Origin: Candidatus Rokuibacteriota bacterium
GTDB lineage: Bacteria > Methylomirabilota > Methylomirabilia > Rokubacteriales > CSP1-6
NCBI GenBank assembly: GCA_016184365.1
Contig: JACPCW010000077.1
Span: 1-64,000 of the forward strand
DNA length: 64,000 nt
Direction of reading: 5' to 3'
Below are positions 1-64,000 of the stretch, piece after piece. A program made the position numbers and the translations under genes. The notes beneath the pieces were generated by a model. It had not been told where the DNA came from and made no database searches. It was given only the letters and a program-made list of their open reading frames with translations. Position 1 is the stretch's first letter. The number at the start of each line of letters is the position of its first letter.

Positions 1-852
1 ATCGCCGACGGCTACCAGCCGATCTTCACGCACGGCAACGGGCCGCAAGTCGGCAATCTCCTGATCCAGAACGAAGCGGCCGCGCGGCTCGTGCCCGAAG
101 TGCCGCTGGACGTCTGCGGCGCGGAAACGCAGGGCCAGATCGGCTACATGATCCAGCAGGCGCTGGGCAACGAGCTGCGCGCGCTCGGATCGTCGCGGCC
201 GGTGGTGAGCGTGGTCACGCAGGTGCTCGTCGACGCCGACGATCCCGCGTTCGCGACGGCGACGAAGCCGATCGGCCCGTTCCTGTCGCGCGAGATCGCG
301 GAGCAGCGCACGCGCGAGAAAGGCGAGACGTGGGCGGAGATCGACGCGCGCGGCTGGCGCAAGCTCGTGCCGTCGCCGCAGCCGGCCGGGATCATCGAGC
401 TCGACGTCGTCCAGGCGCTGCTCGACGCGGGCGCCATCGTCATCGCGGGTGGCGGCGGCGGCGTGCCGGTGCTACGCCGTCCGGATGGACGCCTCGAAGG
501 CGTCGAGGCGGTCGTCGACAAGGATCTCGCGGCCGCGCGTCTCGCCCTCGACGTGCACGCGGAGGCGCTGCTGATCCTGACGGACGTCCCGGGCGTGGCG
601 AAGGACTACGGCAAGCCGACCCAGCGGTTCCTCCGGCGCATGACGCTCAGCGAGCTGGAGACGCTGCTCGTTCAGGAGCAGTTCTCGGCGGGCAGCATGG
701 GTCCGAAGGTGCGCGCCGCGTACCGATTCGTGCGCGACGGCGGCGGTCAGGCGACGATCTGCGCGCTCGAAGACGCGCGGGCCGGGCTCAAGGGCGACGC
801 CGGCACCGTCGTCGTGCCGGACGACAACACGCAGCTCTCGCTGCGGGCGTGA
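1..852 (+). CDS. arcC: Carbamate kinase (5' end outside window)
   Basis: The open frame is already running at base 1 and 283 codons are visible; the first residues of the roughly 310-residue family are missing. It interconverts ATP plus carbamate and ADP plus carbamoyl phosphate, the last step of arginine deiminase or ureide/oxamate breakdown. Amino-acid-kinase landmarks seen are FTHGNGPQVGNLL near the visible start, GGGGGVPV in the middle, VVDKD and LTDVPGV further on, and a C-terminal GSMGPKV. The ureide genes near 30-33 kb would fit the ureide role, but this is inference. It converges on the hsdR gene with only 18 bp between stop codons. Confidence 0.93.
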   Translation: MADGYQPIFTHGNGPQVGNLLIQNEAAARLVPEVPLDVCGAETQGQIGYMIQQALGNELRALGSSRPVVSVVTQVLVDADDPAFATATKPIGPFLSREIAEQRTREKGETWAEIDARGWRKLVPSPQPAGIIELDVVQALLDAGAIVIAGGGGGVPVLRRPDGRLEGVEAVVDKDLAAARLALDVHAEALLILTDVPGVAKDYGKPTQRFLRRMTLSELETLLVQEQFSAGSMGPKVRAAYRFVRDGGGQATICALEDARAGLKGDAGTVVVPDDNTQLSLRA

Positions 853-870
853 CCGGCGGCTCCAAGAGCT

Positions 871-3800
871 TTAGACGGCGACCGCCGTCGCCCTCACGGA
901 ATCGAGCAGGCCGATCAGTTCGTCGACCTCGGCACTGCTGAACAGTGCCTCCGGACCCTGTGGAGTCAGGTCCGTGAACGGCGACTCGTAGAGGCCGGCC
1001 GCGTCCATCAGGCCGTGCTCGGTCAGGTGGTTGACGATCAGGTCCGTGAACTCGATCTGGTTCGCGGTCAGGGTCTTACCCGTCAGGAATCCGGCGAGCG
1101 CCTGTTTGGCAGCTTCGCGGTCCAGTCCGATCAGCGACCGCACGAACAGGCCCAAGCCCCGCGACTCGGACTTCGCTCGCTGGATGTCCGCGCGCGCCCC
1201 GACGCCGCTTTCCGCCAACATGCGCTCCAATTCGGCGAGGTCGGTCGCCGTGAGTGGCTTGTTCATTCGGAGCTTCCAGATCGTCGCGTGATCGTGATGC
1301 GCGCGCAGGAACGCTTGCGCCTTCGCCCGGAACTTCGCGAAGTCGGTGCCGTCCCCGACGCCTGGCAGTGCCACGCGCGCCTCGGCGCCCATCTCGTCCT
1401 CGAAGTCGGTGTAGATCGGCCGGCGTTGCCGCTTCTCGATGAGCTTGACCAGGTCACGCAGGCGACGCCGCACCACTTCCAGCATCGGGACCGTGACGTC
1501 CTGCCACCACTCGTCGGTCTGCACGTCCTGAATGAGCGCCATCTGATCCCGCACCATGGGAATCGCTGACTTCTCCTCGAGGAGCCCGGCGATCGCCGTG
1601 ACCTGGTCGCGAAGTCGGGCGAACCTCGGTTCCGAACGAAGCCGCGACAACTGCAGATTGAGGATGAGCAGGTCGAATCGCTTCGCCTCCTCGGCTTCGG
1701 CTTCCAGTTCAGAAGGAAGCCCGGCAACCTCGTGCGCGAGCTCGGTCAGCGCCTCGGCCGACAATGCCGTCCATGCCTCCGGCCTCGCGTACTTCTCGAC
1801 GACGCGGCGCTTGGGCCGCACGACGAAGTTGTCGAGATTCATGGCCGCGACTTCCTTGTGCAGAAGGTCGCCGGTCGCGCGCCGGACCTCGACGTCGGTT
1901 CTCGGCTCGACATAGGCGGCCAGCGGCTCCTTGAGCTGATCCGCGCCAGCGGCGGCATCACTCTGTCGGTCCAGCTCGCCGATCAGGTCCAGCCGCGTTG
2001 TGAACAACCGCTTACCCAGCGACTCGCCCAGCGCACCGTCGGTCGTCTCGGGGTTCTGGCCGAAGTACCCGAGGTTCTGGCAGTAGTCGAAGAGGTAGAA
2101 GAACGCCTTGTCCTTTCCGGGCCCGAACAGGTCAGGACAGAGCCGCGTGCCGCGTCCGACCATCTGCCAGAACTTGGTCTTGGAGCGCACCAGCTTGAAG
2201 AACACGAGGTTCACGACCTCGGGCACGTCGATGCCGGTATCGAGCATGTCGACCGAGAGCGCGATGTGCGGCGCCTTGTCCTTCCGGGAGAAGTTGTCGA
2301 TCAGGCTCTGCGCGTACTCCGTCTTGAAGGTGATCACGCGCGCGAAGTCGCCCTTGTAGTGCGGATAGTTGGCGTTGAAGCGGTCGGCGATGAAGTCGGC
2401 GTGGGCCTGGTTCTTCGCGAAGAGGATCGTCTTGCCCAACCGATCGCCGCCCGCGACGGTCAACCCGCGCGTCATGAGGTGCGCCAGCACCTTGTCGACC
2501 GTGTCCTTGTTGAAGAGCCACTTGTTGACGGCCTCGGCTTCCACCCGGTCCGGCACGGTGCCGTCGTCGTCCCATTCCAGCGCGTCCCACTGGTCCTTGT
2601 CCTCTTCCGAGAGGTCGTCGTACTTGATCCCTTCGCGCTGGAACTTGAGCGGCACCGACACGGCCTTCGGCGGAACGAGGAAGCCGTCGCGCACCGCCTC
2701 TTCCAGCGAGTAGGCGTCGGTGGGCACGCCGTCTTCGAGCTCGAAGAGGCTGTACGTGTTGCGATCCACCTCGTCCTTCGGCGTCGCCGTGAGACCCACC
2801 AGCAGCGAATCGAAGTAGTCGAAGATGGCGCGGTACTTCTGGAACACCGAGCGATGCGCCTCGTCGATGATGACGAGGTCGAAGTGTCCGACGCCGAACC
2901 GGCGCTGCCCATCCCGTGTCTCGTCGATCAGCCCCATCATCGTTGGATAGGTCGAGACGAAGACACGTCCCTCGGCGTCCCTCTCGGTCACCAGGTTCAC
3001 CGGCGCCGCGTCGGGCAGGTGCCGCTTGAAGGCGTTCACGGCCTGCCTGACCAGCGCCACGCGGTCGGCCAGGAAAAGCACACGCTTGGCCCAGTTGCAG
3101 CGCATGAGCAGATCCACGAGGGCGATCACCGTGCGCGTCTTGCCCGCGCCGGTGGCCATCACCAGGAGCGCTTTGCGGTCGTGGTCGCGCTCGAAGGCCT
3201 CGGCGATGCGCCGGATGCCGCGCGTCTGGTAGAAGCGCTCGACGATGACGGGGTTCACCTCGGCGCCGGCGAGCGGCTTGCGGCTGGCCCGGCGCTGGAT
3301 GAGCAGCTCCAGCTCGGCCTTCTTGTAGAAGCCCTGCACGGCGCGCGGCGGATAGTTCGCGTCGTCCCAGAGCCAGTGCTCGTAGCCGTTGGAGTAGAAG
3401 ATCACGGGCCGCTGGCCGAACTGCCGCTCCAGGCAATCGGCGTAGAGCCTGGCCTGCTGCTGACCGACGCGCGAATCGCGCCGGGTGCGCTTGGCTTCGA
3501 CCAGTCCCAGCGGCTTGCCGTCGTCGCCCCAGAGCACGTAGTCCACGAAGCCCTTGCTCCGGTTGTTGGGCATCCCCGCGATCTCGAACTCCCGATCGCG
3601 CGCCTGGTCGAGCGGCCAGCCCGCTTCCTTCAGCAGCAGGTCGATGAAGTAGTCGCGGGTCTCGGCTTCCGAGTAGTCGTGGGTGTCCGGCTGCGCGGCG
3701 GCGGCTTTCTTGGCCGCGGCCACCTCGGCGCGCAGGCGCTTCAGCTCGTCGTCCAGCGCCGAGCGGTCCGCCAGCACCGCCGCGAGCTTCTCGTCGCGCT

Positions 3801-4302
3801 CGCGCAGCGCCGCCTCCAGCTGCTGCAACTGCTCGACGGTTTGCGTCGGCGCGGGCGCCGGCGCTGGCAGCGTGGTCGCGTCGAAGACGAGCCCGGACGC
3901 CGGCCGCTCGCCGCGGGCGTAGGTGCGACCGAGCCAGTAGCAGACGTGGAACAGCTCGCGCACCGCCATCAGCGCGTCGTCCGGGGGGATGGCGCGGTGC
4001 CCGTGGACGGCGCGGTTGCCGAGCGTGTTGATCACGCGCGCCTTGCTGAACACCGCCGCGCCGGCCGTTTGCTTGAAGCTCGGCTCGTGGATCAGCGCGG
4101 AGAGGTTGTCCTGGTACGGCAGCTTCAGAGCCGCGTCGTGCTTGTAGACCCACGCCACCGCCAGCTCCAGCGCGCGGCGGGCGTAGAAGCAGGCCGTACG
4201 GGCGTCTGCGTGGACGGCGGCCTCCGCCGTGGCCGTGGCCTCGTACACCTCCGGCCATTCGCGCCGGAGGAAGGCGAAGTGGCCGTCAGAGCGCGCCGTC
4301 AC
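871..4302 (-). CDS. hsdR: Type I restriction endonuclease R subunit
   Basis: 1143 residues, the motor and nuclease subunit of a type I restriction complex. Residues about 1-125 look like a DUF4145 N-terminal domain, followed by a coiled coil (about 155-205). The HSDR_N nuclease core shows D254 and E269-A-K271 (PD-ExK arrangement). The SF2 translocase shows ATGAGKT at 383-389, DEAH at 480-483 and a later LTATP motif. The C-terminal third would contact HsdM and HsdS. It starts with GTG and is the last gene of the minus-strand operon hsdM-hsdS-fic-hsdR. The junction with fic carries four copies of the octamer GTCACAGC. All catalytic motifs are intact, so I expect a functional protein. Confidence 0.95.
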
Positions 4303-4338
4303 AGCGTGTCACAGCTCGGTGTCACAGCTCGTCACAGC
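4298..4338. repeat. Four GTCACAGC octamers at the fic/hsdR junction
   Basis: GTCACAGC (GCTGTGAC on the coding strand) starts at 4298, 4308, 4321 and 4331, spaced 10, 13 and 10 bp. Each unit contains GTGA, a combined GTG start and TGA stop. The first-read unit is the fic stop and the last-read unit is the hsdR start, so an original stop/start overlap seems to have been multiplied by slippage. Confidence 0.8.
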
Positions 4339-5066
4339 TTCCGCCGACGTGGCGCGCGCGACGCCCGTTCCGGTGCCGGGGCATACGAACGATTCGGATC
4401 GGTGACCGCCGCCGCTCCCACGTCGCGGATCAGCCCCTTGTCGAGCAGGGTCGAAAGCAGGCGGGATGTGCGGCCGTTGCCGTCCACGAACGGATGGATG
4501 TGGACGAGCTGGAACTGCGCGATGCCGGCCACCAGCACCGGATGGATGGCCGTGTCGGCGCGCAGCCACGCCACCAGCTCGCGCATCAAGGGCGCGACGT
4601 CTTCCGGCGGAGGCGGGGTGTAGATGACCTCGCGCGTGCGGCTGTTGGCGACGTAGTTCTGGATGGTCCGGTACCGTCCGGGCTGCGCGGCACCACCGCG
4701 TACCCCCTCGACCAGCTGCTTGTGGATGTCGCGGATCAATCCCTCGGTGATCGGCTCGCCGCTGTCCAGATAGTCCGAGACCAGAGTGAACGCCTCGCGG
4801 TAGTTCAAGAGCTCGCGCACGTCGTCGCGGTTCGCGCCGGCCACGGCTTCGCCGGCCCACAACCGCGCCGCTTCGTCCAGCGTGAGCTGCGTGCCCTCGA
4901 TGTGCGTGGTGTGATGCGCCTCCAGCAGAAGCGCCTGCTGGCTCATGCGCTCGACCCACGCCTCGGACAGGGTCGCCGCCTCGAGAAACCCGCGCGCCCG
5001 CTCGATCGCGGTGAGCGCCGCCGTGATCGCGTGCGAAATGGTGAAGCGCGGCGCGAAGCCGGACAA
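4332..5066 (-). CDS. Fic/DOC family protein, internally shortened
   Basis: 244 residues from a TTG start 2 bp after the hsdS stop. No ATG, GTG or other TTG occurs in the preceding codons, and homology to the family begins here. Fic proteins transfer AMP or other nucleotides to target hydroxyls. The active-site motif HPFVDGNGR is complete at 191-199, and an N-terminal inhibitory motif (T53-x-x-x-E57-G58) is present. Family members of this type run to about 370 residues. Here the helix after the Fic motif (RLLSTL, to 207) passes directly into what looks like the family's C-terminal end (DKGLIRDVG onward), so roughly 115 residues including most of the winged-helix part are missing in frame. Its place between hsdS and hsdR suggests an accessory role in host defence, which is inference. 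Confidence 0.78.
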
Positions 5067-5068
5067 GC

Positions 5069-6208
5069 CTACAGCTCGCCTCGGAACGCGCGGTGCTGGA
5101 GGGAGGCGAAGAGGGTGTCGAGTTCGGCAAGCGAAGCGCGATAGCCTGCCTTCACTCTGCCGATCGTCGCGACTCGCGAAGCGAAATCGCACTGCAAGTC
5201 GATGGGCGGAAGCGGAATCGGCATCGCTTCGATGATTCCCATGTTGAGCCCTGCCATGATGGCTCCCTTCGCAGCTGTCCGGAGGTACTTCTCTGCGAGA
5301 GGGTGCCGCAGGAAGTAGGCGTGCAAAAAAGTGGGCAGGCATTTCGTTTGATCGGTAGTGATGCAGCACAGGTGTTTCGTGTTGATCGCTGTCGGGACAT
5401 CGTTCGGCACGACCGCGCACCGGCCGCACGTTCCCATGATCGTGATGAGGACGTCGCCAGGGCGAACTGTATAGCGGCGGAGGTGGCGGTACTTGGTTTC
5501 GCTGATGAACCGACGCTCCTCCCAACGAAACTCGTTCGCGACGACGTTATCGATGCCCAACACGGCTATACCTGAATCGGTGAACTCGCTATGCAGCAAC
5601 TGGCTACCGAACGGGCCGGTTCGGATAGACCCGTCGCCAGGCGCAGCAATGTCGGCGATCGTCCCCATAGACCACCCCCTGGCTGCGAGGTCGCCGAACA
5701 TGCCGAGGAAGATGGCTTGGGTGAGGGTGTCGAGTCGCGCGAGGGCGGCGCGGCGTTTGGCCCGCAGCGCCTCCGCCCGGTCCAGCACCTCCGCAATCCG
5801 CCGCTGCTCCGGCAGGGGTGGCAGAAGGAGCCTCTGTCTATACGCGTCGTCCCTATTGAGACCAGGCACGGCGGCTGCCCTGTTCAGTCGGTTTAGACCG
5901 AGCGAGGCAAGACGGTATGCGAGCCAGCGCAGATCTGCTTTCGTTGCAGTGCTGTCGACGTAGTACGTCGTGTCGATTGGCCAACAGGGCGTTGGTGAAA
6001 AGTTGATCTCGCCAAAGGAACCCTTCCGGCCGATCACGATGGCTGGTCCACTCGTGAGCGCCTCATCATGGCAACCAACGATGCCGTTGGATCCGAATAC
6101 CGGCACCGTACCGCCCACACGAGCGGCTTCGGCCAGGCTCCTGCCGTACTTGAATTCACATACCTCGCCGAGTGAAACCTCGGACCAGCGAGTCACGCCG
6201 ATGCTCAC
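5069..6208 (-). CDS. hsdS: Type I restriction-modification specificity subunit
   Basis: 379 residues that choose the DNA target of the HsdRMS complex. Two target-recognition domains are separated by a conserved helical spacer (about residues 130-175, [20 protein letters not shown] region) and followed by a second, similar helix ending [15 protein letters not shown]. The GTG start shares one base with the hsdM stop (TAGTG). The recognition domains (roughly 5250-6150) are visibly richer in A and T than the flanking genes, as expected for exchanged specificity domains. The C-terminus directly precedes fic. Confidence 0.95.
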
Positions 6209-7743
6209 TAGAGCATCCCCTCCAGTTCCTTCATCCCCCGCTGGATCTCCCCCTCCAGCTTCGCGAGGTCCGCGAGGATCTCCTTCGGCGCGCGATGCTC
6301 GACGGCCTGGTGCACCACCTCCTTGTAGCGGTTGAGCGAGAGGTCGTAGCCCTGGGCGGCGATGTCCGCCTTCGGCACGCAGAAGCTTTGCTCGGTGCGC
6401 GGACGCTCGCGCTCGCCGCGCTCGCGCTCGGCCCAGCGCGCCAGCACGTCGGGCAGGTTGTTCTTGTCGTGCTCGTCGGCCGCCAGCGCGGTGCGCGGCA
6501 CCGGGCCGAGCTTGTCCTCCGGGAGCAGCGGCGTGCGCTTGTCGTCGAGGCTCCAGCCGTCGGCCTCCACGTCGTAGAACCAGACGGAGTCGGTGCCGCC
6601 GGAGTTGGTCTTCGTGAACAGCAAGATCGCGGTCGACACGCCGGCGTAGGGCTTGAACACGCCGCCGGGGAGTGAGACCACGGCATTGAGCTTCTGGTCT
6701 TCCACCAGGAGGCGGCGCAGCTCCTTGTGCGCCTTGCTGGAGCCGAACAGCACGCCGTCGGGCACGATCACCGCCGCGCGGCCGCCGGGCTTCAGCAGGC
6801 GCAGGAACAGCGCGAGGAAGAGCAGATCGGTCTTCTTGGTCTTGACGATCTGCAGCAGGTCCTTGGCGGTGTTCTCGTAGTCCAGGCTGCCCGCGAACGG
6901 CGGATTGGCCAGCACCAGCGTGTACGCTTCCTCGTCGGCCGCATGGTCCTGCGCCAGCGAGTCGCGGTAGCGGATGTCGGGATTCTCCACGCCGTGCAGC
7001 AGCATGTTCATGCTGCCGATGCGCAGCATCGTGTTGTCGAAGTCGAAGCCGTGGAACATCCGGTGGTGGAAGTGCTCGCGCAGCTTCGCGTTGTGGAGGA
7101 TGTTCGGGTGACGCTCGCGCAGGTGCTCGCCTGCGGCGACGAGGAAGCCTGCCGTGCCGCAGGCCGGATCGCAGATGATGTCGGTCGGCTGCGGCGCGGT
7201 CATCTCGACCATCAGACGGATGATGTGGCGCGGCGTGCGGAACTGCCCGTTCTGCCCGGCCGTCGCGATCTTGCCGAGCATGTACTCGTAGAGGTCGCCC
7301 TTGGTGTCGCGATCCTCCATCGGCACGTTGTCGAGCAGGTCCACCACCTTCGCGAGCAGCGCCGGCGTCGGAATGGTGAAGCGCGCGTCCTTCATGTGGT
7401 GCGCGTACGTGGAGGTGTCGCCGCCCAGGGTGCGCAGGAACGGGAAGACGTGATCGCTGACGACGGTGTGCATCTCGCCCGCGGCAAAGTTCTTGAAGCG
7501 CGACCAGCGCAGATCCTCGTACGGGCGGCCCTTCGGGTCCTTGCCCTTCGGAAAGACCCGGCGCGCCATCGGCTGCTTCAGTCGCGCGGACCTGTTCTCC
7601 TCGAGCGTATGCAGGTCGTCGAGCCGCCGCAGGAAGAGCAGGTAGGTGATCTGCTCGATGACCTCGAGCGGGTTCGAGATGCCACCGGACCAGAAGGCGT
7701 TCCAGATCTGGTCGATCTGGCTCTTGATCGCGCCGGTGATCAT
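6208..7743 (-). CDS. hsdM: Type I restriction-modification DNA methyltransferase subunit
   Basis: 511 residues, an N6-adenine methyltransferase. An HsdM N-terminal helical domain (about 5-140) is followed by the S-adenosylmethionine site DPACGTAGF at 192-200 and the catalytic NPPF at 280-283. It acts with HsdS to protect host DNA and is the first gene of the operon. The ATG start is followed by MITGAIKSQIDQIW, typical of the family. About 190 bp upstream hold no gene and presumably carry the operon promoter, although I see no clear promoter boxes. Confidence 0.96.
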   Translation of the reverse strand: MITGAIKSQIDQIWNAFWSGGISNPLEVIEQITYLLFLRRLDDLHTLEENRSARLKQPMARRVFPKGKDPKGRPYEDLRWSRFKNFAAGEMHTVVSDHVFPFLRTLGGDTSTYAHHMKDARFTIPTPALLAKVVDLLDNVPMEDRDTKGDLYEYMLGKIATAGQNGQFRTPRHIIRLMVEMTAPQPTDIICDPACGTAGFLVAAGEHLRERHPNILHNAKLREHFHHRMFHGFDFDNTMLRIGSMNMLLHGVENPDIRYRDSLAQDHAADEEAYTLVLANPPFAGSLDYENTAKDLLQIVKTKKTDLLFLALFLRLLKPGGRAAVIVPDGVLFGSSKAHKELRRLLVEDQKLNAVVSLPGGVFKPYAGVSTAILLFTKTNSGGTDSVWFYDVEADGWSLDDKRTPLLPEDKLGPVPRTALAADEHDKNNLPDVLARWAERERGERERPRTEQSFCVPKADIAAQGYDLSLNRYKEVVHQAVEHRAPKEILADLAKLEGEIQRGMKELEGML

Positions 7744-7895
7744 GCGGATTCGCCTCCCTTGTCTCTTATCTCGGTGGAAGCACCGTCGCTCCGGTCCTGC
7801 GGCCGGTTTCGACCTCCGGCAGGAGTCCGCTGCGGCTTGCCGTCACGAGACGCAGCGGCACCGGATGACGCGTGCGCCAGCGCACGGTCGCCGAC

Positions 7896-7933
7896 GACTC
7901 GGAAGCCGCTCGGAAGTCTAGCGCTTCCGAGTC
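7896..7933. repeat. Perfect 11-bp inverted repeat with nested partial copy
   Basis: GACTCGGAAGC (7896-7906) is matched by its exact complement GCTTCCGAGTC (7923-7933) around a 16-base spacer. The spacer itself contains CTCGGAAG (7909-7916), so a shorter alternative hairpin is possible. It overlaps the stop of the hicA/ABC-protein remnant and lies upstream of hsdM. There is no T-run on either side, so a simple intrinsic terminator is not supported. It could be an operator, terminator relic or deletion scar. Confidence 0.6.
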
Positions 7934-8092
7934 ACTCGATGACCTGATCCGTTCGCAGCAGCAACGATTGCGGGATGCGGAGGTTGGCCGGCTTCGCGCC
8001 TTTGAGGAGCTGGTCCGCGATGGTGGCGAACCCGGCCTTGCTCAAGGCGACGATGAGGGCTCTCGGCCGGTGATCCGGGGCAGGCGCGTCAC
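7932..8092 (-). pseudogene. Chimeric remnant: HicA start fused to an ABC substrate-binding protein end
   Basis: A GTG at 8092 overlaps the hicB stop (GTGA) and reads VTRLPRITGRE, the usual HicA N-terminus. A one-base deletion near 8060 then breaks the frame; restoring it continues as ALIVALSKAGF, still HicA-like. The rest (ending KGAKPANL, IPQSLLLRTDQVIE, stop at 7932) instead matches my recollection of the C-terminus of the ABC_sub_bind family, itself lacking the stretch normally between those two motifs. The toxin's double-stranded-RNA-binding core with its catalytic His is absent. This is therefore a dead toxin gene joined to an unrelated gene tail. Confidence 0.6.
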
Positions 8093-8301
8093 GCCACGGT
8101 GATCTTCTGGACGCCGATGAAATCGAGGGGCTCTACGTTTTCGCCTTGGACCTCGAGACAGAGCTCGACGGCCTCGCGTACTCTCGCCATGAGCTCGTCC
8201 AGGGACGTCGCCTGCGTATGACATCCGCGCAGAGCGGGGACGGAGGCGATGAAGTACCCATCGGCGTCTCGCTCAATAATTACGCTGAATTCGCGCGCCA
8301 T
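8089..8301 (-). CDS. hicB: HicB-family antitoxin (orphan)
   Basis: 70 residues with the HicB partial RNase H-like fold: FSVIIERDADGYFIASVPAL, GCHTQATSLDELMARVREAV and a C-terminal strand. In intact systems HicB binds and neutralises HicA, an mRNA-cleaving toxin. No DNA-binding tail is present, so it is the short form. The adjoining hicA start is broken after a few codons, leaving the antitoxin without a visible partner. It could be a leftover or could act on a HicA encoded elsewhere. Confidence 0.85.
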   Translation of the reverse strand: MAREFSVIIERDADGYFIASVPALRGCHTQATSLDELMARVREAVELCLEVQGENVEPLDFIGVQKITVA

Positions 8302-8321
8302 TCAGTCGGCTCCCACGATGA

Positions 8322-9461
8322 TCACATCAGCCCGTAGAACTTGCCGGCGTTCTCGCAGGTGATCTTTCGCACGGAGTCGGCCGGCAAGTGACCGAACTGC
8401 TCCTCGATGTACTTCGAGGATTCCGGCCACACGCCGTCGCCGTGCGGATAGTCCGAGCCCCACATGAGCGTCTCGACGCCCATGTCCTCGATCAGCTTGG
8501 TGCCGATGCGGTCGAACTGGAACGTGCCCTTGCACTGCCGCCGCCAGTAGTCGCTCGGCTTCATCGTGAGCCCGAGATCGCGGAAGCGGTCTTCCCACTC
8601 GAAGTCCATGCGATCGAGCGCGTACGGGATCCAGCCGATGCCGCTCTCACCGAACGCGATGCGGACGTTCGGATACTTCTCCAGCACCGCGGCGCCGATG
8701 ATGGCGGCGAGGATGTTCACGAGGTTCATCTGGAAGCCCGACACGACCGTGAAGAACGCCGCGCGACGCGTGAGGCCCGTCTGCTGGTCGAGCTTGCCGG
8801 GCGGCAGCGTCGGGAACGTGTGGAAGTGCAGCGGCAGGTTCACCTCGTTGACGGCCTTCCACAGCGGCTCCCACACCGGATGCCACATCGGGTCCATGTC
8901 CCACGAGCACGACAGCTCCATGCCGCGCAGGCCCATCTTCGCCACGCGGTGGATCTCCTTCACCGCGCCGTCGATGTCGCCGTACGGCAGGCACGCGAGG
9001 CCGATGTAGCGATCGGGCGCCTGGCGGCAGAAGTCCACCAGCCAGTCGTTGTAGATGCGGAACATCTCGTTCGCAGCTTCGGGATCGTTGAGACGCGTCG
9101 CGGCGCCGAGGATGCCGTAGATCACTTCGGCGTCGACGCCGTCGCGATCCATGTCGAGCACGCGCAGCTTCGGATCGGTCGGCCGGCGGATGCCCTTCTT
9201 GCCGTCTTCGTAGAGCCCGGTCGACGCCATGACGTCGACGCGGTAGTGACTCCCGGGGACGTACTTCTGCCCGGCGGGACCGACGCCGTTCATCAGCCCG
9301 AAGTTCTGCCCGTTCCTCGACGTCCAGTACGGGCCGTCGGGTCCGTCGGTCACGAACGGCATCCGGTCTTTCAGCGCCGCGGACGCGTTCGACGTGAAGA
9401 GATCCGGCGCAATCCAGGGCAGGTCGATGTGGCAGTCGGCCGAGATCCTCGAGTAGCGCAT
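8322..9461 (-). CDS. Amidohydrolase family 2 protein
   Basis: 379 residues of the amidohydrolase_2 (ACMSD-like TIM-barrel) family, metal-dependent hydrolases or decarboxylases of ring-cleavage and amide substrates. The N-terminal metal motif is ISADCHIDLP, and the C-terminal part has GSDYPHGDGVWPESS, the typical metal-ligand Asp region. The ATG at 9461 is preceded by AAGGAGG at good distance, so I prefer it to an ATG 11 codons upstream. The substrate cannot be told from sequence. It stands alone between hicB and the sialidase-like gene. Confidence 0.85.
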   Translation of the reverse strand: MRYSRISADCHIDLPWIAPDLFTSNASAALKDRMPFVTDGPDGPYWTSRNGQNFGLMNGVGPAGQKYVPGSHYRVDVMASTGLYEDGKKGIRRPTDPKLRVLDMDRDGVDAEVIYGILGAATRLNDPEAANEMFRIYNDWLVDFCRQAPDRYIGLACLPYGDIDGAVKEIHRVAKMGLRGMELSCSWDMDPMWHPVWEPLWKAVNEVNLPLHFHTFPTLPPGKLDQQTGLTRRAAFFTVVSGFQMNLVNILAAIIGAAVLEKYPNVRIAFGESGIGWIPYALDRMDFEWEDRFRDLGLTMKPSDYWRRQCKGTFQFDRIGTKLIEDMGVETLMWGSDYPHGDGVWPESSKYIEEQFGHLPADSVRKITCENAGKFYGLM

Positions 9462-9498
9462 CGCGCCTCCTTGGGAGCGGATCGGGGGCTTCACACTA

Positions 9499-10788
9499 TC
9501 ACGGCCGCCCGCCGGTCCGGATCAGCCAGACGCGGCTGCGTTCGCGATCCCGGAGGCTGCTGTTGACGATCGCCAAGGCGCCGCGGGCGTTGACCGCGAG
9601 CTTCTTCATAAGCAACCCCTGAGAGCTGCCGTTCCAGCCGCCCGCCGGGTCTGCGCTGTCCGGTACCGCGGCGGCTGGCGTGAAGGCGCGTCCGCCATCA
9701 CGCGAGACGACAAACCCGAGACCGCGCGGGCGGTAAGGGTGGTCACGGAACAGCTCCCACAGCACGTACACCGAGCCTTTGGCGTCGATGCTCAACGACG
9801 GAAAGCCCGCGGCCGGCCCGGAAATTTCGCGCGGCGGCGCGAATGTCCGGGCGCCGTCGGTCGAGCGCGTGTACCAGACGCGATGGTCCTCGCCGTACAC
9901 CAGGTGAAGCGCCCCGCCCGGATCGACGGCGAGCTTCGGCGCGTCCGAGTAGCCCTTCGTTCGCGCCACGATCCGTGGCTTGCCGAATGTCGCGCCGCCG
10001 TCGGTGGAGCGGGCGACCCGGACGTCGGCGGCGTCGTCCTCGCCGATCGTCCAGGCCAGGTAGACGGTGCGATCGGCGCCCAGCGCGAGCGAGGGCGCGC
10101 GCGCCGGCCTGGCATCGTCGCCGGCGATCCGCCGGGGACGCGAAAAGCGCCGGCCGCCATCCGGCGAACGGCTGAGCCACAGCGCGCCTTCGTATTCCGT
10201 CCACACCGCGTAGACCGTGTCGCCGCTGTCCGCCGCGAGATCGAGGCTGCCGTTGTGCCAGACGTCCTTCGTGATGCGCCCCTTGCCGTCGCCGGCGACC
10301 GAGCTCGAGAGGTTGAGCGGCTCCGAGAACGTCGTCCCGCCGTCGTCCGAGCGCGCGAACACGATGTCGCCGCCGTGCGAGCCGCCGGAAAAGATGATCT
10401 CCTGCCAGAGCACACGGATCTTCTTCGGGTCGCGCGGGACCAGGACGATGCGCGGCAGCCAGGAGAACGTCGCGGGACTGCGCGATACGTCGATCGGCTG
10501 GCCCCGCTTCGTGCCGTCCGCCGCAACGCGCTGAACGAGCACGTCCTTGCGTGCCTGGTCCACCCACGCGACCGCGACGTCGCCGCGGTCGTCGATCGCG
10601 ACGGTCGGATCGTCGACGAAGTCGTACCGGGAGTCGTTCTGCCGCCACGGCCCGCGTTCCCCGCCGCCGACGGCGACCTCGATGCGGTCCTGCCACGCGA
10701 GCGGCGGCGCAGAAACGGCCGCGGGAACGAAGAGCAGGAGGGCGGCCAGGCCGGTCAGCACCGCTCGACGGCTGGTTCGTAGACCCAT
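9499..10788 (-). CDS. Exported sialidase-like (BNR repeat) protein
   Basis: 429 residues with an N-terminal signal peptide (RTSRRAVLTGLAALLLF, cleavage probably after AVSA near residue 27). At least five Asp-box-like repeats (S-x-D-G-G-x-x-F: SDDGGTTF, SPDGGRRF, STDGGATF, STDGARTF, SRDGGRAF) are spaced by about 50 residues, predicting a six-bladed beta-propeller. The family includes sialidases and many propellers without known activity. I see no sialidase Arg triad that I could assign, so the function stays open. Confidence 0.8.
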   Translation of the reverse strand: MGLRTSRRAVLTGLAALLLFVPAAVSAPPLAWQDRIEVAVGGGERGPWRQNDSRYDFVDDPTVAIDDRGDVAVAWVDQARKDVLVQRVAADGTKRGQPIDVSRSPATFSWLPRIVLVPRDPKKIRVLWQEIIFSGGSHGGDIVFARSDDGGTTFSEPLNLSSSVAGDGKGRITKDVWHNGSLDLAADSGDTVYAVWTEYEGALWLSRSPDGGRRFSRPRRIAGDDARPARAPSLALGADRTVYLAWTIGEDDAADVRVARSTDGGATFGKPRIVARTKGYSDAPKLAVDPGGALHLVYGEDHRVWYTRSTDGARTFAPPREISGPAAGFPSLSIDAKGSVYVLWELFRDHPYRPRGLGFVVSRDGGRAFTPAAAVPDSADPAGGWNGSSQGLLMKKLAVNARGALAIVNSSLRDRERSRVWLIRTGGRP

Positions 10789-10908
10789 GAGCGCATCGTC
10801 CGGTTCAGCGGCGCGCGCTTCAAGGAGTGGACGGCGGCTCCGCCAGCGCGACCGCTCGTTCGGGCTCGCGGTCGATCGTGTCGGTGACGCTCGGCGCGAG
10901 GCCCGACA

Positions 10909-12324
10909 TCACACGACCGGCGGCCGCCGTTTCGAGAATCCGGTCGCCTGCTCGAAGGCGTGCGCGATCTGCAGCACCGCCCACTCGTCCTGGTGCCGCC
11001 CGACGATCTGCAGCCCGACGGGCAGCCCGCCGTCGGCGGTGAAGCCGGCCGGCACCGAGATCGCGGGGTGGCCCGTGACCGTAATGTCGGAGCACGCGCG
11101 CATCCAGTCGATGTAGGTCGGCAGCCGCACGCCGTCGATCTCCGTGACGTACGGCTGCGTGACGTCGAAGGGCGGCACCTGCGTCACCGGCAGCACGAGG
11201 AACTCGTAGCGGTCCATGAACTCGCGCATGCGGTGATAGAGCCGCGTGCGCGCGGCTTCCGCGTCGGCGACGTCCTTCGCCGTCAGCTTCAAGCCCTGCT
11301 CGACGTTCCAGATCACGGTGTCCTTGATCTGGTGGCGGTGCTCGGCGAGCAGCGGCCCGTAGCGGGACGCGAACGACCACGCGCGCCACACCTGGAAGAT
11401 CTCGCGCGCGTCGGCGAGGTCGGGCGCGGCGTCCTCGACCACGCAGCCGAGCGACTCGAACGTCTTGCGCTGCGCGTCCAGCACGGCGGTGACGCGGCGG
11501 TCGACCGGCAGCTCGCCGAGGTCGCGGGTCCACGCGATCCGGACGCCACGGAAGTCGCGATCGAGCGGAGCGCGGAACCGCTCGCCGGGCTCGCGAATCG
11601 AGATCGGGGACCGCGGATCCGGTCCCGCGATCGCCGACAGCAGCAGCGCGGCGTCGCGCACCGTGCGCGCCATCGGCCCCTGCACGCTCCAGCCCGTCCA
11701 CGCGCGCTCCGATGGCCACACCGGCACGCGGCCCACCGCGGTGCGCAGCCCGACGACGTTGCAGAAGCTCGCGGGGTTGCGCAGCGACCCGCCCATGTCG
11801 CTGCCGTCCGCGATCGGGATCATGCCGCACGCGAGCGCCACGGCCGCGCCACCGCTCGAGCCGCCGCACGTCTTCGACGTGTCGTACGGGTTCAGCGTGC
11901 GCCCGAAGACTTCGTTGAACGTCTGCGAGCCCGCCCCAAATTCCGGCGTGTTCGTCTTGCCGAGCGTCACCGCGCCGGCCGCGCGGAGGCGCTCGACGAT
12001 CAACGCGTCCGCATCGGGCACGTGATCGCGGTAGATCGGCGATCCGAACGTCGTGCGGATGCCACGCGTCGGCACCAGGTCCTTGTGCGCGATGGGCAGG
12101 CCGAACAGCGGGCCACGCGGCTCGCCGCGCGCGAGCGCCGCGTCCTTGTCACGCGCGTCGGCGAGCGCGCGCTCGGCGGTGAGCGTGACGATCGCGTTCA
12201 CCTTCGGGTTCACACGCTCGATCTGCGCCAGATGCGCCCGCACGACTTCGGTGACGGAGACCTCGCGCCGGCCGATACGCTCGGCCAGCTCGGTCGCGGT
12301 CGTGAAGCAGAAGTCGGTCGCCAT
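10909..12324 (-). CDS. Amidase (amidase-signature family)
   Basis: 471 residues. The amidase-signature catalytic triad is visible: K81 in AHKD, S156 in GGSSGG, and nucleophile S180 in DMGGSLRNPA, with the characteristic 24-residue spacing between the serines. These enzymes hydrolyse carboxamides to acid plus ammonia; the substrate is unknown here. The stop lies 3 bp beyond the start of the next minus-strand open stretch, and the gene follows two PEP mutase/isocitrate lyase-family genes on the same strand with a 3-bp gap, so they are probably co-transcribed. Confidence 0.92.
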   Translation of the reverse strand: MATDFCFTTATELAERIGRREVSVTEVVRAHLAQIERVNPKVNAIVTLTAERALADARDKDAALARGEPRGPLFGLPIAHKDLVPTRGIRTTFGSPIYRDHVPDADALIVERLRAAGAVTLGKTNTPEFGAGSQTFNEVFGRTLNPYDTSKTCGGSSGGAAVALACGMIPIADGSDMGGSLRNPASFCNVVGLRTAVGRVPVWPSERAWTGWSVQGPMARTVRDAALLLSAIAGPDPRSPISIREPGERFRAPLDRDFRGVRIAWTRDLGELPVDRRVTAVLDAQRKTFESLGCVVEDAAPDLADAREIFQVWRAWSFASRYGPLLAEHRHQIKDTVIWNVEQGLKLTAKDVADAEAARTRLYHRMREFMDRYEFLVLPVTQVPPFDVTQPYVTEIDGVRLPTYIDWMRACSDITVTGHPAISVPAGFTADGGLPVGLQIVGRHQDEWAVLQIAHAFEQATGFSKRRPPVV

Positions 12325-12327
12325 GCC

Positions 12328-13263
12328 CTACGCGCGCTCCGGCTGGTGGCCGACCGAGCCCTCGTACTTCGCGAGCTCGTCCGGCGGCAGGAACGCTTCC
12401 TCCCACGCGCGGATCCGATCGAAGCCGGCGAACTGGTGCACGTTGCCGATCGGGTGCTTGCCGAAGCGCTCGATGAAGCGCGCCTCGGCGGCCGGGCCCT
12501 CGTCGCGGAGCGCGACGCCGAAGTCGTACACGGCCTGCATCGTCGCGCGGTGCGCGGCGCCGGCGAAGATCGTGATCGCGATGCCGAGCCGCTCCATCTC
12601 GTCGCGCGACAGGCGCGGCGACACGCCGGTCTGGTTGTAGAAGATCGGGCCCTTCACCTCGCGGCACACGCGCTCGACCTCCGCGACCGACGTCGGGCCT
12701 TCGACGAAGGCCATGTCGGCGCCCGCGTCGAGATACGCGTTCGCGCGGCGAATGGCGTCGTCGAGCGTGCCGCCGCTCGCGCCGCGCGCATCGGTGCGCG
12801 CGATGATCACGAAATCCGGATCGACCTCGCGCCGCGCGGCGTCCGCGGCGCGGTACTTGCCGGCGGCTTCCTCGAGCGACACGACCTGCTTGCCCGCGAC
12901 GTGGCCGCAGCGCTTCGGCATCACCTGGTCCTCGATGTGGATGCCGGCGACGCCGGTCTGCACGTACTCGCGCACCGTTCGGATCACGTTGATCGCGTTG
13001 CCGTAGCCGTTGTCGGCGTCGGCGACGACGGGCACGCCGACGGCGTTGGCGATGTAGCGCGCGTTCAGGTGCATCTCGCTCATCGTCGCGAGCCCGGCGT
13101 CCGGCATGCCGAGCAGCGCCAGCGACGTGCCGTAGCCGGACATGTAGACGGCCGGAAACCCGACGGCCTCGAAGATCTTCGCCGTCATCGCGTTGTAGCA
13201 GCCCGGCACGAGCACGGGCTTTCCCGAGCGGATCAGCTCACGCAGCCGCGTCGTGGCTTTCAC
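12328..13263 (-). CDS. Isocitrate lyase/PEP mutase family protein (copy 2)
   Basis: 311 residues, a TIM-barrel enzyme of the PEP mutase/methylisocitrate lyase superfamily that cleaves or rearranges C-C or C-P bonds of alpha-keto or hydroxy acids. Visible are the metal motif DADNGYGN and the loop KRCGHVAGKQ carrying the catalytic Cys, with IHIEDQ before it. The GTG start overlaps the stop of the upstream paralogue (GTGA), so the long open frame upstream of it is only a shadow. The two paralogues plus amidase form one transcription unit, perhaps for a dicarboxylate or oxaloacetate-type substrate (inference). Confidence 0.88.
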   Translation of the reverse strand: MKATTRLRELIRSGKPVLVPGCYNAMTAKIFEAVGFPAVYMSGYGTSLALLGMPDAGLATMSEMHLNARYIANAVGVPVVADADNGYGNAINVIRTVREYVQTGVAGIHIEDQVMPKRCGHVAGKQVVSLEEAAGKYRAADAARREVDPDFVIIARTDARGASGGTLDDAIRRANAYLDAGADMAFVEGPTSVAEVERVCREVKGPIFYNQTGVSPRLSRDEMERLGIAITIFAGAAHRATMQAVYDFGVALRDEGPAAEARFIERFGKHPIGNVHQFAGFDRIRAWEEAFLPPDELAKYEGSVGHQPERA

Positions 13264-14117
13264 TTGAAGCGCTCCTCGATCGCGTGCCACCAGTCGAAGC
13301 CGACACGCTTGAAGATGTCCATCGGCGCGAGCACCGGGCCATCGGGCCAGTCGCTGCCGGTTTCTTTCAGCCGCGTGAGCGCGCGCTCGATCGCGGTGAC
13401 CGCGGCCGCCATGGCGACGCCGGGGAAGATCACGAGCTTGTAGCCGAGCCGCTCGAGCTCCGCGATCTTCACGGCCGGGGTCTTGCCGCCGGCGACCATG
13501 TTCGCGAGCAGCGGCGCCTTCACCTCGCGCGCGACGCGCGCCATCTCGTCCTCGCTCTGCGGCGCCTCGAAGAAGATCATGTCGGCGCCCGCTTCCGCGT
13601 AGAGATTGGCGCGCTCGATCGCGTCGTCGAGGCCGGTGACGGCGCGCGCGTCGGTGCGCGCGATGACGACGAAGTCCGGGTCGGTGCGGTACTCCGTGGC
13701 CGCGCGGATCTTGTCGGCGAACTCCTTCGCGGGGATGACCTGCTTGCCCGCGATGTGCCCGCACTTCTTCGGCGCGACCTGGTCTTCGATGTGGAAGCCC
13801 GCGACGCCGGCGCGCTCGTACTCGCGCACGGTGCGCACGACGTTCAGCGGGTTGCCGTAGCCGGTGTCCGCGTCGGCGATGACCGGCACGCCGACGCACG
13901 ACGCGAGATGGCCCGCGTGCGTCGCCATCTCGGTGAGCGTGGCGAGCCCGAGATCGGGCTGGCCGAGATGCGACGCGGCGGTGCCGGCGCCGGTCATGTA
14001 GATGGCCTGGAAGCCGGCGGCCTCGATGAGCCGCGCGGAGAAGCCGTCGTACGCGCCCGGCGCGACGACGATGCCGGGCTCGTGGAGCAGGTGACGGAGT
14101 CGGGTGGTGCTGCGCAT
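13260..14117 (-). CDS. Isocitrate lyase/PEP mutase family protein (copy 1)
   Basis: 285 residues, clear paralogue of the next gene. It shows PGAYDGFSARLIEAAGF at the start, metal motif DADTG at 82-86, FHIEDQ, and KKCGH with the catalytic Cys at about 119. Family members include methylisocitrate lyase, oxaloacetate hydrolase and carboxyphosphonoenolpyruvate mutase; sequence alone does not separate these. The ATG at 14117 is chosen because homology starts there; upstream codons are antisense to the divergent SDR gene. It heads the three-gene minus-strand unit, and the 81-bp gap to the SDR gene should hold divergent promoters. Confidence 0.9.
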   Translation of the reverse strand: MRSTTRLRHLLHEPGIVVAPGAYDGFSARLIEAAGFQAIYMTGAGTAASHLGQPDLGLATLTEMATHAGHLASCVGVPVIADADTGYGNPLNVVRTVREYERAGVAGFHIEDQVAPKKCGHIAGKQVIPAKEFADKIRAATEYRTDPDFVVIARTDARAVTGLDDAIERANLYAEAGADMIFFEAPQSEDEMARVAREVKAPLLANMVAGGKTPAVKIAELERLGYKLVIFPGVAMAAAVTAIERALTRLKETGSDWPDGPVLAPMDIFKRVGFDWWHAIEERFK

Positions 14118-14198
14118 GGCTGACCTCACACGGTGACGGGAATTGCGACGAGGCCCGATTGTGCCACGATACGGGCTGCGACACGCGGAGGTGACCGG

Positions 14199-14945
14199 AT
14201 GAACATGCAAGGAAAGATCGCGATCGTCACGGGTGCGGCGTCGGGGATCGGTCGGGCGACGGCGCTGCGGCTCGCGGCCGAAGGCGCGCGCGTCGCGTGC
14301 GTCGATCTGGCAGTCGAGCGTGCGGAAGAGACCGCGAAGGCGATCACGATCGCCGGCGGTGAAGCGTTCGCCCTCGCGATCGACGTGCGCGACATGGCGG
14401 TGTGCGAGCGCATGGTGGCCGAGGTCGTCGCGCGATGGCGCGGCCTGACGACGCTCGTGAACTCGGCCGGCGTGCGTCCCGAGGGACGCGACGCGACGCC
14501 GCCACCCGCGGAATGGCAGCGCGTGCTCGACGTGAACCTCGACGGGACCTATTACGCCTCGCGCGCCGCGCTGCCGAAGCTGAAGGAGAGCGGCGCCGGA
14601 TCGATCACGAACCTCGCGTCGATCTACGGGCTGGTCGGCGGCTCGCTCTCGCCGGCGTACGCCGCATCGAAGGGCGCGGTCGCCAACCTGACGCGGCAGA
14701 TGGCGCTCCAGTGGGCGCCGGCGGTGCGCGTGAACTGCGTGTGTCCCGGCGTGATCGAGACTCCGATGACCGAGGAGCCGCGACGGGATCCGACGTGGCG
14801 GAACTGGCAGCTCGAGCGTCACCCGCTCGGGCGCTTCGGCAAGCCGGAAGAGGTCGCGGCCGCGATTCTCTGGCTCGCGAGCGACGACGCGTCGTTCGTG
14901 ACCGGCGTTGCGCTCCCGGTCGATGGCGGCTACACGGCGGCGTAA
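14199..14945 (+). CDS. SDR family oxidoreductase
   Basis: 248 residues, classical short-chain dehydrogenase. The Rossmann motif TGAASGIG is at 11-18, the NAD-preferring acidic residue follows beta-2 (ACVDLA), and the catalytic Ser and Y-A-A-S-K follow in the middle. The C-terminal PVDGGYT is typical. The ATG at 14199 has a GGAGGTGA ribosome site 5 bases upstream, so the earlier in-frame ATG is rejected. Substrate unknown. Divergent from the PEP mutase-family genes. Confidence 0.92.
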   Translation: MNMQGKIAIVTGAASGIGRATALRLAAEGARVACVDLAVERAEETAKAITIAGGEAFALAIDVRDMAVCERMVAEVVARWRGLTTLVNSAGVRPEGRDATPPPAEWQRVLDVNLDGTYYASRAALPKLKESGAGSITNLASIYGLVGGSLSPAYAASKGAVANLTRQMALQWAPAVRVNCVCPGVIETPMTEEPRRDPTWRNWQLERHPLGRFGKPEEVAAAILWLASDDASFVTGVALPVDGGYTAA

Positions 14946-14980
14946 ATCAGGACGAGCGCACGACGCGCGGGGAGGGGCGG

Positions 14981-15310
14981 ATGCGAAAGCTCATCGGCGT
15001 GACGGCAGTGGTCGTGATGCTCGGCGCGGCGGCTTTCGCCGCGCCGGCGGCGGCGCAGTCGGAGATGGAGCTGCTCGGCCGGGCGGCCGAGGTGCTGCGC
15101 TCGCAGGCGCTCACCATCGATGCGGCGCAGCTCGACATCCTCATGAACCTGCTCGGCGAAGGACAGAAGCGCGGCGTCGACGTCTCGCAGTACCGGTCGA
15201 TGGCGCCGGGACTCATCAAGGCCGGCGCGGCGAAGCTGAAGCAGATGAACCGCGAGTCGGCGGCGTCGGAGCTCGAAGCGCTCGCGAACGCGTTCCTGGG
15301 CGCGCGTTAG
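14981..15310 (+). CDS. Small exported protein of unknown function
   Basis: 109 residues with a clear signal peptide (MRKLIGVTAVVVMLGAAAF, cleavage probably after PAAAQ near residue 26). The mature part of about 83 residues is predicted helical and Ala/Leu-rich (SEMELLGRAAEVLRSQ; RESAASELEALANAF). The start is set by a strong GGAGGGG site directly upstream. I do not recognise a family. It follows the SDR gene by 35 bp on the same strand. Confidence 0.75.
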   Translation: MRKLIGVTAVVVMLGAAAFAAPAAAQSEMELLGRAAEVLRSQALTIDAAQLDILMNLLGEGQKRGVDVSQYRSMAPGLIKAGAAKLKQMNRESAASELEALANAFLGAR

Positions 15311-15369
15311 TCAGCTCGAGCTAGGGTGCGGGTCTGGCAGGCCGGCTGGAACGGTGGGACGATTCGCCC

Positions 15370-16374
15370 GTGCCGGCCAATCTCACACCGGACTACCGGG
15401 CCGCGGAGGCCGCGTTCCGGAAGGCGCGCGACCCCCGGGAACGACTGGACTGTCTGCGCGAGATGCTGCGCCTGATCCCGAAGCACAAGGGAACCGACCA
15501 CCTCCAGGGCGACATCAAGCGGCGGATCAAGGAGCTGTCCGAAGAGCTCGAGCGGCCGCAGCGAGGCGGTGCGCGGGGCGGGCCGGCGCTCGTGATCCGG
15601 CCCGAGGGTGCGGCCCAGCTGGCGCTCATCGGGCCGCCGAACGCGGGGAAGTCGTCGCTGCACGCGCGAATGACCGGCTCGGCCGCCCACGCGGCGCCGT
15701 ACCCGTTCACGACCCAGTATCCCGAGCCCGGCATGCTGCGCTGCGAGGACATTCGCTTCCAGCTCGTCGACCTTCCGGCCGTCTCGCCGGAGCACCCGGT
15801 GCCCTGGCTCGCGAGTACGCTGCAGACGGCCGACGCGTGTCTGCTCGTCGTCGACCTCGGTGACCCGGATTGTGTCGAGCAAGTCGACGCGGTGCACGCG
15901 CTCCTTCGCGAGAGGCGCGTGACGCTCACCGAGCGCTGGACGACGACGGGCGAGGACGATGACGACGCGTTCGCGCTGCGACTCCCCGCGTTGCTCGTCG
16001 CCAACAAGGCGGATGGACTTGCCGATGCCGAGGCGGAGCTGCGCGCCTTCCTCGAGGTGACGGGGCTGCGCTACCCGGCGCTCGCCGTGTCAGCGATCAC
16101 GGGACAGGGTCTCGACGGGATCGGTCCCTGGCTGATCACGCATCTCGACATCATGCGCGTGTACACCAAGACGCCGGGCCGTCCGGCCGATCGGCACCGG
16201 CCGTTCGTCCTGCGGCGCGGCCAGACGATCGAGGACGTCGCGCGGCTCGTGCACAAGGACCTGGCGCGGTCGCTCCGGTATGCGCGCGTGTGGGGGAAAA
16301 CCGGATTCGGCGGACAGCAGGTCGGACGCGAGCACGCCGTCGCCGACGGCGATGTGATCGAGCTGCACGCGTAG
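15370..16374 (+). CDS. TGS-domain GTPase (DRG/Obg-like)
   Basis: 334 residues from GTG. A helical N-terminal region (about 1-70) is followed by a GTPase core with G1 GPPNAGKSS, G3 DLPA (instead of the common DxPG), and G4 NKAD. The C-terminal TGS domain (about 255-334) shows KTPGRPADRHRPFVLRRG and a GKTGFGGQQVGREHAVADGD-type ending, as in the archaeal/eukaryotic DRG family. These proteins act in ribosome-associated or RNA-related control. It is free-standing and convergent with the TRAP permease gene. Confidence 0.85.
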   Translation: MPANLTPDYRAAEAAFRKARDPRERLDCLREMLRLIPKHKGTDHLQGDIKRRIKELSEELERPQRGGARGGPALVIRPEGAAQLALIGPPNAGKSSLHARMTGSAAHAAPYPFTTQYPEPGMLRCEDIRFQLVDLPAVSPEHPVPWLASTLQTADACLLVVDLGDPDCVEQVDAVHALLRERRVTLTERWTTTGEDDDDAFALRLPALLVANKADGLADAEAELRAFLEVTGLRYPALAVSAITGQGLDGIGPWLITHLDIMRVYTKTPGRPADRHRPFVLRRGQTIEDVARLVHKDLARSLRYARVWGKTGFGGQQVGREHAVADGDVIELHA

Positions 16375-16387
16375 CCGCTGCGGCCGA

Positions 16388-18334
16388 TCAGCGGACGACG
16401 AGCGCGCGGCGCGCGCCGGTCACGCCGAACATGACGGCATACGTCACTGCTGCGAGCCCGAGCCCGATCAGATCCGAGCGGACCTCGGGCACCGTCAGCA
16501 GCACACCGGCGATCACGAGGACGGCGCGAACCAGATAGCCGGCCGGGGTGTTCGCCACCGTGCCGATGCCCAGCACGTAGCCCTGCAGCGCGTACGCAAG
16601 AATTGCGACGCCGAGCAGCGCCGCGCCCGAGACGAGCACGATCTGCACGACGGTCGCATTCTGCGCGACGAGCGCCGGGTTGAAGACGAACAGGAACGGC
16701 AGCAGGTACTTGATGAATCCGAACCGCATGGCCTCGACGCCGGCGCGCATCGGGCTGCACCGCGCGATGGTCGCGGCCGCGTAGGCGCCGATCGCGACCG
16801 GCGGGGTGATGAACGAGAGCATCGCCCAGTACAGGATGAACAGGTGCACGGCGAGGGGATTGAGTCCCTGCTGGATCAAGGCCGGCGCGAGCACCACCGC
16901 GAGGAAGACGTAGGCCGCGGTCGCCGTCATCCCCATCCCGAGGATGAAGCACGCCAGCGCGCCGAACACGAGCAGCAGCATGAGGTTGCCGCCGGCGAGC
17001 CGGATCATGTCGCTCGAAAACGTGCCGGCGACGCCGGTGACGGCGAGGGCGCCGATGATCAGGCCGACGGCCGCGAGCACCGTCACGAGCTCGGCGAGCG
17101 TGCGGCCGGTCTCCGCGAGGAACGTGAGGAAGGTGCGGGCGGTGAAGCGCGTCTCCTTCCGGATCATCGCGAGACCGAGCAGGATCGCGGTGGCGAAGAA
17201 CGGCGCATGCACTTCGCGCCGGAGGCTCACCAGCAGGAACACGAGCACCGCGAACGCGCCGAGGTAGAACCACCCCGCCCGCAGCGTCGCCCAGAAGGAC
17301 GGCATCTCCTTCCACGACAGACCGTGGAGCGAGTTCCGCGCGGCGTACGCGTCGATCTGGAAGAAGAGGCTCGCGTAGAAGAGCAGCGAGGGGATTCCGG
17401 CGGCGATCGCGACCGTCAGGTACGGGATGCCGAGGATCGACGCCATGACGAACGCCACGGCGCCCATGATCGGCGGCATGAGCGTGCCGCCGGTCGACGC
17501 GGTGGCCTCGATGGCGGCCGCGACCTCCGGGCGGAAGCCGGTGCGGACCATCGTGGGAATCGTCACCACGCCGGTGGACAGCACGTTCGACACCACGCTG
17601 CCGCTCATCGATCCGAACAGTCCGCTGGCGACGACGGCGACCTTCGCCGGCCCGCCGCGGAACGCGCCCAGGATGGCCATCGAGAGGTCGATGAAGAACC
17701 GGCCGCCGCCGGTGGCCTGCAGCGCGGCGCCGAAGATGATGAAGCCGACGATGAGCGTGCCGAACACGCGCATCGGAATGCCGAGGATCGCCTCGACGCT
17801 CATCGTCTGATACCGGATCGCGTCGGGCAGCGACATGCTGAGTCCGGCGATCGGACCCGGCATCACGCCGGCGTACACCGGGTAGAGCGAGAGGACCACG
17901 AGCATCACGAAGAGCGCGGTGCCGCCGGCACGCCGTGCGCCTTCCAGGATCACGAGCCACAGCGCGGCGCCCACGACCACGGCCTCGGTCGGCGCCTTGA
18001 AGTCCCAGGCCTCCGCGATGATGCGATGGCCGTTCCAGGCGAAATAGAGCGGCGCGAGCACGGCGACGGCGAAGAAGATCAGGTCGTACCACGGCACGCC
18101 GTCGCGCCGCGCGCGTGCCGCGGCCGGGAACATCAGGAACGTCAGCGGGAAGAACAGGGCGAGCAGGACGTAGAGGTACGAGTTCTCGAGCAGGACGTAC
18201 CCGCTCAGGAACCGGAGGTTGAAGACCTGGTTGATGGAGAGGAGAACGCCGGCCGTGCTGAAGACGATCAGCACGGCCAGCCATCCCCGTCCGAGCGCGC
18301 GATGGCGGGCGACGAACGTTTCCGAGACCGCCAC
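16388..18334 (-). CDS. TRAP transporter fused permease (TAXI type)
   Basis: 648 residues, strongly hydrophobic, with some 16-18 predicted membrane spans: about 4 in the small DctQ-like part and 12 in the large DctM-like part. Family signatures include GLFGSMSGSVVSNVLSTG and TASTGGTLMPPIMGA. It moves an organic acid across the inner membrane using a sodium or proton gradient, with substrate delivered by the binding protein encoded just upstream (15 bp gap). Starts with GTG. Substrate unknown; TAXI systems typically carry carboxylates or glutamate. Confidence 0.93.
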   Translation of the reverse strand: MAVSETFVARHRALGRGWLAVLIVFSTAGVLLSINQVFNLRFLSGYVLLENSYLYVLLALFFPLTFLMFPAAARARRDGVPWYDLIFFAVAVLAPLYFAWNGHRIIAEAWDFKAPTEAVVVGAALWLVILEGARRAGGTALFVMLVVLSLYPVYAGVMPGPIAGLSMSLPDAIRYQTMSVEAILGIPMRVFGTLIVGFIIFGAALQATGGGRFFIDLSMAILGAFRGGPAKVAVVASGLFGSMSGSVVSNVLSTGVVTIPTMVRTGFRPEVAAAIEATASTGGTLMPPIMGAVAFVMASILGIPYLTVAIAAGIPSLLFYASLFFQIDAYAARNSLHGLSWKEMPSFWATLRAGWFYLGAFAVLVFLLVSLRREVHAPFFATAILLGLAMIRKETRFTARTFLTFLAETGRTLAELVTVLAAVGLIIGALAVTGVAGTFSSDMIRLAGGNLMLLLVFGALACFILGMGMTATAAYVFLAVVLAPALIQQGLNPLAVHLFILYWAMLSFITPPVAIGAYAAATIARCSPMRAGVEAMRFGFIKYLLPFLFVFNPALVAQNATVVQIVLVSGAALLGVAILAYALQGYVLGIGTVANTPAGYLVRAVLVIAGVLLTVPEVRSDLIGLGLAAVTYAVMFGVTGARRALVVR

Positions 18335-18349
18335 CGCGGCGCTCGCCGC

Positions 18350-19537
18350 CTACTCGTCCCAGTACGTCTCGAGGCCGGCGGTCTTGAGCGCGCCTGCCCG
18401 CACCTTCATCCAGTGCTTGGGGAAGTCGGCGACCTTGATCTTCTTCTCGGACGCCTCGCCCTGGGCGCGGTCCCAGGCGCCCTGCAGCACCTCCTGCCGC
18501 TTGAGCAGCGACTGGTTGTGCTTCTCGAGCTCCGCGGTCCAGACGCCCTTCTCCTTGAAGTAGCGGATGGCGCCGTTGTGATAGGGCATGACCCACTTCA
18601 GGCGCTGCTTCTTCAGGTCGAAGCCGTCGTTGCCGGGATGCGCCGCGACGTAGTCAGGAAGCAGGTCGTAGAGCAGCTTGGTCTGCTGGTACACGATCTC
18701 GTCCGGCTGGTTCGCGTACGCCGTGACGATCGGATAGCCGTACGTCGCGCCCTTGTGCGGAGCGTCCTTCGAGATCGGCGGCGCGCCAACGGTGGCCACG
18801 TTGTACTCGAAATACGGCGCGGCCTTCTTGAGCCGCTGCCAGCAGGCGGGATCTTCCTGCGGGCTCGGGACCGCCGGGGCGATGTACTTGCGCGGCGAGG
18901 CGGCCAGCTCGTACACGACGCCGGAGTTCGTGCTCGCGATGTAGGCGTCGGCCGTGCCCTCGATCACCGCGCGGCCGGCGGCGCCCCAGCTCGGGAAATC
19001 GGTCTTCTTCACGTCGTTCCACGTGAGGTTCGCGCACGCGAGGAAGGCCGTCATGTTCTGGTTGAGCGCGGGCGCGCCGACGACCCACGCGATCCGCTTG
19101 CCCTTCAGATCGAACACGGTCTTCGCGCCGGTGTCGCCGCCGGCGGCGACGTTGCCGGTGTTGAAGTCGCCCCATGCCGCGCCGACGATGCGCACGGGCT
19201 GGGGACCCCAGTCCGTCCCCGCGAACTCGAACACGGCCTCCTGCGACAGGAACGACGCGATCCCGAGCGCGCCGAACTGCGCGCGACCGGAGGCGAGCGG
19301 CGCCTGGCGGGAGACGTCGTTGCCGGCGGGAATGACGCGCACGGTGATGCCGGCCTTCTGCGCCATCGCGTGGCCGATCGATGCGGCCTGGATGTAGCCC
19401 GCGGAGCCGACGTCATAGGCCGTCCACACGAGCGTCCTCGGCATGCGGGTCTGCGCGTCGCCGGGGAGCGCGAACGACACGAGCAACACGACCGCGGCCA
19501 GCGCGGTGAGCGCGGTGGCCGCCCTGAGCTTCGACAT
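18350..19537 (-). CDS. TAXI family TRAP solute-binding protein
   Basis: 395 residues with a signal peptide (MSKLRAATALTALAAVVLLV, cleaved near ALPGDAQT). The start of the mature protein (LVWTAYDVGSAGY, then SIGHAMAQKAGITVRVIPAG) is the TAXI fold's first ligand lobe, and RAQFGALG follows. It is periplasmic and delivers the ligand to the fused permease. The ATG at 19537 has AAGGAGGAGA a few bases upstream, so the ATG 12 codons earlier is less likely. First gene of a two-gene TRAP operon. Confidence 0.93.
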   Translation of the reverse strand: MSKLRAATALTALAAVVLLVSFALPGDAQTRMPRTLVWTAYDVGSAGYIQAASIGHAMAQKAGITVRVIPAGNDVSRQAPLASGRAQFGALGIASFLSQEAVFEFAGTDWGPQPVRIVGAAWGDFNTGNVAAGGDTGAKTVFDLKGKRIAWVVGAPALNQNMTAFLACANLTWNDVKKTDFPSWGAAGRAVIEGTADAYIASTNSGVVYELAASPRKYIAPAVPSPQEDPACWQRLKKAAPYFEYNVATVGAPPISKDAPHKGATYGYPIVTAYANQPDEIVYQQTKLLYDLLPDYVAAHPGNDGFDLKKQRLKWVMPYHNGAIRYFKEKGVWTAELEKHNQSLLKRQEVLQGAWDRAQGEASEKKIKVADFPKHWMKVRAGALKTAGLETYWDE

Positions 19538-19625
19538 GGATCTCCTCCTTGGGGGGTCGATCGACGAGTGCAACCTTCTATCCGCGATTCTGCCGATGCG
19601 TCAAGGTGACAGGGATCACAACGTG

Positions 19626-20913
19626 TCAGGAGCCGCCGCCCGCCGCCGGCGCCGGCCGCATGACGCGGCGTCGGCCCAACCGCTCACGGACGTGCTCGAG
19701 ATACACGTAGATCACCGGCGTGATGTAGAGCGTCAGGAGCTGCGAGAGCAGCAGACCGCCGACGACCGCGAGGCCCAGTGACTGCCGCACCTCGCCGCCG
19801 GCGCCGAGACCGAGAGCGATGGGCAGCGTGCCCGCGATCGCCGCGACCGTCGTCATCATGATCGGCCGGAAGCGAATGAGCGCGCCTTCGCGGATCGCCG
19901 CGTCGGGCGCGCGTCCGCCGCGCTGCGCGTCGAGCGCGAAGTCGATCATCATGATCGCGTTCTTCTTCACGATGCCGATCAGCATGATCACGCCGATGAA
20001 GCCGTAGAAGTCGAGGTCCTTCCCGAACAGCCACAGCGTGGCGAGCGCGCCGATGCCCGCCGACGGCAGTCCCGAGAGAATCGTCAGCGGGTGCACGAAG
20101 CTCTCGTAGAGGATGCCGAGCACGATGTAGATCACGAGCACCGCGGCCAGCAGCAGCAGCCCGAGACCCTGGAGCGACGCCTGGAACGCCTGCGCCGCGC
20201 CCTGGAAGCTCGACGTGATCGTCGCGGGCAGTCGCGCTTCGCGCTCGGCGCGCCGGACCATCGTGATGGCGTCACCGAGCGCCACGCCGGGCCCGGTGTT
20301 GAACGAGATCGTCACCGACGGCAGCTGGCCGACGTGGTTCACGGTGAGCGGTCCCGCGCCCTCGCGGAAGGTGGCGACGGCGGCGAGCGGCACGAGCCGG
20401 TCGCCCGAGCCCTTCAGGTAGAGCGCCGACAGCGCGTCCGCGTCGCGCTGGAACTCCGGCGCGAGCTCCATGATGACCCAGTACTGATTCGACGCCGTCA
20501 TGATCGTCCCGACCTGCCGGCCGCCATACGCGTTGTAGAGCGCGGTCTCGACCTGGCCGGCGGACAGCCCGAGCGCCGAGGCCTTCTCGCGATCGATGTC
20601 GACCTGCACCTCGGCGCTCGTCAGCTGCAGATCGGTCGTGACGTCGCGCAGGCCGCCGAGGCCGCGCAGGCGTGACTCCATCGTCTCCGCCCACTGATAC
20701 AGCTCACCCGCGTCGGTGCCGGACAGCGTGTACTGGTACACGCTCTTCGTGAGCTGGCCGCCGATGCGGATCGCCGGCGGGTTCTGCAGAAACACGCGGA
20801 GGCCGGGGATCTTCGCCAGCTCGGGCTGCAGCCCGCGAATGACGTCGTCGACGTGCCAGGCCGATCATGACGAGCGTCGTCATGACCGGCCGTCGGATGA
20901 ACAGGGAGCTCAT
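19626..20913 (-). pseudogene. RND efflux permease with large internal deletion
   Basis: The first 19 codons (MSSLFIRRPVMTTLVMIGL, ATG at 20913) are a perfect RND/AcrB N-terminus. They run straight, out of frame, into the second periplasmic loop (VDDVIRGLQPELAKIPG, then VFLQNPPAIRIGGQ) and then the intact C-terminal half with membrane spans (FYGFIGVIMLIGIVKKNAIM). A full permease has about 1030 residues; roughly 620 are gone, including half the membrane domain and the proton-relay helix 4. The remaining frame begins with no good start codon. It cannot work as a pump. Its TAG-side neighbour is the equally damaged adaptor gene. Confidence 0.88.
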
Positions 20914-22032
20914 TGCTTCGCCGGTGGTGCGGTCGGTGGTGACGCGGCCGCGGGCGGCTCGGCCTGCGCCTGGACTTTCGCGCCCGGGAACAACCGCAGC
21001 TGGCCCTCGGTCACGACCGTCTCGCCCGGCTTCACGCCCTGCGCGATGACGATCTGACCCTCGACTTCACGTCCGGCGTCGACCGGCCGCGAGTCCACCG
21101 TGGCGCCCGGCTTCACGACGAAGACGTAGCGTCCCTGCTGACCCGTCTGCACGGCGGGCGCGGGGACGACGACCGCCGGCTCCGTCGCGAGCGTGAGCAC
21201 GACGTTCATGAACTGCCCGGGCCACAGCATGATCGGATCGTTCGCGAACGTGGCTTTCAGCTGAATCGTGCCCGTGGCCGGATCCACGCGGTTGTCGATG
21301 AACGTCAGCTCGCCCCGTGCGATCCGCTCGCTGCTCTTGGGACTGACGGCGTCGACGGCGAGCCGGCCCTGGCCGGCGCGATAGCGCTGCACCGCCGGCA
21401 GATGGCGCTCCGGCAATGCGAAGCCGATCTCGACCGGCGTGAGCTCGTTGATCAGGACGAGCGCGGTGTGGTTCGGCGCGATGAGACTGCCTTCGTGCAC
21501 CTGGACGGCGCCCGTGCGGCCGCGCATCGGCGCGCGAATCGTCGCGTAGCCCGTCTGAACCCGCGCGTTCTGCACGACGGCGCGGTCGCGCGCACCGTCG
21601 CTTCGAGCGACCGCGCGCGCGTCCGGATCTGTTCGTACTGCGACTGCGCGACGAAGCCCTTGCGCACGAGCTCCTCGTAGCGCTGCGCTTCGCGCTGCGC
21701 GTTTTCGAGCTCGCCGGTGCTCCGCGCGAGGTTCGCCTCCGCCTGGCGAAGCTCGGCCTGCATCGGGCGCGCGTCGATCGTGAAGAGCAGGTCGCCTTCG
21801 CGAACGTCCTGGCCTTCCTTGAAATGAATCTTCGTGAGCGTGCCGCCGACGCGCGACCGGACGGTCACGCTCTCCGTGGGCTGCACGGTGCCGATCGCGC
21901 GGAGCTGGATGGGGACGGACTTCTCCTGCGCGGTGGCGACGACGACGGGCACCGTTGCGCGGGCGCCCGCGAGCACGCGCCGGCAGCCGCGCACGCGAGC
22001 AGGAGCCAGACGACGGCGCGCAGCCGATACAC
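20910..22032 (-). pseudogene. RND periplasmic adaptor (membrane fusion protein), frameshifted twice
   Basis: Two overlapping frames together make one adaptor of the AcrA/MdtA family. Piece 1: a lipoprotein signal from GTG 22032 (VYRLRAVVWLLLACAAAG, then lipobox Cys) in one frame, broken around 21965. Piece 2: TVPVVVATAQEKSVPIQLRA with the lipoyl/hairpin region (EGQDVREGDLLFTIDARPM). Piece 3, after a one-base loss near 21589 (T-V-R-A then D-R-A-V-V-Q): TGYATIRAPMRGRTG onward to the beta-barrel end. Each shift is repaired by one base, so decay is recent. It overlaps the permease remnant by 4 bp as in a working operon. Confidence 0.85.
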
Positions 22033-22087
22033 GCAGCTTGTCGAGCAAGCGACGTGCCGCTGACATGCAGGTTAAGCTGTCGTGGTG

Positions 22088-22194
22088 GGGCGAAGCCGCA
22101 GCACGGCGTGGCATCGGGAGGTGAGGCCGGTCGACGGCCGAGCCGACACTACGATGAAGAGCCGCAGGCGGAGCGTGTGCGAGGCGAGTCTGTG
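22088..22194 (+). repeat. R1 leader repeat, copy A
   Basis: 107 bp from GGGCGAAGCC to GTCTGTG, nearly identical to copies at 30730-30836 (minus) and 55752-55858. Its last bases are the GTG start codon of the following E1-like gene. An open frame from GTG 22085 to TGA 22195 gives 36 residues (GRSRSTAWHREVRP early, CEASL at the end) and overlaps that start as GTGA. GAGGCGAG, 7-14 bases before the start, can act as a weak ribosome site. The middle carries the hairpin GGCCG-GTCGA-CGGCC. Confidence 0.85.
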
Positions 22195-24585
22195 AGAATC
22201 GATCCCGACCGCCTCGCGTGTCTCCGTGCGCTCGAACAGAAAGTGCTGTGGCTCTCGACGTGGATGGTGCACCACGCGAACCACGTCCGGCCGCATCACG
22301 ACGGGCTGAAGGTCGGCGGCCACCAGGCGTCGTCGGCGTCGTCGCTCGACATCATGACGGCGCTCTACTTCGACGTCCTGCGGCCCGAAGATCGCGTCGC
22401 CGTGAAGCCGCACGCGAGCCCGGTGTTTCACGCGATCCAGTACCTCTACGGCAGGCAGAGCCGCGAAAGCCTCGAGCGCTTCCGCGCGCTCGGTGGCGCG
22501 CAGGCGTATCCGTCGCGAACGAAGGACACGGACGACGTCGATTTCTCGACCGGCTCGGTCGGGCTCGGCGTCGCGCTCACGCTGTGCGCCGCGCTCGTCC
22601 AGGACTACGTCGCGCTGCACGATCTGCTGCCGCCGGGCGTGCGCCCGGGCCGCATGATCGCCATCGCCGGCGACGCCGAGTTCGACGAGGGCAACGTCTT
22701 CGAGGCGATGCTCGAGGGCTGGAAGCACGACGTGCGCAGCGTCTGGTGGATCGTCGACTACAACCGCCAGAGCCTCGACACCGTCGTCAGCGATCGGCTC
22801 TTCACCCGGATCGAGGACATCTGCCGGACGACGGGCTTCGACGTCGTCGTGCTGAAGTACGGCAAGCGGCTCCAGGAGGTCGCGCGCCGTCCGGGCGGCG
22901 AGGCGCTCATCCGCTGGATCGACGAATGTCCGAACTCGGTGTACTCGGCGCTCACGTTCAAGGGCGGCGCCGCGTGGCGCGCGCAGCTCGAGCGCGACCT
23001 CAAGCAGGACGAGACGCGCGCCATCATCGACGCCCTCGACGATGCCGCGCTGCATGCGCTCATGACGAACCTCGCCGGCCACGATCTCGAATCGCTGCTC
23101 GAGGCGTTCCACGCCGCGCCGGACGACCGGGCGCGCTGCTTCCTCGCCTACACCATCAAGGGCTACCGGCTCCCGCTCGCGGGTCACAAGGACAACCACG
23201 CCGGCATGCTCACGCCGGGGCAGCTGACGGCGTTTCAGCGTGAGATGCGCGTGCCGGAGGGGCGCGAGTGGGATCCGTTCGTCGGACTCGACGTGTCCGA
23301 GGACCGGTTGCGCGCGTTTCTCGCGAGCTCGCCCCTCGCGAGCACGGAACGTCGTATCCACGCAGCGCCCGACGTCGCCGTGCCGGACACGGTCGACATC
23401 CCGCGCGACGTCGAAGTCTCGACGCAGACCGGCTTCGGCCGGATCCTGAGCGATCTCGGCTCCGGCGACACGGAGCTCGCCGCGCGGCTCGTCACGACGT
23501 CACCGGACGTGACGCTGTCGACCAACCTCGGCGGCTGGGTGAATCGCCGCGGCATCTTCCATCGCTCGGAGTACCGCGACGCGTTCCGCGACATGGACGT
23601 GCCGTCGCCGCAGAAGTGGGTGATGTCGCCGTCCGGCCAGCACTTCGAGCTCGGCATCGCGGAGCACAACCTGTTCATCATGCTGGCGGCGCTCGGACTG
23701 TCCGCGCCGCTGTTCGGCGTGCGGCTGCTGCCGGTCGGCACGCTCTACGATCCGTTCGTGCTGCGCGGTCTCGATGCCTTCGGCTATGCGTGCTACCAGG
23801 ACGCGCGCTTCATGGTCGTCGGCACGCCGGCCGGCATCAGCCTCGCGCCCGAGGGCGGCGCGCATCAGTCGATCATGACGCCGCTCGTCGGCATGGCGAT
23901 GGACCGGCTCGCGAGCTTCGAGCCCGCGTTCGTCGACGAGCTCGCGGAGATGATGCTGTGGGGCTTCCGTCATCTGCAGGCCGCCGACGGCGGCTCGGTG
24001 TACCTCCGGCTCACGACGCGTCCGCTGCCGCAGCCGCAGCGCGAAATGACGCCGGCGCTGCGCGCCGCGGTGATCGAAGGCGCGTACTGGATACGCGAGC
24101 CGGAGCCCGACACCGATCTCGTGCTCGTGTACTGCGGCGCCGTGGCGCCGGAAGCCATGGCCGCGCACGCCGCGATCGTCGACGACGTCGCCGGCGCCGG
24201 ACTGCTGGCCATCACGTCGCCGGACCGGCTGTACGCCGACTGGCGCGCGAGCAACACCGGAACGCGGTCCCGATCACGCATCGAGCAGCTGCTCGCACAG
24301 GCGCCCGGCGCGGCGCTCGTGACCGTGCTCGACGGACACCCGGCGACGCTGTCGTGGCTGGGCTCGGTGCACGGACAGCGCATGTATCCGCTCGGCGTCG
24401 ATCACTTCGGACAGTCGGGCGACATCGCGGACCTCTATCGCCTGCACGGCATCGACGAAGACGCGATCATCGACGCGGCCGCGCGCGCGTGTCTCGACCG
24501 ATTGAGCTGGGGACCCCGAAATGGCCCCCAGACCCCCAACGCTCGGAGCGCCCCGGGCAACCCGTGGCGCTCCTCGAATTCCTAG
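22192..24585 (+). CDS. Transketolase/pyruvate dehydrogenase E1-like thiamine diphosphate enzyme
   Basis: 797 residues in one chain, built like homodimeric E1 (AceE) and transketolase. The N-terminal thiamine-diphosphate domain shows GHQASSASSLDIMTAL and the cofactor motif GDAEFDEGN with a downstream N. A central pyrimidine-binding domain (GQHFELGIAEHNLFIM) and a C-terminal domain follow. It decarboxylates a 2-keto acid or transfers a two-carbon unit; the exact substrate is uncertain. The GTG start sits at the end of repeat R1, overlapping its small frame. The last 26 residues (from SWGPRNGPQTP) are encoded by repeat R2, so the native C-terminus was replaced. The stop shares CTAG with the convergent nudC stop. 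Confidence 0.85.
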   Translation: MRIDPDRLACLRALEQKVLWLSTWMVHHANHVRPHHDGLKVGGHQASSASSLDIMTALYFDVLRPEDRVAVKPHASPVFHAIQYLYGRQSRESLERFRALGGAQAYPSRTKDTDDVDFSTGSVGLGVALTLCAALVQDYVALHDLLPPGVRPGRMIAIAGDAEFDEGNVFEAMLEGWKHDVRSVWWIVDYNRQSLDTVVSDRLFTRIEDICRTTGFDVVVLKYGKRLQEVARRPGGEALIRWIDECPNSVYSALTFKGGAAWRAQLERDLKQDETRAIIDALDDAALHALMTNLAGHDLESLLEAFHAAPDDRARCFLAYTIKGYRLPLAGHKDNHAGMLTPGQLTAFQREMRVPEGREWDPFVGLDVSEDRLRAFLASSPLASTERRIHAAPDVAVPDTVDIPRDVEVSTQTGFGRILSDLGSGDTELAARLVTTSPDVTLSTNLGGWVNRRGIFHRSEYRDAFRDMDVPSPQKWVMSPSGQHFELGIAEHNLFIMLAALGLSAPLFGVRLLPVGTLYDPFVLRGLDAFGYACYQDARFMVVGTPAGISLAPEGGAHQSIMTPLVGMAMDRLASFEPAFVDELAEMMLWGFRHLQAADGGSVYLRLTTRPLPQPQREMTPALRAAVIEGAYWIREPEPDTDLVLVYCGAVAPEAMAAHAAIVDDVAGAGLLAITSPDRLYADWRASNTGTRSRSRIEQLLAQAPGAALVTVLDGHPATLSWLGSVHGQRMYPLGVDHFGQSGDIADLYRLHGIDEDAIIDAAARACLDRLSWGPRNGPQTPNARSAPGNPWRSSNS
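24508..24576 (+). repeat. R2 double-hairpin repeat, copy 1
   Basis: First hairpin: TGGGGACC paired with GGCCCCCA around CCGAAAT. Second: GGAGCGCC/GGCGCTCC enclosing C-CGGG-CAA-CCCG-T. It lies inside the 3' end of the E1-like gene and up to the convergent nudC stop. Compared with copy 9, the inner stem changes on both sides (CGGC/GCCG to CGGG/CCCG), keeping pairing. Confidence 0.85.
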
Positions 24586-25448
24586 CGCATCGCGAAGTTG
24601 CGGATGATGTAGCCGGCGATGGAGTGGCGCGACGGGCTGATCGGGAGCTGGTCGCGCGGAAACCAGCGCGCGTCTTCCAGCTCGTCGGTATCGACGGCGA
24701 CGTCGCCGCCGGCGTACTCGGCGACGAAGCCCACCATGAGCTGGCTCGGGAACGGCCAGTTCTGGCTGCCGACGTACGTGACGTTCTTCACGTCGACGCC
24801 GACCTCTTCCTTCACCTCGCGGCGCACCGCGCCCTCGAGCGACTCGCCGTTGTCGACGAAGCCGGCGACGAGCGCGTAGCGGCCAGGTGCCCATTCGGCC
24901 TTGCGCGCGAGCAGGCAGCGGTCGCCATCGATCACGAGCGTGATCACCGCGGGGTGCAGGTGCGGATAGTGCTCGTACTTGCACTTCGGGCAGCGCTTGC
25001 CCCATTCACCACCGATGCGCTCCGTCGGTTCGCCGCACCGCGGGCAGAATCCGCTCGTCGACTCCCACCAGAGCGCCTGCATCGCCATGCCGCCCAGGGA
25101 CAGGAGCGTGTCCGGCAGCTTCGTGCCGCGCATCGGGACGACGGTCTGCGGCTGCAGTCCCGACGGGCACGCGCGGTCCTTCGCGACCGGCACGACCCAG
25201 CACGGCGTGCCGTTCCACGTGCCAAGCCAGAAGGGCGCGCGGTCTTCGAGGTCGATCGGGCACGCGCCGGACGGCAGCAGGAACCGGTCGGCGTCGGGCA
25301 CGACGAGCAGCGACTGCTCCTGCACGAGGAGCCAGTGCCCGTCGCCGTCTTTCGGCGCGGCGCCGTGCTTGCCCGGCGTGAATTCCGCGCCGAGGACCTC
25401 GCGGTTGAACGGCAGATAGACGCTGAGCGGCGTGTTGTCGGTCGTCAT
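24582..25448 (-). CDS. nudC: NAD(H) pyrophosphatase/NAD-capped RNA decapping Nudix hydrolase
   Basis: 288 residues. It has an N-terminal domain, a zinc site CPRC...CPKC, the Nudix box (GESLEGAVRREVKEEVGVD, fitting Gx5Ex7REUxEExGU) and SQNWPFP, the NudC-specific variant of SQPWPFP. It hydrolyses NADH to NMNH plus AMP and removes NAD caps from RNA. ATG at 25448 overlaps the stop of the upstream flavin oxidoreductase (ATGA), so the two are translationally coupled. Its TAG stop shares the palindrome CTAG with the convergent E1-like gene. Confidence 0.95.
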   Translation of the reverse strand: MTTDNTPLSVYLPFNREVLGAEFTPGKHGAAPKDGDGHWLLVQEQSLLVVPDADRFLLPSGACPIDLEDRAPFWLGTWNGTPCWVVPVAKDRACPSGLQPQTVVPMRGTKLPDTLLSLGGMAMQALWWESTSGFCPRCGEPTERIGGEWGKRCPKCKYEHYPHLHPAVITLVIDGDRCLLARKAEWAPGRYALVAGFVDNGESLEGAVRREVKEEVGVDVKNVTYVGSQNWPFPSQLMVGFVAEYAGGDVAVDTDELEDARWFPRDQLPISPSRHSIAGYIIRNFAMR

Positions 25449-26455
25449 CGGAGTCCACAGACCTCCGCGATCAGTTCGTACGAGCGCAGCCGCGCCTTCG
25501 GGTCGTGCGTGATCGTGACGATCACGAGCTCGTCCGCGGCGTGCTCGGCGGCGAACGCGGTCAGCTGCTCGCGCACCTGTTCCGGCGCGCCGGCGATGCG
25601 GCGGCGCTGCGCATGCTCGACGATGGCGAGCTCGCGCGGCGTGTAGGGATACCGTTCGGCTTCCTCCACGGACGGATACGGTCCGCCGCGACCGGTGTAG
25701 AGCCGGACGATGAAGAGCTCGCGGCTCTTCGCGAGTCGCACCGCCTCGGCTTCGGTATCCGCGCACACGACGAACACGGCCGCCGCGGCGCGCGGGCTCG
25801 CCAGGCGGCTCGACGGTTGAAAGCGCGCGCGGTATTCCTGCATCGCCTCCACGCTGCCGTCGGCGGAGATGAAGTGCGCGAACGCGAACGCCACGCCGAA
25901 GTGCGCCGCGAGCATCGCGCTCTCGCCGCTCGAGCCGAGCATCCAGATCTCCGGCGTCGTCGTCGTGCGCGGCGTGGCCTTCACGCTGGCGAACGGATGC
26001 TCGCTCGGGAGCGCGTCGTCGAGCCACCCGATGAGATCCGTCACCTGGCGCGGATAGAGCTCCGCGCCGCGCGGCGCGCCGTACGCGAGCGCGCGCGCCG
26101 TGAGCTGGTCGCTGCCCGGCGCGCGGCCGAGCCCGAGGTCGATGCGGCCGGGGAAGAGCGTCTCGAGCATGCGGAACTGTTCGGCGACCTTCAGCGGGCT
26201 GTAGTGCGACAGCATCACGCCGCCGGCGCCGACACGCAGCCGCGACGTCCGCGACGCGACGTGGCCGATCAGGATCTCCGGCGCCGAGCCGGCGAGACCG
26301 GACGTCGCGTGATGCTCCGCGAGCCAGTACCGGTGATAGCCGAGACGGTCGGCGGCGGCCGCGAGCTCGAGCGTTTCCTGCACCGCGTCCGCGGGGGTGA
26401 GACCGCTGCGCACCGGCGATTGATCGAGTACGCTGAGGAGCATCGCTCCGATCAT
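25445..26455 (-). CDS. LLM class flavin-dependent oxidoreductase (LuxA-like)
   Basis: About 336 residues, a bacterial luciferase-like monooxygenase using FMN or F420. Typical signatures are LSVLDQSPVRSG at the start, YWLAEHHATSGLAGSAPEI, RVGAGGVMLSHYSPLKVAEQF and PGRIDLGLGRAPGSD. Two ATGs are possible, 26455 (MIGAMLLSV) and 26443 (MLLSVLDQ); neither has a well-spaced ribosome site and the second matches family starts better. Only 15-27 bp separate it from the divergent flavin oxidoreductase start at 26471. It is coupled to nudC downstream. Confidence 0.9.
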   Translation of the reverse strand: MIGAMLLSVLDQSPVRSGLTPADAVQETLELAAAADRLGYHRYWLAEHHATSGLAGSAPEILIGHVASRTSRLRVGAGGVMLSHYSPLKVAEQFRMLETLFPGRIDLGLGRAPGSDQLTARALAYGAPRGAELYPRQVTDLIGWLDDALPSEHPFASVKATPRTTTTPEIWMLGSSGESAMLAAHFGVAFAFAHFISADGSVEAMQEYRARFQPSSRLASPRAAAAVFVVCADTEAEAVRLAKSRELFIVRLYTGRGGPYPSVEEAERYPYTPRELAIVEHAQRRRIAGAPEQVREQLTAFAAEHAADELVIVTITHDPKARLRSYELIAEVCGLR

Positions 26456-26470
26456 CTTATAGGAGGCCTC

Positions 26471-27616
26471 ATGCTTCGGTTCGGCATCTTCCTCGCGCCG
26501 TTCCACGCGCTGCACGAAAATCCGACGCTCGCGATCGAGCGCGATTTCGAGCTCGTGCAGCATCTCGACCGGCTCGATTACGACGAGGCGTGGATCGGCG
26601 AGCACCACTCGGCCGGACTGGAGATCATTCCGTCGCCGGAGCTCTTCATCGCCGCCGCGGCGGAGCGCACGCGCCACATTCGGCTCGGCACCGGCGTGAG
26701 CTCGCTCCCGTATCACAACCCGATGATTCTCGCGGACCGGATGCAGCAGCTCGACCACCAGACGCGCGGCCGCGCGATGTTCGGCGTCGGTCCCGGCGCC
26801 TTGCCGTCCGATGCCGTCATGCTCGGGATCGATCCGCTCCGGCAGCGCGACATGATGGACGAGGCGCTCGACGTCATCGTGCCGCTGCTGCGCGGCGAGC
26901 CGGTGACGCACAAGGGCGACTGGTTCAATCTCGTCGACGCGCGCCTGCAGCTGCCGCCGTACACGCGCCCGCACATGGAGATGGCCGTGGCGGCGATGGT
27001 CTCGCCGTCGGGCCCGCGCTCGGCGGGCAAGCACGGCATCGGCCTGCTGTCGATCGGGACGGTGATGAAGACGGCGTACATGAGCCTCGCGCAGATGTGG
27101 CAGATCTGCGAAGACATGGCGCGCGAGCACGGCACGCGGGTGACGCGCGACACGTGGCGCGTCGTCACGCCGATGCACGTCGCCGAGACGCGCGAGAAGG
27201 CGCTCGCCGACGTCCGCTTCGGGCTGCGCGACTGGATCCGGTACTACACCGAGGTCATCGCGCTGCCGTTCGAGCTGACCGGGACGCTCGACCAGCGCGT
27301 CGAGCAGTACATCGACACCGGACACGCGATCATCGGCTCCCCGGACGACGCCGTCGCGCGCATCGAGGAGCTGCAGAAGATGTCGGGCGGCTTCGGCACG
27401 ATCCTGCAGCTCGCGCACAACTGGGCCGATTTCCCCGAGACGCTGAAGAGCTACGAGCTGATGGCGCGGTACGTGATGCCACGGTTCCAGGGCTCGAACG
27501 TCGGCCGCGAAGAGAGCACGGCGTGGTCGTCGGCCCGGCGCGCCGCGCTGATGAGCGCCGGCCGGAAGGCGAAAGAGCTCGCGACGAAGAAGTTCACCGA
27601 GGAGCGGAAGCGATGA
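26471..27616 (+). CDS. LLM class flavin-dependent oxidoreductase (limonene monooxygenase-like)
   Basis: 381 residues, luciferase-like TIM barrel. Signatures: FGIFLAPFHALHENP, WIGEHHSAGLEIIPSPELFI, IRLGTGVSSLPYHNPMILADR and RAMFGVGPGALPSD. It resembles the limonene 1,2-monooxygenase branch; a real substrate is unknown. AGGAGG stands 4 bases before the ATG. The stop overlaps the peptidase start (ATGA), and a run of coupled genes follows through 30191. Confidence 0.92.
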   Translation: MLRFGIFLAPFHALHENPTLAIERDFELVQHLDRLDYDEAWIGEHHSAGLEIIPSPELFIAAAAERTRHIRLGTGVSSLPYHNPMILADRMQQLDHQTRGRAMFGVGPGALPSDAVMLGIDPLRQRDMMDEALDVIVPLLRGEPVTHKGDWFNLVDARLQLPPYTRPHMEMAVAAMVSPSGPRSAGKHGIGLLSIGTVMKTAYMSLAQMWQICEDMAREHGTRVTRDTWRVVTPMHVAETREKALADVRFGLRDWIRYYTEVIALPFELTGTLDQRVEQYIDTGHAIIGSPDDAVARIEELQKMSGGFGTILQLAHNWADFPETLKSYELMARYVMPRFQGSNVGREESTAWSSARRAALMSAGRKAKELATKKFTEERKR

Positions 27617-29079
27617 CGGAGACTCGAGCGCCCTTCATCGAGCGGCGCGCGCGCTTTGCCGAAGCGCTCGGCGACGCGCTCGCCATCATCCCCGCGGCGC
27701 AGGAAGTGCCGCGCAACGCCGACACGCACTACGAGTTCCGCCAGGACTCCGACTTCTTCTTCCTGACCGGCTTCGACGAGCCGGACGCGGTCGCGGTCTT
27801 CAACCCGGCGCACGAGAAGGAGCGCTACGCGCTCTTCGTGCGGCCGCGCGACCGCGAGATGGAGATCTGGAACGGCTACCGCGCGGGGGTCGAGGGCGCC
27901 GTCGCCGACTACGGCGCCGACGCCGCGTATCCGATCGATCAGCTGGACCAGAAGCTTCGCGAGTACGTGCTCGACCGCACGGCGCTCGTCTATCGGCTCG
28001 GCAATACCGCGTTCGACGCGCGCATCACGCGGCTGATGGACTACGCGCGGACGATCCGCGCACGCGTGCGGCCGGCGCCGGTTCGTATCGACGAGCCCGG
28101 ACCGATCCTGCACGAGCTGCGGCTGCGCCGGACGCCCGCGGAGCTGGCGCGGCATCGGCGCGCGTGCGAGATCACGCGCGACGGGCACATCGAAGCGATG
28201 CGGTTCGCGCAGCCCGGCATGTACGAATACGAGGTGCAGGCCGCGCTGGAGTACGTCTTCCGCGCGGGCGGCGCGCCGCGCAACGGCTATCCGTCGATCG
28301 TCGCCTCCGGGCCGAACGCCTGCATCCTGCACTACAACGAAAACCGTCGGCGCATGGCGGACGGCGACCTGCTGCTCATCGACGCCGCGTGCGAGTACGG
28401 GTACTTCAGCTCGGACATCACGCGCACGTTCCCGGTGAACGGCCGATTCACCGCGCCGCAGCGCGCGATCTACGACGTCGTGCTGCGCGCGCAGGTGGCC
28501 GCGATCGAAGCGGCGAAGCCCGGCGTGCGCTACGAGGCGCTGCACGAAACCGCCAGGCGCGTGCTGACGGAAGGGCTCGTCGACCTCGGGCTGCTGCCGC
28601 GCGGCGTCGCGGACTCGCTGGCGATGCACCACTACCGTGAGTTCTACATGCACGGCACCGGGCACTGGCTCGGCATGGACGTGCACGACGTCGGCGACTA
28701 CAAGCCGGGCGGCCAGTCGCGACCGCTCGAGCCGGGCATGGTCTTCACGGTCGAGCCCGGCCTCTACATCGATCCGGCGCGCGAGACCGCGACCTTCTAT
28801 CTGCTCGAGTACAGCGAAGAGGAGCGGTGGGACCGCCGCATGCGCCTCGGCGTCGCCGCGGCGAAGAAGATGGAAGAGGAGGAGCGCGCGAAGGTCGAGA
28901 AGATCGTGCACCCGATCCCGAAGGAGTTCCGCGGCATCGGCGTGCGGATCGAGGACGACGTCCTGATCACGCCGGGCGGCCACGAGGTGCTGACGGCGGG
29001 CACGCCGAAGACGATCGAGGACGTCGAGCGCACGTGCGCGGAGCCGTCGCGGCTGCCGCGGATCGGTGGAGGCCGGTGA
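27613..29079 (+). CDS. pepP: Xaa-Pro aminopeptidase
   Basis: 488 residues, M24B family, removing N-terminal residues ahead of proline. The N-terminal AMP_N domain shows PAAQEVPRNADTHYEFRQDS and FFFLTGFDEPDAV. The catalytic pita-bread domain contains the dinuclear-metal ligands in LLIDAACEYGYFSSDITR (two Asp), HGTGHWLGMDVHD (His), FTVEPGLYI (Glu) and GVRIEDDVLIT (Glu). Start overlaps the previous stop (ATGA) and its stop overlaps the cupin start (TGATG). Confidence 0.95.
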   Translation: MTETRAPFIERRARFAEALGDALAIIPAAQEVPRNADTHYEFRQDSDFFFLTGFDEPDAVAVFNPAHEKERYALFVRPRDREMEIWNGYRAGVEGAVADYGADAAYPIDQLDQKLREYVLDRTALVYRLGNTAFDARITRLMDYARTIRARVRPAPVRIDEPGPILHELRLRRTPAELARHRRACEITRDGHIEAMRFAQPGMYEYEVQAALEYVFRAGGAPRNGYPSIVASGPNACILHYNENRRRMADGDLLLIDAACEYGYFSSDITRTFPVNGRFTAPQRAIYDVVLRAQVAAIEAAKPGVRYEALHETARRVLTEGLVDLGLLPRGVADSLAMHHYREFYMHGTGHWLGMDVHDVGDYKPGGQSRPLEPGMVFTVEPGLYIDPARETATFYLLEYSEEERWDRRMRLGVAAAKKMEEEERAKVEKIVHPIPKEFRGIGVRIEDDVLITPGGHEVLTAGTPKTIEDVERTCAEPSRLPRIGGGR

Positions 29080-29465
29080 TGAAGACCTCGACGAAGCGCT
29101 ACGTCGTCCGCCGCGACGAAGCCAAGCCGTACTCTCCGGCGAATCACGAAGAAACCGTCAACCGCCGGCTGGTCGGCCGCGAGAACGTCGGCGCCCGGCA
29201 GCTCGAAGTCGTGCTCGGCGTCGTGACGAAGGGCGGCGGCGCGCTCAAGCATTCGCACCCGGGCATCGAGCAGGTCTGCTACGTCCTGGAAGGCCGCGCG
29301 CGCGTCGAGGTAGGCGACGACTACGTCGACGAGGTCGGGCCGGGCGACACCGTGTTCTTCCCCGCGAACGTCCCGCACGTCTTCACGACGGTCAGCGACG
29401 AGCCCGTGCGCGTGCTGGTGATCTACGCGCCGCCGTACGCCGAGACCGGCGCGGTCCGGCACTGA
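29079..29465 (+). CDS. Cupin-domain protein
   Basis: 128 residues forming one cupin barrel. Metal motif 1 is HSHPGIEQVCYVLEGRARV (two His and a Glu) and motif 2 is PGDTVFFPANVPH. Small cupins serve as dioxygenases, isomerases or ligand sensors; nothing here fixes the role. It is coupled to pepP by TGATG and lies 3 bp before alaX. Confidence 0.85.
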   Translation: MKTSTKRYVVRRDEAKPYSPANHEETVNRRLVGRENVGARQLEVVLGVVTKGGGALKHSHPGIEQVCYVLEGRARVEVGDDYVDEVGPGDTVFFPANVPHVFTTVSDEPVRVLVIYAPPYAETGAVRH

Positions 29466-29468
29466 CCC

Positions 29469-30191
29469 ATGTCGCGATACTTCTGCCACGACCATCCCGA
29501 CGTCCTGACCGTCGAGACGCGCGTGGTCGACGCGAAGCCCGGCGGCGTGGTGCTCGAGCAGAGCCCGTTTCATCCCGGCGGCGGCGGCCAGCTTGCCGAC
29601 CGCGGCCGGTTGATCACCGGCGCCGGCGAGGTGCGCGTCACCGGGTTCGAGGTCGTCGACGGCACGACGTGGCTCGTGCTCGCCGAGCCCGTCGAGCTCA
29701 GAGACGTCGTGCAGGCCGCCGTCGATCCCGACTTCCGCGCGATGCAGGCCGAGCTCCACACCGCCGCGCACGTGCTGAACGCGCTCGTCTATCGCGACTT
29801 CAACGGTGCGCTGCTGACCGGCGCGCAGCTTGGCGACGACGGCACCGCGCGCGTCGACTTCGATCTGCCGAACGTCGACAACGACCGCCTGCGCGCGCTC
29901 GACGCCGAGATCAACGACGTCATCCGCCAGGATCTGCCGGTGCGGCACGCGTGGATGGAGTTCGACAAGGCGGCCGCGGAGACGGGCCTGTTTCGCAGCC
30001 GCTCGGTCGCGCCGCCGCCATCGTCGGATGGCACCGTCCGCATCGTCGAGATCGTCGGTCTGGACCGGCAGGCGTGCGGCGGGACGCATCTCGGGTCGAC
30101 GGGCCGCTCGCACCCGATCCGCATTCTCAAGATCGACAACAAGGGTCGCCACAACCGCCGCGTGAAGTACGGGCTCACCGACACGCGCTGA
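29469..30191 (+). CDS. Alanyl-tRNA editing protein (AlaX type)
   Basis: 240 residues, a free-standing editing domain that hydrolyses Ser-tRNA(Ala) or Gly-tRNA(Ala). It has the N-terminal barrel motif SPFHPGGGGQLAD, and the zinc ligands HTAAH and CGGTH. It lacks the long C-terminal extension of AlaX-L, so it is a mid-length type. It is the last gene of the coupled plus-strand run that starts at 26471, and converges on uraD with a 7-bp gap. Confidence 0.92.
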   Translation: MSRYFCHDHPDVLTVETRVVDAKPGGVVLEQSPFHPGGGGQLADRGRLITGAGEVRVTGFEVVDGTTWLVLAEPVELRDVVQAAVDPDFRAMQAELHTAAHVLNALVYRDFNGALLTGAQLGDDGTARVDFDLPNVDNDRLRALDAEINDVIRQDLPVRHAWMEFDKAAAETGLFRSRSVAPPPSSDGTVRIVEIVGLDRQACGGTHLGSTGRSHPIRILKIDNKGRHNRRVKYGLTDTR

Positions 30192-30198
30192 AGCGCGC

Positions 30199-30729
30199 TC
30201 ATACGCTCGGCAACAGTCGTTCGAGTCGCATACGGGTGATGTCGAAGAGTTCCGCGAGCGCGGCGGCCACTTCGACCTCGCGCGTGTTGCGCAATCGTGA
30301 TTCGAACGCCGCGAGGATCGACGCCTTGTCGTGGTGGCGCACGGCGATGATGAACGGGAAGCCGAACGTCTCGCGGTACGCCACGTCGAGTTGCCTGAAG
30401 CGCACGTGTTCTTCGTCGCCCAATCGGTCGAGACCGGTGGACGCCTGTTCCGCGACGGACGATTCCGTCATGATCGCTGCACGCACCGCTTGGCCGGCCA
30501 GACCGGGATGTGCGCGCAAGAGCTCCAATTGCTCGGCCGGCGACGCCGATCGCACGACGGCGACCATCGCGTCGTGCAGCGCGACGGCGTGCGCGAACGG
30601 CCGCGTGGACCACGCGCGCTCAGCCACCCACGGCGCGTGTTCGAAGATCGGACCGACCGCGCGCGTGAACGCATCGCGGTCCATCCGATTGACTGCCTGC
30701 AGCGTCAGCACGACGGTTGCCCGGTCCAT
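30199..30729 (-). CDS. uraD: 2-oxo-4-hydroxy-4-carboxy-5-ureidoimidazoline decarboxylase
   Basis: 176 residues, the OHCU decarboxylase giving (S)-allantoin in uric acid breakdown. Helical family landmarks: AFTRAVGPIFEHAPWVAERAW, LRAHPGLAG with the catalytic His, TESSVAEQASTGLDRL, and FGFPFIIAVRHHDKASIL. The ATG lies directly at the end of repeat R1 copy B, and the TGA of R1's small frame overlaps it as TGATG. Divergent from the pucG-like gene and next to puuE, both ureide genes. Confidence 0.95.
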   Translation of the reverse strand: MDRATVVLTLQAVNRMDRDAFTRAVGPIFEHAPWVAERAWSTRPFAHAVALHDAMVAVVRSASPAEQLELLRAHPGLAGQAVRAAIMTESSVAEQASTGLDRLGDEEHVRFRQLDVAYRETFGFPFIIAVRHHDKASILAAFESRLRNTREVEVAAALAELFDITRMRLERLLPSV

Positions 30730-30836
30730 CACAGACTCGCCTCGCACCCGTTCCGTTGGCGGCTCTTCATCGTAGTGTCGGCTCGGCCGTCGACCGGCCT
30801 CACCTCCCGATGCCACGCCGTGCTGCGGCTTCGCCC
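30730..30836 (-). repeat. R1 leader repeat, copy B
   Basis: 107 bp, reading toward uraD. It differs from copy A mainly near the 3' end (GCCAACGGAACGGG in place of GCAGGCGGAGCGTG). An open frame from ATG 30842 to TGA 30729 encodes 37 residues with the same GRSRSTAWHREVRP start and CEASL end; its stop shares the A of the uraD ATG. The upstream 69 bp to the divergent aminotransferase start show no further feature. Confidence 0.87.
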
Positions 30837-30905
30837 ATCCATCGATCGGGCACTCTGGCTGATTTTTCCCCGCCGGGCAAGGACGATCCGGTAAGTTCGG
30901 AAGCG

Positions 30906-32147
30906 ATGACGGACGTCGGCGATCTCGTCCCCGGTCCTCGCATTCTCCTCGGCCCGGGCCCGACGATGGCGGACCCTCGCGTGCTTCGCGCGATGGCGAT
31001 GCCGTTGCTCGGCCAGTTCGACCCCGAGTTCACCGCGATCATGAACGAGGTCATGGAGCTGTCGCGGTTCGTCTGGCAGACGACGAACGCGCGGTGCTTC
31101 CCGGTGTCCGGCACGGGCCGCGCCGGCCTCGAGGCCGCGATCGCGTCGCTGGTCGAGCCGGGTGAGCGCGTCGTCGTCGGCGAGTGCGGGCGCTTCGGCC
31201 TCCTGCTCATCGAGATCGCCGAGCGCTGCGGCGCCGAGGTCGCCGTCGTCCGCGGCTCGTGGGGGCGTGTGATCGAGCCGGACGCGATCAGGGCCGCGGT
31301 CGCCGAGAAACCGACGAAGCTGGTCGCCATGATTCACGGCGAGACGTCGACCGGCGTGCTCCAGCCGCTCGACGACATCGCGCGCATCGCGCACGAGCAC
31401 GACGCGCTGCTCATGGCCGATTGCGTGGTGACGCTCGGCGGCTCGGACGTCGCGGTCGATCGCTCGCGCCTCGACGTCGCCGTCGCCGGCACGCAGAAGT
31501 GCCTGTCGTGTCCGTCCGGGCTCGCGCCCGTCACGTACAACGAGGAAGCGGAAGCCGCGATCAAGGTGCGGCGGACGAAAATCCGGTCGAACTATCTCGA
31601 TCTTGGCCAGCTCGCCGATTACTGGAGCCCGTCGCGCTTCAATCACCACACGGCGCCCACGGCGATGGTCTACGGACTGCGCGAAGCGCTGCGCGTGATC
31701 CGCGACGAGGGGCTGGAGGCGCGCTTCGCGCGGCATCGCCGGCATGGCGATGCGCTGCGCGCCGGCATCGACGCGCTCGGGCTGTCGCTCTTCGGCAAGG
31801 AGCCCGCGCAGCACCGGCTGCCGTTCATCACGCCGGTGATCGTGCCGGACGACGTGGATGAGCTGCGCGTGCGCCGCCGCCTGGTCGATGATTTCGGCAT
31901 CGAGATCGGTGCGGCGTTCGGCCCGCTGCAAGGCAAGATCTGGCGCATCGGCACGATGGGCTATTCCGCACGACGACAGAACGTCCTAACGTGTCTGGCC
32001 GCGCTCGAGCACGTGCTGCGTGCGGAAGGCGTGAAGTCCGCGCCGGGCGCCGGCGTCGACGCCGCCGTGGCGCATTACGCGACGAGCGGTGAGCGCGCGA
32101 CGGCCGTGGACGACAGCCTGGGCGCCCGCGGGATCGGCCGGGTATGA
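30906..32147 (+). CDS. pucG: Class V aminotransferase, probably ureidoglycine-glyoxylate aminotransferase
   Basis: 413 residues, PLP fold type I. Signatures: PGPRILLGPGPTMADPRVLR, GQFDPEFTAIMNEVM, FPVSGTGRAGLEAAIAS, the cofactor Asp in LMADCVVTLGG and the PLP lysine in AGTQKCLSCPSG. The family covers alanine- or serine-glyoxylate and (S)-ureidoglycine-glyoxylate aminotransferases. Its overlap with puuE (ATGA) and closeness to uraD favour the ureidoglycine role, by context. The ATG at 30906 is supported by homology starting there. Confidence 0.88.
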   Translation: MTDVGDLVPGPRILLGPGPTMADPRVLRAMAMPLLGQFDPEFTAIMNEVMELSRFVWQTTNARCFPVSGTGRAGLEAAIASLVEPGERVVVGECGRFGLLLIEIAERCGAEVAVVRGSWGRVIEPDAIRAAVAEKPTKLVAMIHGETSTGVLQPLDDIARIAHEHDALLMADCVVTLGGSDVAVDRSRLDVAVAGTQKCLSCPSGLAPVTYNEEAEAAIKVRRTKIRSNYLDLGQLADYWSPSRFNHHTAPTAMVYGLREALRVIRDEGLEARFARHRRHGDALRAGIDALGLSLFGKEPAQHRLPFITPVIVPDDVDELRVRRRLVDDFGIEIGAAFGPLQGKIWRIGTMGYSARRQNVLTCLAALEHVLRAEGVKSAPGAGVDAAVAHYATSGERATAVDDSLGARGIGRV

Positions 32148-33052
32148 CCTATCCCCGCGATCTCGTCGGCTACGGCTCGACTCCGCCCGATCCGAAATGG
32201 CCCGGCGGCGCGCGCATCGCGCTGTCGCTCGTCGTGAACTACGAAGAAGGCGGCGAGCGCTCGATCCTGCACGGCGACAACGAATCCGAGACGTTCCTGC
32301 AGGAAGTCGTCGGCATTCCGCCGTCGATCGCCGGCCGCAACCTGTCGGTCGAGTCGATGTACGAGTACGGCACGCGGGTGGGCTTCTGGCGGCTGATGCG
32401 GACGTTCGCGCAGCGCCGCGTCACGGTGAGCTTCTTCGCGGTGGGCATGGCGCTCGAGCGTCATCCGGATGCCGCGAAGGCGATGGCCGAGGGCGGCCAC
32501 GAGATCGTGAGCCACGGCTGGCGCTGGATCGATTACCAGCACGTGCCGGAAGCGGTCGAGCGCGACCACATCAAGCGCTCGGTCGACGCGATCACGCGCC
32601 TGACCGGCTCGCGCCCGCTCGGCTGGTACACCGGGCGCACGAGCGAGAACACGCGCCGCCTCGTCGTCGAGGAGGGCGGCTTCCTCTACGACTCGGACGC
32701 CTACAACGACGACCTGCCGTACTGGATCGAAGAGAGCGGCACGCCGCATCTCGTCGTGCCGTACACGCTCGATCAGAACGACATGAAGACGGTGGCGCCG
32801 GGCGGGTTCGCGACGGGCGACGACTGGCTCTCGTACGTGCGCGACGCGTTCGACGTGCTCTACGCCGAGGGCGCGGAGCGGCCGGCGATGATGTCGGTCG
32901 GGCTCCACCTGCGGCTCATCGGACGCCCCGGACGTTTCGCGGCGCTGCTGCGCTTCCTCGATCACGTGCAGAAGCACGACCGCGTCTGGGTCACGCGCCG
33001 TATCGACATCGCGCGCCACTGGATCGCGCAGCACCCGTACCGCGCGCGGTAG
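32144..33052 (+). CDS. puuE: Allantoinase, PuuE type (polysaccharide deacetylase fold)
   Basis: 302 residues with the near-invariant PuuE opening YPRDLVGYGSTPPDPKWPGG, then VVNYEEGGERSILHGD, MYEYGTRVGFW, GGHEIVSHGWRWIDYQ and GWYTGRTSENTRRLV. These define the metal-independent-looking allantoinase branch of the NodB fold. It opens allantoin to allantoate. The start overlaps the aminotransferase stop, so both are one unit. Confidence 0.94.
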   Translation: MTYPRDLVGYGSTPPDPKWPGGARIALSLVVNYEEGGERSILHGDNESETFLQEVVGIPPSIAGRNLSVESMYEYGTRVGFWRLMRTFAQRRVTVSFFAVGMALERHPDAAKAMAEGGHEIVSHGWRWIDYQHVPEAVERDHIKRSVDAITRLTGSRPLGWYTGRTSENTRRLVVEEGGFLYDSDAYNDDLPYWIEESGTPHLVVPYTLDQNDMKTVAPGGFATGDDWLSYVRDAFDVLYAEGAERPAMMSVGLHLRLIGRPGRFAALLRFLDHVQKHDRVWVTRRIDIARHWIAQHPYRAR

Positions 33053-33064
33053 CGCCGGGGTCGC

Positions 33065-33496
33065 TCAGCGTCCCTGGATGTACTCCTTCAGGTACCGGTT
33101 CTCGTACTCCACGGCGTCCAGGCTCGCCTTGACGAGGTCGCCGATGGAGATCATGCCCGCCACGCCGTCCCCGTCGATCACCGGGAGATGTCGCACGCGG
33201 TTCTGCGTCACGAGCCCCATCGCGTAGTCGACCTCGTCATCGGGCACGCACACGATGAGATCGCGCGTCATCGCCTCGGCGACCGGGATGCGGCCCAGCT
33301 CGGCGCTGCGGTGACGGCACTCGCGCAGCACGTCGCGCTCGCTGATGATCCCGACGATGGCGCCCTGCGCGTCCCGCACCAGGAGCGCGCCGATCCGGTG
33401 CGTGTTGAGCGCGGCGACGGCGTCGAGCACGGTGCGGTCGGCCTCGATCGAGTGCACCTGCGAACCCTTGACGTCGAGGATGTCCCGGATCTTCAT
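33065..33496 (-). CDS. CBS-domain protein
   Basis: 143 residues made of two CBS motifs, about 8-60 (VLDAVAALNTHRIGALLVRD, GIISERDVLREC) and about 75-130 (VDYAMGLVTQNRVRHLPVID, GMISIGDLVK). Such pairs bind adenine nucleotides and serve as energy or redox sensors. GGAGGAGCC lies before the ATG. It is 23 bp downstream of the kinase-BON gene on the same strand, suggesting a shared transcript. Confidence 0.93.
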   Translation of the reverse strand: MKIRDILDVKGSQVHSIEADRTVLDAVAALNTHRIGALLVRDAQGAIVGIISERDVLRECRHRSAELGRIPVAEAMTRDLIVCVPDDEVDYAMGLVTQNRVRHLPVIDGDGVAGMISIGDLVKASLDAVEYENRYLKEYIQGR

Positions 33497-33519
33497 GGCT
33501 CCTCCGCGACGACCGGTAT

Positions 33520-34344
33520 CTATGCGGACCGCGCGTAGGCCCGCCCCGGCAGGGTCATGATCGCGGTGCGGACGTCGGTGACTCCCGGAACCCCGCGCAG
33601 GACGGCCTCGACCTGTCTGTGCTCGATGTCCGAGTCCACGAGACCTTCGGCGGTGAGGACGCCGTCATGGCAACCCAGGGAGAGGCGCACCGTCCGCGTC
33701 TCCGGATTCGAGGCGAGCGCCGCCTTCGCCTGCGCGACGATCGACAGATCCCGGACGCGACGGCGCGACTCCTGGGTGGGCTGATAGCGCTCGTCCCGGA
33801 GCGCCTCGACGACGATCCGCGCGCCGCCGAGGACGGTCAATCGCTCGGTGTTGAGCACGAGGTCGTACAGCTGCGCGTCGTCCCAGTCCGCGTGGTGGAG
33901 GAACTTCACGCGGGCCGCACGCTCGCGATCCGCGGCATGCACCACGTCGAGCGCCGCCTCGGCGGTGAGGCCCTGCTGCTGTTCGATGCGTCGGGCGCGG
34001 TCGCTCACCGGCGCCGTGACACGGACGCGAAGGGCGTGCGAGGTGCCGCGCATCACCATCGCGGCGCCGAGGCCCGCGAGCACGACGTTGTCCCGGGCGG
34101 CCATCTCCATGATCGTGGCCTCGATGTGGGCGACCACGTGCCGCTTCGTGTCGACGAAGCGCTCCCACAGCGTCGGCTTCTCCTCGGCGACGTGTCGGAG
34201 CTCGCTCGTGTCGGTTCCGAAGCGATCGGCCGCTCTCGCGATGATCTCCCGGTCCGCGAAGTCGTAGCCGAGGATGCGGGCGACCTCGTGGCCGATCTCG
34301 TCTCCCAGGCTACCGATGCAGGTGGAGAGGGCGACGATGCTCAT
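33520..34344 (-). CDS. Cytidylate kinase-like domain fused to a BON domain
   Basis: 274 residues. Residues about 1-190 match the cytidylate kinase-like family (AAK6/PF13189-type): IVALSTCIGSLGDEIGHEVARILGYDFADREII, RVTAPVSDRARRI and RERAARVKFLHHADWDD. Residues about 195-270 form a BON domain (AKAALASNPETRTVRLSLG, GLVDSDIEHRQVEAVLRGVPGV). No classic P-loop is seen at the usual place, as in this family. BON domains usually bind membranes or osmotic-stress partners. ATG at 34344 has GGAGGCC upstream. Probably transcribed with the CBS gene. Confidence 0.82.
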   Translation of the reverse strand: MSIVALSTCIGSLGDEIGHEVARILGYDFADREIIARAADRFGTDTSELRHVAEEKPTLWERFVDTKRHVVAHIEATIMEMAARDNVVLAGLGAAMVMRGTSHALRVRVTAPVSDRARRIEQQQGLTAEAALDVVHAADRERAARVKFLHHADWDDAQLYDLVLNTERLTVLGGARIVVEALRDERYQPTQESRRRVRDLSIVAQAKAALASNPETRTVRLSLGCHDGVLTAEGLVDSDIEHRQVEAVLRGVPGVTDVRTAIMTLPGRAYARSA

Positions 34345-34561
34345 GGCTGGCCTCCTCCGAAGCGGGTGGGGGATCGGGTCGGGATGCAGCGCACGCGGGA
34401 TGACGACCGGGCGGAGCGCCGGGCTGCGGCGGACGGGCTGTCCACGGGCGCGAGCGTACGCATTCACTCCTCCCGACGGACGGGAACATCGAACGGCGCC
34501 AGACTGCGCCCCGCCTCGCGCACTTGTCAAGCGCGAGCCGGCGGCGGAGGTCGACGAGCCC
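34345..34561. other. Intergenic stretch without recognised feature
   Basis: 217 bp between the kinase-BON start and the end of the shortened deacetylase gene. It must contain the kinase-BON promoter. No stable hairpin with a T-run, repeat copy or protein homology was noticed. Confidence 0.5.
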
Positions 34562-34978
34562 TCAGGGGCCCGGGATGCCGTGGAGCGCGCGCCAGTGACG
34601 CGCGATCTCCGCGCGCGTGGCGATCCAGATCTGGCCGCGCTCGCGCACGTGGTCGAGGATGCGCTCGAGCGTCACGATGCGCGCCGGCCGTCCGATGATC
34701 CGGAGATGCAACCCGACCGACAGCATCTTCGGCGCCGTCGCGCCCTCGCGCAGCAGCCAGTCGATCGCGTCGATGACGTACATGCACGGATCCGGAGCGC
34801 CGACGACTTCGTCACGTACTTCGTAGACCGCCTCGTTCCGCTCGTCGCCGGCCGTCACCGAGAGATCGGCGCCTTCCTCGACGTTCACGACGAGCGAGAG
34901 CGCGAGGCGCGCGCCCCCGGGCCACTTCGGATCCGGCGGACGGCCGCCGTAGCCGCGCAGATCGCGGACGTAGCTCAT
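34562..34978 (-). pseudogene. PuuE-like deacetylase with in-frame internal deletion
   Basis: 138 codons, open throughout. The first about 70 residues match PuuE (RDLRGYGGRPPDPKWPGG, VVNVEEGADLSVTAGDERNEA) and the last about 65 match its C-terminus (VIDAIDWLLREGATAPKMLS, GLHLRIIGRPARI). Compared with the 302-residue paralogue at 32144, some 164 residues with the NodB catalytic core (HGWRW and TGRTSENT regions) are absent, the join lying near APDPCM. The start overlaps the previous stop (ATGA). Without the core it cannot be an allantoinase; a residual binding role is conceivable but unlikely. Confidence 0.78.
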
Positions 34979-35685
34979 TCGTACGCCTCGAAGGCTTGCG
35001 GCGGCGGCGCGTACTTTCCCGTCTTGGTCTGTCGCAGACCGAGGCGGACCAGCGCTTCGGCCATCTGCACACCACACGCGACCGGTTCCAGCACCGTCGG
35101 CGTCACGAGCGTGCGCAGCGCGGCCGCGTACGGTGACAGGCGCGCGCCCCCGAGGATGACGAGGTCCGCGCGCGTCGCGGTCCGCACGCGCTCGACTTCG
35201 GCGGCGAGCTCGGCGACGACCGCGTCATCGGACAGCGCCGCGCCGAGCGGCGGCAGCGAGACGGCCGCGACGGCGGCGCAGCGTTCGCGGAAGCCGGCGG
35301 CGGCGACGAGATCCTCGGTGTACGGGATCATGCGTGGCGTCGTCGTGACGATCGCGAACCGATGGCACAGCGGGACGGCGATCGACATCGCCGCGTCCGG
35401 CAGGCTCACGACCGGGACATCGAGCGCTTCCTTCACCGCGCCGGTCCCGTAGTTGCCGAAGCCGGCGAGCACGATCACGTCCGGCATCGGGGACAGCGCG
35501 CGCAGTCCGCGCGCGAGCGGGCGGCCGGCGAAGTAATCCGCATACCAGCTGTCCACGATCGGCGGACCCTCGCGGTTCGTCCACGCCACGACCTCGGTGC
35601 CCGGCGACGCCGCCGCGCGCGCGAGCGCGGCACAGGCGTCGGTGACGCTCGTGGTCGCGTTCGGGTTCGCGAGGACGAGCCGCAC
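34975..35685 (-). CDS. Asp/Glu/hydantoin racemase-like protein
   Basis: 236 residues, racemase fold of two similar lobes: LANPNATTSVTDACAALAR, VLAGFGNYGTGAVKEAL, VPVVSLPDAAMSIAV and LVILGGARLSPYA. The two positions where hydantoin and Asp/Glu racemases carry catalytic cysteines (after VxLA and within LGxA) read Gly here. A proton-swapping racemase mechanism is therefore doubtful; a single-base isomerase, decarboxylase or binding role is possible. It follows the ABC permease gene and overlaps the shortened deacetylase, so it is part of the importer operon. Confidence 0.75.
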   Translation of the reverse strand: MRLVLANPNATTSVTDACAALARAAASPGTEVVAWTNREGPPIVDSWYADYFAGRPLARGLRALSPMPDVIVLAGFGNYGTGAVKEALDVPVVSLPDAAMSIAVPLCHRFAIVTTTPRMIPYTEDLVAAAGFRERCAAVAAVSLPPLGAALSDDAVVAELAAEVERVRTATRADLVILGGARLSPYAAALRTLVTPTVLEPVACGVQMAEALVRLGLRQTKTGKYAPPPQAFEAYE

Positions 35686-36510
35686 TCAGAGCTCCGCGAT
35701 GCGGCGCAGGCCGACGAGCCGGTCCGCGAGCAGCAGCACGACGATCGTCATCACGATCAGGCCCGTCGAGATCGCCGCGATCGTCGGATCCGGCGTCTCC
35801 TCGAGATACGTGAGGATCTGCACCGGCAGCGTCTTCGTGCGCGCGTCCGTCAGGAAGATCGAGATCGGATAGTTGTCCATCGACGCGAGGAACGCGAACA
35901 GGCCGGATGTCAGGAACGCGGGCGCGAGCACCGGCACCATGACCTTCAGCAGCGCCTTCGGATACGAGCAGCCGAGCGTCCGCGCCGCGTCGATCAGCGT
36001 GAAGTCGAAGAGCGAGAGGCTCGCGAGCACGGTGCGGATGACGTACGGCAGCGTGATGACGATGTGACCGATCAGCAGGCTCATCCACGCGTCGCGGAAT
36101 CCGACCTGCCGCAGCATCTGGAGAAGCGCCACGCCGACGACCAGCCCCGGCATCATGAGCGGCGAGACCGCGAACGTCACGAGCGCGTCGCGGCCGGGGA
36201 ACCGGCCGCGCTCCACGGCGATCGCGCACAGCGTGCCGAGCACGAGCGAGATCGCGGTCGACAACGCGGCGATCTCGAGCGACGTGCGCACCGCGGGCCA
36301 GAAGTCGCGCAGCCGCCAGAGCCGCTCGTACCACCGCGCCGACCACGACGGTGGCGGCAGATTGAAGACGGGCGACGCGCTGAACGACACCGCGACCACG
36401 ACGACGAGCGGCGCGATGAGAAACAGCACGACCATCGCCGTGATGGTCCACATGGCGATCGTCACTGCGCGCTCCAGCGGCGTCAACGATCGTACTGGGG
36501 GCCCCGACAT
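35686..36510 (-). CDS. ABC transporter permease (PotC-like)
   Basis: 274 residues, six predicted spans, with the ATPase-contact loop DAARTLGCSYPKALLKVMVPVLAPAFL (EAA loop). Second permease of a spermidine/iron-type importer. The annotated ATG at 36510 lies in the loop of repeat R2 copy 2, giving MSGPPVRS from repeat DNA; TTG at 36486 or ATG at 36453 are alternatives. Followed 1 bp later by the racemase-like gene. Confidence 0.88.
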   Translation of the reverse strand: MSGPPVRSLTPLERAVTIAMWTITAMVVLFLIAPLVVVVAVSFSASPVFNLPPPSWSARWYERLWRLRDFWPAVRTSLEIAALSTAISLVLGTLCAIAVERGRFPGRDALVTFAVSPLMMPGLVVGVALLQMLRQVGFRDAWMSLLIGHIVITLPYVIRTVLASLSLFDFTLIDAARTLGCSYPKALLKVMVPVLAPAFLTSGLFAFLASMDNYPISIFLTDARTKTLPVQILTYLEETPDPTIAAISTGLIVMTIVVLLLADRLVGLRRIAEL

Positions 36511-36565
36511 GGCCCCCAGACCCCCAACGCTCCGCGGCCGCCGGCGAAGCCGGCGTCCCCGTCGA
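36495..36565 (+). repeat. R2 double-hairpin repeat, copy 2
   Basis: Hairpin 1 is CTGGGGGCC-CCGACAT-GGCCCCCAG (9-bp stem). Hairpin 2 is divergent outside but keeps GCCGGC-GAA-GCCGGC inside. It covers the start codon of the potC-like gene on the opposite strand and stands 31 bp from copy 3. Both copies are preceded by GATCGT(A/G)CT, so the pair arose by tandem duplication. Confidence 0.85.
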
Positions 36566-36596
36566 CCGCCCGCTGCCGTGTGCTCATCGATCGTGC

Positions 36597-36668
36597 TGGG
36601 GGCCCCGACATGGCCCCCAGACCCCCCGCGCTCGGACGCGCCCCGGCGGAGCCGTGGCGCGCCTCGGG
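36597..36668 (+). repeat. R2 double-hairpin repeat, copy 3
   Basis: Hairpin 1 as in copy 2. Hairpin 2 has CGCGCC/GGCGCG stems with inner CGGC-GGA-GCCG. It lies 16 bp past the stop of the potB-like gene (minus strand), so the potB-like to potC-like junction carries two R2 elements in a row. Confidence 0.85.
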
Positions 36669-36684
36669 GTTGACACAGGATGTC

Positions 36685-37554
36685 TCATCGGACGTCCCGC
36701 GACCGGCGCGCCAGCCAGCCGCTGATCACCACCACCGCGACCGCGATGCCGAGCAGCACCACGGCGACGGCCGAGCCGAGTGACCGGTCGCGCATGAACA
36801 GATACGAGCGTGCGATCAGCGTCGACATCGTCTGGTAGCGGTCGCCCATCAGCAGCGTCGGGATCACGTACATCGAGATCGCCATGGAAAACACGAAGGC
36901 GATGCCGGCGATGACGCCCGGCATGCTGAGCGGCACGGTCACCCGCAGGAACCGGTGCAGCGGGCTCGCGCCGAGCGTGGCCGCGGCGTCGAGCAGGCGG
37001 CCGTCGATCAGCTTCACGACGGAGAAGATCGGCAGCACCATGAACGACAGGAAGATGTTCACGGCGCCGACGACGAGCCCCGCCTCCGTGAAGATGAAAC
37101 GCACCGGCTCGCTCGCGATGCCGGTCGCGAGCAGCATCTGGTTCACCACGCCGTTCGAGCGGAGCAGGATCGTCCACGCGAACGCCTTGACGACGACGCC
37201 GACCGACAGCGGCAGGATGAGCGCGACGAGCAGCAGCACCTGCACGACACCCCGCGAGCGTGCCAGCGCGAACCCGACGGGGTAGCCGATGACGAGGCAG
37301 ATCGCCGTCGTCCACAGCGCGGCGCGCAGCGCGTTCCACATGACGCGCCAGCCGTAGGAGTCGGAGAAGAACTTCACGTAGCCGTCGATCGTCAGCCCGG
37401 CCGGCGTCCAGACGCTCGTCACCAGCAGCAGCACGAGCGGCACCGCGAACGCGATGCCCAGATACGCGGTGGCGGGGAGCGCGAGCAGCGCGAGCGGATC
37501 GAGTCGCTCGCCTCGCGACGCCGGCGCGCGCACCGCGACGTCGAGCGTGCTCAC
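36685..37554 (-). CDS. ABC transporter permease (PotB-like)
   Basis: 289 residues with six predicted membrane spans and the EAA loop LLDAAATLGASPLHRFLRVTVPLSMPGV. It forms the inner-membrane channel of a polyamine/iron-type importer with the second permease. The GTG start overlaps the ATPase gene stop (GTGA). Longer upstream open frame rejected because it is antisense to the ATPase reading frame. Confidence 0.92.
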   Translation of the reverse strand: MSTLDVAVRAPASRGERLDPLALLALPATAYLGIAFAVPLVLLLVTSVWTPAGLTIDGYVKFFSDSYGWRVMWNALRAALWTTAICLVIGYPVGFALARSRGVVQVLLLVALILPLSVGVVVKAFAWTILLRSNGVVNQMLLATGIASEPVRFIFTEAGLVVGAVNIFLSFMVLPIFSVVKLIDGRLLDAAATLGASPLHRFLRVTVPLSMPGVIAGIAFVFSMAISMYVIPTLLMGDRYQTMSTLIARSYLFMRDRSLGSAVAVVLLGIAVAVVVISGWLARRSRDVR

Positions 37555-38636
37555 GACGCGGGGAAGATGAGCGTGTCGCCCACGCTCCAATGGACCTGCA
37601 CGAGGTCGCCGGCCGCGAGCTTGTCGCCCGTTCCCGACGCGAGCTCGGCGACGGCACGGTCGCCGTCGGCGGCGTCGAAGTGCAGGATCAGCTTCGAGCC
37701 GAGGAAGACGGGATCGCGCACGGTCAGGGTCGCGGCGTTGCGCCATTCGCCGTCGCCGCGCCCCAGCATCAGCCGCTCCGGCCGGACCGCGACCAGCACG
37801 CGCGATCCGACGGGCGGCCGCCCGCGGGCGCGGAGCACGCCGACCGCCGTGTCGACGCTCACCTCATCGCCCTCGACGGCGCGCACGGTGCCGTGGAACC
37901 GGGACGACATGCCGACGAAGTCGAGGACGAACGCGGTCGCGGGGCGGTTGTAGACGTCGGCCGGCGCGGCGAACTGCTCGATGCGGCCGGCGTTCATCAC
38001 CGCGATGCGGTCGGACATGACGAGCGCCTCGTCCTGGTCGTGCGTGACGAAGATCGCGGTGAGCCCGAGCTGGCGGAGCAGATGCTTGAGCTCGATCTGC
38101 ATCGTCTCGCGCAGCTTGCGGTCGAGCGCGGACAGCGGCTCGTCGAGCAGCAGCAGCGCCGGGTGGACGGCGAGCGCGCGCGCGACGGCGACGCGCTGCT
38201 GCTGTCCGCCCGACAGCACGAAGATCGGGCGTCCGGCGTATTCGGTGAGCTGGACCATCGCGAGCGCGCGGGCGACGGCCTCGCGCAGCTCGGCGGCCGG
38301 CGCTCTCCGCGCGCGGAGTCCGAACGCGACGTTCTCCGCGACGGTGAGGTGAGGGAACAGCGCGTAGCTCTGGAAGACGACGCCGACGTTGCGCTTGTGC
38401 GCCGCCAGCCGCGTGAGATCGCGGCCGTCGAGATGAATCGCCCCGCGGTCCGCGCGCAGCAGGCCCGCGATGATGCGCAGCAGCGTCGTCTTCCCGCAGC
38501 CCGACGGGCCGAGCAGCGAGACGAACTCACCGGCGCCAACCCGGAGGTCGAGCCCCTGGATGACGACGGTGTCGCGGAAGCGCTTGTCGACTCCCGCGAC
38601 GTCGAGGTACGTCAGACGGCCATTTCCTTGTCCCAC
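37551..38636 (-). CDS. ABC transporter ATP-binding protein (PotA-like)
   Basis: About 361 residues. Walker A GPSGCGKTT, Q-loop FQSYALFPHLT, signature LSGGQQQRVAVARAL, Walker B LLLLDEPLSALD, H-switch VTHDQ, then a C-terminal TOBE domain (VAVRPERLML). It energises the importer. No ATG or TTG lies between the previous stop and Walker A. The choices are GTG at 38636, inside the upstream gene, or CTG at 38615, which would overlap the upstream stop as CTGA and has AAGGA 9 bases ahead. Confidence 0.93.
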   Translation of the reverse strand: MGQGNGRLTYLDVAGVDKRFRDTVVIQGLDLRVGAGEFVSLLGPSGCGKTTLLRIIAGLLRADRGAIHLDGRDLTRLAAHKRNVGVVFQSYALFPHLTVAENVAFGLRARRAPAAELREAVARALAMVQLTEYAGRPIFVLSGGQQQRVAVARALAVHPALLLLDEPLSALDRKLRETMQIELKHLLRQLGLTAIFVTHDQDEALVMSDRIAVMNAGRIEQFAAPADVYNRPATAFVLDFVGMSSRFHGTVRAVEGDEVSVDTAVGVLRARGRPPVGSRVLVAVRPERLMLGRGDGEWRNAATLTVRDPVFLGSKLILHFDAADGDRAVAELASGTGDKLAAGDLVQVHWSVGDTLIFPAS

Positions 38637-39664
38637 CGCTCGACCCACGCCTTGCGGTTCTTCGTGACGTTGGCCCAGTCGGGGGTGAACACGCGGCTCG
38701 CGTCCGGCGTGCCGGGCGCCGCGACGACGTCGACGTGCGTCGGAATCGCGAAGGCCACCTTCGAGAGCAGCTTCTGGTATTCGGCGCCGAGCATCTCGTT
38801 GATGAACGCGTGCGTGAGCGCCGGCTGGGGCCCGCCTTTCACCTTCGCGATGCCGGACGGCATCGTCATGCCGAGCTCCTTCGGCGTCGAGAGGTCGACC
38901 GGCGCGCCCTGCGTCTTGCGCTGGAGCGCGTACGACGACAGCGCGCCGCCGATCATCAGCGCCTCGCCCTGCTCGAGCAGGTTGAACGCCTGCGGCATCT
39001 GCGTGTAGATCGTCAGCAGATTCGGCTTCAGCGCTTTCAGCTTCTTGAAGGCCGCGTCCGTCTGGTACTGCGCCTCCTTGAGCGGCTTGCCGGTCTCGAG
39101 GTGCGCGGCGAGGAACAGGACGGTCAGCCCCTCGGTGTTCTGCAGCGACGGCACGATGACCTTGCCCTTGTTCTTCGGATCCCACAGCTCGGTCCACGAC
39201 GCGACGCCGCCCGCCTTCTTCTGCGCGTTGAACGCCACGCCGGCCCACGGAAACTGGTAGTTCACCCACATGGCGTCCATGTGGACGGCCGCGGGGCGCA
39301 GCTTCGAGACGTTCGGGACGTCCTTCGGCGTGATGCGGTCGATGACCTTCTCGTTGACGGCGAGGATCATCACCGGGTCGTCCATCATGACGACCGACAG
39401 GTACGGCTTGTCGCGGTTCGACACCATCTTCTCGAGGTTCACGAGCGACTTGGTGCCCTCGAAGACGACCTTGCAGTCGTACTTCTTTTCGAAGAGCGGC
39501 AGGATGTTCGGCTCCATGAACGCCTTGTGGCTCGCCGCGCCGCCGACCACGATCTCCTTCTTCTGCGCGCGCACGACGCCGGGCGCGCCGAGCGTGGCGG
39601 CGGCGACTGCCGAGGCGGCGAGGAAGCGGCGGCGCGACACGGGCGATGCGATGAGCTGGGACAT
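38612..39664 (-). CDS. ABC transporter substrate-binding protein (polyamine/iron type)
   Basis: 350 residues with a twin-arginine-style signal (SRRRFLAASAVAAATLG), so probably exported folded. The mature protein starts KKEIVVGGAASHKAF and fits the PotD/FbpA-like type II binding fold (FEKKYDCKVVFEGTKS, LVNLEKMVSN). First gene of the minus-strand operon binding protein-ATPase-permease-permease-racemase-like-deacetylase remnant. Ligand unknown; the downstream genes hint at ureides or hydantoins rather than polyamines (inference). Confidence 0.9.
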   Translation of the reverse strand: MSQLIASPVSRRRFLAASAVAAATLGAPGVVRAQKKEIVVGGAASHKAFMEPNILPLFEKKYDCKVVFEGTKSLVNLEKMVSNRDKPYLSVVMMDDPVMILAVNEKVIDRITPKDVPNVSKLRPAAVHMDAMWVNYQFPWAGVAFNAQKKAGGVASWTELWDPKNKGKVIVPSLQNTEGLTVLFLAAHLETGKPLKEAQYQTDAAFKKLKALKPNLLTIYTQMPQAFNLLEQGEALMIGGALSSYALQRKTQGAPVDLSTPKELGMTMPSGIAKVKGGPQPALTHAFINEMLGAEYQKLLSKVAFAIPTHVDVVAAPGTPDASRVFTPDWANVTKNRKAWVERWDKEMAV

Positions 39665-39721
39665 CGGGGCCTCCAGGCGTCGTGAGTTCGAGACCCGACT
39701 ATAAGATGGAGCGGCCGCCCC

Positions 39722-40573
39722 TTACCACCACGGGTAATGCGGCGGCATGTCCTTCGACGGCCGGCTCGTGAATCGCGGCGGCCGCTTTTCGAGGAATGAC
39801 TTCACGCCCTCGTGCGCATCGGCCGAGCGTCCGGTGTGGAACATGCCGAGCGAATCGAGGCGGTGCGCGGCCATCGGATGGTCCGCGCCGAGCAGCTTCC
39901 ACGCCATCTGCCGCGCGAGCGCCACGGCGACGGGCGACGTGTAATCCGCGATTTCGCGCGCGAGCGCGTACGCGGATGGCAGCAGCTCGTCCGGCTCGAC
40001 CACGCGCCGGACGAGTCCGGCCTCGCGCGCCTCCTCGGCATCGAAGATGCGGCCCGTCGTCACCCATTCCACGGCGCGACTGATGCCGACGATCCGCGGC
40101 AGGAACCACGTGCTCGCCGCCTCGGGCACGACACCGCGGCGCGCGAACACGAAGCCGATGCGCGCGCTCATCGACGCGATACGGACGTCCATCGGCAGCG
40201 TGAGCGTCGCGCCGAAGCCGACGGCGTCCCCGTTGATCGCCGCGATCACCGGCTTCTTCAGATCGAAGATGCGCAGCGTCACCAGGCCGCCGCCGTCGCG
40301 GTGTTCCTCCGGGTTCTCGGTGCGGCCCGTCGCGACGTTATCGAACGTCCGCCCGCCGCCGCCGAGATCCGCGCCCGCGCAGAACGCGCGGCCGGCGCCG
40401 GTGACGACGACCACGCGGACGCTGTCGTCGCCGTCCGCCTGATCGAACGCGGCGACGAGCTCGCGGATCATCGCGCTGTTCACCGCGTTGAGCCGCTCGG
40501 GGCGATGGAGCGTGATCGTGGCGATCGCGTGATCGACCGCGTAGCGGATCGTCTCGAACGTTTGCGGTGTCAC
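39722..40573 (-). CDS. Enoyl-CoA hydratase/isomerase family protein
   Basis: 283 residues, crotonase fold. ITLHRPERLNAVNSAMI, the first oxyanion-hole loop GRAFCAGADLGGG and the second NGDAVGFGATLTL are present. The usual catalytic Glu positions read VVPEAASTWFLP, keeping one Glu. It hydrates or isomerises acyl-CoA in fatty or aromatic acid breakdown. GTG start overlaps the stop of the flavin oxidoreductase gene (GTGA), so the pair is coupled. Confidence 0.92.
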   Translation of the reverse strand: MTPQTFETIRYAVDHAIATITLHRPERLNAVNSAMIRELVAAFDQADGDDSVRVVVVTGAGRAFCAGADLGGGGRTFDNVATGRTENPEEHRDGGGLVTLRIFDLKKPVIAAINGDAVGFGATLTLPMDVRIASMSARIGFVFARRGVVPEAASTWFLPRIVGISRAVEWVTTGRIFDAEEAREAGLVRRVVEPDELLPSAYALAREIADYTSPVAVALARQMAWKLLGADHPMAAHRLDSLGMFHTGRSADAHEGVKSFLEKRPPRFTSRPSKDMPPHYPWW

Positions 40574-41703
40574 GATCCGAGCAGGCCGACGTCGAGCGCC
40601 ACGCCCGCCGGAGCGGCGGCGCGCGCGGCGGGCCGACCGGGCGCGAGCTTCCTGAGCTCCGGCATCACCGTGCGCGAGAACAGGCGCATGTTGCGCTCGG
40701 CCTCGTCGTAAGGCATCCCGGCGTAGCTGAAGACGCCGACATACGTCTCGTTCCCGACGCGCTGGCGCACGTCGAGGATTTTCTGGTAGCACTCGTCCGG
40801 CGTGCCCCACGTCTGGAGGTTCATGAAGAAGTCGATGACCTTGTCGGTGCCGTAGGTGGCGATCTTCTCCGCCATCTTCCCGTAGTACTCGTAGCCCTTC
40901 GTCTTCGCGAGGTGATCGCCCTGGAAATTGTAGTGGTCGAGCACCGTCTGGTAGTAGCCGCCGATGTAGCGGCGCGCCATCTCCTCGGCGCGATCGTGAT
41001 TCTCGTCGCAGAACGTCCAGCCCGCGCAGACCGGCGGCGGCGCGTCGACGCCGTTCACCTGGCGATAGATGCCGCGATACGTCTCGAGCTCGGCGGCCAC
41101 TTCCTTCCACGGCTTCTGCGGAATGACGAGGATGCCGATGCCGAGCTTCGCGACGACGGGCATCGAGTCGGGCGAGACGGCCGCGGCGTACGTCCGCCCC
41201 TTGAACGATTTGAACGGCACCGGCCGGATCGCCGCGCGCGGCTGCTTGATGAACTTGCCGTCGTATTCGCAATAGCCGGTCTCGAGGCCGTGCAGCACCA
41301 TCTCGGCGCATTCGACGAAGCGGTCGCGCGACTCGTCCATCGGCAGCCGGAAGCCGTCGAACTCGATCTTGCCGGCGCCGCGGCCGAGGCCGAGGATCAT
41401 CCGGCCGCCCGAGATGTTGTCGAGCATCGAGATCTCCTCGGCGGCGCGCATCGGGTCGTGCCACGGCAGGACGACGACCATCGAGCCGAGCGAGAGGCGC
41501 GGGCTGCGGCCCGCCATGTACGTGAGGAACTGCAGCACGTCGGGACACATCGTGTAGTCGGTGAAGTGGTGCTCGACGCCCCACACGGACTCGAACCCGA
41601 GCGGCTCCGCCAGATCGGCGAGGCGCAGCTCGTTCGTGTAGACGTCGAAATCCGTGCGCTCTTTGTGCGGGTTCTGAAAGACGGTGGCCAGTCCGACGTG
41701 CAT
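40570..41703 (-). CDS. LLM class flavin-dependent oxidoreductase
   Basis: 377 residues, third luciferase-like enzyme in the window: GLATVFQNPHKERTDFDVY, WGVEHHFTDYTMCPDVLQFL, GSMVVVLPWHDPMRAAEEI, GRMILGLGRGAGKIEFDG. Substrate unknown. ATG at 41703 with AAGGGGGAC upstream; a 78-bp spacer separates it from the divergent thiolase gene, and the two leaders resemble each other in inverted orientation. Confidence 0.92.
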   Translation of the reverse strand: MHVGLATVFQNPHKERTDFDVYTNELRLADLAEPLGFESVWGVEHHFTDYTMCPDVLQFLTYMAGRSPRLSLGSMVVVLPWHDPMRAAEEISMLDNISGGRMILGLGRGAGKIEFDGFRLPMDESRDRFVECAEMVLHGLETGYCEYDGKFIKQPRAAIRPVPFKSFKGRTYAAAVSPDSMPVVAKLGIGILVIPQKPWKEVAAELETYRGIYRQVNGVDAPPPVCAGWTFCDENHDRAEEMARRYIGGYYQTVLDHYNFQGDHLAKTKGYEYYGKMAEKIATYGTDKVIDFFMNLQTWGTPDECYQKILDVRQRVGNETYVGVFSYAGMPYDEAERNMRLFSRTVMPELRKLAPGRPAARAAAPAGVALDVGLLGS

Positions 41704-41781
41704 GGGTGTCCCCCTTCGGGCGGTGCTTTCCGTAGGGTACACTCGTGGCGCTTTCCGAAACATCCGACGAAAGGACACCCC
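41704..41781. promoter_or_regulatory. Divergent promoter region, flavin oxidoreductase/thiolase
   Basis: 78 bp between two divergent starts. CATGGGTGTC at the left and GACACCCCATG at the right are a near-perfect inverted repeat, so both genes have the leader GACACCC(C)ATG. GCTTTCCG occurs twice in the same direction inside (about 41722 and 41748). GTACACT is a possible -10-like element. The regulator is unknown. Confidence 0.5.
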
Positions 41782-42969
41782 ATGAGAGAAGCGGTCATCG
41801 TCTCCAGCTCGCGCACACCGCTGGCGAAGTCGCATCGCGGCTCGTTCAACCTCACGCGCCCGGACGATCTCGCCGCGCACGCCATCAAGGACGCGCTGGG
41901 CAAGGTGCCGCAGCTCGACGTCAGGGAGATCGCGGAGGTCGTGATGGGCTGCGGGCAGCCGCACGGCGCGCAGGGCCACAACATCGCGCGGGTCGCCGCG
42001 CTGCGCGCCGGACTGCCGGTGACGACGCCGGGCGTGACGGTCAACCGCTTCTGCAACTCGGGGCTTCAGTCGATCGTGCAGGCGGCTCACATGGTCCTGC
42101 AGGAAAACGAGGACGCGGCGATCGGCGGCGGCGTCGAGTCGATCACCATGCTCCAGCGCGACAGCTCGCCGAACCCGTGGGTGAAGGACAAGTACCCGGG
42201 CCTGTACATGGTCATGGGCGAGACCGCGGAGGTCGTCGCCAAGCGCTACAAGATCAGCCGCGACGCGCAGGACGAGTATTCGCTCGTCAGCCAGCAGCGC
42301 ATCGCGCGCGCGCAGCAGGAAGGCTTCTTCAAGGAAGAGATCGCGCCGATGCAGGTCAAGCGCGGGATCATCGACAAGCAGACGGGCAAGATCTCGGGTG
42401 AAGAGGACTATTACGTCGAGAAGGACGAGTGCAATCGTCCCGACACGACGCTCGCCGGCCTGCTGAAGCTGCCGCCGGTGTTCGACACGGCGAGCGGGCA
42501 GGGCTCGGTCACCGCGGGGAACTCGTCCCAGCTCTCCGACGGCGCGTCCGCGACCGTCGTCATGTCGATGGACCGCGCGAAGGCGCTCGGCATCCGGCCC
42601 AAGCTGATCTTCCGCGGCTACGCCGTCGCGGCGTGCGAGCCGGATGAAATGGGCATCGGTCCGGTGTACGCGGTGCCGAAGCTGCTCCGAAAGCACGGGC
42701 TGCGCGTCGACGACATCGACGTGTGGGAGCTGAACGAGGCGTTCGCGTCGCAGGTCGTGTACTGCCGCGACACGCTGGGCCTTCCGATGGACAAGCTGAA
42801 CCCGAACGGTGGAGCGATCTCGATCGGCCATCCGTTCGGCATGACGGGCTCGCGGCTCGTCGGCACGATCGCCAACGAGATGCAGCGCCGTCGGGCGCGC
42901 TACGGCGTGGTGACGATGTGCGTCGGCGGCGGTCAGGGCGGCGCGGCGCTGTTCGAGTCCGTGAGTTAG
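41782..42969 (+). CDS. Acetyl-CoA acyltransferase (thiolase)
   Basis: 395 residues. The three thiolase signatures are present: acyl-accepting Cys91 in NRFCNSGLQS, GHPFGMTG with the catalytic His, and CVGGGQGG with the second Cys. ELNEAFASQ is also typical. It cleaves 3-ketoacyl-CoA (or condenses acetyl-CoA). AAAGGACACCCC precedes the ATG. R2 copy 4 begins 5 bp after the stop. Confidence 0.95.
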   Translation: MREAVIVSSSRTPLAKSHRGSFNLTRPDDLAAHAIKDALGKVPQLDVREIAEVVMGCGQPHGAQGHNIARVAALRAGLPVTTPGVTVNRFCNSGLQSIVQAAHMVLQENEDAAIGGGVESITMLQRDSSPNPWVKDKYPGLYMVMGETAEVVAKRYKISRDAQDEYSLVSQQRIARAQQEGFFKEEIAPMQVKRGIIDKQTGKISGEEDYYVEKDECNRPDTTLAGLLKLPPVFDTASGQGSVTAGNSSQLSDGASATVVMSMDRAKALGIRPKLIFRGYAVAACEPDEMGIGPVYAVPKLLRKHGLRVDDIDVWELNEAFASQVVYCRDTLGLPMDKLNPNGGAISIGHPFGMTGSRLVGTIANEMQRRRARYGVVTMCVGGGQGGAALFESVS

Positions 42970-42973
42970 GAGA

Positions 42974-43009
42974 TGGGGGGCCCCGACATGGCCCCCCATA
43001 CCCCCAACG
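42974..43009 (+). repeat. R2 repeat, copy 4 (first hairpin only)
   Basis: ATGGGGGGCC-CCGACAT-GGCCCCCCAT, a 10-bp stem, followed by ACCCCCAACG; the second hairpin is missing. The lost part coincides with the abrupt start of a decayed exported-protein gene, so the element or its loss may have truncated that gene. Confidence 0.85.
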
Positions 43010-43010
43010 T

Positions 43011-43289
43011 TTCTTTTTCTCGCGGCGACCTCGTGGTTCGTGCTCTCGCGCAGCGAAGGCTGTGTCGGTCTCGACGTCCTCGCGCGCGGCGATCGACTGC
43101 CGCGCGTGCCGGCGTCACCGGAAGACTATGCGGAGCTCATGCGCGCGCAAGGGGCACCAGCCGACGCTCGGACTGCCGCCGGGATTTCCGCCGGACCTCA
43201 CCGGCAAGGTCGTGATGGTGAAGGTCCGCGACGACCGCGCGCCGGTGTTCGTGCGCGACGACGTCTGTCGTCAGATGAAGACGCACTGA
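43011..43289 (+). pseudogene. Remnant of a small exported protein gene
   Basis: One frame reads FLFLAATSWFVLSRSEGCVG then LDVLARGDRLPRVPASPEDY, which looks like the end of a signal peptide or anchor plus mature start. Near 43145 the sense passes to another frame: KGHQPTLGLPPGFPPDLTGK, ending VFVRDDVCRQMKTH and a stop at 43289. One base repairs the break. No start codon is left at the 5' end, where R2 copy 4 abuts. I do not recognise a family; about 90 residues remain. Confidence 0.5.
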
Positions 43290-43305
43290 GCGGCCGGCGG
43301 CCGCG

Positions 43306-44139
43306 TCAGGCCATCGAGCCGCCGTCGACCGTGTAGAGCCCGCCGGTCACGTAGCTCGCGTCGTCGGAGAGCAGGAACGTCACGAGGGCGGCGACTTCCT
43401 CCGGCGTCCCGTACCGCCGCATCGGGATCGTCGACGCCATGCGCGCCTGGAACGCGCGGGGGTCGTTCGGGCTGAAGCCGCGCTCGAGCTCGTCGACCAT
43501 GGGCGTGTCGATCGGCGCCGGACAGATCGCGTTCACGCGAATCCCGCGCCGGACGAACTCGATCGCCGCCGTGCGAGTGAGTCCGATGACGGCGTGCTTC
43601 GACGTCGTGTACGCGACCAGGTTCGGACTTCCGCGCAGGCCGGCGATCGATGCCGTGTTCACGATCGCCGCGCCGTCGCGGCCGGCCATCGCCGGCGCGA
43701 CGTGCTTCAGCCCCAGCCACACGCCCCTCACGTTCACCGCGAGCACGCGGTCGAACATCTCCTCGGGATAGTCGACGAGCGGCGCGACCGGCCCGAGGAT
43801 GCCCGCGTTGTTGAAGAACCGGTCGATGCCGCCGAACGCCTCGCGCGCCGCGCGCACGTAGCGTTCGACCTCGGCGCTCCGGGTGACGTCGGCCGTCACC
43901 GTGATCGCCTCGCCGCCGGCCTTGCGCACGGCGGCGAGCGTCGTCTCGAGCCCGCCGGCATCACGGTCGACGAGCGCGAGACGCGCGCCTTCGGACGCGA
44001 GGCGCGCGGCGACGGCCCGGCCGATGCCTCCGGCCGCGCCGGTGATGACCGTCACCTTGTCGGCGAAGCGTCGCCGGTGGTCGAGGGGCGGCCCGGGTTC
44101 CCCGGGGTGCCCCGAGCGCTGGGGGGTGTGGGGGGCCAT
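43306..44139 (-). CDS. SDR family oxidoreductase (FabG-like)
   Basis: 277 residues. TGAAGGIG is at about 33-40, NNAG in the middle, Ser plus Y-T-T-S-K (VAYTTSKHAVIGL) form the active site, and YTVDGG ends the protein. Normal SDRs begin 8-10 residues before the TGA motif. Here the only suitable ATG (44139) lies in the loop of R2 copy 5, and residues 1-about 22 (MAPHTPQRSG...) are repeat-encoded. The nearest other start, a GTG inside beta-1, would shorten the core. Downstream of the RidA gene on the same strand. Confidence 0.9.
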   Translation of the reverse strand: MAPHTPQRSGHPGEPGPPLDHRRRFADKVTVITGAAGGIGRAVAARLASEGARLALVDRDAGGLETTLAAVRKAGGEAITVTADVTRSAEVERYVRAAREAFGGIDRFFNNAGILGPVAPLVDYPEEMFDRVLAVNVRGVWLGLKHVAPAMAGRDGAAIVNTASIAGLRGSPNLVAYTTSKHAVIGLTRTAAIEFVRRGIRVNAICPAPIDTPMVDELERGFSPNDPRAFQARMASTIPMRRYGTPEEVAALVTFLLSDDASYVTGGLYTVDGGSMA

Positions 44140-44153
44140 TTCGGGGCCCCCAC
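44081..44153 (-). repeat. R2 double-hairpin repeat, copy 5
   Basis: Reads on the minus strand: hairpin 1 GTGGGGGCC-CCGAAAT-GGCCCCCCAC, hairpin 2 an imperfect GGGGC...GCCCC stem with inner CCGGG-GAA-CCCGG. It fills the gap between ridA-like stop (44155) and the SDR core and supplies the SDR start codon. Confidence 0.85.
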
Positions 44154-44154
44154 C

Positions 44155-44499
44155 TCAGTCAACGGCCGCCGTGCACATGATCTCGACCAGATACTTCGTG
44201 TTCGCGAGCCCGGCCTCGACCGTGGCGCGCGCCGGCGTGTTCTTCGGATCGACCCACGCGTCCCACACCGCGTTCATGTCCGCGAAGTTCCGCATGTCGG
44301 TGACGTAGATCGTCGTCGACAGGAGCTTCGACTTGTTCGTGCCGCACGCGGTGAGCAGCGAATCGATCTTCGCGAGGACTTTCGTCGTCTGCTCCTTGGT
44401 GTCGGCGCCGTCCGCGACGACGCCCGCGAGGTAGACGGTGTTGCCGTGCACGACCGCCTGACTGAGCCGCGGCCCGACCTCGTGACGCTTGATCGCCAT
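44155..44499 (-). CDS. RidA family protein (YoaB-like)
   Basis: 114 residues, trimeric YjgF/RidA fold. Family features: VVHGNTVYLAGVV, the NKSKLLSTTIYVTDMRNFADMN-type strand-helix, WDAWVDP, and the substrate-binding Arg in PARATVEA. RidA proteins deaminate imines or enamines; 2-aminomuconate deaminases belong here. AAAGGACG precedes the ATG. Between an ACMSD-like gene and an SDR, a set fitting an aminomuconate-type pathway (inference). Confidence 0.92.
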   Translation of the reverse strand: MAIKRHEVGPRLSQAVVHGNTVYLAGVVADGADTKEQTTKVLAKIDSLLTACGTNKSKLLSTTIYVTDMRNFADMNAVWDAWVDPKNTPARATVEAGLANTKYLVEIMCTAAVD

Positions 44500-44514
44500 T
44501 GGATCGTCCTTTCA

Positions 44515-44584
44515 TGGGGGCCCCGAAATGGCCCCCAAACCCCCCGCGCTCGGGGCGGCCCGGGACACCCGGCCCGCCCCTCGA
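44515..44584 (+). repeat. R2 double-hairpin repeat, copy 6
   Basis: Hairpin 1 GGGGGCC-CCGAAAT-GGCCCCC; hairpin 2 GGGGCGG/CCGCCCC with inner CCGGG-ACA-CCCGG. The outer stem is wholly different from copy 1 yet fully paired. It lies 24 bp past the amidohydrolase stop and 16 bp ahead of the RidA start. Confidence 0.85.
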
Positions 44585-44607
44585 TCGTCGGGAGTGGTTC
44601 GTTGCCG

Positions 44608-45618
44608 CTACTTCAGGTTGAGGAACTCGCGCGCGTTGTCGCGCGTGATGCGCCCGCGCACGCCGGCGGCGAGCGCCAGCGGCCGGAGCCCGGCGAGCGG
44701 ATCGTCCGTGCCGAGCCGGAATGGATAGTCGCTGCCGACGACCACGCGCTCGGGGCCGAACGTCTCGAGCGCGAACGTGAGCACGCGCGGCGAGAGCGTC
44801 AGCGAGTCGACCCACACGCGACGCGCGTACTCGCTCGGCGGCTTCGGAATCGCGGCGTGGGCCTCGTCCATGAGGCTCCAGCCATGGTCGAGCCGCGGCA
44901 GGATGTACGCGAACGCGCCGCCGCCATGCGCGAAGCACCACCGCAGACGCGGCCACCGGTCGAGCACGCCGCCGAAGACGATGCGCGACATCGCCAGCGC
45001 CGTTTCCAGCGGGAAGCCGATGACCTGCGTCAGGTTCTGCTTCGCGACGCGCGGCTGGCCCGCGACCGGCGCCTGCGGATGGACGAAGACGGCGACGCCG
45101 AGCGCGGCGGCGGCGTCCCACACCGGCGCGAGCGCGGCGTCGTCGAGATCACGGCCGTCGACGTTCGCGCCGACCTCGACGGCCGGAAAGCGCAGCGACG
45201 TCGCGACGCGCTCGAGCTCCTTGATCGCGAGATCGGGCGCCTGCAGCGGCAGGCCGCCGGCGCCGAGAAAGCGATCGGGATGACGCGCGACGATCGCGGC
45301 GATCGCATCGTTCTGCATGCGGCACCACTCCGCGGCGGCCGGCCCGTCGGCCCAGTAGCAGAACGTCGGGGGCGCCGGCGACAGCAGCTGGAGCGCGATG
45401 CCGGTGCGGTCCATGTCTTCGATGCGCCGCACGGGATCGAACGAATTCGGGCCGAGGTTGCGATTGAACGTCTGACCGAGATACAGCTTGCAGGTGCCGG
45501 CCGGATCGCCGACGAGCCGCGGCCAGCGATCGCCGCCGTGACGCGCGGCGAAGTCGTCCCATCCGCTCGGGAAGATGTGGGTGTGAACGTCGATCGCGCC
45601 GGAGGTCGGCGGCGTCAT
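44608..45618 (-). CDS. ACMSD-like amidohydrolase family 2 protein
   Basis: 336 residues, TIM barrel. DVHTHIFPSG gives the first metal His pair, VFVHPQAP a later His, CFAHGGGAF another, and VVGSDYPFRLG the Asp, matching the aminocarboxymuconate-semialdehyde decarboxylase arrangement. It would decarboxylate or hydrolyse a muconate-type product. First gene of the minus unit with RidA and SDR. Starts near the vapC stop (36 bp). Confidence 0.88.
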   Translation of the reverse strand: MTPPTSGAIDVHTHIFPSGWDDFAARHGGDRWPRLVGDPAGTCKLYLGQTFNRNLGPNSFDPVRRIEDMDRTGIALQLLSPAPPTFCYWADGPAAAEWCRMQNDAIAAIVARHPDRFLGAGGLPLQAPDLAIKELERVATSLRFPAVEVGANVDGRDLDDAALAPVWDAAAALGVAVFVHPQAPVAGQPRVAKQNLTQVIGFPLETALAMSRIVFGGVLDRWPRLRWCFAHGGGAFAYILPRLDHGWSLMDEAHAAIPKPPSEYARRVWVDSLTLSPRVLTFALETFGPERVVVGSDYPFRLGTDDPLAGLRPLALAAGVRGRITRDNAREFLNLK

Positions 45619-45654
45619 ACGGCCCGGTCCATCGCGACGAAGAGTACTACAGCC

Positions 45655-46080
45655 TCAGCGCGACGCGACGCCGACGACGTGCAGGCCGACCGCGCGGGCC
45701 GCCGTGGCCAGCGTGGCGTCGTGGGTCGCCATCACGAGATCGGCCGCTTCACGGTCGCGCCACAGGAGGGCCGTCGCGAGATGAATGGCGTCGAGCGTGC
45801 CCAGCTCGGTCGGCAGCGGCTGGGCCGCACGCGCCAGAACGGCCCGGGTTGGTTCGACGACATCCATGCTCTCGAGCAGCCGAAAGACAGCGCTGCGGCG
45901 CGCCGCGAGGGTCTCGTCGCCCAGGCCCTCACGCAGCCGGAGTCGATCGAGGGTGCGCAGGCATTCCACCTCGACCAGGCCGCTGGCGATGCCGCGCCGA
46001 ACCGTGCGCCATTCGGCGAGCGCACCGGGCTGCCCGAGCACCAGGCGGAGGACGACCGACGAATCGACGTAAGCGATCAC
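45655..46080 (-). CDS. PIN-domain toxin (VapC type)
   Basis: 141 residues, PIN ribonuclease fold. Acidic metal-binding residues are visible in YVDSSVVLRL, VEVECLRTLDR (Glu), TLDAIHLATAL (Asp) and MATHDATLATAA (Asp). It cleaves tRNA or other RNA unless held by the antitoxin. The start overlaps the antitoxin stop (ATGA), the usual order for such pairs. Confidence 0.93.
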   Translation of the reverse strand: MIAYVDSSVVLRLVLGQPGALAEWRTVRRGIASGLVEVECLRTLDRLRLREGLGDETLAARRSAVFRLLESMDVVEPTRAVLARAAQPLPTELGTLDAIHLATALLWRDREAADLVMATHDATLATAARAVGLHVVGVASR

Positions 46081-46337
46081 CGCTGCGTCTGGCGCTCTTC
46101 GCGCAAGAGGGCGAGGATGTCGTTCCTGAGCCGCAACGGGGGCGGAAGCTTCACCGCGTGGAGGCCGGTACCCGGAAGCGCGCGCCGCACGGCGAGCGAG
46201 GGCGCGTCGTCGCGGTACGGTACGATGCGAGCCACAGGGGTCGCGCGGTCCATGACGGTCAACTCGTCTCCCCGCCGCACACCGCGCAGGTACTCGCTGA
46301 GCCGCGCCTTGAGCTCGGCAATGCCGACGGTCTTCAT
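46077..46337 (-). CDS. Phd/YefM-like antitoxin
   Basis: 86 residues. The N-terminal KTVGIAELKARLSEYLRGVR followed by RGDELTVMDRATPVARIVPY is the Phd/YefM DNA-binding fold; the proline-rich C-terminal tail (KLPPPLRLRNDILALL) should wrap the PIN toxin. It represses its own operon, so operator sites are expected in the 88-bp gap to the divergent DinB gene. ATG at 46337 follows family starts. Confidence 0.92.
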   Translation of the reverse strand: MKTVGIAELKARLSEYLRGVRRGDELTVMDRATPVARIVPYRDDAPSLAVRRALPGTGLHAVKLPPPLRLRNDILALLREERQTQR

Positions 46338-46425
46338 GGTCACATGATAGTCATGAATGGTCAGACACTCCAAGCGTCTCGAATCCCGGGCGAATCGAAT
46401 CGTCTCATCCATGATGGAGGTGCGC

Positions 46426-46923
46426 ATGGCGCTCGATCGCATGGACCGTGAAAAAATGATCCAGCAGTACGCCGACGGCCCTGCACGGCTCCGGGCCGCG
46501 CTCGCGACCGTGCCTCCGGACGCGATGCAGTGGCGGCCGAAGCCGGGCGAGTGGTCGGCGCACGAGGTGATCTGTCACTGCGCCGATTCCGAGACGAACT
46601 CGTACGCGCGGATCCGCTTTCTCGTCGCCGAGAACGCGCCGACGATCGTGGGCTACGACCAGGAGCACTGGGCGCGCGTGTTCGACTACCACACGCTGCC
46701 GCTCGAACCCGCGCTCGCGACGGTCGACGCCGTGCGCGGGAGCACGGCGGCGTTGATCCGGCGACTGCCGGACGCTGCGTGGCAGCGGACCGGCACGCAC
46801 ACCGAATCGGGGCACTACTCGGCGGAAGACTGGCTGCGCATCTACGCGGACCATCTCGAGGTCCACGCACGGCAGATCGAAGCGAACGTCGCCGCGTGGC
46901 GCGCGGAAGCTCCGAGTAGGTAA
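46426..46923 (+). CDS. DinB family protein
   Basis: 165 residues, four-helix DinB/YfiT fold. WRPKPGEWSAHEVICHCADSE gives the first metal His, and the later AEDWLRIYADHLEVHARQI gives the HxxxH pair. Members act as metal-dependent thiol transferases or unknown hydrolases. GGAGGTGCGC precedes the ATG at 46426. R2 copy 7 follows the stop by 3 bp. Confidence 0.9.
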   Translation: MALDRMDREKMIQQYADGPARLRAALATVPPDAMQWRPKPGEWSAHEVICHCADSETNSYARIRFLVAENAPTIVGYDQEHWARVFDYHTLPLEPALATVDAVRGSTAALIRRLPDAAWQRTGTHTESGHYSAEDWLRIYADHLEVHARQIEANVAAWRAEAPSR

Positions 46924-46926
46924 GTA

Positions 46927-46995
46927 GAGGGGCGCCACGGGTTCCCCGGGGCGCCCCGAACGCGTGGGGTCTGGGGGCCATGTCGGGGCCCCCAG
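46927..46995 (-). repeat. R2 double-hairpin repeat, copy 7
   Basis: Minus-strand reading: hairpin 1 CTGGGGGCC-CCGACAT-GGCCCCCAG; hairpin 2 GGGGCGCC/GGCGCCCC with inner C-CGGG-GAA-CCCG-T. Against copy 1 the outer stem changes A-T to G-C on both sides, a compensatory change. It lies between the convergent stops of the DinB and SDR genes. Confidence 0.87.
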
Positions 46996-46999
46996 TTGA

Positions 47000-47782
47000 T
47001 TAACCGGCCGGCTCGCCCGCGTTCACGGCGACGACCTGGCCCGCGATGTTCTTCGCGAGATCGCTGGCGAGGAACAGCGTGGCGTCCGCGATGTCCTCCG
47101 CCGTCGTCATGCGCTTGAGCGGTGAGCGGTCGACCATCGCCTTGCGCATCGCATCGACCGGGATGCCGCGCACGTCCGCCTGCCCGGCGATGACGCGATC
47201 GATGCGATCGCCTTCGACCGCGCCCGGCGCGACGCAATTGACGCGGATGCCCTGCGGCCCGAGCTCGAGCGCCATGCCGTACGTCATGCCGACCTGGCCG
47301 GCCTTCGCCGAGCAATAGCCGATGCGGTAGGGCAGGCCGCGGCGGCCGGCCATCGACGAGATGTTCACGATCGCGCCGCCCCCGGCCTTGATCATCTCGG
47401 GGGCGGCGAAGCGCGTGCACACGTACGAGCTCGTCAGGCACGAGTGGATCGTGTAGAGCCAGTCGTCCATCGTGTAGTCCTGGATCGGCTTCGTCGGTCC
47501 GCCGTCGCCGGCGTTGTTGACGAGCGTCGTGATCTTGCCGAACGCCTTCACGCCGGCCTCGACCATGCGCTTGACGTCGTCTTCCTTCGCCGCGTCGCAC
47601 GTCACCGCGATCGCACGGCCACGCGCCTTCTCCACCATCGCCGCGGTTTCACGGACGAGATCCGCGGATCGCGCCGCGCAGACGATCGCCGCGCCTTCCT
47701 GCGAGAACCGGAGACTCAGCGCCCGGCCGATCCCTTTCGAGGCGCCGGTGATGATCGCGACCTTGCCGTCGAGCAGTCCCAT
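47000..47782 (-). CDS. SDR family oxidoreductase
   Basis: 260 residues. TGASKGIG at 12-19, NNAG, catalytic Ser (NISSMAG) and Y-C-S-A-K. The Asp/Arg pattern after beta-2 (VCAARSADLV) suggests NADP use. GGAGAAGA precedes the ATG. It is 16 bp downstream of the carboxyltransferase gene on the same strand, so an acyl-CoA related substrate is plausible (inference). Confidence 0.92.
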   Translation of the reverse strand: MGLLDGKVAIITGASKGIGRALSLRFSQEGAAIVCAARSADLVRETAAMVEKARGRAIAVTCDAAKEDDVKRMVEAGVKAFGKITTLVNNAGDGGPTKPIQDYTMDDWLYTIHSCLTSSYVCTRFAAPEMIKAGGGAIVNISSMAGRRGLPYRIGYCSAKAGQVGMTYGMALELGPQGIRVNCVAPGAVEGDRIDRVIAGQADVRGIPVDAMRKAMVDRSPLKRMTTAEDIADATLFLASDLAKNIAGQVVAVNAGEPAG

Positions 47783-47798
47783 GAGTCTTCTCCGTGAG

Positions 47799-49343
47799 TC
47801 AGAATTTCGTTGGCCAATTCGCGAGATGGTGTTTCCCGATCGCCGTGCGTGTGCGCATGAGCCGAAGGAACCGGATGATGACGTCGCGCGTGTCGGCCGG
47901 GTCGATGACGTCGTCGATCAGGTGCCGCCCGGCGGCGCCGTACGGCAGCGTGTCGAGCTCCCACTGGCCGATGAGCTCGCGACGGCGCTGCGCGCGCGCC
48001 TCGGGCGCGAGGCCGGCGAGCTCGGCGCCGTGCACGACGTTCACGCCGGTCTCCGGATCCATGAACGACATCTCGGCCGTCGGCCACGCGACCAGCAGGT
48101 CGGCGTAGCCGCCGCCGCCCATGTTGAAGTACGCCTGCCCGTACGTCTTCCGCACGATCACCGACACGCGCGGCACCGTGCACTGACCGAGCGCCTCCAT
48201 CCAGTTGATGATCTTGGCGGCCACGCGCTTGCGCTCGGCGTCGCGGCCGATGAAGAAGCCGGGCACGTCGTGCAGGAACACGAGCGGGATGTTGAACGAA
48301 TCGCACAGCACGATGAACGACAGCGCCTTGTCGCACCCGTCGGCGTCACACGCGCCGGCGCGGTGCATCGGCTGGTTGGCGACGAACCCGACGACGTCGC
48401 CGCCGACGCGTCCCAGCGCGGTGACGATCGTGCGGCCGAACCGCTCCTTCACCGGGAAGATCTCGCCGCCGTCGACGAGGCGGCGAATCACCTTCGTCAT
48501 GTCGTACGCGCGGTTGCGCGCTTCCGGCACCAGGTCGGCGATGGTCGCCATCTCGCTGCCGGAACCGGCGGGCACGTCGCGGCGCGGCGCCGCCTCGCCC
48601 GCGTGCGACGGCATGTAGGAGAGGAAGCGGCGGATCAGCGCGAGACAGTCGTCCTCGGTCTCACCGACGACGTCGGCGAGTCCCGTCTCCTCCGAGTGCA
48701 CCGCGACACCGCCGAGGTCTTCGGGCGTCACGTGCTCGCCCGTCGCGAGCTCCAGCACGCGCGGCCCGGACACCGCCATGGACGCGCCCCGCAGCATCAC
48801 CACGAAGTCCGCGAGGCACGCGTTCCACGTCGGCAGCCCGTACGACGGTCCGAGCACCGCCGTGATCATCGGCACCTGACGCCGGCGCGTGCCGTAGTAC
48901 GTCGAGTTGCCGAACGAGGCGATGCCCGACGACCCCATGATGTCCGGCATGCGCGCGCCGCCGGCCTCGGCGAGATAGACGATCGGGACGCCGCGCTCGG
49001 TCGCGAGCCGCTTGATCTCCGCTTCCTTGTACGACGCGACGCGGCTCGAGGTGGCGGCGAGCACGGTGAAGTCGTTCGAGCAGACCGCGACGGGCCGTCC
49101 ATCGATCGCGGCGAACCCGGCAATCTTCGAATCGGCCGGCGTCTCGCTCGCCATGCCGGGGACATCGGAATGGTCGAAGGTGCCGAGCTCGAGCCACGAC
49201 TCCGCATCGACCAACCGCTCGATGCGCTCTCGCGCGTTCAACCGCCCGGCGTCGCGGCGGCGCGCGATGCGGTCCGGTCCACCCATCGCGCGCGCGCTCT
49301 CTCGGCGCGCCTGGAAATCCTTCATGCGTTCGTCCCACGGCAT
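47799..49343 (-). CDS. Acyl-CoA carboxylase carboxyltransferase subunit
   Basis: 514 residues, biotin-dependent carboxyltransferase of the propionyl/methylcrotonyl-CoA carboxylase beta type. Two crotonase-like halves are visible: RERIERLVDAESWLELGTF, GGARMPDIMGSSG and MAVSGPRVLELATG in the first; DVPGFFIGRDAE, KTYGQAYFNMGGGGYADL and EARAQRRRELIG in the second. It moves CO2 from biotin to an acyl-CoA. No biotin carboxylase or carrier gene is in the window. Start ATG 49343 is set by homology; the long upstream frame is a shadow. Confidence 0.93.
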   Translation of the reverse strand: MPWDERMKDFQARRESARAMGGPDRIARRRDAGRLNARERIERLVDAESWLELGTFDHSDVPGMASETPADSKIAGFAAIDGRPVAVCSNDFTVLAATSSRVASYKEAEIKRLATERGVPIVYLAEAGGARMPDIMGSSGIASFGNSTYYGTRRRQVPMITAVLGPSYGLPTWNACLADFVVMLRGASMAVSGPRVLELATGEHVTPEDLGGVAVHSEETGLADVVGETEDDCLALIRRFLSYMPSHAGEAAPRRDVPAGSGSEMATIADLVPEARNRAYDMTKVIRRLVDGGEIFPVKERFGRTIVTALGRVGGDVVGFVANQPMHRAGACDADGCDKALSFIVLCDSFNIPLVFLHDVPGFFIGRDAERKRVAAKIINWMEALGQCTVPRVSVIVRKTYGQAYFNMGGGGYADLLVAWPTAEMSFMDPETGVNVVHGAELAGLAPEARAQRRRELIGQWELDTLPYGAAGRHLIDDVIDPADTRDVIIRFLRLMRTRTAIGKHHLANWPTKF

Positions 49344-49445
49344 GGAGCCGCATTGTAGCGTGGGTAAAACTTTGCGCATCGTTCTGCGCCGATCGCGAAG
49401 ATGGCCGGCCGGCGTCGCGTCTAACCCGGCAGGAGGAGACGCAGA

Positions 49446-49955
49446 ATGAAATCGCTGACCATCGTTGCCATCGTCGGGACCGTCCTCGCCACGACCGCCG
49501 GCGTCGCACACCCCAAAGACGGGCGGCATGGCGATCGCCGCGAAGCGTGGCGCGAGATCCATCGCGACCGCTCGGACATCCGGCAGGACGTCCGTGAGAT
49601 CCAGCCGGACCGCCGCGCGATGCGCGAGGCGATGCGCTCCCGCGATCGCGCCGCGTTCGTCGACGCGCGCCGTGAGCTGATCCGCGATCGGCAGGAGCTG
49701 CGCCGCGACGTCGCCGAGCTGCGGCGCGACGAGCGACGGTTCGGCTTCGACCGTGACGACGCGCGCGACGGCCGTCGTCATGGGCCGCCGTCGTGGGCGC
49801 CCGCGTGGGGATGGCGCGCCAAGCACGAAGCGCGTGACGCCGATCGCGCGCCGGCGCGTGACGATCGGTGGTGGTGGCAGCGCAGCTGGCGCGACGACGA
49901 CCCGCAGCGCTCGAGCTGGCGCGACCGCTTCTCGTTCTGGCGTGGCTGGCGCTGA
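49446..49955 (+). CDS. Exported Arg/Asp-rich protein of unknown function
   Basis: 169 residues with a signal peptide (KSLTIVAIVGTVLATTAGVA) and AGGAGGAGA upstream. The mature part is extremely rich in Arg and Asp/Glu, in a heptad-like pattern (RREAWREIHRDRSDIRQD, ELIRDRQELRRDVAEL), predicting a charged helical hairpin as in Spy/CpxP-like or DUF-type periplasmic chaperones. The C-terminus is Trp-rich (WWWQRSW, FSFWRGW). I know no exact family. Confidence 0.75.
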   Translation: MKSLTIVAIVGTVLATTAGVAHPKDGRHGDRREAWREIHRDRSDIRQDVREIQPDRRAMREAMRSRDRAAFVDARRELIRDRQELRRDVAELRRDERRFGFDRDDARDGRRHGPPSWAPAWGWRAKHEARDADRAPARDDRWWWQRSWRDDDPQRSSWRDRFSFWRGWR

Positions 49956-50161
49956 GCGCGGCGCCGGAGTCGAAGCCGCCCGAGGCACGGGCTGACGAAA
50001 TCCGTCGTGGGCCTCATTCGCTGGCACGAATCCCGATGCGAGACCGAGGCGGCGCGCGCCGTTCCCGGGGTGCATCCCAGCACCCTGGCGTATCGCCTCT
50101 CCGAGTTCGAGACCAGTCGCGACATCCGCTCGAGGCTCTACTGGGGCTGCGTGAACAACTG
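49956..50161. other. Intergenic stretch with a possible HTH-like remnant
   Basis: About 205 bp. One plus-strand frame (50007 to about 50160) contains ETEAARAVPGVHPSTLAYRL, reminiscent of a Fis-type helix-turn-helix, then runs into R2 copy 8. There is no ribosome site or complete domain, so I treat it as possible debris only. Confidence 0.3.
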
Positions 50162-50186
50162 GTCTGGGGGCCATGTCGGGGCCCCC
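50162..50186 (-). repeat. R2 repeat, copy 8 (first hairpin only)
   Basis: CTGGGGGCC-ATGTCGG-GGCCCCCGG as read on the plus strand; only hairpin 1 remains. It lies 5 bp past the stop of the minus-strand deacetylase gene. Confidence 0.8.
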
Positions 50187-50190
50187 GGTC

Positions 50191-51084
50191 TTAACGATCC
50201 CCGGGTACGACGCCGGCCGGCAGGCTCTCGACGTGCGCGCAGATGTCGCGCGGGCGCGTGAGCCAGATGCGATCGCGATGACGCACGACGTGCTCGAGGG
50301 CGCGGCGGAGCTGCGGCAGCCGATATGGGCGCCCGACGACGAACGGATGGAGTGAGATCGGGCACACGAGCGGCTGGCGCGCCGACTGCCGCAGGAGCTC
50401 GTCGAACTGGTCGACGATCATGTCCGCGAACTCCGCGGCCGAGTGCTTGTACCAGACGATGCCGCGCGTGTCGTTCACCTCGATCGGGTACGGCATCGCC
50501 AGGATGCGGCCGCGCCGCGTGCGCATCCAGACGGGCTGGTCGTCCATCGTGAAGTCCATCGTGTAGCGATAGCCGGCTTCCTGCAGCAGGTCCGGCGTCA
50601 CCGGCGAGTTCGAGAGCCACGGGCTCATCCATCCCACCGGACGCCGGCCTTCGTGTTTTTCGATCGTCGCGGTGACCCGCCCGATCATGTCGCGCTCCTG
50701 GTCCTCGCGCATGTGCTCCTGTCCTTCCGAATTCGTCACGCCGTGCCCGACGATCTCGTCGCCGCGCCGGCGGAGTCGCAGGGGAATGTCGGGCGCGGCC
50801 TCGTACACCTCGACGTTCATCTGCGCCTCGACGGGCAGCGCGAGCTCGTCGAAGAGATCGAAGAGCCGCCAGATGCCGACGCGGTTGCCGTACTCGCGCC
50901 AGCTGAAGACGCTCGCGCTCATCGCCTGATCCGGCGGCGCGATGGCGACGCCCTTGCCGATGCCGAAGCCGAACGCTTCGATGTTGACGGCCACGTACAC
51001 GGCGAGCCGTGCGCCGTTCGGCCACGTGTAGTCCGGGCGGGTCGTGATGTTCGAATAGTCGTAGCGTCCGTGCGTCGGCAGCAT
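50191..51084 (-). CDS. Polysaccharide deacetylase family protein
   Basis: 297 residues, NodB fold, related to but distinct from PuuE: YDYSNITTRPDYTWPNGARL, EYGNRVGIWRLFDLFDEL, GDEIVGHGVTNSEGQEHM and PVGWMSPWLSNSPVTPDLL. It probably hydrolyses a cyclic amide or N-acyl bond; substrate unknown. GGAGGCTTCG precedes the ATG at 51084. Divergent from the MFS gene with an 88-bp gap. Confidence 0.9.
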   Translation of the reverse strand: MLPTHGRYDYSNITTRPDYTWPNGARLAVYVAVNIEAFGFGIGKGVAIAPPDQAMSASVFSWREYGNRVGIWRLFDLFDELALPVEAQMNVEVYEAAPDIPLRLRRRGDEIVGHGVTNSEGQEHMREDQERDMIGRVTATIEKHEGRRPVGWMSPWLSNSPVTPDLLQEAGYRYTMDFTMDDQPVWMRTRRGRILAMPYPIEVNDTRGIVWYKHSAAEFADMIVDQFDELLRQSARQPLVCPISLHPFVVGRPYRLPQLRRALEHVVRHRDRIWLTRPRDICAHVESLPAGVVPGDR

Positions 51085-51172
51085 CGAAGCCTCCGTGAAT
51101 GGGGCGTGGAAACGGCGCGTTCGTCGGCCAGCGGTCCAACTGTACGGTGAGATGATGATCGAAGGAACTACG

Positions 51173-52378
51173 ATGGCGACGCGACCTGGTCGCGGGGCGT
51201 GGTCCGCGCTGACGCTCACCACGGGCGGTCACGCCGCCGGCTCGTTCGCCATGCTCGCCGTCGCGCCGCTCGCACCGCTCCTCCTCGACGCGCTGAATCT
51301 CGGCCGGGCGCAGGTCGGGCTGCTCCTGCCGGCGGCGTATCTCGGCGGCGTGCTGATGGCGCTGCCGGCGGGGTGGTTCACCGACCGGCTCGGTGTGCGG
51401 CTCACGCTCGGTCTCGGACTCGTGCTGATCGGCGTGATGGTGAGCGCCGGCGCGGCCGCCGCGACGTTTCCGGCGCTGCTCGCATGTCTCGTGATCGGCG
51501 GCTTCGGCTTCAGCGTCCTGAATCCGGCGACCGGCAAGGCGATCGTCGACTGGTTTCCGCCACGCCGGCGGGGCGCCGCGATGGGGATCAAGCAGACGGG
51601 GCTCACGCTCGGCGGCGTTGCGGCGTCGCTCGCGCTCCCGCCGATCGCCGCCGCGTTCGACTGGCAGGACGCGCTGTTCGTCGCCGGCTTCGTCGCCGTC
51701 CTGATCGGCGTCGTCATCACGCTCGTCTACCGGCGGCCGCCGGTCGCCGCCGCGGCGACGCCGCCGTCACGCCCGCGCGTCGTCGAGGCCATGGGGTTCC
51801 TGCGACGGCCCGGCGTCGCCGTCGTCTTCGTCTGCGGATTCCTGCTCTCGATCGCGCAGTCCTCGCTGCTCGGCTTCCTGTCGCTCTATGCGCGCGAGAC
51901 GTTCGCATTCACCGCCGTCGCCGCCGGACAGCTGCTCGCCTTCGCGCAGGTGGGCGGCACGGCGGGCCGGCTCGCGTGGGGGTTCGTCAGCGATCGGTGG
52001 TTCGGCGGCCGCCGCCGCCCCGGCATCGTCGTGAACGCGCTGCTCGGCGCCGTGAGCTACGCCCTGCTGTCGTTCGGGCCACGGCTGTCGGACGACTTCC
52101 TGCCGCCGCTCGCACTCGTGGCCGGCATCGGCGCGTTCGGGTGGGTCGGACTGTACTTCGCGCTCGTCGCGGAGATCGGCGGCCCGCGTCACGCCGGTGT
52201 GCTGACCGGGCTGTCGGTGATTTTCTCGTGGAGCGGCGTGCTCGTCGGCCCGCCGCTCTTCGGGGTCGTCGTGCAGATGACCGACGGCTACGTCGCGCCG
52301 TGGCTCGTGCTCGCGGGCATCGGTCTCGTGGTCGCTGCCGTGCTGCCCTGGCCGAAGCCGCTCGTCGATCGCGACTGA
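51173..52378 (+). CDS. MFS transporter
   Basis: 401 residues, 12 predicted spans. The loop 2-3 motif reads GWFTDRLGVRLTL and the loop 8-9 counterpart GFVSDRWFGGRRR. It exports or imports a small organic solute. GAAGGA sits 6 bases before the ATG at 51173; two earlier ATGs (51152, 51155) have no ribosome site. Confidence 0.92.
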   Translation: MATRPGRGAWSALTLTTGGHAAGSFAMLAVAPLAPLLLDALNLGRAQVGLLLPAAYLGGVLMALPAGWFTDRLGVRLTLGLGLVLIGVMVSAGAAAATFPALLACLVIGGFGFSVLNPATGKAIVDWFPPRRRGAAMGIKQTGLTLGGVAASLALPPIAAAFDWQDALFVAGFVAVLIGVVITLVYRRPPVAAAATPPSRPRVVEAMGFLRRPGVAVVFVCGFLLSIAQSSLLGFLSLYARETFAFTAVAAGQLLAFAQVGGTAGRLAWGFVSDRWFGGRRRPGIVVNALLGAVSYALLSFGPRLSDDFLPPLALVAGIGAFGWVGLYFALVAEIGGPRHAGVLTGLSVIFSWSGVLVGPPLFGVVVQMTDGYVAPWLVLAGIGLVVAAVLPWPKPLVDRD

Positions 52379-52388
52379 GCTTTCAGTA

Positions 52389-52602
52389 AACACCTCGACG
52401 ATCTGCCCGTCCGCGTCGTGCCGCATCACGACCCGGCTCGCATCGCACGCCAGGCGCTGCGACGTTCCCGCAGGAACGCGCGGCCCATCCTCGAGGACGG
52501 ACTGGCCGGGTTGATCGGGGTCGGCCAGCACCGCTGCATCGACGTGGACCACGACCTGATAGCGCTCACCCGGCGCCCCGGGATCGAGCTCGTGATGCAA
52601 TA
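52389..52602 (-). pseudogene. Fragment of a DUF222/HNH endonuclease gene
   Basis: The minus strand reads ELDPGAPGERYQVVVHVDAA then PAGTSQRLACDASRVVMRHD, which I recognise as the segment just before the HNH nuclease in DUF222 proteins of about 400-500 residues. The DUF222 part upstream and the HNH motif downstream are both missing; after VEV the similarity stops. About 70 codons survive with no stop, so the fragment is young. Confidence 0.6.
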
Positions 52603-52874
52603 ACCCCCGTTTTCAGAGCCGTCCCGGAGCCTCGTGGAGACGCGTTCTCGCCGTGAACCTCTTTTTTCGCCTCGTCGGTCTCGTCCCGGTCGCAGCGCCT
52701 CAGCGGAGCCTTCCAAATCGGTATCTGACGATGCGCTCCCGACACCCACCGTTGCGCTCGAAAAAAGCTGTCAATGGGAAAATCGGCGGTGGCCGGCGAT
52801 ACGTCGTTCGGCGTCCCTGACGGCGGCCCGGCTATCGATGGCGCCCTCGACGTCAGGTCAACTACACTGCGCCC
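52603..52874. other. Intergenic stretch without recognised feature
   Basis: 272 bp between the HNH fragment and the M20 hydrolase start. It should hold the M20 promoter. No repeat copy, RNA gene or further protein remnant was recognised. Confidence 0.5.
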
Positions 52875-54203
52875 ATGAATCGCGACGCGCTGAAGCGGCA
52901 GCTCTGGCACGCGATCGATCGCCGCGCCGGCGAGATCGTCGCGCTCGGTGAACGCATCTGGAGTCACCCCGAGCTCGGCTTCAAGGAAGCGAAGACGGCG
53001 CGCCTCGTCGAGGAGACGTTCCGCCGGCTCGGGCTCGCGCCGCGCAGCGGGCTTGCCATGACGGGCGTGCGCGCCGAGCTCCGCGGCGGCGCGGGCGACG
53101 GCCCGACGTTCGCGCTGCTCGGCGAGCTCGACGCGCTCGTCGTCGCCGGGCATCCGGCGGCCGACGCGACGACCGGCGCGGTGCACGCCTGCGGCCACAA
53201 CGCGCAGGTGGCCGGGATGCTCGGCGCGGCGATGGCGTTCGCCGACACGGACGTCATCCGCCATCTGGCCGGCCGCGTGGCGTTCTTCGCGGTCCCCGCG
53301 GAAGAAGGCGGCGATCTCGAGTGGCGGCTGGCCCAGGCGCGCGCCGGCAAGCTCGAGCTCTACGGCGGGAAGGCCGAGCTCATCCGGCTCGGCCACTTCG
53401 ACGACATCGATCTCGCCATGATGATCCACACGAGCGCGCGCCGCGAAGACGGCAAGGCGTCGGTGCCGACGTCGAACAACGGTCGCGTCGCCAAGATGGC
53501 GCGGTTCGTCGGCCGCGCGGCGCACGCGGGCAGCGCGCCGTGGAACGGCGTGAACGCGCTCTATGCGGCGCAGATCGCGCTCACGGCCATCAACGCCGTG
53601 CGCGAGACGTTTCGCGACGAGGACACGATCCGCGTGCATCCCGTTCTGACGCACGGCGGCTCGCAGGTCAACGTCATTCCCGGCGAGGCGCGGCTCGAGA
53701 CGTACGTGCGCGGTCGCACGGTCGAGGGCATTGCCGACGCCGAGCGCCGCGTCGATCGCGCGCTGAAGGCCGGCGCGCTCGCGCTCGGCGCGCGCGTCGA
53801 GATCGAGACGCTGCCCGGGTATCTGCCGCTCGCGTGCGATCCGACCATGACGCGCTTCTTCCGCGAGAGTGCCGCCGCGCTCGTCGGCGCCGAGCATTAC
53901 CGCGACGCCGGCCACCGCACCGGATCGACCGACATGGGCGATCTCTCGCAGATCATGCCGGTGCTGCATCCGTACATGGGCGGCGCGCGCGGGACGAACC
54001 ACGCGGCCGACTGGCGCATCGCGGATCCGGAGCTCGCGTACGTCATGCCGGCGAAGGCGCTGGCGGCCATGGTGGTCGACATGCTCGCCGGCGGCGCCGC
54101 CGGCGCGCGCGAGGTGCTGACGCGCGGCAGGCCGAACATGACGCGCGAGCAATATCTCGCGTTCCAGCGCGCTGCCGCGCGTCACGACGTGTTCGAAGGA
54201 TGA
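52875..54203 (+). CDS. M20 family amidohydrolase (AbgB-like)
   Basis: 442 residues. It shows WSHPELGFKEAKTARLVEE at the start, the metal residues GELDAL, HACGHNAQ and PAEEGGD, a dimerisation domain with RAAHAGSAPWNGVNAL, and HRTGSTDMGDLSQIMP near the end. Members hydrolyse N-acyl amino acids or aminobenzoyl-glutamate. Substrate unknown. The gene after it starts 43 bp later on the same strand. Confidence 0.93.
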   Translation: MNRDALKRQLWHAIDRRAGEIVALGERIWSHPELGFKEAKTARLVEETFRRLGLAPRSGLAMTGVRAELRGGAGDGPTFALLGELDALVVAGHPAADATTGAVHACGHNAQVAGMLGAAMAFADTDVIRHLAGRVAFFAVPAEEGGDLEWRLAQARAGKLELYGGKAELIRLGHFDDIDLAMMIHTSARREDGKASVPTSNNGRVAKMARFVGRAAHAGSAPWNGVNALYAAQIALTAINAVRETFRDEDTIRVHPVLTHGGSQVNVIPGEARLETYVRGRTVEGIADAERRVDRALKAGALALGARVEIETLPGYLPLACDPTMTRFFRESAAALVGAEHYRDAGHRTGSTDMGDLSQIMPVLHPYMGGARGTNHAADWRIADPELAYVMPAKALAAMVVDMLAGGAAGAREVLTRGRPNMTREQYLAFQRAAARHDVFEG

Positions 54204-54246
54204 CGCGGCAGGCAACCTCGAGCCGACCTGCGAGGACTGAACGCGA

Positions 54247-55005
54247 ATGACGACCGACACCCCGCGCGACGTGACTGCCGGCAACTATCGCTTCCTGCCC
54301 GGCATCGCACCGTTTTCGTCCGGCGCCGTCGCCATGCCGGGCTTCGAAGTCGTGCACGCCACGCTCCGCGCGCCGATGCCGTGGCGCGGCGGCTTCGCAC
54401 TGATCGATCGCCACCTCCGCGAGCTGGGGCGGCCGCGCGCCGCGCTGTGCGCGATCGAGCTGCGCAGTCCGGCGCCCTTCACGTTCGGCGGCTTCGACGA
54501 GTTCAACGCCGGGTATCGCGCGCTGCTGACGGAGTGGAAGCTGCTCGTCGATGGCGAGAACCCGATCGCCCGGACGAACGTGGCGCCCGTCGTCGGCGCG
54601 CCGCGCGAGCCGTCGCTCTACGGCTTCGGCTACACCGTGCCGGGACGGACGGCGCGCCAGAGCTTCATCGTCGCCGGCGCCGGTGAGCTGCGGGACCGCG
54701 CGAACGGTCCGGACGGCATCGTGCGTCGCGGCGAGACGTCGCCCGACGCCATGCGCGAGAAGGCGACGTTCGTCATGGACACGATGGAGCGCCGCCTCCG
54801 CGGCCTGGGCGCCGAGTGGGCGGACGTCACGATGATCGAGATCTACACGCCGCATCCGATCGAGCCGTTCGTCCGCGACGTCGTGCTCGGACGCGCGGGC
54901 GCGGCCGCGGTGCACGGCGTGCGCTGGTTTCCGAGCCAGCCGCCGATCGTCGGTCTCGAGTACGAGATGGATCTGCGCGGCGTCTATCGCGAGCTCACGA
55001 TCTGA
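54247..55005 (+). CDS. Protein of unknown function, possibly RidA-like
   Basis: 252 residues. The first 160 residues (FTFGGFDEFNAGYRALLTEW, NPIARTNVAPVVGAPREPSL) are well formed but match no family I can name. The C-terminal third (REKATFVMDTMERRLRGLGA, VTMIEIYTPHPIEPFVRD) resembles the strand-helix-strand of RidA/YjgF proteins. Probably cytoplasmic, no signal or spans. Context with the M20 hydrolase suggests a catabolic role (inference). Confidence 0.65.
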   Translation: MTTDTPRDVTAGNYRFLPGIAPFSSGAVAMPGFEVVHATLRAPMPWRGGFALIDRHLRELGRPRAALCAIELRSPAPFTFGGFDEFNAGYRALLTEWKLLVDGENPIARTNVAPVVGAPREPSLYGFGYTVPGRTARQSFIVAGAGELRDRANGPDGIVRRGETSPDAMREKATFVMDTMERRLRGLGAEWADVTMIEIYTPHPIEPFVRDVVLGRAGAAAVHGVRWFPSQPPIVGLEYEMDLRGVYRELTI

Positions 55006-55014
55006 GCCGCGGCC

Positions 55015-55401
55015 GTGCTGCTGCCCGCGGTCGTCCTCGCCCTCATCGCGCTCGGCATCCTCGTCCGCCGCATCGGCGGAACGCGTCCGGCGACGGGCAT
55101 CGAGCGCCTCTACGTCGCGCTCGCGCCGGCGCCGTTCGTGCTCGCGCTGGTCATCCCCGCCGTCATCGGGCTCGCGCTCGGTTTCGGTGCCGGCGCGCAC
55201 GCGTGGATCCGCGCGCTCACCTGGAGCGCGATCGGTCTGAGCCTCCTGCTCGGCGCCGCCGGCGTCGCCCTGGTCGTCCGCGCTGCGGTGCGTGGCGAGC
55301 GCTGGGGCTGGCCGCTCGGGGCGATGACGGTGCTCGCGAGCGTGCCGCTCGCGCTCGTTGCGCTCACGTACGTTCTCTTCTGGCTCGCCGCGCGCCTCTG
55401 A
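55015..55401 (+). CDS. Small integral membrane protein
   Basis: 128 residues from GTG, with four predicted transmembrane helices (LLPAVVLALIALGILV; APFVLALVIPAVIGLALGF; WSAIGLSLLLGAAGVALVV; AMTVLASVPLALVALTYVLF). No family recognised. It starts 9 bp after the previous stop, so it is likely co-transcribed. Confidence 0.65.
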   Translation: MLLPAVVLALIALGILVRRIGGTRPATGIERLYVALAPAPFVLALVIPAVIGLALGFGAGAHAWIRALTWSAIGLSLLLGAAGVALVVRAAVRGERWGWPLGAMTVLASVPLALVALTYVLFWLAARL

Positions 55402-55460
55402 CGGCATCCGACGGGTCCGGCGCGTTCGTGGTACGGGCAGCGACGAACGCGAAAGGAGCC

Positions 55461-55711
55461 CGCGCCGCAGCACCGCGACGAGGCCATCGGCCGGTTCCGG
55501 AAGACGGGCGGGCAGCCGCCGGCCGGCACGACGCTGCTCGGACGCTGGACCGCCGGCCGACGTCAGCGGCGGCTTCGATCTGCTCGAGAGCGACGACGCG
55601 CGCGCGTTGACCGACTTCGCGCTGACGTGGAGCGATCTGCTCGAGCTGCGGATCGTTCCCGTCGTCGACGACGCCGATCTCGGCGAAGCACTGCGTCGCG
55701 CCGGCAAGTAA
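55461..55711 (+). pseudogene. DUF3303-like gene remnant, frameshifted
   Basis: Frame 1 reads QHRDEAIGRFRKTGGQPPAG then TTLLGRWTA. One extra base near 55555 shifts it to DVSGGFDLLESDDARALTDF, WSDLLELRIVPVV and the stop at 55711. Joined, these make the whole of a roughly 90-residue protein like DUF3303 except the first few residues. No start codon remains; AAAGGAG at 55452-55458 may be the old ribosome site. R1 copies C and D begin 40 bp downstream. Confidence 0.6.
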
Positions 55712-55751
55712 GCCCGCGCCCTGGCCCGGGTGCTAGTCTCGGGCGATGGCC

Positions 55752-55858
55752 GGGCGAAGCCGCAGCACGGCGTGGCATCGGGAGGTGAGGCCGGTCGACG
55801 GCCGAGCCGACACCACGATGAAGAGCCGCAGGCGGAGCGGGTGCGAGGCGAGTCTGTG
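55752..55858 (+). repeat. R1 leader repeat, copy C
   Basis: 107 bp, full length. Its frame runs from ATG 55746 to TGA 55859 (37 residues, same core as copies A and B). The stop overlaps the ATG of copy D's frame (TGATG). Copy A differs by one synonymous base in ACT/ACC and one replacement (Val/Gly before CEASL). Confidence 0.87.
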
Positions 55859-55864
55859 ATGGCC

Positions 55865-55923
55865 GGGCGAAGCCGCAGCACGGCGCGGAGCCGCAGGCGG
55901 AGCGGGTGCGAGGCGAGTCTGTG
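55865..55923 (+). repeat. R1 leader repeat, copy D (48-bp internal deletion)
   Basis: 59 bp with both R1 ends but lacking 48 bp (16 codons) from the middle. Its frame, ATG 55859 to TGA 55924, has 21 residues and still ends CEASL. The stop overlaps the nucleotidyltransferase ATG. Copies C, D and the gene thus form a chain of three frames joined by TGATG. Confidence 0.85.
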
Positions 55924-56712
55924 ATGGACCTCGACGCCGAGCTGCGGCGCATCACCGAAGCGCTCGACGGCGGCGGTGTGCGGTATGCGCTGGCCGGCGG
56001 GCTCGCCGTCGCGATCTACGCGACGCCGCGCGCGACCGAAGACGTCGATCTGCTCGTCGCCGGCGCTGATCTCGACGCGGCCATCGCGGCGATCACGGGG
56101 CTTGGGTTTCGTGCGGCCGGGCCGCCGATGGACGTTGCGCGCGGCCGGCTGCGCATTCACCGTCTGCTGAAGTTCGAGCAGCAGGACCTGCTGCTCGTGG
56201 ATCTGCTCGTTCCCCAGGATCAGGATCTCGGCCGACTGTTGGACGAGCGCAGTTTCGTCGACTGGCAGGGTCAGCGGATCGCCGTGGTGAGCATCGACGG
56301 TCTGAGTGCGCTGAAGCGGTTGCTCGGGACGGCGCAGGATCGCGCCGACGTCGATTCGCTCGCGCCGGTCCGAGGCATGCCTGATCGGGATGTCGGTGCG
56401 GCGCTCCGGGCTGCATCAGTATTGCGCCGACTCTGTCTCAGCCTGCCGCATCTCGCGACGCCGTCGGAAGCGAGGCTGCTGGCGCGCTTCCATCAGCTGA
56501 CGACCGCACCCGAGGGCGTCACGACCGGCGACATCGACGCGCTCGCCGCCGGCTGGCGGACGTGGTGGCGTGCCGGTCGCGTGGCGGAGCTCAGCGCCAT
56601 GGCCGAGCGTGTGACGCGCGCGGTGATCGACAGTGACCGGCGTCTTGCCACGTACGCCGTCGCTGCGCAGGCGGCCCGAACGGACGCCGCGACGCGCGGG
56701 GGTGCCGCGTGA
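55924..56712 (+). CDS. Nucleotidyltransferase-fold protein
   Basis: 262 residues. The NTase motif GGLAVAIYATPRATEDVDLLV-type (GG, R-x-T-x-D-x-D with the metal Asp pair) stands at about 22-44, a further Asp at LVDLL, and an MNT/AbiEii-like continuation to about 145 (GTAQDRADVDSL). The last 110 residues are helical and unfamiliar. Such proteins serve as antitoxin/toxin or tRNA-modifying enzymes; role unknown here. It starts at the end of R1 copy D and overlaps the next gene (GTGA). Confidence 0.8.
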   Translation: MDLDAELRRITEALDGGGVRYALAGGLAVAIYATPRATEDVDLLVAGADLDAAIAAITGLGFRAAGPPMDVARGRLRIHRLLKFEQQDLLLVDLLVPQDQDLGRLLDERSFVDWQGQRIAVVSIDGLSALKRLLGTAQDRADVDSLAPVRGMPDRDVGAALRAASVLRRLCLSLPHLATPSEARLLARFHQLTTAPEGVTTGDIDALAAGWRTWWRAGRVAELSAMAERVTRAVIDSDRRLATYAVAAQAARTDAATRGGAA

Positions 56713-57443
56713 CCGGCGTCGTCCGCATCGGCGTCATCGTGCCGCCCGGCAATCCGACCGTCGAGCCGGAGTTCTACCGGATGGCGCCGCCCGGCGTGAC
56801 GATTCACTTCACGCGACTCGCGGTGAGCGACGCGCCCGGCGCCGCCGGCGCGGCCGCCGGCATGGAAGATCGCGCGCGCGCGTACGCGGAAGCGGCGCCC
56901 GCCGCCGCGCGCTCGATCGGCGAGGTGTCTCCCGCGGTCGTCGTGCTCGGGCATACCGCGTCGAGCTATGTCGTCGGCTTCGAGCAGGACCCCGCGCTCG
57001 CCGAGCAGCTTGCGTCCAACGCCGGCGCGAAGGCGACCACGGCCGCGGGCGCGGTGTTCGCGGCGCTTCGGCACCTCGGCGTCCGCAGGCTCGCGCTCGC
57101 GACACCGTACCCCGAGTCGATCAGCGCGATCGGCCGGCGGTACTGGGAGACGGCAGGCTTCGAGATCGTCAGCCATCGGAGGCTCGACGACGTGCGGAAC
57201 ATCTACGAAGAGACGGAGGAGCGGGCACGCGGGCTCGCGCGCAGCGCTGACGTCGCGACGGCCGACGCCGTGCTCATCAGCGGGACGGGGCTGCCGACCG
57301 TCGGCGTGCTCGACGCGCTCGAGCAGGAGCTCGGCAAGCCGGTGCTGTCGAGCAACCAGGCGTCACTCTGGCGCGCGCTCCGGCTCGCCGACGTCCGCGC
57401 GGCGGTCCCCGGCTTCGGCCGGCTCCTGCACGACGGCGGGTAG
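56709..57443 (+). CDS. Maleate isomerase/Asp-Glu racemase-fold protein
   Basis: 244 residues of the maleate cis-trans isomerase/arylmalonate decarboxylase group: RIGVIVPPGNPTVEPEFYRM, VVVLGHTASSYVVG, AVFAALRHLGVRRLALATPY and AVLISGTGLPT. Where maleate isomerase has its two cysteines (CTSGS, SCTN), this protein has His (GHTAS) and Gly (SGTG). The isomerase mechanism is therefore unlikely. GTG start overlaps the preceding gene. Confidence 0.8.
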   Translation: MTGVVRIGVIVPPGNPTVEPEFYRMAPPGVTIHFTRLAVSDAPGAAGAAAGMEDRARAYAEAAPAAARSIGEVSPAVVVLGHTASSYVVGFEQDPALAEQLASNAGAKATTAAGAVFAALRHLGVRRLALATPYPESISAIGRRYWETAGFEIVSHRRLDDVRNIYEETEERARGLARSADVATADAVLISGTGLPTVGVLDALEQELGKPVLSSNQASLWRALRLADVRAAVPGFGRLLHDGG

Positions 57444-57445
57444 CG

Positions 57446-58102
57446 ATGCCGGCGCCGATCGCGTTCTTCGACCTCGACGGGACGCTCACGGATTCCCGGC
57501 TCGGGATCACGCGGTGCATCCGCTACGCGCTCGAACGCCTGCCGCATCCGTGTCCGCCCGACGACGCGCTCGGGACGTTCATCAGTCCCTCGCTCCGCAC
57601 CGGGTTTGCCACGCTGCTCGGCACGTCGGATTCGCAGCGCATCGAGCGGGCGCTCGCGCTCTACCGCGAGCGCTACGTCGCCAGCGGCCTGTTCGAGAAC
57701 GAGGTGTACGCCGGCGTGCCGCGGATGCTCGAGGATCTCCGCCGCCCGGTCGCGCGAGCGTTCGTCGTGACGTCGAAGCCGGGCCTCTACGCCCAGCGCG
57801 TGGTGCGGCATTTCGGGCTCGAGCGCCATTTCGCGCGCGTCTACGGTCCCGACCTCGGCGGGCGATTCGACGACAAGGCCGAGCTGGTCGCGCACGTGCT
57901 CGAGACCGAAGCGCTCGATCCCGCCACGGCCGTCATGATCGGCGACCGGGCGGCGGACATCGTCGCCGCGAAGCGCAACCGAGTCCGCGCCATCGGCGTG
58001 CTGTGGGGCTTCGGGTCTGAGCGCGAGCTGCGCGACGCCGGCGCCGACGCCGTCTGCGGCGAGCCGCGCGCGCTGCCCGACTGTCTTGCCGCACTTCGCT
58101 GA
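57446..58102 (+). CDS. HAD superfamily hydrolase (phosphoglycolate phosphatase-like)
   Basis: 218 residues. HAD motif I FFDLDGTLTDS, motif II VVTSKPG, motif III lysine DDKAEL and motif IV MIGDRAADI, with an alpha-helical cap between I and II. It dephosphorylates a small metabolite. It starts 2 bp after the previous stop, so it belongs to the operon starting at R1. Confidence 0.92.
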   Translation: MPAPIAFFDLDGTLTDSRLGITRCIRYALERLPHPCPPDDALGTFISPSLRTGFATLLGTSDSQRIERALALYRERYVASGLFENEVYAGVPRMLEDLRRPVARAFVVTSKPGLYAQRVVRHFGLERHFARVYGPDLGGRFDDKAELVAHVLETEALDPATAVMIGDRAADIVAAKRNRVRAIGVLWGFGSERELRDAGADAVCGEPRALPDCLAALR

Positions 58103-58187
58103 GCCCGCACACGCCCTCGATCCTGCTGCGCTAAGATCGGTCGTCCCCGAGCCGACGGGACGCAGATTTGCCCACGGAGGTTGCTCG

Positions 58188-59792
58188 ATGCCGAAGCGCG
58201 TGCTGCCGATCTCGAAAACCGACACACCGTACCGGACGGAGCTGACGCCCGTCAGCTTTCTCCGTCGCAGCGCGTACGTGTGGCCCGACAAGACCGCGGT
58301 CGTGCACGGCGACCGGCGCTACACGTACCGGCAGCTCGAGGAGCGCGCGAACCGTCTCGCCTCCGGGCTGCGCGCGCTCGGGCTGACCCATCTCGATCGC
58401 GTGGCGATCATCGCGCCGAACACGCCGGCCATGCTCGAAGCGCACTTCGGCGTGCCCATGGCGGGCCTCGTCCTCGTGCCGATCAACATCCGGCTGAACG
58501 GCGACGAGATCGCGTACATCCTCGGCCACTCCGGCGCGAAGGTGCTGTTCGTCGATCACGAGTTCGAGAGCCTGGTGAAGCCGGCGGGGACGGGCGCGTT
58601 GAAGGTCATCCGCATCGACGACACCGGCGCCGCGGGCGATCCGTACGAGGACTTCCTGGCCGCGGGCTCGCCCGAGCCGTGCGAGCCGTGGCTGGCCGAC
58701 GAGATGGAGACCCTGTCCATCAACTACACGTCCGGCACGACGGGCCGCCCGAAGGGCGTGATGATCCATCACCGCGGCGGGTATCTGAACGCGATGGGCG
58801 AGGTGATCGAGACCGGCATGACGTTCGATGCGAAGTACCTCTGGACGCTGCCGATGTTCCACTGCAACGGCTGGTGCTTCACGTGGGGCGTCACGGCCAT
58901 GGGCGGCACGCACGTCTGCCTGCGCCGCGTCGAGCCGGCGCGGATCTGGGAGCTGATCGACGGCGAAGGCGTCACGCACTACTGCGGCGCGCCGACCGTG
59001 CAGATCGGCATCGTGAACCATCCGAAGGCGCACAAGCTCGCGCAACCCGTGACCGCGACCGTCGCCGGCGCGCCCCCGTCGCCGACGCTGCTCGGCCGGA
59101 TGCAGGAGCTCGGCTTCCGTCCCGTGCACGTCTACGGCCTGACCGAGACGTACGGTCCGCACACGGTGTGCGCCTGGCATCGCGAATGGGATGCGCTGCC
59201 GGCCGACGAGCGCGCGCGGGCCGCCGCCCGCCAGGGCCAGGGCTACGTGATGTTCGACCTGGTCCGGGTCGTCGACGACCGGATGAACGACGTGCCGATG
59301 GACGCCGAAACGCTCGGCGAGGTCGTCATGCGCGGCAACAACGTGATGAAGGGCTACTTCGAGCAGCCGGACGCCACGGCCGAGGCGTTTCGCGGCGGCT
59401 GGTTCCATTCCGGCGATCTCGCCGTCTGGCACCCGGACGGCTACATCGAGCTGCGCGACCGGAAGAAGGACATCATCATCTCGGGCGGCGAGAACATCTC
59501 GACGATCGAGGTCGAGCAGGCCGTCGCCACGCATCCGTCCGTTCTCGAGTGCGCCGTCGTCGCCGTGCCGGACGAGAAGTGGGGCGAGCGGCCGAAGGCG
59601 TTCGTGACGCTCAAGCCCGGCATGAAGGCGACCGAGGCCGAGATCCTCGAGTTCTGCCGCCAGCACATCGCGCACTTCAAGTGCCCGGCGTCGATCGAGT
59701 TCGGCGATCTGCCGAAGACGTCGACCGGCAAGGTGCAGAAGTTCGTGCTGCGCGACAAGGAGTGGGGCGGCAAGACGAAACGGATCAATTGA
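58188..59792 (+). CDS. AMP-dependent acyl-CoA synthetase
   Basis: 534 residues, ANL superfamily. The P-loop YTSGTTGRPKG, the adenine motif YGLTETYGP, GWFHSGDLA, the hinge RDRKKDIIISGGENIS and the catalytic Lys in PKTSTGKVQKF are all present. It activates a medium-chain or aromatic acid to its CoA thioester. ACGGAGG stands 8 bases before the ATG. R2 copy 9 follows the stop by 6 bp. Confidence 0.94.
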   Translation: MPKRVLPISKTDTPYRTELTPVSFLRRSAYVWPDKTAVVHGDRRYTYRQLEERANRLASGLRALGLTHLDRVAIIAPNTPAMLEAHFGVPMAGLVLVPINIRLNGDEIAYILGHSGAKVLFVDHEFESLVKPAGTGALKVIRIDDTGAAGDPYEDFLAAGSPEPCEPWLADEMETLSINYTSGTTGRPKGVMIHHRGGYLNAMGEVIETGMTFDAKYLWTLPMFHCNGWCFTWGVTAMGGTHVCLRRVEPARIWELIDGEGVTHYCGAPTVQIGIVNHPKAHKLAQPVTATVAGAPPSPTLLGRMQELGFRPVHVYGLTETYGPHTVCAWHREWDALPADERARAAARQGQGYVMFDLVRVVDDRMNDVPMDAETLGEVVMRGNNVMKGYFEQPDATAEAFRGGWFHSGDLAVWHPDGYIELRDRKKDIIISGGENISTIEVEQAVATHPSVLECAVVAVPDEKWGERPKAFVTLKPGMKATEAEILEFCRQHIAHFKCPASIEFGDLPKTSTGKVQKFVLRDKEWGGKTKRIN

Positions 59793-59798
59793 TCGAGA

Positions 59799-59867
59799 TG
59801 GGGGCCCCGACATGGCCCCAAACCCCCACCGCTCGGAGCGCCCCGGCGAAGCCGTGGCGCTCCTCGA
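59799..59867 (+). repeat. R2 double-hairpin repeat, copy 9
   Basis: Hairpin 1 TGGGGCC-type stem around CCGACAT; hairpin 2 GGAGCGCC/GGCGCTCC enclosing C-CGGC-GAA-GCCG-T, the most regular copy. It fills the whole gap between the convergent acyl-CoA synthetase and DUF456 genes. Confidence 0.87.
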
Positions 59868-60350
59868 TTACCCTCGGTAGATCCACCAGACGAACAGCGC
59901 CACCATCGCGAGCGCGACCGCGAAGTGCATGACGGCGCCCGCGATGGTGCCGACCGCCGCGCCGATGCCGCTGCGGAGGCTCTCGCGCAGCTGACCCGTC
60001 CGCAGCCATTCCGCGAGCACCGCGCCGACGAGCGGGCCGATCAGCAGGCCGAGCGGCGCGAAGACGATGCCGACGAGCGCGCCGACGATGGCGCCCATGA
60101 CGGCCGCGCGACTGCCGCCGGCGCCACGCGTGCCGAGCGCGGTGCCGAGATAGGCGACGACGCCGGCGACGATCGCGAGCAGCGCCAGGATGCCGAGGCG
60201 GCCCCAGCCGACGGGCGTGAAATCCGTGGCGAAGGCGTAGATCGCCGCGCCGGCCAGGATCAGCGGCGTACCCGGCAGCACGGGAATCACCGCGCCCGCG
60301 AGCCCGGCCAGCATGAGCGCCCCGACGACGACGTACAGCATTTCCTGCAT
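59868..60350 (-). CDS. DUF456 family membrane protein
   Basis: 160 residues with about five predicted membrane helices and Gly/Ala-rich segments: LYVVVGALMLAGLAGAVIPV, LPGTPLILAGAAIYA, and MGAIVGALVGIVFAPLGLLI. The early LPGTPLI motif is characteristic of DUF456. Role unknown; a Gly-zipper pore or stress protein has been suggested by its pattern only. ATG at 60350; MLYVVVG three codons later is an alternative. Confidence 0.85.
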   Translation of the reverse strand: MQEMLYVVVGALMLAGLAGAVIPVLPGTPLILAGAAIYAFATDFTPVGWGRLGILALLAIVAGVVAYLGTALGTRGAGGSRAAVMGAIVGALVGIVFAPLGLLIGPLVGAVLAEWLRTGQLRESLRSGIGAAVGTIAGAVMHFAVALAMVALFVWWIYRG

Positions 60351-60448
60351 GCGTTCCAGTGTGCGGCATGAACAATAGCCGGGCACGCGATCGTTCGGTT
60401 CGCACGGAGGGAGGCCTCGATGATCGCCGCTCACGCGCTCGCACCGCC

Positions 60449-61534
60449 GTGCGCGCCGCCACGCTGCTGATCGCGGTGCTCGGACTCTTCGGCTGCTCGC
60501 GCAGCCCGCTCCTCGACAAGCCGCTGGTACCGCCGGCGATCCAGGCGTCGCTCGCCGCCAACGGGACCGCCGACGGCCGTGCGCGATTCCGCGAAATCTT
60601 CTGCGCCGTCGAAGCGGCGCGCCGCGGCTCGGCGCCCGCCGAATGCGATCGGCTCGTGCTGCGGCTGCCCGGCGAGACCTCGCCGGCCGGTGGCCCGGTC
60701 GATCTCTCGGCGCCGCGCCGTCCGACGCGGGTCATCGTCGTGCCGGGCCTCTACAACGAGTGCGTCAAGAACCTCGTCACGCCGTTCTCGGACGCGCTGC
60801 CGGAGCTCGAGCGGCAGGGATACCGCACGCAGGTGCTGTGGGTGAACGGCACGTCGAGCACCGCGCACAACGCGCGGCAGATCCGGGACGCCGTGCGCGC
60901 GGTACCGCCCGAGGACACGATCATCCTCGTCGGTCATTCGAAAGGCGTCCCGGATTCGCTCGAAGCCCTGGCGACATATCCGGAAGTCGGCGAGCGCGTC
61001 GGCGCGCTGGTGAGCGTCGCCGGCTCCGTCGGCGGGTCACCGCTGGGCGACGATCCCGGCGCCTTGTATGGCGCGCTGCTGCGGCTGGTCGAGTGGCGCT
61101 GCAAAGGCGGCGACGGCGGCGGGCGCGACAGCCTCAAGCGCCGCGAGCGCGCCGGGTTCGTCTCCGATGCGCTCGCGCGCGGCGCGCTCCCCGCGCGCGT
61201 GGCGTACGTGTCAGTCGTCGCGCTCGCGGATCCCGAGCGGATGGCGGCGCTGCTGAAACCGGGTTACCGGCGGCTCGCGAAGATCGATCCGTCGAACGAT
61301 GGACAGGTGCTGGCGTCCGATGCGATCGTGCCGCTCGGCACGCTTGCGGGATACGTGCGCGCCGACCACTGGGCCATCGCGCTGCCGTTTTCGAGCACGT
61401 CGCCGGTGCTCGCGGCGACGCTCATCCGGCACAACGCGTTTCCGCGCGCGATCTTGCTCGAAGCGCTCGTGCGCATGGCCACGGAGGAGATGTCGAGGCG
61501 CGTCACGGCTTCGCCGGGACGCGTCCGAGCGTAG
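60449..61534 (+). CDS. Lipase-like alpha/beta-hydrolase lipoprotein
   Basis: 361 residues from GTG. The lipoprotein signal is VRAATLLIAVLGLFGC, with Cys as the lipidation site. The hydrolase core shows VIVVPGLYNECVKNLVTPF and the nucleophile elbow VGHSKG, then LASDAIVPLG (acid) and RADHWAI (His). A strong GGAGGGAGG lies before an out-of-frame ATG at 60420, which could encode a 16-residue leader. ATG 60368 is another in-frame start. R2 copy 10 abuts the stop codon. Confidence 0.75.
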   Translation: MRAATLLIAVLGLFGCSRSPLLDKPLVPPAIQASLAANGTADGRARFREIFCAVEAARRGSAPAECDRLVLRLPGETSPAGGPVDLSAPRRPTRVIVVPGLYNECVKNLVTPFSDALPELERQGYRTQVLWVNGTSSTAHNARQIRDAVRAVPPEDTIILVGHSKGVPDSLEALATYPEVGERVGALVSVAGSVGGSPLGDDPGALYGALLRLVEWRCKGGDGGGRDSLKRRERAGFVSDALARGALPARVAYVSVVALADPERMAALLKPGYRRLAKIDPSNDGQVLASDAIVPLGTLAGYVRADHWAIALPFSSTSPVLAATLIRHNAFPRAILLEALVRMATEEMSRRVTASPGRVRA

Positions 61535-61564
61535 GGGGGGTGGGGGGCCATTTCGGGGCCCCCA
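61535..61564 (-). repeat. R2 repeat, copy 10 (first hairpin only)
   Basis: Minus reading GTGGGGGCC-CCGAAAT-GGCCCCCCAC. It starts at the base after the lipase-like stop and ends 5 bp before the convergent carbonic anhydrase stop. Confidence 0.85.
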
Positions 61565-61569
61565 CGTGA

Positions 61570-62079
61570 TCACATCCAGTTCGTGTGCCAGAGCTCGTAG
61601 TACTCCTCGGCGTTCCGCTTGATGTCGTCGAGCTCGTCCTGGCTCATCTTCCGCACGGGCTTCGCGGGAATCCCCATCACGAGCCAGCCCGACGGCACGA
61701 CCTTGCCGGCGGGCACGAGGCTGCCGGCCGCGACCTGCGCCCATTCCTCGACGATCGCGCCGTTCAGCACGATCGCGCCGATGCCGACGCGCGAGTTGCT
61801 CATGATCGTGCAGCCGTGCACGACGACGCGGTGCCCGAGCGTGACGTTGTCGCCGATGAGGAGCGGATGGTGCGGGTCGACGTGGCAGACCGACAGGTCC
61901 TGCACGTTCGTGTTCGTCCCGATGCGGACCCAGTTCTGATCGCCGCGCACGAGCGCCAGCGGCCACACGCTCGACCCGGCGCCGATGGACACCTCGCCGA
62001 TGACCTGCGCGGACGGATCCACGTAGGCGTCCTGGTGGACGAGCGGCTTCCGGCGTCCGTTTTCGATGTCGCGAATCAT
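61570..62079 (-). CDS. Gamma-carbonic anhydrase family protein
   Basis: 169 residues, left-handed beta-helix of hexapeptide repeats (IGEVSIGAGSSVWPLALVRG, IGDNVTLGHRVVVHGC, VGIGAIVLNGAIVEEW) with metal His residues in HVDPHH, GHRVVVHGC. It hydrates CO2, or binds acyl-CoA or carnitine as in CaiE/PaaY relatives. GGAGG 8 bases before the ATG at 62079. Confidence 0.92.
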   Translation of the reverse strand: MIRDIENGRRKPLVHQDAYVDPSAQVIGEVSIGAGSSVWPLALVRGDQNWVRIGTNTNVQDLSVCHVDPHHPLLIGDNVTLGHRVVVHGCTIMSNSRVGIGAIVLNGAIVEEWAQVAAGSLVPAGKVVPSGWLVMGIPAKPVRKMSQDELDDIKRNAEEYYELWHTNWM

Positions 62080-62156
62080 AGGGTCGGCCTCCCCGACGGG
62101 ATTAGACGCACGCTCGTGATAACACACCCGCCGTCCTGATCGCCTATCATGCCGGC

Positions 62157-63317
62157 GTGCCGCGCCGGTGGGCGATGCTCGCAGTCGTCTTCGTCACGCG
62201 CATGTCGATGGGCGTGCAGTTCCAGTCGATCGCCGCCGTCGCGCCGCTGCTCGTCGCCGACCTGGGGCTCGGGTACGCGCAGCTCGGCACGCTGATCGGC
62301 GTGTACATGCTGCCCGGCGCCGTGTTCGCGTTGCCCGGCGGTCTGCTCGGTGCTCGCTTCGGCGAGCGGCGCGTCGTCGTCGTGAGCCTGGGGCTGATGG
62401 CGGTCGGCGCGGTCGTGACGGCGACGAGCGACGGCTTCGTGCAGGCGGCCGCGGGACGCCTCGGCGCGGGGATCGGCGCGGTGCTGATGAACATCCTGCT
62501 CGCGAAGATGGTCGCGGACTGGTTCATCGGCCGCGAGATGTCGACGGCGATGGCCGTCATGCTCAGCTCGTGGCCCGTGGCGCTGGCCCTCGCGGCGGCG
62601 ACGCTCGGCATCGTGGGCGCGGCGTCGTCGTGGCGCACCGCGGTGCAGCTGACGGCCGTCTTCGCCGTCATCGGTCTGCTCTTCATGCTGCTCCTGTACC
62701 GGGATGCGCCCCGCGCGGTGGCGCCGGCGGCCGCCGGCGCGACCGCGCGGCTCTCTCGCCGCGACCTCGCGCTCGGTGTGAGCAGCGGATTCGCGTGGGG
62801 CTGCTTCAACGCGAGCCTCGTCGTCGTCATCGCGTTCGGGCCCGGCCTGCTCCTGGCGCGCGGGGCGTCGATCGGCGCGGCCGGCGCGACGGTGAGCGCG
62901 CTGCTGTGGATCACGCTGGTGTCGGTGCCGCTCGGTGGCGTCATCGCGGACCGATGGAAGCGTCCGACGCTGCTCATCGTCGCCGGCACCGTCATCACCG
63001 GCGTCATCGCGATGCTGTTTCCGCTGTCGCCGTGGCCGCTGGCGACGCTGCTCGCGATGGGATTCATCGGCGGGCTGCCGCCCGGGGCGATCATGGCGCT
63101 GCTGCCGCGCGCGGTGCGCGCCGAGACGCTCGCCACGGCGTTCGGCGTGTACTACACGGTGTTCTATCTCGTGATGGCGCTCGCCCAGCCGGCGGCCGGC
63201 GCCGTGCGTGATCTCACCGGAAGCGCCGCGGCGCCGGTGGTGTTCGCCGGCGCGTTGATGGCGACGACCGTCGTCGGGCTCGGCCTGTTTCGCCTGATCG
63301 AGCGCCGGGACGAGTGA
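62157..63317 (+). CDS. MFS transporter
   Basis: 386 residues, 12 predicted spans. GGLLGARFGERRVVV is the loop 2-3 motif, and GGVIADRWKRPTLL its loop 8-9 counterpart. GTG start; an ATG 8 bases earlier is out of frame. No ribosome site is clear. Substrate unknown. Confidence 0.9.
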   Translation: MPRRWAMLAVVFVTRMSMGVQFQSIAAVAPLLVADLGLGYAQLGTLIGVYMLPGAVFALPGGLLGARFGERRVVVVSLGLMAVGAVVTATSDGFVQAAAGRLGAGIGAVLMNILLAKMVADWFIGREMSTAMAVMLSSWPVALALAAATLGIVGAASSWRTAVQLTAVFAVIGLLFMLLLYRDAPRAVAPAAAGATARLSRRDLALGVSSGFAWGCFNASLVVVIAFGPGLLLARGASIGAAGATVSALLWITLVSVPLGGVIADRWKRPTLLIVAGTVITGVIAMLFPLSPWPLATLLAMGFIGGLPPGAIMALLPRAVRAETLATAFGVYYTVFYLVMALAQPAAGAVRDLTGSAAAPVVFAGALMATTVVGLGLFRLIERRDE

Positions 63318-63323
63318 CGCGCC

Positions 63324-63500
63324 TCATCCCGGCTCCGTTTCGCTTTCGAGCATCTGCACGATCAGCGGCCCCAGTTCCTCGATGCCGTGGAATCGGCCCT
63401 TCTCGCCGGTGCGTACACGCTCGACGACGCCGCTCAGCCGGCCGGCGTCGACCGAGAGCCGGAGAATGAAGGGCTCGAGATCGCGACCGCGGTCGACGTT
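63324..63500 (-). pseudogene. Fragment of a small domain of unknown function
   Basis: The minus strand reads LEPFILRLSVDAGRLSGVVE, RVRTGEKGRFHGIEELGPLI and stop. It resembles a small domain I have seen at ends of short hypothetical proteins but cannot name. An open frame continues to an ATG at 63581, but those codons overlap the plus-strand TPR fragment and look random. Either a truncated gene or a real 85-residue protein. Confidence 0.4.
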
Positions 63501-63519
63501 CCGTTCGCGATCGCGTCCA

Positions 63520-63680
63520 ATGAACGCGTGCTGGGTCTCGTCGAGAACGGCAACGCAAACTTCGAGGCCGCCAGGCGACACCTGACGGCCTCCCTCGAAC
63601 GGTTCGCGTCGATCGGAGCGGTGTTCGAAGCGCAGCGCACGCGGCTCGCTATCGAAGGGACGCCGATCAGGGTGTCGTGA
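63520..63680 (+). pseudogene. C-terminal TPR fragment of an adenylate-cyclase/ATPase-like protein
   Basis: VLGLVENGNANFEAARRHLT then ASLERFASIGAVFEAQRTRL matches the TPR end of large AAA/guanylate-cyclase-type regulators. No start or upstream domain exists in the window. It abuts the previous fragment and the cupin gene. Confidence 0.5.
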
Positions 63681-64000
63681 AATTGAAGAACGACTTCTGC
63701 ACCAGCGGGCCGCTCACTTCCCAGAGGATCACGCTTCCCTGCCGGATGAAGTAACTTTCGCCGGCGTGATAGGTCTTCGTCTGGCCCGTCTCGTCGGTCA
63801 ACGTGACCTTACCGGTAATGATTGTCGCGTGCTCGTTGAACGGGAAGTAGATCAGGACCCGGCCGCGCGTGGATTGGAACACGCCCGCCAGCATCCCGCC
63901 CTGGGCGAAGTCGACCCGGGCGGCGATCTTGACGTCGCCCTCCAGGACTTGTCCTCCCAGGTTGGCCGGATCGCCGAGGTCTGTCAGCTGGCATTGCGCA
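63667..64000 (-). CDS. Cupin-domain protein (5' end outside window)
   Basis: 111 codons visible, open to the window edge. After an N-terminal stretch (DLGDPANLGGQVLEGDVKIA) comes a DUF861-like cupin: STRGRVLIYFPFNEHATIIT, GKVTLTDETGQTKTYHAGES and YFIRQGSVILWEV. Related cupins include ureidoglycine aminohydrolase, but the evidence here does not fix a function. Confidence 0.75.
   Translation of the reverse strand, partial: AQCQLTDLGDPANLGGQVLEGDVKIAARVDFAQGGMLAGVFQSTRGRVLIYFPFNEHATIITGKVTLTDETGQTKTYHAGESYFIRQGSVILWEVSGPLVQKSFFNFTTP

Follow-up and report, generated by a model that had tools for sequence, protein, structure and literature searches.

A short repeat that recurs at gene starts in a Rokubacteria genome is probably a small non-autonomous mobile element, which inserts at start codons and, through stop-restart coupling, leaves the gene translatable. 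The evidence comes from a window (the whole stretch of DNA analysed, 64,000 nucleotides), from the GC-rich draft genome that contains it (G000, 146 contigs; C-numbers other than the mini-cistrons C1 and C2 denote places in it) and from related genomes.

The repeat in the window

Direct inspection of the sequence found a 107/108-bp repeat at all three places described in the first-pass annotation, each copy ending on a start codon. Chance does not explain this repeat, as its 26-bp 3′ end (up to 3 mismatches) was found at 37 places in the genome and the reversed-pattern control at 0. The element has two forms with identical ends, a long core (GGGCG...TGA, 108 bp) and a short one of 60 bp. The frame of 36 to 37 codons previously ascribed to each copy is a property of the long form; in the short form, the stop comes after 21 codons. 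The features of the three loci are as follows.

22073..22078, + strand: TAAGCT, weak candidate −10-like hexamer from a TANNNT scan, just 5′ of the mini-frame A start
22082..22195, + strand: mini-cistron A, GTG...TGA, 37 codons plus stop, long form
22088..22195, + strand: repeat core A, GGGCG...TGA, 108 bp
22192..24585, + strand: E1-like thiamine-diphosphate enzyme gene, GTG start overlapped by the mini-cistron A stop (GTGA)
30729..30842, − strand: mini-cistron B, ATG...TGA, long form, core 30836-30729
30199..30732, − strand: uraD (OHCU decarboxylase), GTG/ATG start overlapped by the mini-cistron B stop (GTGATG)
55734..55739, + strand: TAGTCT, candidate −10-like hexamer from the TANNNT scan, 6 nt 5′ of the mini-cistron C1 start
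55746..55859, + strand: mini-cistron C1, ATG...TGA, long form, core 55752-55859
55859..55924, + strand: mini-cistron C2, ATG...TGA, short form, core 55865-55924, tandem unit with a 65-bp step
55921..56712, + strand: putative nucleotidyltransferase gene, GTG/ATG start overlapped by the C2 stop (GTGATG)

The TGA of C1 overlaps the ATG of C2, and it is C2, not C1, that adjoins the putative nucleotidyltransferase gene. At this gene and at uraD, the GTGATG junction offers either a GTG or an ATG start, both in the same frame. Pfam matches made the identity of uraD firm (PF09349, 160.9 bits), that of the E1-like enzyme weak (PDH_E1_M, 26.6 bits; cut-off, 23.2) and that of the nucleotidyltransferase putative (PF14907, 23.3 bits, under the cut-off of 31.2).

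Position, orientation and frame of the genomic copies

Thirty-eight copies with cores of 48 to 110 bp were detected at 32 sites in the genome. RTGA was present at the end of 35 copies, the stop codon of the mini-frame overlapping a start codon. The core length was a multiple of three in 35 copies, including one truncated copy without a TGA, and 31 of the 38 had an intact mini-frame whose start lay no more than 9 nt away. The first-pass annotation had held that its proposal would fail if most copies lay away from start codons, in random orientation or with a broken frame; the copies of this genome were instead located at start codons, in the orientation of the gene and with the frame kept. Seven of the 32 sites deviated from the full pattern (C2:171522, C98, C89, C9, C22, C17:73767 and C130, the last being without a start within 9 nt).

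Each of the three off-frame copies precedes a gene with an AGGAG/GGAGG-type site of its own and a separate start. Broken frames were observed at 3 of the 5 sites with an AGGAG/GGAGG-type site and at 0 of the 27 others (Fisher P = 0.002), both classes being assigned by rules set after inspection of the data, and the contrast was retained without C22, C9 and C17:73767 (0 of 24 others; P = 0.003). The only in-frame fusion occurred at C9, where a frameshift within the unit results in reading into the downstream gene. When 20 short and 9 long copies were compared, none showed a stop codon arising by substitution. A clear excess of silent changes was looked for in the long copies and not found.

Tandem arrays were present at 6 of the 32 sites. 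A search with the lone 5′ end, aimed at a larger, autonomous version enclosing a gene, gave 46 matches (control, 20). Of these, 32 with at most 1 mismatch and 5 more were copies known by their 3′ end, so that no such version emerged among these 37; the remaining 9 carried 2 to 3 mismatches.

Unit lengths, flanks and mode of spread

Tandem units joined by RTGA had a step of 3n−1 in 70 of 79 distinct cases, which is what translation demands. Units without an in-frame stop had a step of 3n in 8 of 13 cases, and mixed steps were observed in the six cases with another stop. The steps of the tandem units span 32 to 110 bp.

Exact 9-bp direct repeats were detected at C70 (ATGAGTGAA), around the second unit of C143 (ATGAAGGGC) and around a remnant at C51 (ATGAAGGTC), and direct repeats reached 12 bp in G005. 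In G005 and G041, sharing between the left flank and the gene start was 5.55, as against 4.15 in shuffles (maximum of 5.0 in 2,000). In G000, the left flank is often ATGGNN regardless of the gene start; hence, a 9-bp duplication general to all sites of this genome was not supported (left flank versus gene start, P = 0.054 for the outermost unit and P = 0.004 for the adjacent unit).

These flanks bear on how the element spreads. Exchange between RTG-flanked units, by recombination or template switching and with no transposase, would account for an ATGGNN flank that is often part of the unit rather than of the target and for arrays with unit duplication. The exact repeats of 9 to 12 bp and the single copies at many scattered genes argue against this route, which we regard as possible but rather improbable.

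Somewhat less probable still is a REP-like hairpin repeat without any target preference, whose position at start codons would reflect selection for kept translation and not targeting. A stem between the two ends does keep its pairing through CAC/GTG, GAC/GTC, GCC/GGC and GGC/GCC (44 of 58; maximum of 29 in 5,000 shuffles), and in relatives some copies are located behind genes or in intergenic arrays. The position rule, which held for 35 of 38 copies in G000, was looser in five relatives, where a hand count gave 88 copies of the 13-bp end, 49 of them followed by RTGA; as the reversed control had 5 matches, chance may account for a few of the 88. Intergenic insertion should, however, be harmless, yet in G000 a gene was missing at the junction only for C22, the truncated C17:73767 and the isolated 3′ end at C2:113031. 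Furthermore, the clear duplications begin at the ATG itself. REP elements moved by a RAYT enzyme were rejected, as the associated Y1 transposase was absent from the copy-rich genomes G000, G005, G041, G019 and G047; 11 of 60 genomes have such an enzyme, and G070 combines one with 5 copies of a 17-mer.

Genes behind the junction and empty sites in relatives

Of the open reading frames starting at a junction, 27 of the 30 scanned matched Pfam at an E value of up to 0.001, 26 being above the curated cut-off. Most belong to unrelated families, including a LysR regulator, MobA, uraD, gpsA, methylmalonyl-CoA mutase, an ABC ATPase and a sigma-54 regulator, among others, and no common function or pathway was evident. 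Open reading frames of at least 100 amino acids were reached from 19 of 22 element sites in G000 and from 50 of 69 in G005 and G041; random RTGA sites in GC-rich loci reached them in 51 to 55% of cases, so that length alone is a weak test.

Thirty gene starts were queried against two genomes of the same genus, G001 and G002. Among the 30 loci retrieved, a homologue was present for 19 of the 30 starts and the element in 0 of these 19, both genomes having 0 matches to the element. These empty sites, together with the genome-wide stop/start overlap, bear out the mobile 5′ leader put forward in the first-pass annotation. At four gene starts, the start codon of the relative lies 6 to 9 nt after a TANNNT box, where the start of the mini-frame is now found; of the two relatives compared at C2:113639, L106 was without a clear upstream box.

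The other suggestion of that annotation, a conserved regulatory peptide, was not supported. A leader peptide of attenuator type common to a regulon would fit the near-identical peptides at unrelated genes and the short form, in which 11 of 46 possible silent variants but only 11 of 125 replacement variants were observed. The lack of an evident function common to the genes and the homologues without an element led us to reject it, and we consider it very improbable. Between genera, the units vary widely in sequence and length, as is seen in G005 and G041, and mainly the 3n−1 frame arithmetic is kept. The RNA folding of four units did not surpass that of shuffled sequences (z, −0.2 to −1.6), and the window gave 0 matches to Rfam RNA families at the gathering threshold.

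Within the phylum, the element was present in 31 of 57 genomes of one family and in 0 of 38 others. A scan for an exact 19-mer, covering one genome for each species and blind to diverged relatives, detected 17 loci, 12 in Rokuibacteriota, 5 that look like chance and none in mycobacteria. An artefact of low-complexity sequence or assembly, conceivable in a GC-rich draft in many contigs, has a negligible probability given the empty reversed-pattern control, this family distribution and the presence of the element in named MAGs of the same phylum.

Proposed mechanism

The reading that we prefer is a mobile element that would insert at the start codon of a gene (RTG, mostly RTGA), oriented with the gene. 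The mini-frame runs from an RTG at the left end to ...GAG GCG AGY CTR TGA, and its TGA overlaps the gene start, forming RTGA or TGATG at the junction. A ribosome bound for the gene, brought by the overlapping stop of an upstream gene or by a leaderless mRNA, would start on the mini-frame instead, stop at the overlap and restart on the gene. A GAGG seven bases upstream, a Shine-Dalgarno-like match by consensus, perhaps aids restart. As stop-restart would keep the gene expressed, an insertion would be nearly invisible to expression and would survive; spread itself would be by transposition.

The further proposal that the leader imposes coupling was not borne out. At 9 of the 32 sites, an upstream open frame of at least 60 codons has its TGA at −8, over the start of the mini-frame, and since this overlap is already in place the element appears rather to preserve coupling there than to impose it. 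A promoter-proximal position is suggested at many other sites, where such an upstream frame is missing or stops elsewhere, and at several of these the element seems to replace a start that looks leaderless.

Comparison with known systems

Mycobacterial interspersed repetitive units (MIRU), reportedly the subject of a 1997 study by Supply et al., are known mainly as tuberculosis typing markers and are usually treated as a mycobacterial peculiarity of unexplained origin. Their overlap target is named DTGA, the length of their arrays differs from strain to strain (VNTR), the start of their open reading frame overlaps the stop of the upstream gene in operons, and we know of no transposase for them. 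The Rokubacteria element resembles MIRU, as these are described, in being a repeat of ∼50 to 110 bp that has many copies and no gene of its own, forms tandem arrays (up to 7 unit ends in G005) and has a mini-frame start overlapping an upstream stop at some sites (9/32). MIRU are described as mobile, landing on start codons and leaving the gene translatable by stop-restart coupling with a −4-nt overlap (PMC12548453), and as having unit lengths of 77 and 53 bp (PMC4213456, PMC2453075), both 3n−1. The 4-nt overlap and the 3n−1 lengths are shared by our element, which differs in its family, the breadth of its unit steps, its presence on starts that look leaderless, its pairing-conserved end stem and the direct repeats at some sites. 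MIRU had 0 occurrences in the main text of the papers on bacterial miniature elements examined.

In open-licence PMC papers, no report of the element in Rokubacteria was found among the matches listed; as far as they go, these searches show no precedent for the lineage, for the diversity or for targets that look leaderless, the kind of element being known from MIRU. A large, varied, lineage-specific counterpart in a distant phylum, with many filled sites and empty ones in relatives, suggests that a start codon overlapped by a stop has repeatedly offered mobile DNA a safe place to insert. The counterpart provides, in addition, a natural experiment in termination-reinitiation, as unit lengths, broken frames and the in-frame fusion follow the demands of translation. 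More tentatively, and with the balance of probability somewhat against so broad a claim, start-codon-seeking, translation-transparent elements may form a general class that has arisen or spread outside mycobacteria; a Rokubacteria enzyme would cut at RTG, insert a hairpin-ended unit with a 9- to 12-bp target duplication, make leaderless genes stop-restart coupled and build arrays with unit lengths forced to 3n−1.

Rickettsia palindromic elements are likewise small and mobile, carry an open frame and allow the host gene to be translated (PMC2229807, PMC10969869). They are described as lying in frame inside proteins, whereas the Rokubacteria frame stops over the start codon, C9 excepted. REP/REPIN repeats also are short, dispersed, hairpin-like and without a gene of their own, and are moved by RAYT (Y1) transposases; they differ from our element, which has some direct repeats, a frame constraint and copy-rich genomes without Y1. 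Bicistronic designs and natural upstream open reading frames share with it a short frame that delivers the ribosome to the gene (PMC12548453), but these are single, immobile leaders, designed or native, whereas the Rokubacteria element is probably mobile.

Form and copies of the element

The genome containing the window (C17:1-64000) is a 5.58-Mb draft of 146 contigs. A search of this genome with the 26-bp 3′ end of the element, allowing up to three mismatches, detected 37 places, with no matches for the control. A 38th copy, truncated, was located at C17:73739, and the copies occupied 32 sites, 6 of which carried two tandem units. A lone 3′ end with the 5′ part missing, at C2:113031, was additional to the 38. 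The short form has the layout RTG-GNN-GGGCGAAGCCGCAGCACGRCGCGGAGCCGCAGGCGGAGCGNGTGCGAGGCGAGTCTRTGA, and the long form carries 45 to 48 bp more mid-unit, with the frame kept. The copy at C17:73739-73792 (L094, genome G000) is truncated at its 3′ end, and the gene remnant behind it is legible only across two frames.

Junction with the start codon

The first-pass annotation had placed the end of the element at start codons. This held within the genome itself, where 35 of 38 copies ended in RTGA, a start codon overlapped by the TGA of the mini-frame, as found with a pattern that contained RTGA with three mismatches tolerated. The exceptions were C2:171522 (GTGG), C9 (CTGA) and C17:73767 (truncated). 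When the 13-bp end alone was used, RTGA followed at 21 of 23 copies. Relatives were looser: the same search of five genomes gave RTGA next at 49 of 88 copies by hand count (G005, 20/35; G041, 20/26; G014, 3/9; G019, 2/5; G047, 4/13), some copies being missed because the final letter of the pattern bars G, and the reversed control gave 5 matches over six genomes. The G005 and G041 loci were collected with an RTGA-containing pattern, so that only the 13-bp-end search provides an unbiased rate. The rule is strict in the window's genome and is followed by about half of the copies elsewhere. Rule-breaking copies in relatives include units and arrays located behind genes. In three genera, copies or arrays lie directly after, not before, genes with a similar stop, '..KPV(K/R)W TAG' (L230 in G005, L246 in G019, L249 in G014).

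Probable insertion at start codons

Thirty gene starts, joined into one query, were compared with the same-genus relatives G001 and G002; 54 matches were listed and 30 were turned into loci. Of the 30 starts in the query, 19 had a homologue among those loci that aligned near its start, the best at 70 to 88% identity with orthology not established case by case, and the element was absent from the 60 nt upstream in all 19. At C143, C2:113639, C51:65844 and C93, the gene start of a relative lies 6 to 9 nt past a TANNNT box, a leaderless spacing, and in the window's genome a similar box now stands ahead of the mini-frame start; the second relative of C2:113639 had no clear box. Promoters and Shine-Dalgarno-like sites were called throughout by their match to the consensus. 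The TGA of an upstream frame of at least 60 codons overlapped the mini-frame start at 9 of the 32 sites (C2:206643, C38, C65, C108, C35, C51:52128, C78, C89 and C70).

The unit at C70 lies between exact 9-bp repeats (ATGAGTGAA), as do the second unit of C143 (ATGAAGGGC) and a remnant behind C51:52128 (ATGAAGGTC). The first unit of C78 also has identical flanks (GTGATGGTT), though between tandem units. At 29 sites of G005 and G041, the pre-core sequence and the gene start of the same site had a mean shared stretch of 5.55, compared with 4.15 (maximum, 5.0) in 2000 shuffles. In the window's genome the flank of the adjacent unit also resembled the gene start (p 0.004); the outermost flank was marginal (p 0.054), because many left flanks are ATGGNN regardless of the gene. 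There is good support for insertion at RTG, but not for its exact chemistry.

Reading frame and unit length

In 35 of the 38 copies the core, from GGGCG to TGA, had a length divisible by three: 60 (20 copies), 108 (9), 105 (3), 48 (1) and 63 (1), plus the truncated copy. The three off-frame copies (C89, C98 and C2:171522) all precede genes that have a separate start and an AGGAG/GGAGG-type site of their own; that at C2:171522 (L010, C2:171439-171547) precedes a ribosome recycling factor gene with its own Shine-Dalgarno-like site. Under a fixed rule for own-start sites, 3 of 5 had a broken frame and 2 were intact (C35 and C130), compared with none broken at the other 27 sites (Fisher p 0.002; without C22, C9 and C17:73767, 0/24, p 0.003), an idea that arose after inspection of the data.

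Silent and replacement changes in the small frame, which the first-pass annotation had proposed to compare, were counted in both forms. In the 20 short copies, substitutions favoured third positions (26 versus 18 and 10), and distinct variants comprised 11 of 46 possible silent and 11 of 125 possible replacement changes. The 9 long copies exhibited no clear bias (10/78 versus 22/237). No newly arisen stop codon was detected in either set.

Among fetched loci, neighbouring units joined by RTGA had 3n-1 spacing in 70 of 79 distinct cases of genome, length and junction; because shared descent repeats lengths such as 32, 44, 65 and 68, the cases are not independent and binomial p values come out too small. 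Units without an in-frame stop at the junction had 3n spacing in 8 of 13 cases, and six with another stop were mixed (3, 2 and 1 per class). This arithmetic is the requirement of stop-start overlap (4 or 1 nt) as against read-through.

A 2025 review (PMC12548453, citing Supply et al. 1997) describes mycobacterial interspersed repetitive units (MIRUs) as apparently mobile elements that land on start codons and carry an ORF with -4 nt coupling, owing to which the gene is hardly disturbed. MIRU unit lengths of 77 and 53 bp (PMC4213456 and PMC2453075) also follow 3n-1. Because the mechanism described in the review matches that inferred here, MIRU-like may serve as a working label, by likeness of mechanism and not as proof of descent.

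Genes at the junctions

The junction-starting ORF was scanned against Pfam at 30 of the 32 sites (all but C9 and C51:52128). Matches at E up to 0.001 were obtained for 27, of which 26 were above the curated cut-off: LysR, MobA, B12-binding, E1-like, nucleotidyltransferase (below cut-off), enoyl-CoA hydratase, glyoxalase, methylmalonyl-CoA mutase, Rv0078B-related antitoxin, AMP-binding enzyme, ABC ATPase, rhodanese, prolyl oligopeptidase, LigA, NHL, MFS, uraD, MaoC, D-glutamate cyclase, alpha/beta hydrolase, gpsA, CoA-binding, TPP enzyme (ferredoxin oxidoreductase kind), VIT/rubrerythrin, HD, ribosome recycling factor and sigma-54 regulator. No match at this threshold was found for C22, C98 and C17:73767. 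At C98, an off-frame copy, the gene seems to begin slightly downstream in a different frame, and C17:73767 is a truncated copy ahead of an apparently broken gene. Translation of the genes at C35, C130, C89 and C2:171522 may in truth begin at the in-frame ATG that follows their own Shine-Dalgarno-like site. The frame-shifted C9 copy (L092, C9:24919-24981) continues in frame into a hydantoinase B-like frame (by eye), which gains ∼25 residues at its N-terminus. At C51:52128, a 12-codon relay frame with ATGAAGGTC on either side connects to the next frame.

End pairing and candidate mover

The ends of the element are pairable (GGGC..GCC..GCAC with GTGC..GGC..GTCT), with a stability not above that of shuffles. 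The triplets of one stem were complementary in 44 of 58 similar-size units, in four versions (shuffle mean, 20; maximum, 29 in 5000), in a set containing some mis-parsed double units and with shuffles that ignore kinship; among 201 unselected units, 64 were complementary against a mean of 17. Such covariation likely reflects constraint on DNA or RNA pairing. Y1 transposases are the movers of REP hairpins. None was found in G000, G005, G041, G019 or G047, and 11 of 60 genomes carry one, though drafts may miss genes.

Distribution among genomes

Of the 57 genomes in the window's family, its own included, 31 had the exact 17-mer GCGAGGCGAGYCTRTGA (72 matches in G005 and 65 in G041); it was present in neither same-genus relative and in 0 of 38 genomes of the phylum's other families; the reversed pattern gave 2 matches over these 95 genomes, and 60 genomes of the order were also scanned. 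The 63-bp short unit matched 11 of 40 genomes at E up to 0.001, its own included, a few weakly. In a one-genome-per-species collection, from which the window's genome may be absent, an earlier, longer pattern had no matches and a degenerate 19-mer of the 3′ end detected 17 loci. Candidatus Rokuibacteriota MAGs account for 12 of these; the remaining five, in two Pseudomonas, two Streptomyces and one Bacteroides, are missing the 5′ part and look like chance matches. In two genera, the element lies at the same gene start, hisH-like by eye (L152 in G005 and L248 in G014), through either inheritance or a favoured target.

Other repeats in the window

A second, unrelated palindromic repeat, GGGGNCCCCGAMATGGCCCCC, had 339 exact matches in the genome (179 on the forward and 160 on the reverse strand; reversed control, 0).

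Copies of the second repeat in the window (position, strand)
24509, +
36497, +
36598, +
42976, +
44516, +
59800, + (slightly diverged)
44131, -
46973, -
50166, -
61543, -

At 24480-24585, this repeat encodes the last ∼25 to 34 codons of the E1-like gene (..LSWGPRNGPQTPNARSAPGNPWRSSNS), as though the C-terminus had been replaced or lengthened by it. Two 300-bp stretches (12845-13144 and 13699-13998), which lie 854 bp apart and are 74% identical, resemble a locally duplicated gene.

Follow-up and report, generated by a model that had tools for sequence, protein, structure and literature searches.

A start-codon repeat in Rokubacteriales with a small frame that is probably coupled to the downstream gene

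In the genome of a soil bacterium from an uncultured phylum, we found copies of a short repeat, R1, lying in the sense orientation directly on the start codons of unrelated genes. R1 is likely to be a mobile repeat of a MIRU-like kind: it would insert at start codons and leave gene expression intact through translational coupling. The copies agree in position, orientation, overlap with the gene and conservation of a small frame, relatives of several loci are free of the element, and the wider family is dispersed through the order with a covarying hairpin. From these features we infer that R1 is translated, that it is coupled to the gene by reinitiation and that it is mobile; the genes that carry it probably stay translated.

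R1 copies in the source genome and in the window

The source genome (G000) is a 5.58-Mb Rokubacteriales MAG in 146 contigs. It holds at least 36 readable R1 copies at 30 sites: 12 L copies (113–115 nt), three L2 copies (111 nt) and 19 near-identical S copies, each exactly 66 nt long. Of the remaining two, one measures 54 nt and the other is truncated; a few degenerate copies (C9, C22) come in addition. The in-frame size forms (54, 66, 111 and 114 nt) are all multiples of three. Unit lengths are 65, 110 and 113 nt; 6 of the 30 sites are tandem pairs, and L (113), L2 (110) and S (65) units are intermixed within the arrays. One S copy (L036, G000:C17:73733–73792) ends abruptly inside GAGT, where it is joined to an apparent truncated luciferase-like monooxygenase gene (...FAMISDHFHPW).

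The window, the whole 64,000-nt stretch of DNA that was analysed, includes the L copies A and B. Copy A (22083–22195, + strand) overlaps the start of a transketolase-like gene at 22192 by GTGA, and copy B (30729–30842, − strand) overlaps by TGATG an OHCU decarboxylase gene (30729–30202, − strand; PF09349, E = 4e-47). The sequence-only reading had described copies C and D as a tandem chained to a nucleotidyltransferase, and we confirmed that arrangement together with the open frame of D. Copy C (L form, 114 nt; 55746–55859, + strand) carries a 37-codon frame, MAGRSRSTAWHREVRPVDGRADTTMKSRRRSGCEASL followed by a stop, and copy D (S form, 66 nt; 55859–55924, + strand) a 21-codon frame, MAGRSRSTARSRRRSGCEASL followed by a stop, that runs from ATG to CEASL-TGA; the frame of C ends in CEASL as well. 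One TGATG (55857–55861, + strand) joins the stop of frame C to the start of frame D, and another (55922–55926, + strand) joins the stop of frame D to the start of the 262-aa nucleotidyltransferase-like gene, which would be coupled to D (55924–56712, + strand; ATG at 55924). A −10-like hexamer, TAGTCT (55734–55739, + strand), stands 6 nt 5′ of the ATG of copy C, a leaderless spacing. The RNA folding energies of C and D were not better than those of shuffled sequences.

The nucleotidyltransferase matched PF14907 weakly (23.2 bits, below the cut-off of 31.2). It forms a single frame, and most of its relatives (L195–L205) align in two pieces, 1–149 and about 152–251, reported as separate open frames, which suggests that the gene is a fusion or that two genes overlap. 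The window also contains a second dispersed, hairpin-like repeat, TGGGGGCCCCGAMATGGCCCCCAGACCCCC... (24480, 36468, 36569, 44487 and 59770 on the + strand; inverted copies at 44131, 46973 and 61543), a 300-nt direct duplication with 74% identity (12845–13144 and 13699–13998) and a 135-nt inverted pair with 79% identity (32144–32278 and 34844–34978).

R1 lies where the native start codon would be

At nearly all sites the downstream gene begins within the end of R1, either through TGATG (−1) or through a 4-nt ATGA or GTGA overlap (−4). An open reading frame of at least 150 codons followed from the overlapping start in 24 of 30 terminal copies, compared with 82 of 297 control RTGA sites drawn from the same flanks. 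When translated from the overlapping start, all but one of 27 downstream frames (26/27) had a Pfam match, and their functions were unrelated, among them GpsA, MobA-like, LysR, enoyl-CoA hydratase, AMP-binding, ABC, response regulator, prolyl oligopeptidase and methylmalonyl-CoA mutase. The 5′ end of the element carries an in-frame RTG in 32 of 36 copies. Of the 26 sites at which R1 has a 5′ RTG, 8 had a TANNNT motif 5–9 nt upstream; among control RTGs the figure was 16 of 1827. This spacing is that of a leaderless gene.

We compared several of these loci with element-free relatives. The two congeners G001 and G002 yielded no R1 copies. In G002, the LysR gene has TACAAT, 8 nt and then its own ATG; in G000, the same TACAAT and 8 nt lead to the ATG of the element, and the gene's ATG comes after the element. 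The D-glutamate cyclase gene has TAGAAT, 6 nt and an RTG both in G000 and in G002. Homologs of the nucleotidyltransferase in other genera (49–55% identity) are element-free with a leaderless RTG start, placed 6–9 nt after TACATT, TACAGT or TATATT. Because element-free relatives keep the same promoter spacing to the gene's own start, this comparison places R1 at the position of the former native start codon.

The small frame is conserved

Within a set of 30 copies selected for in-frame length, frame 0 was free of stops in all 30, and the other frames had stops in 12 and 2. Chaining through ATGA or TGATG requires a repeat period of 2 mod 3. The sequence-only reading had proposed a check of frame preference among length variants, and the preference was there: across the order, the period was 2 mod 3 at 21 of 26 distinct RTGA-joined tandem junctions and 0 mod 3 at the rest; among arrays lacking RTGA it was 2 mod 3 in 8 of 20 (P = 9e-7, binomial test against 1/3; P = 0.006, Fisher test; the junctions are partly non-independent). 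The RTGA-joined periods took nine lengths (44, 47, 50, 53, 62, 65, 68, 95 and 110 nt).

Copies that have lost the frame or its start point in the same direction. All four such copies (C98, C89, C130 and C2:171433) precede a gene with its own Shine–Dalgarno (SD) motif, whereas an own SD and start within 45 nt occurred in 1 of the 32 other, intact copies (hypergeometric P about 9e-5, for an SD motif picked after looking at the data). The 5′ end of copies in other genera takes the forms GCGAAGCC and GCGAGCC, which are one base apart, and coupled copies offset this change by length such that RTG...EASL-stop is kept open; it was open in 45 of 52 coupled and 32 of 70 uncoupled copies, counts in which the subfamilies are related and the events non-independent. 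At L083, the first unit is read through outside this frame, and it is the second unit that overlaps a nuoK-like gene, with EASLL-TGATG at its end.

Synonymous changes made up 15 of 37, against about 25% expected. Since this enrichment is only mild, the mini-peptide appears to be barely, or not, under selection; the peptide is probably unimportant and it is the frame that matters. The earlier proposal that the small frame is translated finds independent support in the period and SD tests. The arrangement seen at C and D is more than chance: 36 copies at 30 sites were analysed, and both coupling junctions are present at almost all of them.

R1 might instead provide an SD-like GAGG(CGAG) about 10 nt 5′ of the start, which would allow de novo initiation and make the mini-frame incidental. 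The GAGGCGAG at the 3′ end is indeed conserved in nearly every R1 copy. However, it is also found in non-coupled copies, and an SD-like role leaves unexplained the 2 mod 3 periods, the restriction of broken frames to genes with another SD and the in-frame 5′ RTG. We regard this explanation as unlikely.

A hairpin family across Rokubacteriales

The family pattern AGCCGCAG-N(8-38)-CGAGGCGAGYCT was present in 30 of 60 Rokubacteriales genomes and 13 of 27 genera, with up to 49 copies; reversed-pattern controls were near zero, and all matches in named genomes were to Candidatus Rokuibacteriota. The middle of the element forms a hairpin whose changes are compensatory: the 48-nt form had 94.5% of cells paired, compared with a shuffle mean of 80.3% and a maximum of 83.5%. 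Other genera have coupled and uncoupled subfamilies side by side. Many of their copies are uncoupled, with a stop before them and an SD further on; start coupling occurs before lpd, nuoK, purH, epimerase and ABC genes.

The strength of the compensatory pairing and the many uncoupled copies would both fit a non-coding hairpin, acting as DNA in transposition or as an RNA processing or stability signal, whose frame merely follows from composition and insertion site. Such a hairpin does not account for a frame 0 that stays stop-free in the length-selected copies, for the frame-linked periods or for the SD association, and we think it improbable as the whole explanation. Hairpin and frame can both be real.

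Two further subfamilies differ in design. One with a 33-nt core (L122, L123, L128, L141, L155 and others) ends in GAGCCTGAGTGAG or GCGTGAG, is off the EASL frame, is uncoupled to starts and has its own conserved tail. The other, with a 28-nt core (L147, G005:C44:18590–18707; L105, G017:C75), forms arrays with a period of 42–45 nt (0 mod 3), read through in one frame in place of chaining.

Copy D belongs to a standing S subfamily

Copy D had been described as having lost 48 bp. It is 48 nt shorter than C, and as a private in-frame deletion derivative of C it would differ from C minus 48 nt by one mismatch, that is, one extra substitution would be required; both copies also share GCC as their second codon. 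However, exactly 66 nt is the length of 19 copies at unrelated sites, D among them; D is identical to two S copies at C28 at every position but the second codon, and S-like copies occur in other genera. A private deletion is quite improbable and is not needed to account for D, which probably did not arise by loss: it is a member of S, an established subfamily. L is more likely the enlarged form, S plus an insert, because S is commoner and has like copies in other genera; the insert carries a GGCCGTTCGACGGCC-type hairpin that closely resembles the core of other family members. With the deletion premise unsupported, D alone is weak evidence that the frame is used.

In four of the six G000 tandem arrays (C28, C78, C2:206603 and C17:55746), neighbours share the otherwise variable second codon, even where S stands next to L or L2. 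This sharing may be a record of array formation.

Proposed mechanism and mobility

We propose that the target of R1 is a start codon, belonging either to a leaderless first gene or to a gene within an operon, and that on insertion the RTG of R1 would replace the native start. A short frame would then cross the element and end in ...EASL-TGA, with the last bases of R1 (CTRTGA, with or without TG) overlapping the displaced native start as ATGA, GTGA or TGATG. The ribosome that finishes the mini-frame would be passed on to the gene by termination-reinitiation. Because of this handover, insertion would be tolerated and could be repeated in tandem, as in C, D and the nucleotidyltransferase.

The contrast between G000, which has at least 36 copies at 30 sites, and two congeners in which we found no copy is in keeping with this proposal. 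No transposase was found for R1, and a search for similar DNA carried by phages or plasmids found none. Perfect 10-bp direct repeats flank the core at C70:21101–21214 (ATGAGTGAAG) and C143:3775–3885 (ATGAAGGGCG) and are possible target-site duplications. They were seen at these two terminal sites only, and the overall excess of flank repeats, with tandem-internal copies removed, was weak (P = 0.006 over 10 columns; P = 0.07 without the RTGA columns).

A more specific version of our preferred reading, which we put forward tentatively and consider rather doubtful, is that R1 is a transposase-less hairpin element that itself recognises start codons, with an origin independent of the mycobacterial MIRUs and the same arithmetic. 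Its targets would be leaderless 5′ ends and operon overlaps, perhaps recognised via transcription or translation initiation complexes, and it would spread by swapping a gene's start for its own leader frame.

Two other readings fare worse. A short Arg-rich frame immediately 5′ of a start codon could be a regulatory leader peptide, attenuator or riboswitch of the downstream gene, which is very unlikely since the downstream genes are functionally unrelated, element-free relatives exist and the window has no Rfam match at gathering score to a known structured RNA leader. A REP-type element mobilised by a RAYT (Y1) transposase would likewise be short, palindromic, dispersed and tandem, and is hardly tenable because Y1_Tnp (PF01797) had no match in G000, G041, G005, G014 or G019, all many-copy MAGs of 90–100% completeness. 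PF01797 was thus missing from most of the high-copy genomes; G070 has one match. No tRNA or tmRNA identity was found for R1.

MIRUs are usually regarded as a mycobacterial peculiarity. With R1, an apparently unrelated family from another phylum shows this arithmetic of 2 mod 3 units and RTGA or TGATG joints a second time. The recurrence points to insertion at start codons, combined with translational coupling, as a survival strategy of small repeats in general. The R1 copies also offer a natural experiment on reinitiation, in which copies are intact or frame-broken, leaders stand singly or in chains, and sites are leaderless or operonic, and these genomes make it testable how a gene-less element finds start codons.

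Comparison with known systems

A literature search did not find this repeat reported; the sole match to 'MIRU-like' was a Trichodesmium species name. REP and BIME elements are short, GC-rich imperfect palindromes, dispersed and in tandem, with no genes of their own. R1 shares all of these features. Unlike REPs, which are extragenic and have no start-codon coupling, R1 is start-coupled, and the five high-copy genomes named above have no RAYT. Rickettsia palindromic elements are situated within coding genes, whose protein gains residues from them; R1 resembles them as a small, dispersed palindromic element whose reading frame is kept open, but forms a separate leader frame before the gene.

The closest likeness is to MIRUs, described by Supply et al. 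(1997) and known to us through passages of PMC12548453, PMC3914561 and PMC4213456. In those passages, MIRUs are 46–101 bp repeats at about 41 loci, often in tandem (PMC3914561). They insert at start codons and contain an ORF that is coupled to the gene at −4 nt (PMC12548453), and their arrays have 77- and 53-bp units (PMC4213456). R1 is likewise short, contains an ORF, is found at tens of loci and is often in tandem, although its L unit is slightly above the quoted range; tandem periods of the R1 family across the order are 44–110 nt. It too lies on start codons with a 4-nt overlap between ORF and gene, and it has long and short units (113 and 65 nt, among others, beside 77 and 53 bp in MIRUs), all 2 mod 3. 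R1 differs from MIRUs in also using the 1-nt TGATG overlap, in several insertions that closely follow a −10 box on leaderless first genes and in a hairpin core with compensatory changes. According to PMC4213456, MIRUs are restricted to M. leprae and the M. tuberculosis complex, whereas R1 belongs to an unrelated phylum (Rokubacteriales, Methylomirabilota). Because R1 falls outside that taxonomic range and is likened to MIRUs by description, not by sequence, we do not file it as a MIRU; judged by these descriptions, it works like one.
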